From assembly GCF_003859795.1 (NCBI RefSeq), contig NZ_RQYI01000022.1, positions 1 to 40,876 of the forward strand: 40,876 nucleotides of DNA. Reading direction: 5' to 3'. Positions 1-40,876 of this stretch are shown here, in pieces. The translations under genes were made by a program, and so were the position numbers. The notes beneath the pieces were generated by a model. It made no database searches, had not been told where the DNA came from, and was given only the letters and a program-made list of their open reading frames with translations. This stretch comes from Alloprevotella sp. OH1205_COT-284 (GTDB taxonomy: Bacteria; Bacteroidota; Bacteroidia; Bacteroidales; Bacteroidaceae). How positions within the stretch are numbered: the first letter of the stretch is position 1; each line of letters starts with the position of its first letter.

Positions 1-290
1 ATTTGTGTAGAAAGCATTGTTGCACATATATACACAGATGTTTGCGTTGAGTGTCTACACTGTCTACATTCGACGATCAATCATCTGATAATGAAAGCAT
101 AACAAATGTATGCAGAGGCATTTTCCGTTTGCAGCATCTACACTGTCTTTGAGAAATCGCCGCAATCGACGAATTGTTGCAGGCGATGTGTGGCGTATGG
201 TTCAAATGTATGATGTAGATGCCGTGTGATGACTGCATACATTCGTATCTCTTTGTGTACGAGAGGGATATATCGAAAATGTAGGTTATG
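1..290. repeat. Degenerate relic possibly related to the interspersed TCTACA-rich element
   Basis: No gene is supported between the window start and the tRNA-Asp gene. The first ~290 bases are rich in the same words as the repeats at 12547, 21430 and 32303: CTACACTGTCTACATTCG around 53-72, GCATCTACACTGTC around 133-147 and GCATACATTCG around 235-245. I could not align the whole stretch with those copies, and the 27-bp core is absent. It may be a decayed copy or simply share vocabulary. Short reading frames here show no recognisable protein. Confidence 0.35.
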
Positions 291-369
291 TATAAGAAAT
301 AAACAAAAACACATGAGGGGGCACGATATTGCATTGACGATTATTTTTTCAGAAAAAGACCCGAAAACA

Positions 370-401
370 TTTGGACAATTCAAAAAAAAGCATTTCCTTT
401 G
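370..401 (+). promoter_or_regulatory. Predicted promoter of the tRNA-Asp/tRNA-Arg cluster
   Basis: TTTG at 370-373, a 20-nt spacer, then TTCCTTTG at 394-401. This matches the Bacteroidetes sigma pattern TTTG-N19/21-TAnnTTTG with one mismatch in the -7 box. Transcription would begin near 408, about 60 nt before tRNA-Asp. No other good box lies between here and the first tRNA. Confidence 0.5.
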
Positions 402-466
402 CACTCGAAATCAAAACCAACACATCCTTTTCTCCAAGGATTTTAATAATGATTTCAGATCTCCAA

Positions 467-540
467 GGTGCGTTAGTTCAGTTGGTTAGAATACATGCCT
501 GTCACGCATGGGGTCACGGGTTCGAGTCCCGTACGCACCG
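467..540 (+). tRNA. tRNA-Asp (anticodon GTC)
   Basis: A complete 74-nt cloverleaf. The acceptor arms GGTGCGT and ACGCACC pair perfectly, the anticodon stem is ATGCC/GCAT-type with loop CTGTCAC, giving anticodon GTC, and the T arm contains GGGTTCGAGTCCC. The discriminator base is G. CCA is not encoded after it, so it must be added by the CCA-adding enzyme, as is common in this phylum. It is the first gene of a three-tRNA cluster on this strand. Confidence 0.97.
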
Positions 541-563
541 CCCCAATTCCTTTTATGGGAAAC

Positions 564-637
564 GGTTCCGTAGCTCAACTGAATAGAGCATCTGACTACG
601 GATCAGAAGGTTACAGGTTTGAATCCTGTCGGAATCA
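564..637 (+). tRNA. tRNA-Arg (anticodon ACG), copy 1
   Basis: A 74-nt cloverleaf with anticodon stem TCTGA/TCAGA and loop CTACGGA, so the anticodon is ACG (read as ICG after deamination, decoding CGN arginine codons). Acceptor GGTTCCG pairs with CGGAATC, including a G-U pair at 2:71. T loop TTTGAAT. No encoded CCA. It is followed after 33 nt by a nearly identical copy that differs only at positions 3 and 70. Confidence 0.96.
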
Positions 638-670
638 CACTTCACTCGTCTATGAAGCAAAACAAAAGAC

Positions 671-744
671 GGCTCCGTAGCTCAACTGAATAGAGCATCT
701 GACTACGGATCAGAAGGTTACAGGTTTGAATCCTGTCGGAGTCA
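671..744 (+). tRNA. tRNA-Arg (anticodon ACG), copy 2
   Basis: A second 74-nt tRNA-Arg(ACG), identical to the copy at 564-637 except T3 to C and A70 to G. These two positions pair with each other in the acceptor stem (GGCTCCG with CGGAGTC), so both copies fold equally well. The last tRNA of the cluster; a strong hairpin terminator follows 6-10 nt later. Confidence 0.96.
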
Positions 745-750
745 CTTCAA

Positions 751-800
751 GAAGAAGCCGCGTCAAAATTCACAAGTTTTGATGCGGCTTCTTCTTTTTC
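751..800 (+). terminator. Intrinsic terminator of the tRNA-Asp/Arg cluster
   Basis: Inverted repeat GAAGAAGCCGCGTCAAAA (751-768) with TTTTGATGCGGCTTCTTC (777-794), loop TTCACAAG, one G-T pair in the stem, followed by a T-rich tail (CTTTTTC). It lies just after tRNA-Arg copy 2 and would end the tRNA transcript. Confidence 0.85.
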
Positions 801-835
801 AAATCTCCCAAGAACAAACATCGAATGGGGCAGTA

Positions 836-879
836 AAAAAATAAGCCGCATCAAAACTTGTGAATTTTGACGCGGCTTC
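836..879 (-). terminator. Intrinsic terminator of tRNA-Ser, inverted copy of the 754-790 terminator
   Basis: Inverted repeat AAGCCGCATCAAAA (843-856) with TTTTGACGCGGCTT (865-878), loop CTTGTGAA. On the minus strand it is followed by a run of seven T (complement of the A run at 836-841), as expected for the tRNA-Ser transcript arriving from the right. Bases 843-879 are the exact reverse complement of 754-790. Confidence 0.82.
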
Positions 880-936
880 CTTTTCTTAGTACATTTTCAT
901 GTACTTTTTCAACACCTTAATAGCTAAGGCTCATTG

Positions 937-1023
937 CGGAAGGAGGGGGATTCGAACCCCCGGTACGGTAACCCGTACGTCAGTTTAGCAAACTGGTGGT
1001 TTCAGCCACTCACCCACCCTTCC
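937..1023 (-). tRNA. tRNA-Ser (anticodon GCT)
   Basis: An 87-nt class II tRNA on the minus strand. Acceptor GGAAGGG pairs with TCCTTCC (last pair G-U). The anticodon loop TTGCTAA gives GCT, decoding AGC/AGT. The long variable arm (CGTACGGGTTACCGTACG region) is typical of tRNA-Ser. T arm GGGGGTTCGAATCCCCC. The discriminator is G and CCA is not encoded. It is transcribed toward the tRNA-Asp/Arg cluster. Confidence 0.96.
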
Positions 1024-1050
1024 ATAGGGGGCATTTCCTTAAATGCGATG

Positions 1051-1084
1051 CAAAAGTAGCCTTTTATTTTGACTCACCCAAACA
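1051..1084 (-). promoter_or_regulatory. Promoter of tRNA-Ser
   Basis: On the minus strand TACTTTTG (complement of CAAAAGTA, 1051-1058) matches the -7 box TAnnTTTG exactly. Twenty bases upstream lies TTG (complement of CAA, 1079-1081), inside TTTGGGTGAG. The transcript would start about 20 nt before the mature 5' end of tRNA-Ser at 1023. Confidence 0.7.
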
Positions 1085-1141
1085 TTTAAGACAAAAAGTG
1101 AACAAAAAAGAGAAAACAGAGCTTTTTCGTTTCTATTTTCG

Positions 1142-1149
1142 TATATTTG
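1142..1149 (+). promoter_or_regulatory. -7 box of the GH109-like gene
   Basis: TATATTTG matches TAnnTTTG. It would start transcription near 1156, about 16 nt before the ATG at 1172, which supports that start codon. No good TTG is seen at the usual -33 distance. Confidence 0.5.
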
Positions 1150-1171
1150 CTGTGCTTTTACTCCCATAACA

Positions 1172-2362
1172 ATGATCCAACAACCTCTTGCTCTACGCAT
1201 GCAATGCCCCCCTATCCCCTTAGTGCGGATAGGCCTCATCGGACTTGGACAGCGCGGTATGCAGACCTTACAACGATATGCTTTTGTGAAAGGAGCGGAA
1301 ATACGTTGCTTGGCAGACCTTGAACAAGAACGTCTTGACGCCGGAAATGATGCTTTGCAAGAAAGCGGTCGGCCGCCGGCACGACCTTTTATCGGAAAAG
1401 AAGCATGGCGGGAAGTTTGTCGGCAGCAAGATATAGACTTAATTTATATCTGTACGGACTGGAACAGCCATGCCGAAATCGCCATTGAAGCCATGAATTG
1501 CGGAAAGCACGTTGCCGTGGAAGTGCCGGCCGCAACAACCATAGAAGAGTGCAGGGCTTTGGTCAAAACGGCCGAACAAACCCGCAGACATTGTTTCATG
1601 ACAGAAAACTGCTGTTATGATTGGTTTGCCTTGGCTACGCAGACCCTACACGCCAAGGGTTATTTTGGAACAATCACGCATTGCGAAGGAGCCTACATTC
1701 ACGATTGGCGCGAACTCTTCTCGGCAGAAAACGACGCGGCGCGCACATGGTATCGCAGCAGCTGTCTTCATGGCGGCAACCCCTATCCCACACATGGCAT
1801 CGGCCCTATCGCACAGCTTTTGGGCATTCATCGAAAAGATCGTTTTAAGCATTTGGTTTCCGTCACAGGACAAGCTGCCGGAAAAAACAGCTTGTTGGGA
1901 CACACAAACACGTCGCTGATCACCACCGAAAGCGGAATAACCGTCTTGCTGCAATTCGACGGCACTACCCCACGTCCTTATTCGCGCATCCAAGGCATCT
2001 GCGGAACACAGGGCTTTGCCCAAAAATATCCGTTGCTGCATTTACAACATGAAGGAAAACTTCATGAAGGAGCGGAAGCGGAAATCTTCTTGCAGAAATA
2101 CCTGAAAGGGCATGCCGCAGAGCTTTGGCTTGAAGGCCGTTCAAAGGGTGTACCCAATGAAATGAATTATGCCATGGACTGCCGCCTTATTTATTGTTTG
2201 CAGAAAGGATTGCCCTTGGATATTGACGTCTACGACGCAGCCGAATGGTCTTGCTTATCGGAGCTGACACGCCTCTCGGCGCAACAAGGCGGAGCACTCG
2301 TGGAGTTTCCGGATTTCTTGAATTTATCGGTCGAAGCCGACAAAAACTCCGACATGACATAA
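1172..2362 (+). CDS. Gfo/Idh/MocA family protein, GH109 (alpha-N-acetylgalactosaminidase)-like
   Basis: A 396-residue NAD(P)-dependent oxidoreductase-fold protein. A Rossmann motif GLIGLGQRG lies near residue 20, and VEVPAATTIEEC near residue 115 matches the family's EKP-like region. The segments GAYIHD (about 170) and NPYPTHGIGPIAQLLGI (about 205-221) resemble glycoside hydrolase family 109, where NAD is kept as a catalytic cofactor to cleave alpha-GalNAc from glycans. Known GH109 enzymes usually carry a Tat or lipoprotein signal. None is visible here, so this protein may act in the cytoplasm, or be a relative with another sugar substrate. ATG 1172 is chosen because the promoter box ends at 1149; ATG 1199 is an alternative. 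The hydroxyacid dehydrogenase starts 63 nt downstream and is probably co-transcribed. Confidence 0.8.
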   Translation: MIQQPLALRMQCPPIPLVRIGLIGLGQRGMQTLQRYAFVKGAEIRCLADLEQERLDAGNDALQESGRPPARPFIGKEAWREVCRQQDIDLIYICTDWNSHAEIAIEAMNCGKHVAVEVPAATTIEECRALVKTAEQTRRHCFMTENCCYDWFALATQTLHAKGYFGTITHCEGAYIHDWRELFSAENDAARTWYRSSCLHGGNPYPTHGIGPIAQLLGIHRKDRFKHLVSVTGQAAGKNSLLGHTNTSLITTESGITVLLQFDGTTPRPYSRIQGICGTQGFAQKYPLLHLQHEGKLHEGAEAEIFLQKYLKGHAAELWLEGRSKGVPNEMNYAMDCRLIYCLQKGLPLDIDVYDAAEWSCLSELTRLSAQQGGALVEFPDFLNLSVEADKNSDMT

Positions 2363-2425
2363 ACCGACACACAATCATTCTTTCTTCTCTATATTTCCGT
2401 TTATACCCGCTTCATCACGTCCATT

Positions 2426-3394
2426 ATGAATATTGTTTTTCTCGACGGTCACGCTCTGAATCCGAAAGAATTGAACTGGGATTCTCTCAAAAAACTCGGA
2501 CATCTCACCATTTTCGACCACACGCCAAGTTCGGAGGTGATCGAGCGTTCCAAAGAGGCCGAGGTCATTATTCTCAACAAAAAGCGGATGTCGGAAGAAA
2601 TCTTTAAGCAACTGCCCAAGTTACGCCTTATATTGGTGGCGGCCACAGGATACGATGTGGTAGACACGATTGCTGCCCACAGGTATGGCGTGACGGTTTG
2701 CAATGTTCCGGCATACAGCACACTGGCTGTTGCCCAACACACATTGGCATTGATGTTGGAACACACCAATCGCGTCGGCCATTATGCCCGTTTGAACCGA
2801 GAGGGATATTGGTCTAAAAGCAGCAGTTTTTGCATTTGGGACAAAGCGGTGGTTGAGCTTTCCGGAAAACGAGTGGCCTTGGTGGGTTTCGGCAATATCG
2901 GTCAAAAAGTGGCCCAGCTTCTTCAAGTTCTTGAAGCGGAGGTTTGCGCCGTCACCTCCAAGTCGCAAGAATGTTTGCCTGCCGGGATCACCCGCATTTC
3001 ATTGGAGGAGGCTTTTTCCACGTCGGACATCATTTCGCTCCATTGCCCTCTCACGGCTCAAAATCGCGGCTTTGTCAATGCCGATCTATTGAAGCTGATA
3101 CGCCCCGGCATGCTATTGATCAATACGGCTCGCGGAGGTTTGATAGACGATATTGCCGTAGCTGCGGCTCTCTCGGATGGAAGACTCGGTGGGTATGCCT
3201 GCGACGTGCTTAGCGTAGAACCTCCGTCAAACGATCATCCCATTTTGCTGGCTCCAAATACCTTGGTCACACCTCACATAGCTTGGGCAAGTGCCGAAGC
3301 CAGACAGCGTATCATCGACGTCATGTCCGACAATCTCGAAGCCTTCATCAAAGGGGCTCCGATTCATGTTGTTACGCCGACCGGTGAGCACTGA
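2426..3394 (+). CDS. D-2-hydroxyacid dehydrogenase (glycerate dehydrogenase / HprA-like)
   Basis: A 322-residue NAD-dependent dehydrogenase reducing 2-oxoacids to D-2-hydroxyacids, cytoplasmic. The N-terminal substrate domain contains AATGYDVVD (about 73). The nucleotide domain has GFGNIG (about 155). The catalytic triad is readable: Arg236 in NTARGG, Glu265 in VEPP and His284 in TPHIAWAS. The length is normal for the family. The PHIAW motif and overall pattern fit the glycerate/hydroxypyruvate branch more than PdxB or SerA, which carry extra C-terminal domains. The true substrate cannot be read from sequence. It follows the GH109-like gene on the same strand and converges with porE, whose stop lies 62 nt away. 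Confidence 0.88.
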   Translation: MNIVFLDGHALNPKELNWDSLKKLGHLTIFDHTPSSEVIERSKEAEVIILNKKRMSEEIFKQLPKLRLILVAATGYDVVDTIAAHRYGVTVCNVPAYSTLAVAQHTLALMLEHTNRVGHYARLNREGYWSKSSSFCIWDKAVVELSGKRVALVGFGNIGQKVAQLLQVLEAEVCAVTSKSQECLPAGITRISLEEAFSTSDIISLHCPLTAQNRGFVNADLLKLIRPGMLLINTARGGLIDDIAVAAALSDGRLGGYACDVLSVEPPSNDHPILLAPNTLVTPHIAWASAEARQRIIDVMSDNLEAFIKGAPIHVVTPTGEH

Positions 3395-3455
3395 GTTTGA
3401 AACATGACGAAGCGACAATGCTTTGTGCTTACCTTTATTCTGCCTTACTTCGGCT

Positions 3456-5537
3456 TTATTCTTCATCGTCGTCATCTTCTTTCATGCGAAGATTTTCTTT
3501 TTCCGCTCCATCCGTTTCCGTCGGATGCCATTTTCCTTTTTCTCCGAAAAGGTCATAAGTTGTTCGCAAAACCTTAAACTCCGTACGTCGATTCAGTGCA
3601 TGACACGAATCTTGTTGTTCGGGCGAAAGTTTTGCAATATAATCCGCCGTGAGCGTATCGCCTTCGTGCAAAAAGGCATGAGTTTCCACAAGTTTCTTAT
3701 TCACAATTTTGGGCATGGTTTCCCCATAGCCTTTCGGCGTAAGACGTTCGGATGAAATGCCGAGTTGTTTCAAATACTTCACGACACTTTCCGCCCTCCG
3801 TTGCGACAGCTTCAAGTTATAGGCATCACTTCCACGCAAATCGGTGTGAGCACCCAATTCAATGGTGATGTGAGGATTTTCGGTGAGGAGCTTTGCCAAG
3901 CGCGTCAAAGCCTCGGAAGATTCGGGGGTGATGTCGGCTTTGTCGAACTCGTAAAACACATTGCGCACCAATACCGGGATACTCAACGACGGGAGCGGAA
4001 ATTGCAACACATATTGATGTTCCACGTTGGCAGTATCGACATGCAGCTGATTAGGGTGATTGATATAGCCTTTGCAGGAAGCCATAAACAAATAGTCCAC
4101 ACCAACGCCCACTTTCTGCTCGAAAGATCCATCGGATTTCACCGGCAGTTTCAAGTTCGTGCCATCACTACCGATCATCTGCACTTGGGCATTAGGCAAC
4201 TCGTAGCCATCTTGTTCGTAGACCCACCCTTTGACGGTAAGCAACACTTCGGGGAAAGAAAATTCATATAGCTTATCCCACCCGCGGCCTCCCGTAGATC
4301 GGGAAGACGAGAAAAAGCCGCGATTGCGCATTCCCTCGAAAGCGATGCCGAAATCATGACCGTTCGAGTTCATCGGAAAAGGCAGATGCTCCACCGCCCA
4401 AGTATGCTCGATTGTATCTTCAAGAGCGCGATAAAGATCCAATCCTCCCATTCCGACTCGCCCATCAGAAGAAAAATAGAGTTCTCCGTTGGCGCGAAAA
4501 GAAGGAAAAACCTCTTCACCCGACGTATTGACGGAAGCCCCAAGATTTTCAAGCGTCCCCACACCTTTATCCGACTGAATGGAAGCCCTCCAAAGGTCAA
4601 ACCCTCCAAATCCGCCCGGCATGTCGGAAGAGAAATAAAGCCATTTCCCGTCGGGAGAAACCGCAGGGTGTGCATAGCTCGACAGGGTATCGCCACTCAG
4701 CTTCATCAATTCGGGTTTACCCCACGAAGCATCGGTTCGGGCAGACCTCCATATTTCAGCCATTCTCGGAAATTCGGGGTGTGTTTTGCAAAGCGTGAAA
4801 TACATCGTTTTTCCGTCGGGAGAAAAAGCAGGTGTCCCCTCGTCGTATTCGGTATTGACAGCTTCCGGAAGCGCCTCTACGGCTTTCCATTTCTCTTTCT
4901 CATCGCGCTTCACGACAAATATATCTCCATTTTTCTGCCCCGTTATACCCGACGTTTCATTGCCTGTCGCCGAGCTTCGATTGGAGGTGAAATAAAGTTG
5001 AAGGTCTTTTCCTTCTCCCAACAAAGCCGGGGCATAGTCTGCCCTATTGCTATTGAAAGCAGCCGCGGGTTTCACCGTGTAGAGCGAACCTCTTATTTTC
5101 ATCTCAGAAGCAGCCACAATGCTTTTCAAACCTCGCTTTGCCTCTTCGTGATCGGGCTTCATCTCCAAATAGGCGCGATATGCACGCTCCGCCGCTTTAT
5201 GATCGCCTTGCAGCAGATACATCTCTCCCATGCGAAGAAAAGTCGTGGTGTCTGTATATTTGTATCGCTCGGCCGTGCGATAAGCCCCCAAGGCTCTCGA
5301 CGAAAAGCCATATTTACGGTAGCATTCACCCATTAGGAAAGAAAGTTTTCCTCTTTGTTTTTTCTCTTTGGCGGGGGTGAGCCGATAGGCTTTTTTGTAA
5401 AATCCCGCCGCTTCCGCATATTCTCCGACCGACAAAGCACGCTCCGCCCGCCGCACATTTCTCTCCGGCGTGCTGCAAGCGGAAAGCAATCCCATAACGA
5501 TTGCTATCACAAGAAAAGAATTGAAATACACTTTCAT
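3456..5537 (-). CDS. porE: PorE-like outer membrane lipoprotein of the type IX secretion system (TPR, beta-propeller, CRD, OmpA-C)
   Basis: A 693-residue lipoprotein. The signal peptide ends in lipobox LLSAC with Cys21 as the lipidation site. Domains in order: tetratricopeptide repeats (about 25-140, e.g. LLQGDHKAAERAYRAYLEM), a PD40/WD40-like propeller with repeated SPDGKxxYF blades (about 165-430), a carboxypeptidase-regulatory-like beta sandwich (about 433-505, TVKGWVYEQDGYELPNAQV), and an OmpA C-terminal peptidoglycan-binding domain (about 520-670, FYEFDKADI and HTDLRGSDAYNLKLSQRRA). This order is that of PorE (PG1058) of Porphyromonas gingivalis, which anchors the type IX secretion machinery to peptidoglycan. 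The tail is strikingly acidic (EDDDDEE). It stands alone, as porE does elsewhere. Paralogues with the same architecture exist in Bacteroidetes, so the PorE name is likely but not certain. Confidence 0.82.
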   Translation of the reverse strand: MKVYFNSFLVIAIVMGLLSACSTPERNVRRAERALSVGEYAEAAGFYKKAYRLTPAKEKKQRGKLSFLMGECYRKYGFSSRALGAYRTAERYKYTDTTTFLRMGEMYLLQGDHKAAERAYRAYLEMKPDHEEAKRGLKSIVAASEMKIRGSLYTVKPAAAFNSNRADYAPALLGEGKDLQLYFTSNRSSATGNETSGITGQKNGDIFVVKRDEKEKWKAVEALPEAVNTEYDEGTPAFSPDGKTMYFTLCKTHPEFPRMAEIWRSARTDASWGKPELMKLSGDTLSSYAHPAVSPDGKWLYFSSDMPGGFGGFDLWRASIQSDKGVGTLENLGASVNTSGEEVFPSFRANGELYFSSDGRVGMGGLDLYRALEDTIEHTWAVEHLPFPMNSNGHDFGIAFEGMRNRGFFSSSRSTGGRGWDKLYEFSFPEVLLTVKGWVYEQDGYELPNAQVQMIGSDGTNLKLPVKSDGSFEQKVGVGVDYLFMASCKGYINHPNQLHVDTANVEHQYVLQFPLPSLSIPVLVRNVFYEFDKADITPESSEALTRLAKLLTENPHITIELGAHTDLRGSDAYNLKLSQRRAESVVKYLKQLGISSERLTPKGYGETMPKIVNKKLVETHAFLHEGDTLTADYIAKLSPEQQDSCHALNRRTEFKVLRTTYDLFGEKGKWHPTETDGAEKENLRMKEDDDDEE

Positions 5538-5603
5538 ACTAAGTTATAACTTCTTTTTTTGCAAATTATTGTCTATCCTGCATTCGTTTATCAAAATAAG
5601 TTG

Positions 5604-5611
5604 TATTTTTG
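5604..5611 (+). promoter_or_regulatory. -7 box upstream of nagA
   Basis: TATTTTTG matches TAnnTTTG. It predicts a start near 5618 and a leader of about 150 nt before the nagA ATG at 5769. No convincing -33 TTG is seen at the right spacing. A weaker box, TATATTTA, lies at 5689-5696. Confidence 0.45.
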
Positions 5612-5695
5612 CTCCGTAAAGGACTCGTCCGATCACCAAAGCTCAAAACCTCGTTTTTCGCTTTGAGAGGCAGGTCGTTTTCTTGTTTTATATTT

Positions 5696-5713
5696 ACGGA
5701 AATTTATTTCCGT
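5696..5713. promoter_or_regulatory. 18-bp palindrome in the nagA leader, candidate operator
   Basis: ACGGAAATTTATTTCCGT: 8-bp perfect arms around a central TT, 55 nt before the nagA start. It overlaps the weaker -7-like box TATATTTA. Its size and symmetry suit a dimeric repressor responding to amino sugars, but no regulator gene is adjacent. It could also be a short RNA hairpin. Confidence 0.4.
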
Positions 5714-5768
5714 CTGTTCACGATTGCCTCAACCGATTCATTAACCACTCTCTAAACTCTCATAACTT

Positions 5769-6926
5769 ATGCTCAAACAAATCACCAATGGACGCATTCT
5801 GACGGCCGAAGGCTGGCTCGAAGAGGGCAGCGTCCTCGTTGAAGCTGGCAAGATAGTAGAAATCACCAATAATCGCTTACCCATTGCCGATGCCGAAATC
5901 ATAGACGCCAAAGGTTGCGACATCGTGCCCGGTGGTATCGAACTTCACATTCACGGCGGTGGCGGACGCGATTTCATGGAAGGCACCGAAGAGGCTTTCC
6001 GCGTGGCTGTCGACGCCCACATGCAATATGGCACCACTGCCATTTACCCCACCCTTTCGTCAAGCACTCGCGAGATGATCGATGCCGCCATCAAAACTTG
6101 CGAAAAACTGATGAAAGAACCCGGAAGCCCCATTATGGGTCTGCACTTGGAGGGGCCTTATTTCAACCTCAACAAGGCGGGAGCGCAAATGCCCGAAATC
6201 ATCCGCAACCCCGATCCCGTGGAATATGAGGACATTCTGAAAAACACCGATTGCGTCAAACGCTGGGACGCCGCTCCCGAACTGCCCGGCGCAAAGGAGT
6301 TTTTCGAATGCTGCGTGAAGCACGGCTGCAAACCCTCCATTGCCCATACCGACGGAGGTTGGGACGATGTGCTGATGGCCTATAAGGCCGGAGCCGACCA
6401 CGCCACCCACTTCACCAACGCCATGAGCAGCTTGACCAAAGCTCGCGAATATAAGAAGGTGGGGGTTGTAGAAAGCGTTTTCGCCATTCCCGATTTCACG
6501 GTCGAAGTGATTTCCGACGGCATCCACGTTCCGCCCGTGCTGATGAAGCAGATTTATTATGCCAAAGGCGTGAAAAACATGTGCTTCGTCACCGACTCAT
6601 TGGCTTGCAGTGCATCTCGTTCGACCTACAACTTCGACCCTCGTGTCATCATCGAAGACGGAGTTTGCAAATTGGCCGACCGCAGTGCCTTGGCCGGCTC
6701 GGTTTCGACCATGGACCGCTTGGTGCGCACCGCCGTCAAAGAAGCGGATATTCCCATGGAAGACGCCTGCCGCATGATCTCCGAGATTCCGGCACGCATT
6801 ATGAAGATCGACGACCGAAAAGGCTATCTTAAAAAAGGCTACGATGCCGACATCATCATGTTTGACAAAGACATCGAAATCAAATTCGTGATGCAAAACG
6901 GCAACGTCAAGCGTAACGATCTCTAA
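5769..6926 (+). CDS. nagA: N-acetylglucosamine-6-phosphate deacetylase
   Basis: A 385-residue amidohydrolase removing acetate from GlcNAc-6-phosphate to give glucosamine-6-phosphate, a cytoplasmic step of amino-sugar and cell-wall recycling. The metal motif HIHGGGGRD lies near residue 59-67. Later come HLEGPYFN (about 125), HTDGG (about 195), HATHFTNAMS (about 216) and the catalytic Asp in FVTDS (about 275). The small N-terminal beta domain (ILTAEGWLEEGSVLVEAGKI) is present and the length is normal. Bacteroidetes often pair nagA with nagB; nagB is not next to it here. The product can feed glycolysis or be routed back to wall synthesis. It is followed by a strong hairpin before the etf operon. 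Confidence 0.93.
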   Translation: MLKQITNGRILTAEGWLEEGSVLVEAGKIVEITNNRLPIADAEIIDAKGCDIVPGGIELHIHGGGGRDFMEGTEEAFRVAVDAHMQYGTTAIYPTLSSSTREMIDAAIKTCEKLMKEPGSPIMGLHLEGPYFNLNKAGAQMPEIIRNPDPVEYEDILKNTDCVKRWDAAPELPGAKEFFECCVKHGCKPSIAHTDGGWDDVLMAYKAGADHATHFTNAMSSLTKAREYKKVGVVESVFAIPDFTVEVISDGIHVPPVLMKQIYYAKGVKNMCFVTDSLACSASRSTYNFDPRVIIEDGVCKLADRSALAGSVSTMDRLVRTAVKEADIPMEDACRMISEIPARIMKIDDRKGYLKKGYDADIIMFDKDIEIKFVMQNGNVKRNDL

Positions 6927-6945
6927 CACCGACACAACCTACTCT

Positions 6946-6985
6946 GCCCTTCCCCTCGTTTCGCCCAAGAAACGTTTGGAAGGGC
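6946..6985 (+). terminator. Hairpin between nagA and etfB, probable terminator
   Basis: GCCCTTCC (6946-6953) pairs with GGAAGGGC (6978-6985), and inside it CGTTTC (6957-6962) pairs with GAAACG (6969-6974), loop GCCCAA. A short A/T stretch follows, not a clear T run. It may end nagA transcription or sit in the etf leader, 35 nt before etfB. Confidence 0.55.
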
Positions 6986-7019
6986 TTATGTCTAATACAA
7001 CGTTCACAACCATTCATTC

Positions 7020-7892
7020 ATGAGTCTAAACATTGTTGTGCTTGCCAAGCAAGTGCCCGACACCCGAAACGTCGGCAAAGAGGCGATGACTCCGCAAGGC
7101 ACCGTAAACAGAGCGGCCTTGCCTGCCATCGTCAATCCGGAAGATTTGAATGCGCTCGAACTGGCTTTACGCTTGAAAGACAGTCATCCGGGCAGCGTTA
7201 TCACCATCGTGACAATGGGCTTGCCCAAAGCAGCCGAAGTTTTGCGCGAAGGACTTTATCGAGGTGCCGACCGCGGCATTTTGGTGACCGACCGTGCCAT
7301 GGCCGGTGCCGACTCGCTCGCCACGTCCTACGTTTTGTCGCAAACCATCCGAAAAATCGGCGTGCCCGACTTTGTCATCTGCGGACGCCAAGCCATCGAC
7401 GGCGACACGGCACAAGTCGGGCCGCAAGTGGCCGAAAAGCTCGGTCTTAACCAAGTGACTTACGTTGAACAGGTGGACGAGTTGAAAGACAACAGCATCA
7501 TCGTCACGCGGCGCATCGACGGAGGCGTCGAAAAGGTGAAAGCTCCGCTGCCGCTTCTGCTCACGGTGACGGGGTCTGCCGCCCCTTGCCGTCCGCGCAA
7601 TGCAAAGTTGCTGATGAAATACAAACGCGCCCTCGCCCCTTCCGAAAAGCCGGCCACCGGTTTGCCACACGCCGAAGAATACGAGAAGAAGCCTTATCTC
7701 ACACTGACGCAGTGGGGCGTGCCGGAGGTGGAGGCCGATTTGGCACAATGCGGCTTGGCCGGATCGCCCACCAAGGTGAAATCGGTGCAAAGCGTCGTGT
7801 TCAAAACGAAAGAAAGCAAACACCTCGGCAGCAGCGACGCCGAAATAGAAAACCTTATTGTAGAACTCCTTGAAAGCCACACCATCGGATAG
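7020..7892 (+). CDS. etfB: Electron transfer flavoprotein, beta subunit
   Basis: A 290-residue beta subunit (FixA/EtfB family). It binds AMP or FAD and carries electrons between a dehydrogenase and an acceptor in the cytoplasm. Visible marks: the N-terminal IVVLAKQVPDT, the conserved CGRQAIDGDTAQVGP (about 121-135) and the C-terminal adenine-binding region. etfA starts 2 nt after the stop and an acyl-CoA dehydrogenase follows, so the three form one operon. In butyrate-forming anaerobes this complex can couple crotonyl-CoA reduction to NADH oxidation, with or without ferredoxin (electron bifurcation). Which of these applies is inference. Confidence 0.95.
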   Translation: MSLNIVVLAKQVPDTRNVGKEAMTPQGTVNRAALPAIVNPEDLNALELALRLKDSHPGSVITIVTMGLPKAAEVLREGLYRGADRGILVTDRAMAGADSLATSYVLSQTIRKIGVPDFVICGRQAIDGDTAQVGPQVAEKLGLNQVTYVEQVDELKDNSIIVTRRIDGGVEKVKAPLPLLLTVTGSAAPCRPRNAKLLMKYKRALAPSEKPATGLPHAEEYEKKPYLTLTQWGVPEVEADLAQCGLAGSPTKVKSVQSVVFKTKESKHLGSSDAEIENLIVELLESHTIG

Positions 7893-7894
7893 CC

Positions 7895-8917
7895 ATGAAT
7901 AGTGTTTTTGTTTATTGCGAAATTGAGGGAACTCAAATCGAAGAAGTGAGCTTCGAACTGCTCACGAAAGGACGAAAATTGGCCGACGAATTGAATGTAC
8001 GCCTTGAAGCCGTTGTTGTCGGTGCCGATGTAAAAGGAGCGGTCGAGAAGCAGATCATGCCCTACGGCGTCGACGTGCTCCACATATTCGACGCTCCCCG
8101 GCTCTCTCCATACACGACGCGGCCGCACGCCTCCATTCTCATTCGTCTCTTTGAGAAAGAACAACCGCAAATCTGCCTGATGGGAGCAACCGCCATCGGC
8201 CGCGATCTGGGACCGCGCGTGAGTTCAGCCCTCACAAGCGGACTCACAGCCGACTGCACGGCGTTGAAAATCGGCGAGTACGACGACAAAAAAGCCGGCA
8301 AGCACTACGACAATCTTCTCTACCAGATTCGTCCGGCTTTCGGCGGCAACATCGTGGCTACCATCATCAATCCCGACAACCGCCCGCAGATGGCCACCGT
8401 CCGCTCCGGAGTGATGAAAGCCGAAGTGCGCGACGAAGCCTATCGGGGAGAGGTGATCTATCATGACGCGGAGGAGTACGTGAATGCCGAAGATTATGCC
8501 GTACAAGTGATTGATCGGCATGTAGAAAAGTCGAAGAACAATCTGAAAGGCGCTTCCATTATCGTGGCAGGAGGCTACGGGGTCGGTTCGAAGGAGAATT
8601 TCGACCTGCTTCGCCAACTGGCCGAAGAGCTTCACGGCGAAGTCGGCGCCAGCCGTGCCGCGGTCGACGCCGGCTATTGCGAACACGAATTGCAGATCGG
8701 TCAAACGGGTGTCACCATTCGTCCGAAAGTATATATCGCTTGTGGAATTTCGGGTGCCATTCAGCACGTTGCCGGCATGAAAGAGAGCGGCATCGTCATC
8801 TCCATAAACAACGATCCCAATGCTCCCATCAATGCCTTGGCCGACTATGTCATCACGGGCAACATTGAGGAAGTCGTGCCCAAAATGATTAAGTATTACA
8901 AGGAAAAAAGCATATAA
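7895..8917 (+). CDS. etfA: Electron transfer flavoprotein, alpha subunit
   Basis: A 340-residue alpha subunit (FixB/EtfA family). The C-terminal FAD domain is clear: VAGGYGVGSKENF (about 227), GASRAAVDAGY (about 250), QIGQTGVTIRPKVYIACGIS split over about 268-288, and the closing NNDPNAPI (about 308) with the DYVITGN segment. It pairs with the EtfB encoded 2 nt upstream. Length is normal and no extra ferredoxin domain is fused, unlike some bifurcating EtfA proteins of clostridia. It passes electrons to or from the acyl-CoA dehydrogenase encoded 15 nt downstream. Confidence 0.95.
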   Translation: MNSVFVYCEIEGTQIEEVSFELLTKGRKLADELNVRLEAVVVGADVKGAVEKQIMPYGVDVLHIFDAPRLSPYTTRPHASILIRLFEKEQPQICLMGATAIGRDLGPRVSSALTSGLTADCTALKIGEYDDKKAGKHYDNLLYQIRPAFGGNIVATIINPDNRPQMATVRSGVMKAEVRDEAYRGEVIYHDAEEYVNAEDYAVQVIDRHVEKSKNNLKGASIIVAGGYGVGSKENFDLLRQLAEELHGEVGASRAAVDAGYCEHELQIGQTGVTIRPKVYIACGISGAIQHVAGMKESGIVISINNDPNAPINALADYVITGNIEEVVPKMIKYYKEKSI

Positions 8918-8932
8918 TCCTCTTCTACCACT

Positions 8933-10642
8933 ATGGCAAATCACTATACAGAGCACCCCGAACTCAGGTTCGAGCTCAATCACCCCTTGATGAAGCGCAT
9001 CGTCGAACTTAAAGAGAGAGATTTTCGCGACAAAGACGAATACGACACGGCTCCGCTCGATTTTGAAGATGCAATGGACAATTACGACCGCGTGTTGGAC
9101 ATCGTGGGCGAAATATCGGGCACCATCATTGCCGACAATGCCGAAGGAGTAGACATCGAAGGGCCTCATCACGAAGGCTGCCGCGTGCGCTACGCTTCCG
9201 GCACTCAACGCAATTTGGACGCCATGGTCAGTGCCGGACTGAACGGCATGACGATGCCCCGACGCTACAACGGGTTGAACTTCCCCATCATGCCCTACAC
9301 CATGTGTGCCGAACTCGTCGCCGCGAGCGATGCCGGATTCGGCAACATCTGGTCGCTGCAAGACTGCATCGAAACGCTCTATGAATTCGGCAACGAGGAG
9401 CAACACGCACGTTTCATTCCGCGCGTGTCGGAAGGTGCAACGATGTCCATGGACCTCACCGAACCCGACGCCGGTTCCGACCTGCAAAGCGTGATGCTCA
9501 AAGCCACGTTTGACGAGGCCGAAAACTGCTGGCGACTGAACGGGGTGAAGCGTTTCATCACCAATGGCGATGCCGACATTCACCTTGTACTCGCCCGCTC
9601 GGAAGAAGGCACGACCGACGGCCGCGGCTTGTCGATGTTCATCTACGACAAACGCGACGGCGGAGTCGATGTGCGCCGCATCGAGCACAAGTTGGGCATT
9701 CACGGCAGCCCCACCTGCGAACTGGTTTACAAGAATGCGAAAGCCGAGCTTTGCGGTTCGACGCGCATGGGGCTTATTAAATACGTAATGGCACTGATGA
9801 ACGGGGCCCGCCTCGGCATCGCCGCGCAATCCGTAGGTCTTTCGCAGGCCGTCTACAACGAGGGGCTGGCCTATGCTCGCGAGCGCGAACAATTCGGAAA
9901 GCCCATCATTGAGATCCCCGCCGTCTACGAAATGCTGGCCAACATCAAAGCCAAGCTCGACGCCGGACGCGCCCTGCTCTATCACACGGCGCGCTGCGTA
10001 GACATCTACAAAACGCTCGAAGACACGTCGCGCGAACGAAAACTCACGCCCGAGGAGCGCAATGAGATGAAGCTCTACAACAAACTGGCCGACTCGCTCA
10101 CCCCCTTGGCCAAAGGAATGAATTCCGAGTATTGCAACCAAAATGCCTACGATGCCCTCCAAATTCACGGCGGTTCGGGTTTCATGATGGACTACCCCAT
10201 TCAGCGTTATGTCCGCGACGCACGAATCACCTCAATCTACGAGGGCACGACACAACTCCAAGTCGTGGCCGCCATACGCTTTGTGACCAACGGTTCGTAT
10301 CTGGCTCAAATGCGCGAACACGAAGCAGCAGAAGTATCCGAAGCCATGAAACCGCTACAACTTCAAGCCCGCAACATGGCCGACCGCTTCGAAGAAGCCG
10401 TCAATCGGGTGAAAGAGCTGAACAATCAGGAGTATCAAGACATCTGCGCCCGATCTTTGGTGGAAATGGCAGCCGACACACTGATGCTCCACTTCCTGCT
10501 CTACAATGCCACAAAGGCTCCCGAACTTTTCGAGAAGTCGGCACGCGTCTACGGCCGAATCGTTCACACCGAAGTGGCCAAGCATCACGCCTTTGTCATG
10601 TCGCTCTCACCCGAAGATCTCGACGCCTACCGCCACGCGTGA
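8933..10642 (+). CDS. Acyl-CoA dehydrogenase, long form with C-terminal extension; probably butyryl-CoA dehydrogenase
   Basis: A 569-residue FAD flavoprotein, longer than the ~380 residues of classical acyl-CoA dehydrogenases. The core is intact: SMDLTEPDAGSDL (about 170-182), FITNGDAD (about 206), AREREQFGKPI (about 312), NAYDALQIHGGSGFM (about 405-419). Catalytic Glu437 sits in IYEGTTQLQ, the position used by short-chain (butyryl) dehydrogenases. About 130 residues follow that Glu and form the helical C-terminal domain seen in the bacterial long-form subfamily. Gene order etfB-etfA-acd is the same as the set known in Porphyromonas gingivalis and fits reduction of crotonyl-CoA to butyryl-CoA. 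Chain-length specificity is inferred from context. Confidence 0.88.
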   Translation: MANHYTEHPELRFELNHPLMKRIVELKERDFRDKDEYDTAPLDFEDAMDNYDRVLDIVGEISGTIIADNAEGVDIEGPHHEGCRVRYASGTQRNLDAMVSAGLNGMTMPRRYNGLNFPIMPYTMCAELVAASDAGFGNIWSLQDCIETLYEFGNEEQHARFIPRVSEGATMSMDLTEPDAGSDLQSVMLKATFDEAENCWRLNGVKRFITNGDADIHLVLARSEEGTTDGRGLSMFIYDKRDGGVDVRRIEHKLGIHGSPTCELVYKNAKAELCGSTRMGLIKYVMALMNGARLGIAAQSVGLSQAVYNEGLAYAREREQFGKPIIEIPAVYEMLANIKAKLDAGRALLYHTARCVDIYKTLEDTSRERKLTPEERNEMKLYNKLADSLTPLAKGMNSEYCNQNAYDALQIHGGSGFMMDYPIQRYVRDARITSIYEGTTQLQVVAAIRFVTNGSYLAQMREHEAAEVSEAMKPLQLQARNMADRFEEAVNRVKELNNQEYQDICARSLVEMAADTLMLHFLLYNATKAPELFEKSARVYGRIVHTEVAKHHAFVMSLSPEDLDAYRHA

Positions 10643-10666
10643 CCGCCCCTTCGTAACCTCATTGAG

Positions 10667-10706
10667 AAACACCGCCAATGGCCTTTCATTGTCGGTGTTT
10701 TCTGTT
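10667..10706 (+). terminator. Terminator of the etfB-etfA-acd operon
   Basis: AAACACCGCCAATG (10667-10680) pairs with CATTGTCGGTGTTT (10687-10700) with one C-T mismatch, then TCTGTTGC. It lies 25 nt after the dehydrogenase stop and 30 nt before ttcA. Confidence 0.65.
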
Positions 10707-10729
10707 GCATTCTTTTCTTCTTTCTCTCC

Positions 10730-11458
10730 ATGAAAAAACATCCCACCCTCACGCGTATCCGCAAACGACTGCGCGAAGCCGTCCGTCAATACGCGCTCAT
10801 CGCCCCCGACGACAAGGTACTGATCGGACTGTCGGGCGGCAAAGACTCGCTTGCGTTGGTGGCACTGCTCGGCGAACTGCGACGACACTACAACCGCAAC
10901 TTTCATTTGGAGGCCGTGCATGTGAAAATGTCCAACATCAAATATGAAGCCGACTTCGATTTTCTGAAAAACTTTTGCGATCAGGCCGAAGTGCCCTTCA
11001 AGTTGTTGGAAGCAAGTTTCAAACCCGACACCGACACAAAGCGCACGCCCTGCTTCCTCTGTTCGTGGACACGCCGCAAAGCATTGTTCGAATATGCCCA
11101 ACAGGAGCATTTCAACAAAATAGCCTTGGGACATCATCAAGACGACATTCTCAAAACCGCCATGATGAACCTCACTTATTCAGGCTCCTTTTCCACCATG
11201 CCCGTACTCCTCCGGCTCGACAAGATGCCCATTACGATCATTCGCCCGCTGTGTCTGCAACACGAACAAGACTTGAGGGAATTGGCCGCTCTGCAACATT
11301 TTCGTCCGCTGCAAAAGGAGTGCCCCTACGATCGCGAAAGCACACGAAACAGCATTGACGAAGTGCTCTCCGCAATGGAACGCCTCAATCCCGAAAGCCG
11401 CTATTCTTTGTGGCACGCCCTCGAAAAAGAAGGAAAATTGGTTGAAAGCAACCGTTAA
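10730..11458 (+). CDS. ttcA: TtcA-family tRNA 2-thiocytidine(32) synthetase
   Basis: A 242-residue PP-loop ATPase. The PP-loop SGGKDS spans residues 35-40. Cys108 and Cys111 form the PCFLC motif and Cys198 (KECPYDRES) is the third conserved cysteine; in TtcA these three hold a [4Fe-4S] cluster. The GHHQDD motif is near 134-139. TtcA adds sulfur to cytidine 32 in the anticodon loop of certain tRNAs. It is somewhat shorter than E. coli TtcA (~310), as in many Bacteroidetes members. Its transcription appears separate from the etf operon because a terminator lies between. TtcA and TtuA-like proteins overlap in sequence, so the exact nucleotide modified is inferred. Confidence 0.85.
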   Translation: MKKHPTLTRIRKRLREAVRQYALIAPDDKVLIGLSGGKDSLALVALLGELRRHYNRNFHLEAVHVKMSNIKYEADFDFLKNFCDQAEVPFKLLEASFKPDTDTKRTPCFLCSWTRRKALFEYAQQEHFNKIALGHHQDDILKTAMMNLTYSGSFSTMPVLLRLDKMPITIIRPLCLQHEQDLRELAALQHFRPLQKECPYDRESTRNSIDEVLSAMERLNPESRYSLWHALEKEGKLVESNR

Positions 11459-11746
11459 AGCACTTTTTCAGACCATTTCCGCCCTCCAAAACGTCCCGAC
11501 CGAGACGAATAAACATCTGATATTCGGACTTCTTGTTTTAGTAAACGTATGGTTTTTCGGCAGTCTTATTTTGCACGTTCAAGGTATTCTCCCCAACAAC
11601 TCGCGTTGCATTTGCCGACAGCGACAACACGAGAGGAGGCATACACTTTTTCGGACCTACCGAAGAGCACTTTCGTTTCTACACGAGAAAACGATGTTTT
11701 TTGAACTAAAATATGTATAATTGTCAATGTTTCTATCTTGAAATAT
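11459..11746. other. Intergenic stretch between ttcA and trxA, no gene seen
   Basis: The gap between the ttcA stop and the thioredoxin start is 352 bases. I see no coding frame with recognisable content, no RNA gene and no copy of the interspersed repeat. The only signal is the trxA promoter box at 11747-11754. Confidence 0.6.
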
Positions 11747-11754
11747 TATCTTTG
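11747..11754 (+). promoter_or_regulatory. -7 box of trxA
   Basis: TATCTTTG matches TAnnTTTG exactly. The nearest upstream TTG (11721-11723) is 23 nt away, slightly too far for the usual 19-21. The leader would be about 50 nt. Confidence 0.6.
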
Positions 11755-11810
11755 CAAAGAAAATCAATTCTTAATAAGCAACATTTTATTCACATTTCAG
11801 TATCGTCATT

Positions 11811-12125
11811 ATGGCAGCAATAGTAAATACCCAAACATTCAAGGAACTCGTTCAAAAAGACAATCTTCTCGTCGTAGACTTCTACGCCACTTGGTGCGGT
11901 CCTTGCAAAAAGTTGGCTCCCGTTCTCGATGAAGTATCCCAAGAGTTTGAAGGAAAAGCCACTATCGTGAAGGTCGATGTAGACGAAAGCGAAGACCTCG
12001 CCGTCGAATTTGGCATTCGCACCATTCCCACCGTGTTGTTCTTCAAAGGAGGTCAAATCGTAGACAAATTTGTCGGTGCGGTTCCCAAATCCGAAATCGT
12101 CAGCAAAATACAAGCACTCCTTTAA
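11811..12125 (+). CDS. trxA: Thioredoxin
   Basis: A 104-residue single-domain thioredoxin with the active site WCGPC at residues 28-32 (redox cysteines 29 and 32). The buried Asp in VVDFYATW, the cis-proline in RTIPTVLFFKGG (about 74) and the usual length are all there. There is no signal peptide, so it works in the cytoplasm, reducing disulfides of ribonucleotide reductase, peroxiredoxins and similar partners. A small acidic protein gene begins 33 nt downstream and is likely co-transcribed. Confidence 0.95.
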   Translation: MAAIVNTQTFKELVQKDNLLVVDFYATWCGPCKKLAPVLDEVSQEFEGKATIVKVDVDESEDLAVEFGIRTIPTVLFFKGGQIVDKFVGAVPKSEIVSKIQALL

Positions 12126-12158
12126 TTTCCCCCTTTCCCTCTTTCTCAAAACACGCTT

Positions 12159-12491
12159 ATGGCAATTCTCGATGATGAATTGATGAACGACGCCCAATTT
12201 GACGCCGAAGTCATCACCTACGTTCGCAACTCTCTCCCCCAAGAACTCAAAGACAAGTTCGACGACGATCTTCTTTACTACTTCCACGACTTGCTGGAAG
12301 AATACTTGGCGGAAAGCGACACTTTGGAAGCCGAACCCGACGAAGACGGATTTGTCAATGTCGATGTCGAAAAAATCGCCGCTTATCTCAAAAAGCAAGC
12401 TAAAAAAGAGAAAGTCGGAGATTTCACCGAAGAAGAGTTGTTTTTCATCGTCAATGCCGAACTGTCCTTTGGCGACGATTTTGAAGAATAG
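12159..12491 (+). CDS. Small acidic protein of unknown function, downstream of trxA
   Basis: A 110-residue, highly acidic, all-helical-looking protein without signal peptide or cysteines. It starts MAILDDELMNDAQFD and ends GDDFEE; the middle LKDKFDDDLLYYFHDLLEEY is strongly helical. I do not recognise a named domain. Small acidic proteins following trxA occur in related genomes, from memory only. Lacking cysteines, it is not itself a redox protein. The start is fixed by position 33 nt after the trxA stop. It is followed by a short hairpin (12524-12542) and then by a repeat element. Confidence 0.75.
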   Translation: MAILDDELMNDAQFDAEVITYVRNSLPQELKDKFDDDLLYYFHDLLEEYLAESDTLEAEPDEDGFVNVDVEKIAAYLKKQAKKEKVGDFTEEELFFIVNAELSFGDDFEE

Positions 12492-12546
12492 CCTCTCCGT
12501 CCTCTCACATTGACACCTCCTAATTCTTCCTCTTAGGAAGAAAAAT

Positions 12547-13125
12547 CTACTCGGCACTTAGAAAATTCCAAATGCCGAGTAGAACAAACGATCACTGACC
12601 TAAGTTTTACAAGTTGGAGCTTGCGAAATTTAGGTCAGTGATCGTTTGTTCTACTTGTTACTCCGTTTACTCCACTCCTTTGGTAAGATACATTCCGACG
12701 CATAAAAAATATATTGGGACAAGCCGAAAAAGAAGTGAGGCCATTCTTCGTAAAAGAACAACTTTCAGCCCCTACCAAGAGTTTTTCTTATTTTTGCCTA
12801 CATTGTCTACACAATCCCTATTAAGCATCAGATATACAAATCGTTGCGCATGTAGACAATGCAAAAGAATAACTACATTCGTTGTTACAACCTACACTCT
12901 GTATCGGAAAGGCTTGCAGTTGCTCGAAATTGTCCGTGTAGGCAGTGTAGGTTTTGGGAAAATCTGTCTACATTCGTTTTCATCTGTGTATCATTGACTT
13001 AGCCTCTTTCAGTGTATATTGAAAAGCCGTCTGCATACACTTTTATTTTACTGAAATTCAGCGAAATAAAAGGATCTGTGTATGTTTTTCGACAATTTTG
13101 CAAAATGATCATTGGGGAAGCATAT
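12547..13125 (+). repeat. Interspersed TCTACA-rich element, copy B
   Basis: A non-coding repeat of about 580 bp in the convergent gap between the small acidic protein gene and ackA. The left end holds two inverted repeats: 12547-12556 with 12573-12582, and a perfect 26-bp pair 12578-12603 with 12630-12655. Then come the shared block ACTCCGTTTAC, the AGAGTTTTTCT block (about 12778), and TCTACA words on both strands. The 27-bp core identical in copies C and D is 12871-12897. Near the right end lie the palindrome CTGAAATTCAG and the shared AAAATGATCATTGGGGAAG. A 127-codon frame (12614-12997) is judged non-coding because substitutions relative to the other copies fall equally at all codon positions. 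Confidence 0.85.
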
Positions 13126-13175
13126 ATAACGGGTCTGCGAATAATCCTGACATTAGTGCCTTTCCACACCATATA

Positions 13176-13221
13176 AAGTGTGCCCGCTTCTCGATCTGTC
13201 AGATTGCGAAGCGGGCACTTT
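13176..13221 (-). terminator. Hairpin downstream of ackA, probable terminator
   Basis: TGCCCGCTTC (13181-13190) pairs with GAAGCGGGCA (13208-13217), and outer AAAGT/ACTTT pairs extend it past a 2-nt bulge. It is about 75 nt past the ackA stop on the minus strand. The U tract is weak. Confidence 0.6.
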
Positions 13222-13296
13222 GTGAAGAATGCTATTGTTGAGGAAGAAGAGATGAAACTATCTTCCTCTTGTTTCAGAGGTGCAATAAAGGAAAAC

Positions 13297-14493
13297 TTAT
13301 TGCTTTGTCACCAATTCGAGGGTGTCGGTGGCAATGAGCAATTCCTCATCGGTAGGTACGACAACAACTTTCACGCGGCTGTCTTCCGTGGAAATCACCT
13401 CTTCTTCGCCAAAGTTCTTTTTGTTCTTCTCGTAGTCGAGCTTTACGCCAATAAACTCCAAACCGGTGGTCGATCCGTAGCGCACATCCCATTGGTGCTC
13501 TCCCACTCCGGCCGTGAAGACGATGATGTCTACGCCACCCATGGCCGCAGCATAGGCTCCGATATACTTTTTGATGCGGTAGTTGTACATTTCCATGGCC
13601 AACACGGCTTTTTCGACGCCTTCGTTGGAGGCTTTTTCGATTTCGCGCATATCGCTCGAAATACCCGTGATGCCGAGTACCCCCGACTGCTTGTTGAGCA
13701 AATCGTTCATTTGGTCTGCGTCAAGTCCTTCTTGCTTCATGATGCTGAGCACGACGGAAGCATCAATGTCGCCGGAGCGCGTTCCCATCATCAAGCCTTC
13801 GAGCGGCGTGAGTCCCATGGAGGTATCCACACACTTTCCGCAGTCTATGGCAGATACGGAAGCTCCGTTTCCGATGTGGCAGGTAATGATTTTTTGCGTG
13901 GAAGGATCCTTTCCGAGCACTTCGCACACACGCTTTGCCACAAAACGATGGCTCGTTCCATGAGCTCCCCAGCGGCGGATGTTGTTTTCTTCGTAATATT
14001 TGTAAGGCACGGCATACATGTACGCACGGCGAGGCATTGTTTGGTGGAAAGAGGTGTCAAAAACAAACACGTTGGGGAGTTCGGGCAACATCTCTTTCAC
14101 AGCCTCATAGCCTTTGAGGTGAGCAGGATTGTGGAGCGGTGCAAGATCCATATAGGTCATCCATTCTTTCATCATTTCATCCGTGACAAGACGACTTTCG
14201 GTAAATCGTCCTCCGGCAACGATGCGATGACCGGCTGCAACGATTTCGTCAAGGCTTTTGATTGCGCCGTATTCCGGATGAAGCAACGTGTCGAACATCA
14301 TTTTGATACCCTCTGTGTGAGTCGGGCAGTCAAAATGGATCGTGCGTTTTTCACCATTGAGAGTGGCTTTGAGAAACGCACCGTCAAGACCTACGCGCTC
14401 AATGCCGCCGGCGGCGAGCACGCTCTGATCTTCCATTTTGTAGAGTTTGTATTTTATGGAACTTGATCCGCAATTGATAACAAGAACTTTCAT
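13297..14493 (-). CDS. ackA: Acetate kinase
   Basis: A 398-residue ASKHA-fold kinase making ATP and acetate from acetyl phosphate. Family signatures: LVINCGSSSIKYK at the N-terminus, GHRIVAGGRF (about 87-96), FDTSFHQTMP (about 144-153), GAHGTSHRFV (about 175-184), HIGNGASVSAI (about 206) and FTAGVGEH (about 325-332). The catalytic Asp in FDTSFH and His in GAHGTSH are present. It is 102 nt downstream of pta in the same direction. The pair is the classical acetate branch and gives substrate-level ATP during fermentation. Confidence 0.97.
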   Translation of the reverse strand: MKVLVINCGSSSIKYKLYKMEDQSVLAAGGIERVGLDGAFLKATLNGEKRTIHFDCPTHTEGIKMMFDTLLHPEYGAIKSLDEIVAAGHRIVAGGRFTESRLVTDEMMKEWMTYMDLAPLHNPAHLKGYEAVKEMLPELPNVFVFDTSFHQTMPRRAYMYAVPYKYYEENNIRRWGAHGTSHRFVAKRVCEVLGKDPSTQKIITCHIGNGASVSAIDCGKCVDTSMGLTPLEGLMMGTRSGDIDASVVLSIMKQEGLDADQMNDLLNKQSGVLGITGISSDMREIEKASNEGVEKAVLAMEMYNYRIKKYIGAYAAAMGGVDIIVFTAGVGEHQWDVRYGSTTGLEFIGVKLDYEKNKKNFGEEEVISTEDSRVKVVVVPTDEELLIATDTLELVTKQ

Positions 14494-14595
14494 GGAGTTT
14501 ATTTTTTAGAAGAGAAAGAATGAGAAAATTTGAGGGTGCTCAATGTCATAAAAGCGCAGCAGAAAAAGGCGCACGACATGAAGCTCAAAGGCAGT

Positions 14596-15609
14596 TTATT
14601 TCGTTGCTTTCGCAGCGATGGCCTGCACGCAGGTTATGGCGATCATTTTGTAAATGTCATCCACGCAACAGCCGCGAGAGAGATCATTGACCGGACGGGC
14701 GATGCCTTGCAAAATGGGGCCGATGGCTTCTGCCTGTCCGAGGCGTTCCACCAGTTTGTAACCGATGTTGCCCACTTCCAAACGAGGCACGACAAGAACA
14801 TTGGCCTGTCCGGCCACAGGGCTTGTCGGTGCTTTGAGTTTACCCACTTCCGCAACAAGCGCGGCGTCGGCCTGCAATTCGCCGTCGATAAGCAGATCGG
14901 GACGCAACTCTTTGGCTTTTTCGAGGGCAGCGACAACCTTGTCCACATCTTCATGCTTGGCAGAACCGTAAGTGGAGAACGAGAGCATCGCCACACGCGG
15001 CTCAACACCGGCCACGGCACGAGCCGTATCGGCAGAACAAACGGCAATTTGTGACAACTGATCCACGTCGGGCACGGGAGTAACCGCCACGTCGCCCATC
15101 ACCACAATGCCGTCTTCTCCCAAATCTTTGGCTTTCGTGATCAGCACCATTGCACCGCTCACGCAAGTGATGCCGGGCACGGTTTTGATGATTTGCAACG
15201 CGGGACGGAGTACATCGCCGGTGGTGTTTCGTGCTCCGGCCAACTGTCCGTCGGCATCGCCGGCCTTGATAATAAGACAACCGAGATAAAGCGGATTTTC
15301 GACCACACTGCGTGCCGTCTCAATCGTCACGCCTTTTTTGGCACGGAGTTCGGCCAAGAGGCGTGCGTATTCTTCTTTTTTTTCGTGTTTGAGGGGATTG
15401 ATGAGCGTTGCCTTTGAAATGTGTCGAAGTTCGTGTTTTTCGGCAAGCTCCATGATTTGTTCGGGATCTCCGATGAGAATTAAGTCGGCCACTTCTTCTG
15501 CAAGAATGTGGTCGGCAGCTTTGAGCGTACGTTCTTCCGTACCCTCGGGTAGAACGATGCGCTGCTTTTGAGTTTTGGCGCGCGCAACGAGTTGTTCAAT
15601 AAGTGCCAT
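14596..15609 (-). CDS. pta: Phosphate acetyltransferase
   Basis: A 337-residue short-form Pta (catalytic PTA_PTB domain only, without the DRTGG/P-loop regulatory half of E. coli Pta). It converts acetyl-CoA and phosphate to acetyl phosphate for AckA. Seen: IVLPEGTEERTL near residue 18, the conserved AGARNTTGDVLRPALQIIKT (about 125-145), LITKAKDLGEDGIVVMGDVA (about 166) and GPILQGIARPVNDLSRGC (about 303). The start at 15609 gives MALIEQLVARAK, usual for this form. It is the first gene of pta-ackA, with a leader of about 170 nt. Confidence 0.96.
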   Translation of the reverse strand: MALIEQLVARAKTQKQRIVLPEGTEERTLKAADHILAEEVADLILIGDPEQIMELAEKHELRHISKATLINPLKHEKKEEYARLLAELRAKKGVTIETARSVVENPLYLGCLIIKAGDADGQLAGARNTTGDVLRPALQIIKTVPGITCVSGAMVLITKAKDLGEDGIVVMGDVAVTPVPDVDQLSQIAVCSADTARAVAGVEPRVAMLSFSTYGSAKHEDVDKVVAALEKAKELRPDLLIDGELQADAALVAEVGKLKAPTSPVAGQANVLVVPRLEVGNIGYKLVERLGQAEAIGPILQGIARPVNDLSRGCCVDDIYKMIAITCVQAIAAKATK

Positions 15610-15781
15610 TTAGATATAATAATTTAGTCTGTTCGATATAAGAAATCTCACCTTGACAGTAGGTGTACGCCTGAATAAGTTAGGGGAATGGGATAGAACA
15701 CTCAAATTCCGATTCGGAAACACGCGTTTCTTGTCGATAGTGAAAAAGAACGGAGCGGCCGAGAAAACTCGTACCGCACCG

Positions 15782-15789
15782 CAAAATTA
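15782..15789 (-). promoter_or_regulatory. -7 box upstream of pta
   Basis: On the minus strand TAATTTTG (complement of CAAAATTA) matches TAnnTTTG. It would give a leader of about 165 nt before the pta ATG. No TTG is seen at -33. No other exact box lies between 15610 and 15781. Confidence 0.45.
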
Positions 15790-15891
15790 CAAAAAAAATG
15801 TGTGTGTCGGGCGTATTCGGAGCTGTTTTTTCCTCTTTCTTTCGGGTTTCTTCGTCTGCAAATCGCAAAATCGCCCTTTCGTTTCCTTTGA

Positions 15892-17187
15892 CTACGATGC
15901 TTTGTTTCGCGTTTTTGACCAACGACGGTAAAATCGCTTCAAATCAATCTTGTAGAGTTCGTTTTTACGTGTCACCCACCAAGCCGTCAGTCCATAAAGC
16001 AAGACTTGCGTCCAGAGGGCGAAATACTCAAATCGAACGGCCGACAGATCGGCTCCCATTGTATTTAGACGGACAAAACCATTCACGCCGAACGTAGAAG
16101 GGATTAAATAAGAGAGGGTTTTCCAATACCACGGAAAAGCGGAACCCGGCCAGCTCACTCCGCTCAAAAACAAAATGGGAACGGACGAAAACACAACGAG
16201 CAAAATGACGCTTTCGCGATTGCGCGGCAACACGCTCAGCGTGATGGCAAAAAGGATACAAGCCAACAAATAAGGCAGCGAAAAGGCGAGGATTTCCCAA
16301 GCGTTACCGATCTGCGGCAAATCGAAAAGATGAGGCACCACGCCCATTTCAAACACCGCAATGGGCACATAGATCATCAGAAAAGCAGTGGAGCGGCCGA
16401 GAAGAGTGCGCAAGGCACGGCGCGAAGCATGGTGCGGTTGCGGCGAACGAGGATGCTTTTTTTTCGCAAAACCGTTTTCTTCGTTTCCGATGGTTTCGAT
16501 CATTGCCCTGTCGTCCAGTGTAAATTCTTCTGTCTGCGGGAATTGACGAGTGCTTTCCATACGTTCGCGGCGCGTTCCGGCTTCCATGCCGACACCGAGC
16601 AGCAAGGTTTGCTGAATAACGATCATCAAAACGGCAGGGATCAGGAAAGCCGCAAATCCGTTCTGTGGATTGAAGAGTGCCGTTTGCTCATAGTGTAGTG
16701 GCTGAACGGTCACTTCGTCTTCGCGATCGGTGGTGTTTCCGGCACGCGACACTTTGATGTCGGCATTCATGCCGAGCGAAACATCCGTGGCCGACGACAA
16801 GATGGCTTTGTAGTAAAGCATGCCGCTCATGTCGCAATAGAGATTGACATGTGCCTGTTCCATGCGCATGATGTTGCGCGTGAAATCTTCGGCAATGCAG
16901 ACCACCCCGTAAGCCTCCCGATGCTTCACGCGAGTACGTGCCTCTTCGAGAGATCGCTCATGTGAAACGATTTTCACATCGGGCGATGCGTCGAGCCGAC
17001 GCAAAAATTCGCGACTCATGGAACTACCGTCGGCATCCACCACCGCCACGGGTACTTCATGCACCGTTTCGTTGGTGTAGATAAAGGTATAGAGCAACGG
17101 GTAGATGAGCGGTACGAGGAGAAAAAATATGATGAGCCCTCCGTCGTTGAACACGTCGCGGATGGCATTTCTGAAAGCTTTGTTCAT
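15892..17187 (-). CDS. ABC-2 type export permease, second of two
   Basis: A 431-residue inner membrane permease of the ABC-2/YhhJ type. One N-terminal membrane helix (IIFFLLVPLIYPLLYTFIY, about 18-36) is followed by a periplasmic domain (about 40-175). A membrane block begins at about 185 (FAAFLIPAVLMIVIQQTLLLG), followed by four more helices toward the C-terminus. Between residues about 205 and 257 lies a charged segment (RRERMESTRQ... ENGFAKKKHPRSPQ) breaking the usual loop between membrane helices. It is encoded 12 nt after the first permease; the two probably form a heterodimer. It is the last gene of the tolC-hlyD-permease operon, and no ATPase gene lies in the operon. Confidence 0.85.
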   Translation of the reverse strand: MNKAFRNAIRDVFNDGGLIIFFLLVPLIYPLLYTFIYTNETVHEVPVAVVDADGSSMSREFLRRLDASPDVKIVSHERSLEEARTRVKHREAYGVVCIAEDFTRNIMRMEQAHVNLYCDMSGMLYYKAILSSATDVSLGMNADIKVSRAGNTTDREDEVTVQPLHYEQTALFNPQNGFAAFLIPAVLMIVIQQTLLLGVGMEAGTRRERMESTRQFPQTEEFTLDDRAMIETIGNEENGFAKKKHPRSPQPHHASRRALRTLLGRSTAFLMIYVPIAVFEMGVVPHLFDLPQIGNAWEILAFSLPYLLACILFAITLSVLPRNRESVILLVVFSSVPILFLSGVSWPGSAFPWYWKTLSYLIPSTFGVNGFVRLNTMGADLSAVRFEYFALWTQVLLYGLTAWWVTRKNELYKIDLKRFYRRWSKTRNKAS

Positions 17188-17199
17188 GAAAAGATGAGT

Positions 17200-18351
17200 T
17201 TAGGGGTCGTAGGCGATACGTGTCATCAGCGTTCGGAAACGTTCGACAAACAGGCAAGGCAGCAGGGCAAATCCGCAAAGTGCGGCAAAATAAGGCCATG
17301 CGTTGAACAATTCGTAGCCGTTGAGTGCGCAATTCACATAGAGCAAAAAATAGTGACGCAAAGGAGAAAGGTATGACAACCCCTGCAATGTGGGGTGCAT
17401 GGCCATGACGGGAAACGACATGCCGCAGATGCTGAACGAAATCACGCCCCACAACGAAGCAAAACTCAATCCCAGTCGGGGAGACGGCAACGCACAAATC
17501 ATAAGCACACCCAACCCCTGAGAGGCCACGACAAAAAGCACCAACAAGCCGAGCATGGTGGGAATGCCGCAAAAACACGGATAACCGAGATAGCCATACA
17601 GATACAATCCGGTGAGAACGGCCATCAAAGAGAACAGTAAAGTTTGAGGCAGGAGTTTCGCTATGAGCGCCTTGCCTGCCGATCCGTCGGCCAAACGCAG
17701 CAACACACGTCCGGTGCCTTCTTTGATTTCCTGCCCAATGGAGAAAACCGTGATGAAAAGCACCATTAGCGAAATCAGTCCGGGAGCGAGAATGTTGGAA
17801 AGATAAATACTGTAATTGAGCGAGGGGTTGCCGATGGCGCGTGTTTCGAGTACGATGGGCTGCAAGAAAGCCATGGCTTGCCGATTGGTGGCGCCGTGTG
17901 CAAAGAGTACTGTGCGCCCTGCCGCTCCTCCCACCAATTCGGTGAGTGTACGCATGTCTTTATAAAGCAACGATCCCGCCATCAGAAACGTGTTGTTCGT
18001 GTAAAACGAAACCGTGGGCGACTCTTGTCTGATTAGTTTTTGAGTTGTCCCTTTCGGTATGTAATAGAAGGCGTAAATTTCGCCCCTTTGCAGTGCCTTT
18101 CGCGCTTCGGTCACGGAGGGGTAATTCGCCACGATGTCGGTATTTTGGAACGCATCAAGATTTCGTGCAAGGGTTCTCGTCGTGGTCGAGTTGTCGAGAT
18201 CCACCATGCCGATAGGCATGTCTTGCGGCAATCCCTTGTCCATCATTGTCGTGAAAAACAACGCGCAAAACAAGGGCACTGCCACGATACAGAAAATGTA
18301 AATCGGGCGAGTTAAAATGCGCCGCCATTCTCGAATGAAGATTTTATACAT
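17200..18351 (-). CDS. ABC-2 type export permease, first of two
   Basis: A 383-residue permease with the YhhJ/YbhS-like layout: an N-terminal membrane helix (IYIFCIVAVPLFCALFF, about 17-33), a periplasmic domain (about 45-165) with SFYTNNTFLMAG, then about five membrane helices with the ABC-2 signature region GMSFPVMAMHPTLQGLSYLSP (split here at about 313). It probably exports a small molecule or drug across the inner membrane together with the second permease, using an ATPase encoded elsewhere and the HlyD/TolC pair of the same operon for the outer layers. The substrate is unknown. Confidence 0.87.
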   Translation of the reverse strand: MYKIFIREWRRILTRPIYIFCIVAVPLFCALFFTTMMDKGLPQDMPIGMVDLDNSTTTRTLARNLDAFQNTDIVANYPSVTEARKALQRGEIYAFYYIPKGTTQKLIRQESPTVSFYTNNTFLMAGSLLYKDMRTLTELVGGAAGRTVLFAHGATNRQAMAFLQPIVLETRAIGNPSLNYSIYLSNILAPGLISLMVLFITVFSIGQEIKEGTGRVLLRLADGSAGKALIAKLLPQTLLFSLMAVLTGLYLYGYLGYPCFCGIPTMLGLLVLFVVASQGLGVLMICALPSPRLGLSFASLWGVISFSICGMSFPVMAMHPTLQGLSYLSPLRHYFLLYVNCALNGYELFNAWPYFAALCGFALLPCLFVERFRTLMTRIAYDP

Positions 18352-18433
18352 ATAGCATGAAAGATTCCATGAGGTATTCGGGAAACGGATTTGTTTTTAA
18401 CGAGATGAAGAGAAGCATAACGCCCCCTGCTCA

Positions 18434-19417
18434 TCAGCGTTTGAGCAAGAGCGACATACCGGGGCGCAAGCCGTCGATCTTCTCAACCGGAACAGCCTTC
18501 ACTTGGAACGTCTTCATGTCATACTGCCCCGTGGCCTTGGTGGCTTTCCATGCGGCATAACTACCGAGATCTTTCATGCCGGTAATCCGAATTTTGACGC
18601 TTTTTTCGCCCAAAGCTGGCACCACAGCCTCCACAACATCATTGACTTTGAGCCATGTCATTTGATCTTCTCTCAAATTAAAAGTAGCCCACATCTTGTT
18701 TATCACGGCCACATTCATCACCGGTGCTCCCGTTCCGACCAATTCGCCCACAGAGGGGAAAATATCCGTCACCTCTCCGTCAAGAGCTGCGATGAGCACC
18801 GTTTCCTGCAAATAGCTGCGCACTTCTTCTATCGCTCCTGCGGCACGAGCTTCGACGGCAGCCGCGGCTTGCTTGTCTTCGGCTTCGGCACCGTTTTTGG
18901 CCATGTCGTATTGTGACTTTGCCGCACGCTCCGTGGCAATGGCCGCATCTCGTTGCGCGGTCATCTCGTCGAGTTTCTGCGCCGTGGCCACGCCTTCGTC
19001 GTGCAGCCTTTTGACGCGGGCATAACTTTTTTCCATCACCTCACGTCCGGCAATGGCTTTCTGCCACATTTCGTAAGCTCCTTGTATTTGCTCTTCGCGA
19101 GCACCTTTTTTTGCCTTCCGGCTCTGTGCCGCGGCAGCAGCCTCGGCCGATTGAGCCTGCGTGAGTTTGGCCTCCACCTCCGGAGCTTCTAGTATGGCGA
19201 GGGTGTCGCCGGCACGCACCATTTGTCCCTCTTCCACCAAGATTTTGGCCACACGACCGGGCACTTTGCTCGACACGCGATATTCTGTCACTTCGGCCTG
19301 CCCTTGCAAAATTTCTTCCTGAGGCGAGAAAGCATAAAAGCCGAATAAGGCGGTCAGGCATACCACAGCCACAATTAGGATGAGGGCGGGCATATAGTTG
19401 GGAGTTTGTTTTTTCAT
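18434..19417 (-). CDS. HlyD-family periplasmic adaptor subunit
   Basis: A 327-residue membrane fusion protein. One N-terminal membrane anchor (ALILIVAVVCLTALFGFYAF, about 11-30), a lipoyl/barrel-sandwich half domain (VSSKVPGRVAKILVEEGQMV, about 48-67), a long alpha-hairpin (about 80-195, very rich in Ala, Glu and Lys), the second lipoyl half (ALDGEVTDIFPSVGELV) and a beta-barrel domain ending LRPGMSLLLKR. It bridges the inner membrane permeases and the TolC channel. It lies 43 nt after tolC and 82 nt before the first permease, same strand. Confidence 0.92.
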   Translation of the reverse strand: MKKQTPNYMPALILIVAVVCLTALFGFYAFSPQEEILQGQAEVTEYRVSSKVPGRVAKILVEEGQMVRAGDTLAILEAPEVEAKLTQAQSAEAAAAAQSRKAKKGAREEQIQGAYEMWQKAIAGREVMEKSYARVKRLHDEGVATAQKLDEMTAQRDAAIATERAAKSQYDMAKNGAEAEDKQAAAAVEARAAGAIEEVRSYLQETVLIAALDGEVTDIFPSVGELVGTGAPVMNVAVINKMWATFNLREDQMTWLKVNDVVEAVVPALGEKSVKIRITGMKDLGSYAAWKATKATGQYDMKTFQVKAVPVEKIDGLRPGMSLLLKR

Positions 19418-19460
19418 TTTGAATATTTATTTTATTGATAATAATGATATTAGGCTATTT

Positions 19461-20969
19461 TTATTCTCCCAAAGCTTTGGAGAGAGCGGCACGTGTGAGT
19501 TTGGTGTCGATTTGTGCATCTATGTTGTCGCTTTGTGCAGCAAGCCATGCGGTTTGCGCAGCGAGAAGGTCGGTGGTGGAAATCATACCTTCGTCAAATC
19601 CCAATTTTGAAATTCTCAGATTTTCCTCTGCCTTAGCCAAGTTGTTTTCGGAAAGATGCAGTTTTTTATCGGCCTCATTCACCGCAAAAGCACATTGTCG
19701 GACTTGAAGTTCAATCTTTTCTCTCATTTCTCCGAAATGTAACTCGGCCATGCTGGCTTCCGCACGGGCTGCACGCACTTTATTGCGACCTTCTCCCCAA
19801 TTCCAAAGTGGCATTTTCATCGTCAATCCGACATGCCACGAACCATTGAACTTCTTTTCAAAACCATTGTGAAACGACGGATTGGTCACGGTATAACCGC
19901 CTGTCAATGCCACCGTGGGGAGGAAAACGGATTGCTCTATTTTCACTTTTTCGCGATAAATCGAAGCTGCATGTTTGAGTTGGCGCAATTCAGGCCGTTC
20001 GGCAAAAGCTTTCTCGATATCGGCCACCATTTGTTTCTCTTCCGAAGCCAGTACTTCGAGCTGTTCATCGAGCAAAATCGGCTGTTCTTCAAGTGACCAA
20101 CCACATAATTGTGCCAATAGCATGCGCGACAAAGTCAGTCCGTCGTCCACTTTGAGAAGCGTCATCTCTGCTTTATTCAGCTCCACGCTCACCGACAATT
20201 CATTGGCGCGAGTGGCCACACCTGCCGCAATCATTTTATTGACATCTCCGTTCAGATGTTCAAGCATATCGCGATAAGCCGTGGCCAGTTTCTTTTTATT
20301 CACCAAACTCACCACCTGCCAATAGGCCTTATCCACATCGAGCAATAGTGTTTGTTGTTCGGCGCGCAAACCTTCGTTTGCCAGTTCACGCCCATAACTT
20401 GTAATTCGATCATAGGCACGAATTTTTCCTCCCATATAAATGGGTTGTGTCAATAAAATGCCTCCGACAAAAAGATTGCGATTGTCAATATTCAATGCCT
20501 CCGACAGCTGTTGTCCCGTAGCATCAAGTTTTGCTCCAAGCGCAGGCAATGTTCCGGACATGCCCTGCAATAAAGGCATCAATTCGGGATGAGTAACAAG
20601 AATTCCTTGTGCGATTTGTTGGAACTTAGGCGCAATCCCTCCCACCAAATCCGTACCTATATGAGAAAGAGAGGCACGACGCTCAGAGCTCAACAACGAC
20701 ACGTTTTCACTCATATGCGTGTAATTGGCCATACCTGACACTTTCGGTAAATAGTTTGTGCGAGCCACGCGATGTTCATAGTCGGCCTTGCTTACCTTCA
20801 ACTCGGCCATGCGGATCTTTTTATTATGTTTCAAAGCCATTGAACGGCAAGAATCAAGCGATACACGATCGGTCGACAAAAGAAGCTTTTCTTTTGGAAA
20901 GGCCATTACAGTTGCCGAAAAACCGAACATTCCCACCAACACAAAAGGCAGGATCGAAAAATGTTTCAT
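19461..20969 (-). CDS. TolC family outer membrane efflux protein
   Basis: A 502-residue outer membrane channel. The signal peptide is MKHFSILPFVLVGMFGFSATVMAF. Two OEP repeats follow: about 30-235 (MALKHNKKIRMAELKVSKADYEHRVART) and about 260-495 (AFAERPELRQLKHAASIYREKV). An extra segment near 105-165 (GGIAPKFQQIAQGILVTHPE and following) is longer than in E. coli TolC, as is common in Bacteroidetes efflux channels. It is the first gene of the export operon, with a good promoter 32-60 nt upstream. Confidence 0.93.
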   Translation of the reverse strand: MKHFSILPFVLVGMFGFSATVMAFPKEKLLLSTDRVSLDSCRSMALKHNKKIRMAELKVSKADYEHRVARTNYLPKVSGMANYTHMSENVSLLSSERRASLSHIGTDLVGGIAPKFQQIAQGILVTHPELMPLLQGMSGTLPALGAKLDATGQQLSEALNIDNRNLFVGGILLTQPIYMGGKIRAYDRITSYGRELANEGLRAEQQTLLLDVDKAYWQVVSLVNKKKLATAYRDMLEHLNGDVNKMIAAGVATRANELSVSVELNKAEMTLLKVDDGLTLSRMLLAQLCGWSLEEQPILLDEQLEVLASEEKQMVADIEKAFAERPELRQLKHAASIYREKVKIEQSVFLPTVALTGGYTVTNPSFHNGFEKKFNGSWHVGLTMKMPLWNWGEGRNKVRAARAEASMAELHFGEMREKIELQVRQCAFAVNEADKKLHLSENNLAKAEENLRISKLGFDEGMISTTDLLAAQTAWLAAQSDNIDAQIDTKLTRAALSKALGE

Positions 20970-21000
20970 CAGTCTATAAATTATATTACTTATTCTTGGG

Positions 21001-21031
21001 CAAAGATACTAACAAAAACCTGTCGCGCAAA
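21001..21031 (-). promoter_or_regulatory. Promoter of the tolC-hlyD-permease operon
   Basis: On the minus strand: TTTTG (TTG = complement of 21028-21030), a 19-nt spacer, then TATCTTTG (complement of CAAAGATA, 21001-21008), an exact TAnnTTTG match. The leader is about 25 nt. Confidence 0.8.
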
Positions 21032-21429
21032 ACAAAAACAGAGAAACAGAACACAAAAACAATAATAAACACGCAAAATAGACCAATTCAAAGAGGAAAA
21101 ATTCAAGTATTATTCTTTTTTCATTACAAAGGCCAAGATGTTATATTTTTCGTCCCTCTATTTACGTTGATCCTTAAATATTCGTGGGAAAAATGAAATA
21201 TAAACCTTTATCCCCACCTCTTCATGAAAGCAACTTTGCTCCTCTTTTCACTCCTCTATCAAGTGCGGTTATAACATAATAAAGACCTCTGCAAAATCAT
21301 TGCTTTTTATCAGTAAATCAAATACGGTCTTTCTTTCATGCGCTTTGGGAGATGATGAAACACCCGAAAACCTTTCACCTCATCCGACAAGGTTCTTAAT
21401 TGCCTTATCAACTGCTCTCGTTATGTGTA
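21032..21429. other. Intergenic stretch upstream of the tolC operon, no gene seen
   Basis: About 400 A/T-rich bases between the tolC promoter and repeat copy C. No convincing reading frame or RNA gene. AAGACCTCTGCAAAA at 21282-21296 recalls insertion sequence ends, but no partner inverted repeat or transposase remnant was found. Confidence 0.55.
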
Positions 21430-22007
21430 GTCGAACGCGCCTTTGCCCCACATCAAACGTGTTTTTTTAGGGCGATAGCCCATTATGTAAGCACCCTCTT
21501 ATGATCATCTCGTGAAATTGTCGGAAAACATACACAGCTCCCTTCATCTTACTGAAATTCAGACACATGAAAGTGTAGACAGGTGATTTACAAATATACA
21601 CTGAAAGAAGTTAAGCCTATGATATTCAGATAGAAACAAATGTAGACAGACTATCCAAAAACCTACACTGTCTACATGAACGATTTCGAGCATCTGCACG
21701 CCTTTCCGATATAGAGTGTAGGTTGTAACAACGAATGTAGTTATTCTTTCGCATTGTCTACATTTGCAACAATCTATATATCTGTGATTTAAGGAGATCA
21801 GTGTAGACAATGTAGACAAAAAAAAGAAAAACTCTTGGTAGGGACTGAATATTGTTTTTTACCGAAGAATGATCTCGACTTCTCTTCGGTTTGTCCGAAG
21901 ATACCTTGATGCGTCGAAACGCATCTTACCCAAGGAGTAGTACAAACGGAGTAACGAGTAGAAAAATCTATCACTGACCTAAATTTTGCAAGTTCCTAAA
22001 TTTTTCT
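21430..22007 (-). repeat. Interspersed TCTACA-rich element, copy C
   Basis: A copy of the same ~580-bp element on the minus strand, between the phosphate transporter gene and the tolC operon (both minus). Its left end (right side here, about 21945-22007) carries GAGTAACGAGTAGAAAAATC and ATCACTGACCTAAATTTTGC, matching parts of copies B and D. The 27-bp core is 21716-21742. The palindrome CTGAAATTCAG (about 21553-21563, read ACTGAAATTCAG) and the TGATCA segment follow. Homology to copy D extends to about 21430 through AACACGTTTGA (complement near 21450-21462). An 86-codon frame (21559-21819) is not considered coding. Confidence 0.83.
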
Positions 22008-22144
22008 CTTTTCGACGATTTGGTTTTTCGACATTGTTGTCTACAATGCCTTTTCCTGTGTATTGGTCTCTCTTTACTCTTGATGACAAAAGAGGCTTAC
22101 CCACCGAGATTATCCACTAACCCCATAAACCAATAATCACTTGT

Positions 22145-22194
22145 AAAAAAACAACCGCACTCAAAGAGCCGAAAAGCTCTATGGTTGCGGTTGT
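22145..22194 (-). terminator. Terminator of the phosphate transporter gene
   Basis: ACAACCGCA (22151-22159) pairs with TGCGGTTGT (22186-22194); inside, AGAGC (22165-22169) pairs with GCTCT (22176-22180) around CGAAAA. Read on the minus strand it is followed by a run of six T (complement of 22145-22150). It lies about 118 nt past the transporter stop. Confidence 0.7.
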
Positions 22195-22311
22195 ATTTGT
22201 TGATGTTGAGGCGTGAAAACGGCCAAGATGAAAGGTGATTTCTCAGAGGTTTAGTTTTAACACGCTCTTTCTTTTTTCTTGTTGCTTTTCTATTTGTTGG
22301 ACAAACTGTTG

Positions 22312-24558
22312 CTAAGCATTAAATCGTTTTGCGGCACGAAGCAAATGACGAGCGTGTGAAATGATTTCTTGGGTTTCTTGAAGCACGCTCAAATACAATA
22401 AAGCGACTTTCAGATTGCTGTCTTCACGTTGAATTCTACATTGTAATTCATGACGACATCGAGAAATCTCACTTTTTAATGAATTTCCAAGCACAAGGAT
22501 TTTATCTCCATTCGCAAAACAATTCTTTTCTATGGAATGTTGAAGAGTTGTCAAGAAATCGATGGTGCTTTCCATTATAGGGCGAAACTCATCTATATAA
22601 TCTTGAGGAAGAGGAGAAAAGTTGTTATCCACATGCTCCTGCACGGGCTCTAACATACGTTTCAAACCATAAAGAATTTGTGTAATACTATTGGCTCCAA
22701 GATGAAACCATGTGTTTTTTTCTACCGCCAGTAGCGTATCAATTTTACGCATCCCAAGAATTTGTTTTCGGCGATAGCGTTTCCACATTTGTTTCTCTCT
22801 TTTTAATTCTACTGCCGCTACTCGTAAAGGGCGAATATTGTCATCCATTAAACCTTGTGCCACAGAAGAAAAGACATTAGAGGCAGAGTTCAGCAGATGA
22901 GCATCTGTTTCAGCCACATGACGACGAAGCAAAGCCCAAACCTCATTTTTATCACGAGAGTTGACCATTTCTCTAAACAGCGTATCAACTTCTTCTCCTT
23001 CGGCTTGCTTTTGTTTGAAACGGCGATTATTGTTGATCAGCACGAAAACAATCAAGGCAATCACTCCAAGCATGGCAATAAAACCTCCAAGGCTATTGAG
23101 AGAGGCTATGATGAAGGCCATGATGAAAGCCGCGCCGGCTGTGATAAACCAGCCGCCAATCACAGAGATCACTCCCGTTATACGATAAACTGCCGTTTCT
23201 CGTCCCCAAGCTCTATCGGCCAAAGAAGACCCCATGGCAACCATAAAAGCGACGTATGTCGTAGAGAGAGGAAGTTGAAACATTGTTCCGATCGTAATAA
23301 GCAAGCCGGCCAAAACAAGATTAACACTTGCTCTGACAAGATCGAAGGCGACTCCGGCATCAGCATCTGATGCCTCCGTATCAAATCGGCCGTTAATCCA
23401 CCCTTTTGTGGAAGTGGGCACATATTTCGTGGCGCGATTGCTGAAATTAAGAACTCCGCGTACTGTTCTACGAGCTACTTTTGAAGAAGAAAAAACTTCT
23501 TCACTTTCATTTTGGCTGGCGAGATTGATGGTGTTTTGTACGACCTGTCGGGCTTTTTTGGACGTCCAAATCGCCATCGTCATGATCACACCCGCACCTA
23601 TCAGATACCAGCTAACTCCCGGTAATGTTGATTTTTCTGCGAGTGCGGTCATTTTATATTCTGCTGCGGAAACTCCCGCTCCATTTGCCGAAAAATCCAA
23701 GAAACTTTCCAAACCGGCAAGAGGCACACCTATAAAATTCACCAAATCGTTGCCGGCAAAGGCCATGGCTAACGAGAATGTGCCAAACAGCACTATCAAC
23801 TTAAATATGTTCACCTTAAACAAGTGAAGGATTTCAACAATCAATGTGGAAATCACCAACGAGTAAATGAGAATTTGGAAAGGATGCTCATGTACGAAAT
23901 GTCCGAAAGGGTTATTTTGAACGATGGGAGAATTACCCAACCCTTTGGTGATCAGAAAATAAAAAATCAACGTAATTGACATTCCTCCATAAAGAGCAAT
24001 AGTCCAACGCAGGTGTCGTTTATAATTAAACGTAAAGATAACACGCGTGATCCACATCACTATCAATCCGACGACAAAAGCAATTGCGACAGAGAGGAAT
24101 ATACCTATAATTACGGTCAATGCTTTGTCTGTGTTAATCAAATCAGAATAAGAATTGGGTGTGCCGATGATGTTCATCAGTGCCAAGGCCGAGGATCCTC
24201 CCAATAATCCGAAGACCATCGAAACGGTCGTGGAGGTTGGCATACCGAGCGTATTAAAAATATCTAACAAGATGACATCTGTGGCACTTACTGCCAAGAA
24301 CACACACATGACATCGGCAAAAGAATAATAAGAGGGCTGCAATATTCCATGTCGCGCAATATCCATCATTCCACTTGAAGTAGAAGCACCAAGAAAAATA
24401 CCGATGGCTGCAACGAAAAGTATCGTTTTGAACCTTGCGGCACGAGCACCCACTGCGGGGGACATGAAGTTTACGGCATCATTGGCAACACCTACACTAA
24501 GATCAAAAACAGCTAAAAGAAGCAGAAAACCGAGGACTATCAGATATAAAAAATCCAT
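22312..24558 (-). CDS. Inorganic phosphate transporter (PiT family) fused to a PhoU-like domain
   Basis: A 748-residue inner membrane protein. The PiT signature is present twice, as expected for the duplicated fold: VGVANDAVNFMSPAVG (about 23-38) and AMAFAGNDLVNFIGVPLAG (about 264-282). About 10-12 membrane helices occupy residues 1-515. The last ~220 residues are soluble and helical (LFREMVNSRDKNEVWALLRR onward) and resemble PhoU, the phosphate-signalling protein that in other bacteria is a separate gene. Fusion of PiT with PhoU is typical of Bacteroidetes. It should import phosphate using the proton or sodium gradient. It has its own promoter and terminator and is apparently monocistronic. 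Confidence 0.9.
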   Translation of the reverse strand: MDFLYLIVLGFLLLLAVFDLSVGVANDAVNFMSPAVGARAARFKTILFVAAIGIFLGASTSSGMMDIARHGILQPSYYSFADVMCVFLAVSATDVILLDIFNTLGMPTSTTVSMVFGLLGGSSALALMNIIGTPNSYSDLINTDKALTVIIGIFLSVAIAFVVGLIVMWITRVIFTFNYKRHLRWTIALYGGMSITLIFYFLITKGLGNSPIVQNNPFGHFVHEHPFQILIYSLVISTLIVEILHLFKVNIFKLIVLFGTFSLAMAFAGNDLVNFIGVPLAGLESFLDFSANGAGVSAAEYKMTALAEKSTLPGVSWYLIGAGVIMTMAIWTSKKARQVVQNTINLASQNESEEVFSSSKVARRTVRGVLNFSNRATKYVPTSTKGWINGRFDTEASDADAGVAFDLVRASVNLVLAGLLITIGTMFQLPLSTTYVAFMVAMGSSLADRAWGRETAVYRITGVISVIGGWFITAGAAFIMAFIIASLNSLGGFIAMLGVIALIVFVLINNNRRFKQKQAEGEEVDTLFREMVNSRDKNEVWALLRRHVAETDAHLLNSASNVFSSVAQGLMDDNIRPLRVAAVELKREKQMWKRYRRKQILGMRKIDTLLAVEKNTWFHLGANSITQILYGLKRMLEPVQEHVDNNFSPLPQDYIDEFRPIMESTIDFLTTLQHSIEKNCFANGDKILVLGNSLKSEISRCRHELQCRIQREDSNLKVALLYLSVLQETQEIISHARHLLRAAKRFNA

Positions 24559-24927
24559 AAAGAGTATTGGTATAATCGTAAAACAGCCATTTACGAAGCA
24601 AAGATACTCTTTATAGAGGACATATCAAATAAGATAAAGATGCTTTTTTGCATTTTTCTCACAAGTTCGCTGCCCGTAGAGTCAACCAGCAAGTGCAAAA
24701 TTATGATATTCTTTTGTAGGACTCAGCTTTGGGTGTTTCAAAATCGAGTTTTTGTCTTGGACTTATGTTTATTTTCTTCTGTATTTGTTGCACTTCAATT
24801 TAGAAAGTACAGACATGCGCTGGTTGGTCGCGCAGCTTGCCGCTCCATACAAGACAAGGAAAACAATGCTCTCTCCAAAAACGAAATCTTTGAAACGGCA
24901 ATATCCAATGGATCGTTTCTGCCTCTC
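24559..24927. other. Intergenic stretch between nudC and the phosphate transporter
   Basis: A gap of 369 bases between the NudC stop (24928) and the transporter start (24558). It holds the transporter promoter at 24599-24629. No RNA gene, repeat element or believable reading frame was found in the rest. Confidence 0.6.
24599..24629 (-). promoter_or_regulatory. Promoter of the phosphate transporter gene
   Basis: On the minus strand TTTG (complement of CAAA, 24626-24629), 19 nt, TATCTTTG (complement of 24599-24606): an exact match to TTTG-N19-TAnnTTTG. The leader is about 35 nt. Confidence 0.82.
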
Positions 24928-25710
24928 CTACTCTTCCAGCCACATCTCGATCAGCCGCCGTGCCAAACTGACCTTGCCCGGTATGACGGGAAGGGCGTTT
25001 CGCTTGAACCATCCGCCTTCGAGCAATTCCTCGCGTTGTAATGTCAATTCGCCACTTTTATATTCGGCAAAAAATCCCGACATCAACACCGAAGGAAAAG
25101 GCCATGGCTGCGAGGCACGATATTCAATGCCGGTCACCTCCAACCCCGTTTCCTCCTTCACCTCTCGCACGAGAGCCTCTTCCATAGACTCTCCGGTTTC
25201 GACAAATCCGGCGACGAGGCCGAAATAGTTTCCCGGAAAGTTTCGTCCACGCACAAGGAGGAGTTCGTCGTCATCTCTATTGCCGGTTACGGAACGTCGA
25301 TAAACGAGAACAATGACGGCCGTCACCACTGTCGGCCACAATTCGTTGCCGCAGTTTGAGCAGATCTTTGATATGACACTCCCCCTATCGGTGGGCTGAC
25401 CGCAACGGCCGCAATAGCGTGTTTGTTCGTCCCAATGGAGAAGCTCGCGCGCTTTGCTCGCCAATCTGAAATCGGACAACGGCAAAACGTCATGAGAGGC
25501 GCGCAATCCCACATGTCTGTATCCCCATTTTTCATCGGGCAAGACATCGCTTCGGACGGCCAAGTTTTTCACTCCGTCCACTTCGGGAAGCTCTTGATAC
25601 GCATGAGGGGTTTCCAGTCCTTTGGGAAGCTGCGGAGAACAAGGCAGTCGTTTTTCTTGCGTAAGCAGAATTTCATCTCGATAAAAGATGAACCATTTTT
25701 TTTCGGACAT
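24928..25710 (-). CDS. nudC: NAD(H) pyrophosphatase, NudC-like Nudix hydrolase
   Basis: About 260 residues. A four-cysteine zinc ribbon (CGRCGQ ... CSNCGNE, near residues 97-119) is followed by a Nudix domain with box GFVETGESMEEALVREVKEE continuing to TGLE, and by the SQPWPFP motif that marks NudC. NudC splits NADH or NAD into AMP and NMN(H) and removes NAD caps from RNA in E. coli. I start it at 25710 (MSEKKWFIF); an in-frame ATG at 25752 would add 14 residues. The phosphohexomutase gene ends at 25786 on the same strand, so the two may be co-transcribed. Confidence 0.9.
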   Translation of the reverse strand: MSEKKWFIFYRDEILLTQEKRLPCSPQLPKGLETPHAYQELPEVDGVKNLAVRSDVLPDEKWGYRHVGLRASHDVLPLSDFRLASKARELLHWDEQTRYCGRCGQPTDRGSVISKICSNCGNELWPTVVTAVIVLVYRRSVTGNRDDDELLLVRGRNFPGNYFGLVAGFVETGESMEEALVREVKEETGLEVTGIEYRASQPWPFPSVLMSGFFAEYKSGELTLQREELLEGGWFKRNALPVIPGKVSLARRLIEMWLEE

Positions 25711-25785
25711 AAAGATTTCAAAAAGTTGCAGCATTGCCCCTTGATAGGACAATGCTGCATGGCTGAACAGAAGTGATGCAGTCTA

Positions 25786-27531
25786 TCAAAGACCGAGGCA
25801 TTTCTTGATGGCTTCCACTTTTTCCATAGCAGCCGCTTTGGCTGCGGCGTGGCATTTGGGACATTCCATCTTACCCATCACTTCAAAATAGAACTTGATT
25901 TTCGGCTCCGTTCCGGAGGGACGAACACTGATTTTATTGCCTTCGGCGGTGAACCATTGGAGCACGTTGCTCTTGGCCGGCATATCGAGTTGTGTCACTT
26001 TGCCGTCGCAATCAAAGGCTTGGAGCAATTCGTAGTCTTTGGTGAGCACAACCTTTTCACCGGCAATCTCTTTCGGAGGATTATTGCGGAAATTGCTCAT
26101 CATCGCTTTGATTTCGTCGGCTCCGCTCTTGCCGGGACGCACGACATTGATTGTGTGGTTGAGCGAGAAGCCATATTCCACATAAATGTCCATCAAGACG
26201 TCATAAAGCGTTTTGCCTTGATCTTTTGCCCAAGCACAAATTTCGGCCAACAGCGAACAAGCCGACACGGCATCTTTGTCGCGGACAATGTCTTGTCCCA
26301 TGAAGCCATAGCTTTCTTCTCCGCCGCCAATATAGGTTTTCTTGCCTTCGAGCATGCGAATGACACGGGCAATCCACTTGAAACCGGTGTATTCGTCGTA
26401 CATCTCTACATTGTTCTTGTCGGCGATGGCTTTGATCAACTCGGTGGTAACGATGGTTTTGACGATATATTCATCGCCCTTCATCTTACCGAGTGCGATG
26501 CGATTCTTAATGATGTAATACAAGAAGATCATGCAGGTTTGATTTCCGTCGATCAACACCCATTCTCCTTCGTTGTTTTTGCAGGCCATTCCCACGCGGT
26601 CGGCATCGGGGTCGGAGGCCATCACAATATCTGCGTCTATTTTCTTGGCAAGTTCGAGCGAGAGGGTCAAGGCTTCGGCATTTTCGGGATTGGGAGAAAC
26701 CACGGTGGGGAAATTCCCGTCCTTGATCATCTGCTCGGGCACACAATTCACATTTTCAAAACCCCATTTTTTAAGAGAGGCCGGAATGAGAATACGTCCT
26801 GCACCGTGAATGGGCGTATAGACGATGCTCAAATCTTTTTGTCTTTGGATGACTTCGGGGTCAATGGAGAGTTGTTGCACACCTTCGAGATAGAGTTTGT
26901 CGATTTCTTCTCCGATGATTTGAATCAGTTCGGGGCGTCCTTCAAACTTCACATCTGCCAACTGCACTTTGTTCACCTCTTCGATAATGCCTTTGTCGTG
27001 GGGCGAAAGCACCTGAGAGCCGTCTTCCCAATAGGCTTTGTAGCCGTTATATTCGCGGGGGTTGTGGCTGGCGGTGATGTTCACACCCGACTGACAGCCG
27101 AAATGGCGAATGGCAAACGAAACTTCGGGCGTGGGGCGGAGGTCTTCAAACAAATATACCTTGATGCCATTGGCGGTAAAGACATTGGCCGTTGTTTCGG
27201 CAAAAAGGCGGCTGTTGTTTCGGCAATCGTGGCCGACCACAACCGAGATTTGCTCCTTGTCGGCAAAGTTTTTGAGCAAATAATTGGCCAGTCCTTGTGT
27301 CGCCGCTCCGATCACATAAATATTCATGCGATTGGTTCCGGCTCCCATGATACCGCGCAAACCGCCGGTACCGAATTCAAGCGTTTGGTAGAAGGCGTCG
27401 ATCAACGGCGTCTTATCATCGGCATCAAGCATGGCCTGCACTTCCGCTTTGGTTTCTTTGTCATAAAGCGGAGAATCGATCCACTGCTGAGCCACTTGTG
27501 CACACTGTGCAATGAGTTCTTGGTTTTCCAT
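25786..27531 (-). CDS. Phosphoglucomutase/phosphomannomutase family protein
   Basis: A 581-residue alpha-D-phosphohexomutase, the long form related to PgmB/PGM2-like enzymes. The active-site phosphoserine lies in ITASHNPREYNGYKAYW (about 148-164). The metal loop is ASDPDADRVGMA (about 303), the sugar-binding loop GGEESYGF (about 400) and the phosphate-binding loop RPSGTEPKIKFY (about 545). It interconverts glucose or mannose 1- and 6-phosphates in the cytoplasm, linking galactose use (galactose operon at 33111), glycolysis and polysaccharide synthesis. It also carries two cysteines near the C-terminus (CPKCHAAAK). Which hexose it prefers is not readable. It is first in a likely operon with nudC. 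Confidence 0.92.
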   Translation of the reverse strand: MENQELIAQCAQVAQQWIDSPLYDKETKAEVQAMLDADDKTPLIDAFYQTLEFGTGGLRGIMGAGTNRMNIYVIGAATQGLANYLLKNFADKEQISVVVGHDCRNNSRLFAETTANVFTANGIKVYLFEDLRPTPEVSFAIRHFGCQSGVNITASHNPREYNGYKAYWEDGSQVLSPHDKGIIEEVNKVQLADVKFEGRPELIQIIGEEIDKLYLEGVQQLSIDPEVIQRQKDLSIVYTPIHGAGRILIPASLKKWGFENVNCVPEQMIKDGNFPTVVSPNPENAEALTLSLELAKKIDADIVMASDPDADRVGMACKNNEGEWVLIDGNQTCMIFLYYIIKNRIALGKMKGDEYIVKTIVTTELIKAIADKNNVEMYDEYTGFKWIARVIRMLEGKKTYIGGGEESYGFMGQDIVRDKDAVSACSLLAEICAWAKDQGKTLYDVLMDIYVEYGFSLNHTINVVRPGKSGADEIKAMMSNFRNNPPKEIAGEKVVLTKDYELLQAFDCDGKVTQLDMPAKSNVLQWFTAEGNKISVRPSGTEPKIKFYFEVMGKMECPKCHAAAKAAAMEKVEAIKKCLGL

Positions 27532-27573
27532 ATCGGATATTTCGTTTTTGAAAGTTATTGGGGTTTATCCGTG

Positions 27574-27604
27574 CAAAAATAATGAATAAATAAGAGCCTG
27601 CCAA
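27574..27604 (-). promoter_or_regulatory. Promoter of the phosphohexomutase-nudC operon
   Basis: On the minus strand TTG (complement of 27602-27604), 20 nt, TATTTTTG (complement of CAAAAATA, 27574-27581). An exact TAnnTTTG box; the leader is about 35 nt. Confidence 0.78.
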
Positions 27605-27785
27605 GCCTCTTCTCCGTTTTCGACCTTGCACGAGGAGAAAAAGCACGAAAAAGGACAAAACACTTTTCTTTGAAAACACACCACTCTGTGTTCCCCTCTT
27701 TTCGACGAGCACCCCATGACCGCACCGCATCACTCCGAAATCTTTTGAGAGATGCGTTGCCCGTCATGTATTTTCAAAGAGAAGA
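27605..27785. other. Intergenic stretch, no gene seen
   Basis: Between the phosphohexomutase promoter and the hairpin downstream of the CoA ligase. Short frames here have no recognisable content; no repeat copy or RNA gene. Confidence 0.5.
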
Positions 27786-27836
27786 AAGCTCCTTGCTTTC
27801 TCCAACGCTCACGGAGCGTCGAAAAGCGAGGAGCTT
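27786..27836 (-). terminator. Hairpin downstream of the fatty acid-CoA ligase, probable terminator
   Basis: AAGCTCCTTGCTT (27786-27798) pairs with AAGCGAGGAGCTT (27824-27836) with one G-T pair. An inner hairpin ACGCTC/GAGCGT encloses ACG. It lies about 40 nt past the ligase stop; no clear U run. Confidence 0.55.
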
Positions 27837-27875
27837 CCGGTAGTTGCACGCAAAGGCCGAAAGCCTCTCGTTTTA

Positions 27876-29552
27876 TCAGATTTCTACATTTTCATAAAGA
27901 AAACGCTTAATGGAACGTTTGGGCGTTTTTTCAAATTCTTCTTTGTAGATCTTGATACCCACAATTTGTTCGTATGCGTTGATCATGGCGTTGAGGTCTC
28001 GGCGATTTTGCTCCATTTGGTGGGCAATGGCGTGTTCGTCCATGCCGTCTTTTTCGGCTTCTTCATAGTCGGGATGAATCAGCGCATAGAGTTTTTCGCC
28101 TTTCTGCACCACTATGCTTTCCATGACATAAGGCAGGGTGTTGAGCTTGTCTTCAATCTCTTCCGGATAGATATTCTGTCCGTTTGAACCCAAAAGCATG
28201 TTTTTGCAACGGCCGCGAATGAAAAGATTTCCGGAGTGGTCGAGAATGCCCAAGTCCCCCGTGTGATACCAGCCCTCTTGGTCTATGGCCTGCGCCGTGG
28301 CTTCGGGATTTTTGTAGTAGCCCAACATGACATTGGCACCTCTCACCAAAATCTCGCCCACCACATGCTGCGGATCGGCACTGTTAATTTTGACCTCCAT
28401 GCGCGGAGCTGCTTTTCCGCAAGAACCGGGCACGAATCGCTGCCAATCTTCATAGGTAATAATAGGTGCACATTCGGTAGCACCATAGCCCACAGTGTAA
28501 TTGAAACCTATCTTTTTCAGAAACTGCTCGACTTCTGTGTTGATGGCCGCACCGCCGATGATGACTTCATAAAACTCACCTCCAAACACATTCATGATCT
28601 GTTCGCGCACTTTCGACAAAATTTTGTCGCTGATGACGGGCACTCTCAACAAGAGCTTCATGGAAGTTCGTTCGAGTTTTGGCAACACGTTGCGCTTGAT
28701 AATTTTTTCGATGATCAGCGGAACACTGATCACCACACAGGGCTTAACTTCCGAGAAAGCCTGAACAATCACTTTCGGACTGGGAAGACGTGTCAGATAG
28801 TAGACATGAATACCGTAAATAAACTCAAACAAAAATTCAAAGGACATGCCATACATGTGTGCCATAGGCAGCATCGAAATAATACTGTTGCCCGGCCTCA
28901 CCTTTTCGCCCAACACCTCAATCGCAAATTCGTAGTTCGACCAAACGGCTCGATAGGGAATGAGCACTCCTTTGGAGTTGGAAGTCGTTCCGGAGGTGTA
29001 GTTGATAATAGCCAAAGCCTCGCCATCGGGGGCAGGGCGATAGCTGACGTGCTCTTTTCTGAAAAATTTCGGATATTTCTTGCCGTAAAGCGCATTCAGA
29101 CGCTCGCGGGCATCGGTCAAGGCTTCGTTGCGACTGAGTTGGAGCATGAAGTCCGGCAAATAAATAATTCCCTCCAAATTAGGCATTTCGTCGGGCGAAA
29201 GCATCGGCCAAACCACATCGCCGACAAAGAGCAAACGGGCATCGGAGTGATTGACGATGTTGTGTACTTGATCGGCCTTAAACTCATGAAGAATAGGCAC
29301 CACCACGCCGCCATAGGTCATCGTCGCCAAAAAGGCCACTGCCCAGTGGGCACTGTTGCGGCCGCAAATGGCTATTTTGTCGCCGGGTTGAATGCCGGCT
29401 GTTTCAAAGAGGATATGTAATTTCTCGATTTTTCGAGCCACGTCTTTATATTGAAGCGTGCCCCCTTTATAGTCGGTCAAAGCATCCATGTCCCAATGAT
29501 CGACAATGCTTTTTTGAATTAGACCGACGTAATCTTTATATTGATAGTCCAT
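27876..29552 (-). CDS. Long-chain fatty acid-CoA ligase-like AMP-binding enzyme
   Basis: A 558-residue ANL-superfamily ligase activating an acyl chain through acyl-adenylate to acyl-CoA. The P-loop motif is NYTSGTTSNSKGVL (about 189-202). Others: the VGYGATECAPII motif (about 354), TGDLG (about 432) and GRCKNMLLGSNGQNIYPEEI (about 446-465) with the hinge region. The C-terminal catalytic Lys is probably in KTPKRSIKRFLYEN. The closest pattern is the FadD-like / AMP-binding acid ligase group, cytoplasmic or membrane-associated. Possible roles are incorporation of exogenous fatty acids or acyl-chain recycling. No beta-oxidation genes are adjacent. It is monocistronic, with its own promoter. Confidence 0.87.
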   Translation of the reverse strand: MDYQYKDYVGLIQKSIVDHWDMDALTDYKGGTLQYKDVARKIEKLHILFETAGIQPGDKIAICGRNSAHWAVAFLATMTYGGVVVPILHEFKADQVHNIVNHSDARLLFVGDVVWPMLSPDEMPNLEGIIYLPDFMLQLSRNEALTDARERLNALYGKKYPKFFRKEHVSYRPAPDGEALAIINYTSGTTSNSKGVLIPYRAVWSNYEFAIEVLGEKVRPGNSIISMLPMAHMYGMSFEFLFEFIYGIHVYYLTRLPSPKVIVQAFSEVKPCVVISVPLIIEKIIKRNVLPKLERTSMKLLLRVPVISDKILSKVREQIMNVFGGEFYEVIIGGAAINTEVEQFLKKIGFNYTVGYGATECAPIITYEDWQRFVPGSCGKAAPRMEVKINSADPQHVVGEILVRGANVMLGYYKNPEATAQAIDQEGWYHTGDLGILDHSGNLFIRGRCKNMLLGSNGQNIYPEEIEDKLNTLPYVMESIVVQKGEKLYALIHPDYEEAEKDGMDEHAIAHQMEQNRRDLNAMINAYEQIVGIKIYKEEFEKTPKRSIKRFLYENVEI

Positions 29553-29670
29553 CGAAAGAAAGATGTTTTATGTAAGGTCAAAAAATTAGCCCATCAAATG
29601 AGAAAACTTTCACAGTAAATTTGATCTGACTAAACGGTGTTTCTCCTTGCGCATTTTCAAACGCTGTGTG

Positions 29671-29700
29671 CAAAAGTACGATTTTTTTTAGAACCGCCAA
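29671..29700 (-). promoter_or_regulatory. Promoter of the fatty acid-CoA ligase
   Basis: On the minus strand TTG (complement of 29698-29700), 19 nt, TACTTTTG (complement of CAAAAGTA, 29671-29678). The leader is about 110 nt. Confidence 0.7.
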
Positions 29701-29743
29701 GGATTAAAGAAAGAGAAACTGCACACAACAAGGGATTTTTGTG

Positions 29744-29751
29744 TAATTTTG
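29744..29751 (+). promoter_or_regulatory. -7 box of mltG
   Basis: TAATTTTG matches TAnnTTTG. It overlaps an in-frame ATG at 29749, so that codon cannot lie in the transcript and the ATG at 29836 is the better start. No good -33 TTG. Confidence 0.55.
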
Positions 29752-29835
29752 CGGCAGAAAGAAAGCAGCCTCCTTTTCTTCTTCTTCCACCTATCCACAG
29801 AGGAGAGATCACAACAAGAAGCATCTGTTTTTTCG

Positions 29836-30861
29836 ATGAACATACTTTGCAACAAACACTATCAGCGAGCCGTCGCCGGTCTTTCGGCCGCCGCGCTCAT
29901 CGTTCTGTCCGTTGTTTCGGTTTTGGGAAATTTTTCCGACAGTCGTGAAAGCATACTCCACATCGACAGGGACGACAGCGCAGACTCCGTGTATCACAAA
30001 CTGCGGGAACGCAGCGGTTTCCTCTCTTTTTCCGCTTTCAGACTATTGGCAGCCGTGGGCAACTACGAGCGTCACCTACACGTCGGATGTTACGACGTGG
30101 GAAGCGGACATTCGACGCTCGACGTTTTTCGACGTTTGCGCAACGGCAGCCAAACTCCCATTCGTCTGACCATACCCGTTTTGCGCACCCCCGAAGACTT
30201 GTCCGTTTTTTTGGGAAAGACATTGCACGACAGCCCCCAACAATTCCTCGCCTCACTCACCGACTCCACCCTCTTGGCGCAATACGGCAAACGTCCCGAA
30301 ACGGCCGTATGCCTTTTCATTCCCAACACTTACGAAGTGTATTGGAGCAGCTCACCGCAACGTCTCATCGAAAAGATGCACCGGGAAAGTCGCATTTTTT
30401 GGAACAACCGACGACTCGAAAAAGCCCGACAAGCCGGTTTGTCGGAAGACGAAGTGCTGACGCTGGCCTCCATTGTGGAACAGGAAACGGCCGATAACGC
30501 CGAGAAGCCGACCGTGGCGGGCATGTATCTCAACCGCCTGCGGAAATCCATGCCCTTGCAAGCCGACCCCACCGTTAAGTTCGCATTGCGCGAATTCGGT
30601 CTGCGGCGCATTCTCCACAAACACCTCACCACCGACAGCCCCTACAACACCTATAAAAACAGAGGGTTGCCCCCCGGCCCCATTTGCATTCCTTCGCAGG
30701 CAAGTATCGACGCCGTGCTCAACCATGTTCGACACGAGTATATATATATGTGTGCCAAAGAAGACTTTTCCGGAAGTCACAACTTTGCAATCACCTATGC
30801 CGAGCATTTGCAAAATGCCAAGAAATATATTCAAGCTCTTGATCGAAGAGGCATTCGATAA
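29836..30861 (+). CDS. mltG: Endolytic murein transglycosylase MltG (YceG-like)
   Basis: About 341 residues. One N-terminal membrane anchor (AVAGLSAAALIVLSVVSVLG, about 12-31) with the catalytic domain in the periplasm. The LysM-like region follows (about 40-110). The YceG core has LASIVEQETADNAEKPTVAG, with the catalytic Glu215 in SIVEQET, then MPLQADPTVKFAL and the closing YNTYKNRGLPPGPICIPS. MltG cuts nascent glycan strands and so sets their length. The start is moved to 29836 because the promoter box covers the upstream ATG. A DUF3078 gene follows within 52 nt and may share the transcript. Confidence 0.92.
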   Translation: MNILCNKHYQRAVAGLSAAALIVLSVVSVLGNFSDSRESILHIDRDDSADSVYHKLRERSGFLSFSAFRLLAAVGNYERHLHVGCYDVGSGHSTLDVFRRLRNGSQTPIRLTIPVLRTPEDLSVFLGKTLHDSPQQFLASLTDSTLLAQYGKRPETAVCLFIPNTYEVYWSSSPQRLIEKMHRESRIFWNNRRLEKARQAGLSEDEVLTLASIVEQETADNAEKPTVAGMYLNRLRKSMPLQADPTVKFALREFGLRRILHKHLTTDSPYNTYKNRGLPPGPICIPSQASIDAVLNHVRHEYIYMCAKEDFSGSHNFAITYAEHLQNAKKYIQALDRRGIR

Positions 30862-30912
30862 CATCCTCACATGACTTCTCTTCTATTTTCTTCACGTTCT
30901 TTCTCTCTAATC

Positions 30913-32235
30913 ATGACTCGTTTTTTTTCATTTCCCACACCTCTTTTACTACTACTTTCATTCCACGCACAAATAACCTTCGGGCTTTCCGAACCAACCA
31001 AACGTTCACACGCTCTTGCCGACAGCATCAATGCCATCGGACAACAATACGACCACTCTTTCGACAGCCTTCGCCAAGAGTATGCCACTTGGCAATACCA
31101 CAAGCAGGATTTACTCGAAAACCCTTACTACTTTCCGCTCTTTGCCGCACCCACTTTTTATGATTTCCCTATCAAAAACCGAATAGGAGGTTTGGCCTCT
31201 CGCCAAGAAGACTCTTTCACCCCCGAAGTCATATCGGAGGTAGAAGAAGTGCTGCTCGACACTTACGCCTTTCACCCCGAACTCATCTACTATCGTCAAA
31301 AAGAGTTTGCCCCCTCTCCCCTTTCTCCCTCGCCTCAACAAAAATCCGTTGAAACCGAGAAAAAAGCACTCGCATCTCCACAAATTCCACCCACACAAAA
31401 GGAAGAGTTTGAAGATCCTGATTCTTTCGAGCTTTTTGTCAGACGCCCCAACTTTTGGAAATTTCGAGGCAATTTCTCCTTGCAATTCATGCAATATCAT
31501 GTTTCGGACAATTGGCATAAAGGGGGCGAAAACCACAATTCGCTCTTGGCCTCCCTTAACTTCGAGGCCAACTACGACAACAAGCAAAAGGTGACTTTCA
31601 ACAACAAATGGGAAATGAAACTCGGGTTTCAGACTTCCAATTCCGACACCCAACACCGCTATAAAACGAATACAGACCTGCTTCGCATGACCAACAAATT
31701 CGGACTCCGTGCCACCAAACGTTGGTATTACACCTTGATGCTTCAATCGTGGACTCAATTCTATCCCGGACACAAAACCAATGATCCCAAAGTCCATAGC
31801 GACTTCATGTCGCCTTTCGAATCGGTATTTTCTATCGGTATGGACTACAAATATTCTCGTAAGAACTTCGAAATCATCGCTACCATATCGCCCATTGCCA
31901 CCAACTTCAAATATGTGGATAGGCTTCACCTCGCCCCACGCTACGGTGTGGATAAAGAAAAGCATTCCAAAATAGATTTGGGTTCGACACTCACGGTCAA
32001 CACCAAGTGGAACATCACGAAAGACATCCATTGGTCTTCGCGCCTTTACTATTTCAGTAGCTATAAACGTGTGCAAGCCGAGTGGGAAAACAGTTTTTCT
32101 CTGAAAGTCAATAAATACCTTTCGTCGAAACTCTTCCTCTACCCGCGTTTTGACGACGGTGCCAAAAGAAAAAAAGGAGTGAGCTATTTTCAATTCAACG
32201 AATACCTGTCCGTTGGTCTTGATTTGAGTTTTTGA
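30913..32235 (+). CDS. DUF3078-like predicted outer membrane protein
   Basis: About 440 residues. The signal peptide is MTRFFSFPTPLLLLLSFHAQ (start 30913; an upstream ATG at 30871 would add 14 residues and make an unusually long leader). The middle (about 100-170) is low-complexity, Pro/Ser/Lys-rich. From about 185 on, the protein is beta-rich with alternating aromatic residues (NFSLQFMQYHVSDNWHKGGE, KWEMKLGFQTSNSDTQHRYK). NWHKGGE is the NWxKGG(E) hallmark of DUF3078. It ends with Phe (LDLSF), typical of outer membrane beta-barrels. Function is unknown; likely a barrel embedded in the outer membrane. Position after mltG suggests an envelope role but does not prove one. Confidence 0.82.
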   Translation: MTRFFSFPTPLLLLLSFHAQITFGLSEPTKRSHALADSINAIGQQYDHSFDSLRQEYATWQYHKQDLLENPYYFPLFAAPTFYDFPIKNRIGGLASRQEDSFTPEVISEVEEVLLDTYAFHPELIYYRQKEFAPSPLSPSPQQKSVETEKKALASPQIPPTQKEEFEDPDSFELFVRRPNFWKFRGNFSLQFMQYHVSDNWHKGGENHNSLLASLNFEANYDNKQKVTFNNKWEMKLGFQTSNSDTQHRYKTNTDLLRMTNKFGLRATKRWYYTLMLQSWTQFYPGHKTNDPKVHSDFMSPFESVFSIGMDYKYSRKNFEIIATISPIATNFKYVDRLHLAPRYGVDKEKHSKIDLGSTLTVNTKWNITKDIHWSSRLYYFSSYKRVQAEWENSFSLKVNKYLSSKLFLYPRFDDGAKRKKGVSYFQFNEYLSVGLDLSF

Positions 32236-32302
32236 AACACTCCGCTTCTCCTCACTTCTCCAACCGTCCGCCATACCACGGCAATGCCACCGGGCAAAAA
32301 AG

Positions 32303-32876
32303 GTAACGAGTAGAAAATTCTAAGTCTTAGTTAGAATTTTCTACTCGTTACTCCGTTTACGCTACTCCTTAGAGGAAGAAACACTCCGACGCATCAAAGC
32401 ATATCCGGACAAGCCGAAGGGGAAGCGCGGCCGCTCTTCGTAACGAAAGCAACTTTCAGCCTCTACCAAGAGTTTTTCTCATTTTTATCTACATTGTCTA
32501 CACTACCCTCCTTAAACATCAGATATATAAGCAGTTGCGAATGTAGACAACACGACGAATTAACTACATTCGTTGTTACAACCTACACACGTTATCGGGA
32601 AGGCGTGCAGATGCCCGAAATCGTCCATGTAGGCAGTGTAGGTTTCGGGAAAATCTGTCTACATTCGTTTCTATCTGATTGTCATCTACTTGACTCCTTT
32701 CAGTGTAGGTAGGTAAGTCGCTTGTCTACACTTTCATTTCACTGAAATTCAAAAACATGATAGGCGTAGTGTATGTTTTTCGCCGTTTTCACAAAATGAT
32801 CATTGGGGAAGCCACATCATTGATCCTCCCCTCACCTAAAAACACGTTTGACGTGCAGCCGGATGTGCGTTCGGCC
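32303..32876 (+). repeat. Interspersed TCTACA-rich element, copy D
   Basis: A third long copy of the element, between the DUF3078 gene and galM. Its left end is a perfect 21-bp inverted repeat (32303-32323 with 32331-32351, loop GTCTTAG). Then come ACTCCGTTTAC, CCGACGCATCAAAGCATA, the AGAGTTTTTCTC block and the TCTACATTGTCTACAC block (about 32489-32504). The 27-bp core is 32562-32588, and CTGTCTACATTCGTTTC follows at about 32655. The right part holds CTGAAATTCA and AAAATGATCATTGGGGAAG (near 32793-32811), and similarity to copy C runs on to about 32876. A 72-codon frame inside (32494-32712) is not considered coding. Confidence 0.85.
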
Positions 32877-32990
32877 ACCTCGCGAAAAAAAGAGGCGGTT
32901 TTCAGAAGTTTTGTCGTGGGGGGATACCCTTTGGCCGGCAGCTATTATTCCCAATCGCGCCGAGATTATTTATGTTTTTTTGTTGGGGAC

Positions 32991-33021
32991 TTGTAAAAGC
33001 AAAAGTTTTTTTGTAGTTTTG
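32991..33021 (+). promoter_or_regulatory. Promoter of the galactose operon
   Basis: TTG at 32991-32993, a 20-nt spacer, TAGTTTTG at 33014-33021: an exact TTG-N20-TAnnTTTG match. Transcription should start near 33028, giving a leader of about 83 nt before galM. It lies about 115 nt after the end of repeat copy D. Confidence 0.8.
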
Positions 33022-33110
33022 CATTATAAAGCCACAAGAAAGAAAAGAGTTCTTGTTTTCAAAATCATAACTCTCTAATAAATAGACTCAAAGCCTAAAA
33101 TCTACACATT

Positions 33111-34208
33111 ATGGAAATCTCGAAAATCAGCGGTCTGAAAGCCGTCGACTTCCAAAAGGAAATCGGCGGGAAACAAATAAATTTATATTTTTTGCGTAAT
33201 ACAAATGGCTACGAAGTGGCTGTCACTAACTATGGCGGTTCAATCGTAGCCATTATGGTACCCGATCGCGACGGCAACATCGCCAATGTCATCCAAGGTC
33301 ACGACAATATAGACGACTGCATAAACTCGCCCGAACCCTTCCTCTCCACTTTGATCGGCAGATACGGCAATCGCATTTGTAAAGGCACTTTTCATCTGAA
33401 CGGGAAAGCCTATCACCTCTCGGTCAACAATGGTGCCAATCATCTGCACGGTGGCCCGACCGGTTTCCATGCACGCGTATGGGATGCAGAGCAAATCGGA
33501 GATAAAACTCTCGTGCTGAGATATGTTTCCGCCTACTATGAAGAGGGTTTTCCCGGCGAATTGTCTATGACCGTGCGCTACACTTGGACAGACGACAATG
33601 AGCTGATCATCGACTACCGCGGCACGACCAACAAGAAAACGGTTGTCAATATGACCAGCCATGGTTTCTTCTCATTGCAAGGCATTGCCAACCCCACGCC
33701 TTCCGCCATGGACACGATTTGCGAAATCAACGCAGATTTTTTCATTCCTATTGATGAAAACTGCATCCCCACGGGCGAAATCCTAAAAGTAGAAGGCACT
33801 CCTTTTGATTTTCGCAAGCCCCATGCCGTAGGAGAGCGCATCGACGCCACCGACAACGAGCAAATCAAAAACGGTGCAGGATATGACCATTGCTATGTCT
33901 TAAACAAAAACGAAGTTGGCGAACTCTCTTTTGCAGCCAAAATCACCGAACCCACCACAGGGCGCACCATGGAGGTCTACACCACAGAGCCCGGCATGCA
34001 GTTCTATTCCGACAACTGGGCTGATGGCTACAAAGGACAGTTTGGCGCAACATTCGGAAAACGCTCCGCACTCTGCTTCGAAGCACAACACTTCCCCGAC
34101 AGCCCCAACAAACCCCATTTCCCCAGCGTCGTGCTCAAACCCGGAGAAGTCTACACACAAAAAACCATTTATAAATTTGGCACGGACGAGCAAAACAATC
34201 CCTCTTGA
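33111..34208 (+). CDS. galM: Aldose 1-epimerase (galactose mutarotase)
   Basis: A 365-residue beta-sandwich epimerase interconverting alpha and beta anomers of galactose and glucose. N-terminal NTNGYEVAVTNYGGSIVAIM is typical. The substrate Arg is in GRYGNRI (about 83-89). The catalytic histidines lie in NNGANHLHGG (about 105-114) and TSHGFFSLQG (about 183-192); the catalytic Glu is near the C-terminus in CFEAQHFPDSPN (about 322). There is no signal peptide, so it is cytoplasmic, unlike many Bacteroides paralogues. It is the first gene of galM-gluP-galK: it supplies the alpha anomer that galactokinase needs. Confidence 0.94.
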   Translation: MEISKISGLKAVDFQKEIGGKQINLYFLRNTNGYEVAVTNYGGSIVAIMVPDRDGNIANVIQGHDNIDDCINSPEPFLSTLIGRYGNRICKGTFHLNGKAYHLSVNNGANHLHGGPTGFHARVWDAEQIGDKTLVLRYVSAYYEEGFPGELSMTVRYTWTDDNELIIDYRGTTNKKTVVNMTSHGFFSLQGIANPTPSAMDTICEINADFFIPIDENCIPTGEILKVEGTPFDFRKPHAVGERIDATDNEQIKNGAGYDHCYVLNKNEVGELSFAAKITEPTTGRTMEVYTTEPGMQFYSDNWADGYKGQFGATFGKRSALCFEAQHFPDSPNKPHFPSVVLKPGEVYTQKTIYKFGTDEQNNPS

Positions 34209-34257
34209 TATTCCGACATCACAAAACAACAAACAATAAACTCAAACACAACATCTA

Positions 34258-35526
34258 ATGGCACAAAAGTCGAAACAATGGGGCGCAATCATCGTGATGA
34301 TAGCCCTCTTCGCAATGATTGCGTTCGTAACCAACCTTTGCACCCCGATGGCAACCATCATTAAAAACCAAGGGGACATCTCCAACGTTTTATCTCAGAT
34401 CGGAAACTATGGCAACTTCATTGCCTATCTTGTCATGGGAATTCCCGCGGGAATGCTCATCTCCAAATTCGGTTATAAGAAAACAGCCCTCATCGGTCTG
34501 TTGGTAGGTAGCATTGGTATTCTTATCCAATGGTTCAGCGGTCAGCTCAACGCCCAAGAAAACTTGGGACTCGTATTTGGTGTTTATCTTATCGGTGCTT
34601 TCATCGCCGGTCTTTGCATGGCCATTCTCAACTGCGTGGTAAACCCGATGCTCAACCTTCTCGGCGGCGGCGGAAACTCCGGTAATCAGCTCATCCAAAT
34701 CGGAGGTGTGTTCAACTCTTCGGCAGCCGTAGCCTGCTACATCCTGATGGGTGCGCTGATTGCAGATGCCAGCAAAGCCAAAATTGCAGACGCTACTCCC
34801 GCTCTGATGATTGCTTTGGCCATTTTTGTAGTGGCATTCATCGTCATCCTTTTCACCAAAATCGAAGAACCCGAACAAGCTCCCGTACGCGTGGATCTCA
34901 TCTCCGGAGCTTTGAAGCATCGCCACTTTGCCCTTGGTGCCTTGGCCATTTTCCTTTATATGGGTATTGAGGTAGGAGTTCCCAATTTCGTTCAACAAAT
35001 GCTTGTAGCCGACGGCATCCCCGCCAGCACGGTCGGTCTTTTGGTGGCCGTATATTGGTTCATGATGCTGATCGGCCGCTTTGTCGGTGCAAGTATCGGC
35101 AGCAAAGTCAGCAGCCGCGCCATGATCACCACGGTATCTATTGCCACGCTCGTACTTGTGTTGTTCGGAATGTTTGCCCCCGACGGAATTTTGGTGAAGT
35201 TCCCCGGTGTGGATTGGAGCAAACTCGAACTCATTTGGCAACCCATTCCCCTCGGCATCTTCTCTTTCCTTCTCGTAGGTCTTTGCACTTCCGTGATGTG
35301 GGGAGCTATCTTCAACATGGCCGTTGAAGGCCTCGGCAAATACACGGCCATTGCGAGCGGCATCTTCATGACCATGGTATTCGGTTGTGCCGTCATGATG
35401 GCTGTTCAAGGTTTTGTAGCCGACAAAGCAGGCTATATCAACAGCTTCTGGGTGGTGGTATTCTGCGCCGCCTACATCCTCTTCTATGCTTTGATTGGTA
35501 GTCGCGTCACTCATCGCGAAGAATAA
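34258..35526 (+). CDS. gluP: Glucose/galactose MFS transporter (FucP/GluP-type)
   Basis: A 422-residue major facilitator with about 12 membrane helices. The first is VMIALFAMIAFVTNLCTP (about 12-29). The motif YLVMGIPAGMLISKFGYKKT (about 57-76) and NCVVNPMLNLLGGGGNSGNQ (about 127-146) belong to the FucP/GluP sugar-proton symporter branch. The position between galM and galK (49 nt after galM) indicates galactose, possibly also glucose, as substrate. Function by homology is sugar import across the inner membrane. The gene name is by family analogy; related proteins carry fucose. Confidence 0.88.
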   Translation: MAQKSKQWGAIIVMIALFAMIAFVTNLCTPMATIIKNQGDISNVLSQIGNYGNFIAYLVMGIPAGMLISKFGYKKTALIGLLVGSIGILIQWFSGQLNAQENLGLVFGVYLIGAFIAGLCMAILNCVVNPMLNLLGGGGNSGNQLIQIGGVFNSSAAVACYILMGALIADASKAKIADATPALMIALAIFVVAFIVILFTKIEEPEQAPVRVDLISGALKHRHFALGALAIFLYMGIEVGVPNFVQQMLVADGIPASTVGLLVAVYWFMMLIGRFVGASIGSKVSSRAMITTVSIATLVLVLFGMFAPDGILVKFPGVDWSKLELIWQPIPLGIFSFLLVGLCTSVMWGAIFNMAVEGLGKYTAIASGIFMTMVFGCAVMMAVQGFVADKAGYINSFWVVVFCAAYILFYALIGSRVTHREE

Positions 35527-35544
35527 ATAAGAAATTCATAAAGG

Positions 35545-35590
35545 AAAGTGTCGGGCTTTCGGCTTTGCAATGCCCCGACACTTTTCTTCT
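35545..35590 (+). terminator. Hairpin between the galactose transporter and galK
   Basis: AAAGTGTCGGG (35545-35555) pairs with CCCGACACTTT (35574-35584), loop of 18 nt, followed by TCTTCTTC. It resembles a weak intrinsic terminator or attenuator placed inside the operon, 19 nt after the transporter stop and 39 nt before galK. Confidence 0.6.
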
Positions 35591-35622
35591 TCAATCATTT
35601 AATCCCTCAAAAACTAAATCCC

Positions 35623-36783
35623 ATGAAACTCACAATCGAAGACGTTCGCAGTCGCTTCCAAAAGCACTTCGATGGCAGCACAGGCTCTGTTTACGCCTCT
35701 CCCGGTCGTATCAACCTCATTGGTGAGCACACCGACTATAATGACGGCTTTGTATTTCCCGGTGCCGTAGAGCAAGGCATGATTGCCGAGATCAAGCCCA
35801 ACGGCACTCGCAACGTACGCGCCTACTCCATTGATCTCAAAGATTACACCGAATTTTCGCTTGACGACGAACAAGGGCCTTCTGCAAGTTGGGCACGCTA
35901 CATCTTCGGCGTATGCCGGGAAATGATGGCTCTCGGCGTCCCCGTCGAAGGCTTCAATACCGCTTTTGCAGGCGACGTTCCTCTCGGTGCCGGCATGAGC
36001 TCTTCGGCTGCCCTTGAATCGGTTTATGCTTTCGCTATCAACGACATTTGGGGCGACAACAAAATCGAGAAAATGGAATTGGCACGCGTCGGACAACGCA
36101 CCGAACATAAATACGTAGGCTGCAACTGCGGGATTATGGACCAGTTTGCTTCCGTACACGGCAAAAAAGGATCGCTCATGCGCTTAGACTGCCGCAGCGG
36201 CGAATTTGAATACTTCCCCTTCAATCCCCAAGGCTACAAACTGGTGTTGGTGAACTCCCAAGTGAAACACGAGCTTGTCGGTTCTCCCTACAACGATCGC
36301 CGTCGCAGCTGCGAACGTGTGGCCGAAGCGATCAATAAACTACACCCGGAAGTGAAATCTTTGCGCGACGCCAGCTACGAACATCTCGATGAGGTTCGCG
36401 GACAGGTTTCCGAAGAAGATGCTCTCCGTGCACACTATGTGATCGGCGAACGCGAACGCGTGCTCACCGTGTGCGATGCACTCGAAAAGGGCGATTACGA
36501 AACCGTTGGCCAAATGATGTATGCCACTCACGAAGGATTGTCGAAAGAATACGAAGTGTCGTGCGAAGAGCTGGACTACCTCAACGACATTGCCAAAGAA
36601 GAAGGCGTGACCGGTTCTCGCATTATGGGCGGCGGCTTCGGCGGATGCACAATCAACCTCGTACCCGAAGAACTCTACGAAAACTTCTGCAAAGTGGTGA
36701 AAGAAAAATTTGCGGCCAAATTCGGAAAAGACCCCGTGATCATCGACGTCGTTATCGGCGACGGTTCTCGCAAACTCTGCTAA
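35623..36783 (+). CDS. galK: Galactokinase
   Basis: A 386-residue GHMP kinase phosphorylating galactose to galactose-1-phosphate. The galactokinase signature GRINLIGEHTDYNDGFVFP lies at about 27-45. The ATP loop is VPLGAGMSSSAALE (about 115-128) and the third motif GSRIMGGGFGGCTINLV (about 331-347). The start is taken at 35623 (MKLTIEDV) because the upstream in-frame codons overlap the intercistronic hairpin at 35545-35584. It is the third gene of the galactose operon. Genes for galT and galE are not adjacent. A strong terminator follows. Confidence 0.96.
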   Translation: MKLTIEDVRSRFQKHFDGSTGSVYASPGRINLIGEHTDYNDGFVFPGAVEQGMIAEIKPNGTRNVRAYSIDLKDYTEFSLDDEQGPSASWARYIFGVCREMMALGVPVEGFNTAFAGDVPLGAGMSSSAALESVYAFAINDIWGDNKIEKMELARVGQRTEHKYVGCNCGIMDQFASVHGKKGSLMRLDCRSGEFEYFPFNPQGYKLVLVNSQVKHELVGSPYNDRRRSCERVAEAINKLHPEVKSLRDASYEHLDEVRGQVSEEDALRAHYVIGERERVLTVCDALEKGDYETVGQMMYATHEGLSKEYEVSCEELDYLNDIAKEEGVTGSRIMGGGFGGCTINLVPEELYENFCKVVKEKFAAKFGKDPVIIDVVIGDGSRKLC

Positions 36784-36824
36784 ACCGATACGACGAGCTG
36801 TCAAAGCTCCTTACGAAAATCTCT

Positions 36825-36858
36825 GCACCGCGCGAATTATTCGTGCGGTGCTTTTTTA
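36825..36858 (+). terminator. Terminator of the galactose operon
   Basis: GCACCGCGCGAA (36825-36836) pairs with TTCGTGCGGTGC (36840-36851), one G-T pair, loop TTA, followed directly by TTTTTTATTT. A textbook intrinsic terminator, 42 nt after the galK stop. Confidence 0.9.
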
Positions 36859-36890
36859 TTTCCTAATTATTTGCGAACTTTGCCATCACT

Positions 36891-37583
36891 ATGCAAATCG
36901 ATCCAACCATAGCAACAATTTGGGCCGAGTTTAGCAGCACGCTGCAATTGGTCATCAAAGGTATCATCATCGGCATTGTCGTTTCTGCCCCGATGGGACC
37001 TGTGGGTATATTGTGCATTCAACGCACGATGCACAAAGGCCGCAACTTCGGGCTTGCCACAGGTGCCGGAGCCGCTTTGTCCGATTTCCTTTATGCATTA
37101 ATCACCGGTTCGGGAATGCTTTTTGTAATGGACTTCATTGAACGTCCGGAAATCATCTTTTGGTTAAAGCTCGGCGGAAGCATCATTCTCTTCATTTTCG
37201 GTCTGCACACCCTTCTTTCCAATCCCATAAAGGCCATACGCCAACCCTCCGGCAAGAAAGGCACGCTTTTTCACAACTTCATCACCTCCTTTTTCGTCAC
37301 CCTCTCCAACCCCCTCATCATATTGCTGTTCATAGCCCTCTATGCACAGCTTACCTTCACCGTTCCCTCCAACCCCTTTGGTGTGGCCTGCGGTTATCTT
37401 TCTATCATCGGCGGTGCGATGCTTTGGTGGCTGGGTCTGACCTATCTTGTAACAAGAATGAAAACCACGTTCGGTTTGAGAGGCATGTTTTTTCTCAATC
37501 GCACAATCGGCACCATTGTTGTGGTCGTGAGCGTCTTTTATGCCATGACCACCGTATTTCGCATCTCTCTAACTTTCTATTAA
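36891..37583 (+). CDS. LysE/RhtB-family amino acid exporter
   Basis: A 230-residue inner membrane protein with about six membrane helices. The family marker GIVVSAPMGPVGILCIQRTM lies at about 29-48, with the GLATGAGAALSDFLYA helix after it. LysE proteins export lysine, threonine, homoserine lactone or other small amines; the substrate here is not readable. A DUF4924 gene starts 3 nt after the stop, so the two are certainly close partners in one transcript. Its own promoter is unclear: GAACTTTG at 36875-36882 is one mismatch from TAnnTTTG and would give an almost leaderless mRNA. Confidence 0.85.
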   Translation: MQIDPTIATIWAEFSSTLQLVIKGIIIGIVVSAPMGPVGILCIQRTMHKGRNFGLATGAGAALSDFLYALITGSGMLFVMDFIERPEIIFWLKLGGSIILFIFGLHTLLSNPIKAIRQPSGKKGTLFHNFITSFFVTLSNPLIILLFIALYAQLTFTVPSNPFGVACGYLSIIGGAMLWWLGLTYLVTRMKTTFGLRGMFFLNRTIGTIVVVVSVFYAMTTVFRISLTFY

Positions 37584-37586
37584 GCC

Positions 37587-38144
37587 ATGTTTATAGCCCG
37601 ACAACTGCGAAACAAAAATCGTGCAGAATACTTGCTATATATGTGGCAAGTAGAAGACATCATTCGAGCCCATCATTGCGACATCGAAGCTCTGCGCAAC
37701 GGCTATCTCTCCCAATTCGATCTCACCGCCGAAGAGCGCAAAGAGTTGGAAGAGTGGTATGAAAACCTCTGTGTTATGCTCAAAGAAGAAGGCAAAACGC
37801 TCCATGGGCATTTACAGATCAATAAAAACGTGCTCGAAAGTTTGTCGGAAACTCACAATAAACTTCTTTCTTCCTCTCAGTATCCCTATTATAGAGAATT
37901 GTATTACAAAGTTCTCCCCTACATCGTCGAGCTTCGTGCCAAGAAACAGGAAAAGACCTCCGGCGGCAACGAAAAAGAACTGGAAACCTGCTTCGAGTTC
38001 CTCTATGGAGTGATGTTGCTGCGGTTTCAAAAGAAAGAAGTTTTTCCCGAAACGCAAAATGCCGCCAAAGACGTGTCTGCCTTGTTGGGACAGCTCTCCG
38101 ATTATTGGAAAAAGGATCAAGAAGGACAGCTGTTTGAGACATAG
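37587..38144 (+). CDS. DUF4924 family protein
   Basis: A 185-residue soluble, mainly helical protein. It begins MFIARQLRNKNRAEYLLYMW, followed by QVEDIIRAHHCDI, which I recognise as the DUF4924 start, a family restricted to Bacteroidetes. No signal peptide or membrane helix. Function unknown. Conserved polar and aromatic residues near the start (EYLLYMWQVED) might form a binding surface, but nothing catalytic is evident. It follows the LysE-type gene by 3 nt. Confidence 0.85.
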   Translation: MFIARQLRNKNRAEYLLYMWQVEDIIRAHHCDIEALRNGYLSQFDLTAEERKELEEWYENLCVMLKEEGKTLHGHLQINKNVLESLSETHNKLLSSSQYPYYRELYYKVLPYIVELRAKKQEKTSGGNEKELETCFEFLYGVMLLRFQKKEVFPETQNAAKDVSALLGQLSDYWKKDQEGQLFET

Positions 38145-38241
38145 CTTTCCGCCACGACATTTTTCCACCCCGACAAGCCTTTGACGGCTGTGAGCCGACT
38201 TGCTCCTGGCTTTTTGTTGCTTCCTTTTTCCGATTTTCGAT

Positions 38242-39114
38242 ATGTCGCCTCGGCTTTCCGTCCTCGTCTGTACAATCAACGATCGCATCAAAAACGTTCC
38301 CGATTTGCTGCTGCCCCCTCGGGCAGATTTGTTGTATGTCGTTTCGTTTCAATACACGGCCTCTGTCTTTCTCGACATGATTCCCCCTTCGTTGAAAGAA
38401 CGCGACGACGTCAAGCTCGTGCCCTTTCTCTCCTCGGGACTGTCTGCCAATCGCAACAATGCCTTTCGCCATTGCACCACCGAACTGGCACTGATCGCCG
38501 ACGACGATGTGCGTTATTCCAATGACCGCATCGACATGGTGCTTCGACATTTCGCACAACATCCCGACATCGACATCATGTGCTTTCAGGCACAAGAGAT
38601 GGACGGAACGCCTCTCAAAGCCTACCCCTCCTTTTCTTTCGAATATTCAAACCGTCCGAAAGGCTCTTATTTCACGAGTTTTGAAATCGCCTTTCGCACC
38701 GATGCTCATCTTCCGGCCTTCGACACCCGCTTCGGCCTCGGAGCGTCCTATCTGTCTTGCGGAGAAGAGGAAGTCTTTTTGCATCAAGCCCACCGCTGGG
38801 GGGCTCGAATCGTTTATTTTCCCGAAGTGCTCTGTTTGATCTCCGGTCGTGAAACAACCGGTAAGCGTTTCTTTTCAGACACCAAAGTCCGGCGTTCAAA
38901 GGGAGCCGTTTTCTACATGATGTTTGGCTTCTTGGGGGCTTTTTTGCGCATCACCAAACATGCTCTCCTGCTCCCCTCTTCGTGCGATCGTTGGAAATTT
39001 TGGAAAGACATGCTGGACGGCATCATCTACATTTTTCGTAATCCTCTCAACGAAGGCATGGCCGACGAGATTCCTTTGGACTTTCAAACTATGGATTTCC
39101 GAAACCTCCCGTGA
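38242..39114 (+). CDS. Glycosyltransferase family 2 protein
   Basis: A 290-residue GT-A fold glycosyltransferase. It starts LSVLVCTINDR near residue 5, has the acceptor-side SSGLSANRNNAFRH segment (about 74-87) and the metal/nucleotide-sugar motif ALIADDDVRYS (DDD near residues 98-100). A later FDTRFGLGASYLSCGEEEVF segment (about 165-184) matches the ED-type acceptor region. No membrane anchor at the N-terminus; one hydrophobic stretch near 228-240 (FYMMFGFLGAFL). It probably adds a sugar to a surface glycan precursor on the cytoplasmic side. ATG 38242 is preferred over an upstream TTG at 38200. It lies 97 nt after the DUF4924 gene and converges with gdhA. Confidence 0.82.
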   Translation: MSPRLSVLVCTINDRIKNVPDLLLPPRADLLYVVSFQYTASVFLDMIPPSLKERDDVKLVPFLSSGLSANRNNAFRHCTTELALIADDDVRYSNDRIDMVLRHFAQHPDIDIMCFQAQEMDGTPLKAYPSFSFEYSNRPKGSYFTSFEIAFRTDAHLPAFDTRFGLGASYLSCGEEEVFLHQAHRWGARIVYFPEVLCLISGRETTGKRFFSDTKVRRSKGAVFYMMFGFLGAFLRITKHALLLPSSCDRWKFWKDMLDGIIYIFRNPLNEGMADEIPLDFQTMDFRNLP

Positions 39115-39137
39115 CAAAAGCCGCTTTCATGCTCTCT

Positions 39138-39220
39138 CCCCGACAAAAGTAAGCTCCAATGTTCAGACATCTGCGCTATTCCCACACATATCCGAACATT
39201 GGAGCTTACGTTTTTCGGGG
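39138..39220. terminator. Bidirectional terminator between the glycosyltransferase gene and gdhA
   Basis: Perfect 16-bp arms, 39149-39164 (starting GTAAGCTCC) and 39194-39209 (ending GGAGCTTAC), enclose 29 nt that are themselves partly self-complementary. An outer CCCGA/TCGGG pair adds to the stem. T runs on both sides (GTTTTTC right; TTTTGTC on the other strand) suit the convergent genes, whose stops lie at 39114 and 39233. Confidence 0.8.
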
Positions 39221-39232
39221 GTCTTTTTTGTT

Positions 39233-40570
39233 TTACACAACCCCTTCGGCCATCATGGCTTTTGCCACCTTCATAAATCCGGCAACATTCGCCCCTTTCA
39301 CATAATTGATGTATCCGTCTTCGGTCTTTCCGAATTTGACACATTGTTGGTGTATGCCGTGCATAATCTGATGCAAACGTGCATCCACATCGGCAGCCGT
39401 CCAGCCCAAATGCATTGCATTTTGACTCATTTCGAGGCCGGAAGTAGCCACACCTCCTGCATTCACGGCTTTGCCCGGTGCATAAAGAATTTTATGCTCC
39501 AAGAAGAGTTCGATCGCTTCGGGTGTGCAACCCATGTTGGAAATTTCCCCGACACATTGCACTTTGTTTTCGATCAGCTGCAAAGCATCTTTCCCGTCCA
39601 GTTCATTTTGCGTCGCACAGGGCAGAGCGATGTCTGTTTTCACTTCCCACGGACGTCGTCCCGGCACGAATTTGGCTTCGGGATACCGTTCTGCGTAAGG
39701 TGCCACCACGTCGTTGCCCGAAGCGCGCAATTCGAGCATATAGTCTATTTTCTCTCCGCAAATGCCGTCGGGGTCGTAGACATATCCGTCGGGACCGCTG
39801 ATCGTCACGACCTTAGCTCCCAGTTCGGTAGCCTTCAAAGCGGCTCCCCATGCCACGTTTCCGAATCCGGAAAGAGCCACGGTTTTGCCTTTTATGGATA
39901 AGCCGGCCGTTTGCAACATTTCGTTCACAAAATACAAGCCGCCAAATCCCGTTGCTTCGGGACGAATCAGGCTGCCGCCAAACTCCAAGCCCTTTCCGGT
40001 CAATACGCCCGAAAAATCACGGGTCAGTTTCTTGTATTGGCCGAACAGATAGCCGATTTCTCTACCACCGACACCAATATCTCCGGCAGGAATGTCTATT
40101 TCGGGGCCGATATGGCGATACAATTCACTCATAAAAGCTTGGCAAAAGCGCATGATTTCGGCATCGCTCTTTCCTTTCGGTGAAAAATTACTTCCTCCCT
40201 TGCCTCCTCCCATGGGGAGTGTGGTCAAAGCATTTTTGAACGTTTGTTCAAATCCGAGGAATTTAAGGATACTCAGATTGACCGAAGCGTGGAAACGCAG
40301 TCCGCCTTTATAAGGGCCTATGGCCGAGTTAAACTGCACACGATAGCCGATGTTTACTTGTACTTTTCCACTATCGTCCACCCAAGGCACTCTGAAAGTG
40401 ATGATGCGCTCCGGTTCGACAAGGCGTTCGAGGAGCGACGCACGCTCCCATTCCGGATGTTCGTTATACACGTCGCCCACGCAAAGCAACACTTCGCGCA
40501 CTGCTTGCAAATACTCATACTCGCCGGGATGCTGTGATTCCAGACGACTCATAAAAAGGTCGATGTTCAT
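39233..40570 (-). CDS. gdhA: NADP-specific-type glutamate dehydrogenase
   Basis: A 445-residue hexameric-type enzyme interconverting glutamate and 2-oxoglutarate plus ammonia. The substrate segment is GPYKGGLRFHASVN (about 88-101). The catalytic Lys lies in LPMGGGKGGSNF (about 121-132). The PAGDIGVGGREIG segment is near 165-177 and the nucleotide motif ALSGFGNVAWG near 240. The start is set at 40570 (MNIDLFMSRLESQHP); a longer frame to 40642 would overlap the predicted promoter. Homologues in Bacteroides and Porphyromonas are abundant and may act in amino acid fermentation. The cofactor cannot be settled by eye. Confidence 0.93.
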   Translation of the reverse strand: MNIDLFMSRLESQHPGEYEYLQAVREVLLCVGDVYNEHPEWERASLLERLVEPERIITFRVPWVDDSGKVQVNIGYRVQFNSAIGPYKGGLRFHASVNLSILKFLGFEQTFKNALTTLPMGGGKGGSNFSPKGKSDAEIMRFCQAFMSELYRHIGPEIDIPAGDIGVGGREIGYLFGQYKKLTRDFSGVLTGKGLEFGGSLIRPEATGFGGLYFVNEMLQTAGLSIKGKTVALSGFGNVAWGAALKATELGAKVVTISGPDGYVYDPDGICGEKIDYMLELRASGNDVVAPYAERYPEAKFVPGRRPWEVKTDIALPCATQNELDGKDALQLIENKVQCVGEISNMGCTPEAIELFLEHKILYAPGKAVNAGGVATSGLEMSQNAMHLGWTAADVDARLHQIMHGIHQQCVKFGKTEDGYINYVKGANVAGFMKVAKAMMAEGVV

Positions 40571-40612
40571 GTCTTTCAATATAGAGGAAGGATTAACAAT
40601 GTGTTGATGAGG

Positions 40613-40642
40613 CGAATTTAGTAAAAAAAAACAACGACACAA
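40613..40642 (-). promoter_or_regulatory. Predicted promoter of gdhA
   Basis: On the minus strand TTG (complement of 40640-40642), 19 nt, TAAATTCG (complement of 40613-40620). One mismatch from TAnnTTTG. The leader would be about 37 nt. Confidence 0.45.
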
Positions 40643-40770
40643 GTTTTTCTCCTCTTTATTTGAGGAAAGATGTGGGTTTGAGAGGCAAATATGCCTTCAT
40701 GACGAAAAATGAAACCATTTTTCATCGGGAGCATACTTGCCTCTCGGCATGTTTTCACTACTCGGTTCGT

Positions 40771-40876
40771 AGGAAAATTTAGGTGGCTTGTAGAGTTTTC
40801 TAAGTAACGAGTAGAAAATTCTAAGTAACGAGTAGAAAATTCTAAGTAACGAGTAGAAAATTCTAAGTAACGAGTA
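40771..40876 (+). repeat. 21-bp tandem repeat, probable left end of another interspersed element (copy E)
   Basis: Three exact 21-bp units (40801-40821, 40822-40842, 40843-40863) and 13 bases of a fourth run to the window end. The unit contains TAACGAGTAGAAAATTC, which is the left arm of the hairpin in copy D (32303-32323). The preceding AAAATTTAGG (about 40775) matches a block near the left end of copy C. So the array is probably the variable left end of a further copy continuing beyond this window. Confidence 0.8.

Follow-up and report, generated by a model that had tools for sequence, protein, structure and literature searches.

The window analysed here, a stretch of 40 876 nucleotides from Alloprevotella sp. 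OH1205_COT-284, contains three copies of a non-coding element of which at least 52 collinear copies, together with five diverged relatives, were found in the 2.3-Mb genome (93 contigs). Comparison of the copies makes it very probable that the element is a selectively maintained array of binding sites for a protein, because the word cores and the distances between them hold steady as the linkers drift, the words are phased on the helix, and covariation of the kind expected for an RNA is almost absent. More than 50 non-coding copies behaving in this way are unlike a decaying interspersed repeat.

Copies in the window and in the genome

The copies in the window, and the features related to them, are as follows (no strand is given where none applies).

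12649..13121, plus strand: copy A, BLAST-matched extent (locus L003); 80% to copy C, 403-nt ungapped match to copy B
12792..13092, plus strand: array within copy A of 11 conserved TACA/TGTA word cores whose spacing is fixed (from L003:1644-1944)
12578..12655: inverted duplication with 36-nt arms (92% complementary), 5' end of copy A
21449..21987, minus strand: copy B, BLAST-matched extent (locus L005); 77% to copy C
21521..21821, minus strand: word array of copy B (derived from L005:1573-1873)
32303..32876, plus strand: copy C, the BLAST query (locus L001; from the alignment)
32483..32783, plus strand: word array within copy C (from L001:1681-1981)
32303..32351: 5' end of copy C, a brick-like inverted repeat with 90% self-complementarity (minus-strand self match)
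1..310: word stretch of the diverged subfamily fam3, truncated where the contig starts (1-330 and C24:96979-97308 are 97% identical)
40798..40876: 21-bp tandem bricks at the contig end, 3.8 units, 100% matches; no array visible there

The first-pass annotation had described three long collinear copies dense in short words, and both points held up: the copies are joined by ungapped matches of 403 nt at 80% (A and B, inverted), 358 nt at 81% (B and C, inverted) and 300 nt at 82% (A and C, direct), and the window contains 22 occurrences of TGTAGRYA, compared with a shuffle mean of 1.61 (0 of 100 shuffles reached 22), with 18 of the occurrences in the three copies, two in 1-310 and two elsewhere. 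The fourth copy that it had tentatively placed at 40771 could not be upheld, only the 21-bp tandem repeat at 40798-40876 being present before the contig ends; bricks of a similar kind lie beside some copies, outside the conserved core. It had also missed the relative at 1-310, whose near-identical counterpart is the end of contig C24, and the spread of the family through the genome. No primase was found among the 18 distinct ORFs of the window (10 scanned in Pfam and 10 in NCBIfam), and an Rfam search of the window gave four tRNAs and no other match above the gathering score.

A BLASTN search of the genome with copy C, a check that the first-pass annotation had proposed, gave at least 40 copies, so the family is not confined to those of the window (there were 114 first-look candidates, of which 40 were scored, and the copy number is a lower bound). 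The mean identity among these 40 is 75%. Word matches gave 12 further copies, at least two of which are cut by contig ends. The use of similarity or of the word in finding copies favours intact words, and the 12 word-found copies are the most biased in this respect.

The best-conserved unit spans consensus columns ~150-630, about 480 bp. Sharp shared ends were not found across the 52 copies; similarity ends raggedly, between columns 0 and 286 on the left and 615 and 766 on the right of an 838-column alignment whose left edge is reached by eight copies. Nor was a terminal inverted repeat found in the consensus, its end-to-end score of 15 comparing with a shuffled mean of 15.2 and being reached by 56% of 300 shuffles. 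As the first-pass annotation had stated, there is no sign of a conserved ORF: clear three-base periodicity is absent and all six consensus frames contain stops, and a coding relic was rejected on these grounds. REP and BIME elements consist of palindromic units of 20-40 nt, and the earlier distinction from them stands, the unit here being ~480 bp with an 11-word array.

ORFs were called by a simple rule rather than a gene finder, with at most two overlapping ones shown per locus. At the 48 loci flanked by ORFs on each side, the genes were convergent in 14, divergent in five, both along the element in 19 and both against it in 10, and the element therefore mostly avoids divergent promoter regions.

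Conservation, spacing and phasing of the words

Each element has a core of about 300 bp that carries 11 TACA/TGTA word cores in both orientations, the best form of the word being TTGTCTACA / TGTAGACAA. The cores are intact in 436 of 439 cases in the 40 BLAST-found copies and in 122 of 128 in the 12 word-found copies, whereas the average for 156 linker 4-mers is 44%, and no copy has more than two of its 11 cores changed, among copies found by similarity, from which strongly decayed ones could escape. Three spacings, of 9, 19 and 9 bp, are the same in all 52 copies, and in nearly every copy the rest vary by 1-3 bp. In the eight closest disjoint pairs of copies, 53 of 804 sites differ in the words versus 259 of 1513 in the linkers.

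The 11 words lie on one face of the helix at a period of ~10.75 bp (R 0.83), a value reached by 0.1% of 20 000 jittered spacings. This test was applied to 11 chosen cores, with the less conserved TACA/TGTA at consensus columns 406, 507 and 551 left out, and the nulls for both phasing and word repetitiveness were simple ones of our own making, the scan over periods of 10-11 bp being included in the null. One-face phasing was also seen in the diverged subfamilies fam2 (p 0.004) and fam4 (p 0.003), fam3 being left out.

Phage replication modules with similar words

The build of the element resembles that of iteron-type arrays beside phage replicative primase/VapE genes. Among 50 viral loci fetched by the word, 10 contain an array by the set rule, L163 and L192 having shorter word runs below the threshold. 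VapE or a related primase was found in six of the 10 array loci (five of nine if L162 and L184, which are identical in VapE, are counted once) versus none of the 40 others; since the query proteins had come from L184, L147 and L193, the independent hits are limited to L171, L170 and the duplicate L162. The other four array loci, L151 (1.6 kb of sequence), L190, L191 and L194, gave no match to the tested primases, and in L151 a lone gene for DnaA domain IV lies 5' of the array. The most word-repetitive window was the 300 bp 3' of VapE in 13 of 14 VapE loci, with words that differ between phages. These 14 were drawn from 17, after L219 (VapE identical to that of L218), L229 and L234 (no VapE 3' end used) had been dropped; L229 and L230 belong to a single contig, the sequence 3' of VapE is near-identical in L224, L225 and L230, and L218 is the L184 contig.

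The IMG/VR phage arrays situated 3' of VapE (PF05272) or next to it in L184 (= L218), L171 and L147 share the TTGTCTACA word with the chromosomal element, in 9-bp tandem and inverted arrangement, but their spacing and phasing are unlike those of the chromosomal families, and other phages have other words at this site. The family-1 profile matched L171 and L184 only at E 0.005 and E 0.02, respectively, and gave no match at E 10 to L151, L170 or L217, and the family-1 start pattern is absent from the viral contigs. L151, L170 and L217 gave their strongest phasing at the 10.0-bp limit of the scan (p 0.02, 0.10 and 0.002, respectively), and in L218 it peaked at 10.75 bp (p 0.11). Direct homology with phages or plasmids was rejected, copy C having no blastn match in 50 697 phage and 72 556 plasmid records. 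A search for phage relatives of L151/L170 gave two loci, of which one is the contig of L170 itself; orfX had no match in phage records, and DnaA_C had weak matches in three unannotated ones.

The origin of Streptococcus phage Sfi21, annotated as a '302 bp non-coding region, phage inhibitory sequence', is similar in being ~300 bp long, non-coding and 3' of a D5-like (D5/DUF5906) primase gene, and in its tandem and inverted GTTACT/AGTAAC words, which were seen by eye; an automatic word count gave AT-only 7-mers at the top and did not itself pick them out. It differs in its word and in being a single copy in the phage. The chromosomal copies are likewise non-coding ~300-bp arrays of short direct and inverted words but, as far as VapE across the genome and the ORFs of the window show, are without the attached primase gene of the Sfi21 (PER) type; neither of the two VapE genes of the genome lies near an array, and resident VapE was therefore rejected as a partner. 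In PMC6356513, which cites Foley et al. 1998, the Sfi21 origin is described as copy-number-dependent and binding of viral proteins is suggested. Lambda ori iterons in trans silence phages with that origin, with O-protein titration or handcuffing discussed in PMC3349717, although this was done with a plasmid in E. coli, depends on oop transcription as well, and does not concern a natural, dispersed chromosomal family. The earlier statement that no named element has this make-up thus stands for Rfam and the literature searched, but has to be qualified by the resemblance to phage replication-origin arrays.

Searches of the genome for VapE and Bac_DnaA_C gave no cognate protein; the latter had two matches, with only dnaA itself above the cut-off. 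The DnaA-box consensus is TTATCCACA, with which TTGTCTACA agrees in 7 of 9 letters. Words near dnaA were rejected, the 3.2 kb around the gene (L213) containing neither DnaA boxes nor TTGTCTACA, as was a link to DUF6078, hinted at by L041, the genome having no DUF6078.

Possible functions and spread of the family

The best explanation overall, which we put forward tentatively, is a nucleoprotein array in which one sequence-specific protein would bind the ~11 words of the ~300-bp core. This protein would be of the replication-initiator type, and its binding would sequester the initiator, making the element an origin decoy or competitor spread along the chromosome. We infer the binding, the initiator type and titration as the benefit, and the decoy mechanism in full is offered with more reserve still. 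If the arrays do bind phage-type initiators, they would be a natural chromosomal form of the plasmid-borne origin effect (PER, lambda inhibition), and would suggest a possible reason for origin words changing from phage to phage. It seems improbable that the at least 57 phage-origin-type iteron arrays amount to a gene-free immunity, with decoys titrating or handcuffing phage or satellite initiators and selected copy by copy; were this so, the word differences among phages would partly reflect escape from the decoys.

The selection on the words would be explained equally well by sites for a resident chromosomal protein, acting in nucleoid organisation, regulation or replication control and unrelated to phage. 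The arrays are intergenic, at about one per 40 kb, nearly every copy found is intact, the phased geometry is rigid and few divergent gene pairs flank the element (5/48), all of which suit such a protein, and the family would then represent an unrecognised, lineage-specific, amplified DNA-binding system. We nevertheless regard this as rather doubtful: a basic chromosome function should persist in relatives, but none of the 30 relatives searched, including 18 of the same genus, gave a DNA match, and among 57 other genomes of the genus the word pair has more than one match only in G010. Amplification was seen in this genome only of 393 of the order. Of ten loci with 14-bp word matches in relatives viewed by eye, most are coding; L079 and L080 look intergenic.

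It is unlikely that the copies are the dispersed progeny of a MITE- or satellite-like, non-autonomous mobile element with words recognised by its transposase or replicase. They must have spread somehow, and none of the 30 relatives searched gave a match. The high copy number confined to one species, the near-identical pairs inside subfamilies (97% and 90%), the breaking of some contigs within copies and the 21-bp minisatellites beside some copies, as in BrickBuilt, would fit such an origin. However, dead copies should decay, and here the words are almost never broken at ~25% divergence, nor is there a common boundary. A classical MITE is disfavoured, because there is no terminal inverted repeat above shuffles, the ends are ragged and at most two of 11 cores are changed per copy found. 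Precise empty sites in relatives, which the first-pass annotation had expected to support mobility, were not obtained; G037, which PHO4 (79%) places nearest among the relatives, lacks synteny at copy B, and the insertion there could therefore not be dated.

BrickBuilt, a MITE of Porphyromonas gingivalis, is, according to PMC4596501, similarly intergenic, multi-copy and non-coding, with 21-23-nt tandem bricks, and disturbs assemblies; 19 copies are given for one strain, the bricks forming the framework, to which a leader and tail are added. It differs from the present family in having a 23-nt brick (AGAYCATARTATCCTCTCRTRTG) as its core, whereas here the brick is of 21 nt, has another sequence, lies outside the core and is optional, the word array is invariant and no inverted ends were found.

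The remaining explanation of the first-pass annotation, whose binding-site array has fared best, was a family of structured RNAs in 3' regions, and this is very improbable: pairing between the inverted words is conceivable (28 pairs predicted by RNAalifold) and at 33 of the 48 two-sided loci the gene upstream is oriented towards the element, but the RNAalifold covariation term is -0.39 kcal/mol, with a double change in one of 28 pairs and the invariant pairs neutral, the 70 top G-test pairs (APC) contain no run of covarying complementary columns, Rfam gave nothing beyond tRNAs and helical phasing is a property of DNA, and an RNA family was rejected on the first three of these counts.

G037 has a 21-bp palindromic minisatellite family of its own; its 372 551 bases contain no CTACATTNNCTACA, but 26 occurrences of TGTAG(A/G)CA.

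Copy number and genomic placement

The first-pass annotation had described a repeat family filling long intergenic gaps, and this was borne out when we compared the copy at window positions 32303–32876 (+ strand; copy C) by BLASTN with its own genome (2,305,284 bases in 93 contigs, the window being the complete contig C15), which gave 40 full-size copies, 74–80% identical to the query; the count is at least 40, as 40 of 114 first-look candidates were scored. The sequence CTACATTGTCTACA, allowing one mismatch, occurs at 63 sites in the genome, all 63 inside arrays of the family kind; the 40 BLAST copies account for 46 of them, 12 extra copies of this collinear family (family 1) for 12 and five diverged relatives for 5. 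Such relatives form three further families:

Family 2: starts of contigs C12 and C26, 90% alike
Family 3: window 1–310 and end of contig C24, 97% alike
Family 4: contig C30

On visual inspection, the window start matches the C24 end exactly over some 90 bases before the two sequences part, and the same holds for the starts of C12 and C26. It is as if these contig ends were flanks of unassembled identical repeats, perhaps rRNA operons. Using a simple ORF rule, we found ORFs on both sides in 48 of 55 matched loci, with both neighbours reading with the element in 19, both against it in 10, convergent in 14 and divergent in five; none of the listed ORFs overlapping an element exceeded 150 aa.

Conservation and phasing of the words

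Pairwise identity among the 40 BLAST copies averages 75% (range 63–93%, 780 pairs), and conservation along the element is uneven. The 11 TACA/TGTA cores, or words, lie at consensus columns 319, 328, 371, 394, 413, 457, 466, 489, 533, 555 and 598; they are intact at 436 of 439 positions in the BLAST copies and at 122 of 128 in the 12 word-found copies, with at most two altered in any one copy, and the 4-mers of the intervening linkers (n = 156) are exact in 44% on average. Spacings of 9, 19 and 9 are identical in 52 of 52 copies, and the others (43, 23, 44/46, 23, 44, 22/23 and 43) vary little. Because the eight closest disjoint pairs differ at 53 of 804 word sites, compared with 259 of 1513 linker sites, constraint seems to act on individual copies, beyond inheritance from a common ancestor. 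Such a pattern does not fit a repeat in neutral decay; a caveat is that the copies were retrieved by similarity.

The words fall on one helix face at approximately 10.75 bp (R 0.83, reached by 0.1% of gap-jittered controls, period scan included), and phasing peaks were found at 10.7 in family 2 (p 0.004) and 10.8 in family 4 (p 0.003). The consensus gave no clear three-base periodicity, and a G-test with APC on 52 copies found no run of covarying complementary columns in the 70 top pairs. RNAalifold, applied to 40 copies, predicted 28 pairs, many of them invariant and hence uninformative, with a covariation term of −0.39 kcal/mol and a double change in one pair. The explanations proposed earlier fare differently: the binding-site array gains from the intact words, fixed spacing and helical phasing, the structured RNA loses ground through near-absent covariation, and membership of the MITE class fails on terminal inverted repeats.

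Word arrays in relatives and phages

Comparison with 30 relatives, including 18 from the same genus, gave no match at the DNA level. Across 58 genomes of the genus, the word pair CTACATTNNCTACATT was counted 12 times in this genome, eight times in the related genome G010 and at most once in any other; across 393 genomes of the order, an 18-bp tandem word (≤ 1 mismatch) has 49 occurrences in this genome and a single one in each of four others. A long inverted pattern had its sole match upstream of a DUF6078 gene in an uncultured Prevotellaceae (L041), in a collection described as 84,980 species that may exclude the window's genome. The G010 sites (L093, L095, L097, L099, L101, L103, L105 and L107) carry CTACATTTCCTACATT in seven cases and CTACATTTGCTACATT in one. 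By eye, an ACGCGCG-type stretch precedes five of the eight, like one seen in arrays of phages encoding VapE, a replication protein of primase type, and these sites look like a variation on this theme at smaller scale. Genome G037, the closest to this one by PHO4, has its own 21-bp palindromic brick family of the AAACCAAACTTTGGTTTAT type (L236, L237, L241, L242, L243, L131 and L132), some flanked by short inverted sequences. The bricks of BrickBuilt, a Porphyromonas gingivalis element, differ from those that flank some copies of the present family.

Word patterns retrieved 50 viral loci (45 + 5), of which 10 carried arrays by a rule set in this analysis; VapE or a related primase was present in six of these 10 vs none of the other 40. 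As the query proteins were drawn from three of the six and the VapE of L162 and L184 is identical, only L171 and L170 count as independent. Pfam assigned a VapE-like domain in L184 (E 3.5e-80), L171 (1e-77) and L147 (3.1e-67). In 13 of 14 loci used, from 17 fetched by VapE, the 300 bp 3′ of VapE ranks above all other windows of the locus in word repetition; in the exception, L226, nine of 230 windows equal or beat it. Across L218–L233, the word varies between phages at a constant position 3′ of VapE. The repeated word differs from phage to phage (GTCTAC, GTTGAC, TGTTAA, GTAACA, GTTACG and GGAAAC are examples), and it is as if initiator specificity, judged from these sequences, evolves fast in VapE phages.

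Loci L151 and L170 have a common gene directly 3′ of the array, and L217 has a 59% relative of it in a comparable layout with a different word. A family-1 profile had no match to these three loci at E 10, so their likeness to family 1 lies in words and layout and not in alignable sequence. A lone DnaA domain IV gene (L151:302–769; Bac_DnaA_C, E 9.2e-17) lies 5′ of the L151 array, whose word, TTGTCTACA, agrees with the DnaA box consensus at seven of nine letters.

Candidate binding proteins and other features

In the mechanism favoured here, the arrays would bind a replication-initiator-type protein and act by sequestering it. The words and the tandem/inverted layout that they share with phage replication-module arrays support this kind of protein; that words are intact in nearly every copy supports an effect of each copy. 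Precedents are PER, the origin-type inhibitory element of Streptococcus phage Sfi21 (PMC6356513), and the lambda iterons (PMC3349717). Sfi21 also shares its gene order with the VapE-phage arrays, a D5/DUF5906 primase being followed by an origin of 302 bp that carries the annotation 'phage inhibitory sequence'; the words of this origin are visible by eye, and the automatic word count there gave AT-only 7-mers. Counting against initiator sequestration, our searches found no cognate phage or protein for this host, and the phage arrays differ from the chromosomal families in spacing and phasing. Binding by a resident DNA-binding protein is a serious alternative, as is binding by a mobile element's own protein. 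The host genome has two VapE-like genes, both without a word array (L197 and L198, on contigs C43 and C68), one of them near a small gene that, in our reading, resembles an HTH excisionase. No title or abstract opening found in a literature search, whose coverage excluded most subscription journals, describes the family.

The window also contains:

564–638 and 671–745: two near-identical tRNA-Arg(ACG) genes in tandem
749–884: inverted repeat with 50-nt arms, after the tRNA-Arg(ACG) pair
39138–39220: inverted repeat with 36-nt arms, 86% complementary, among overlapping ORFs
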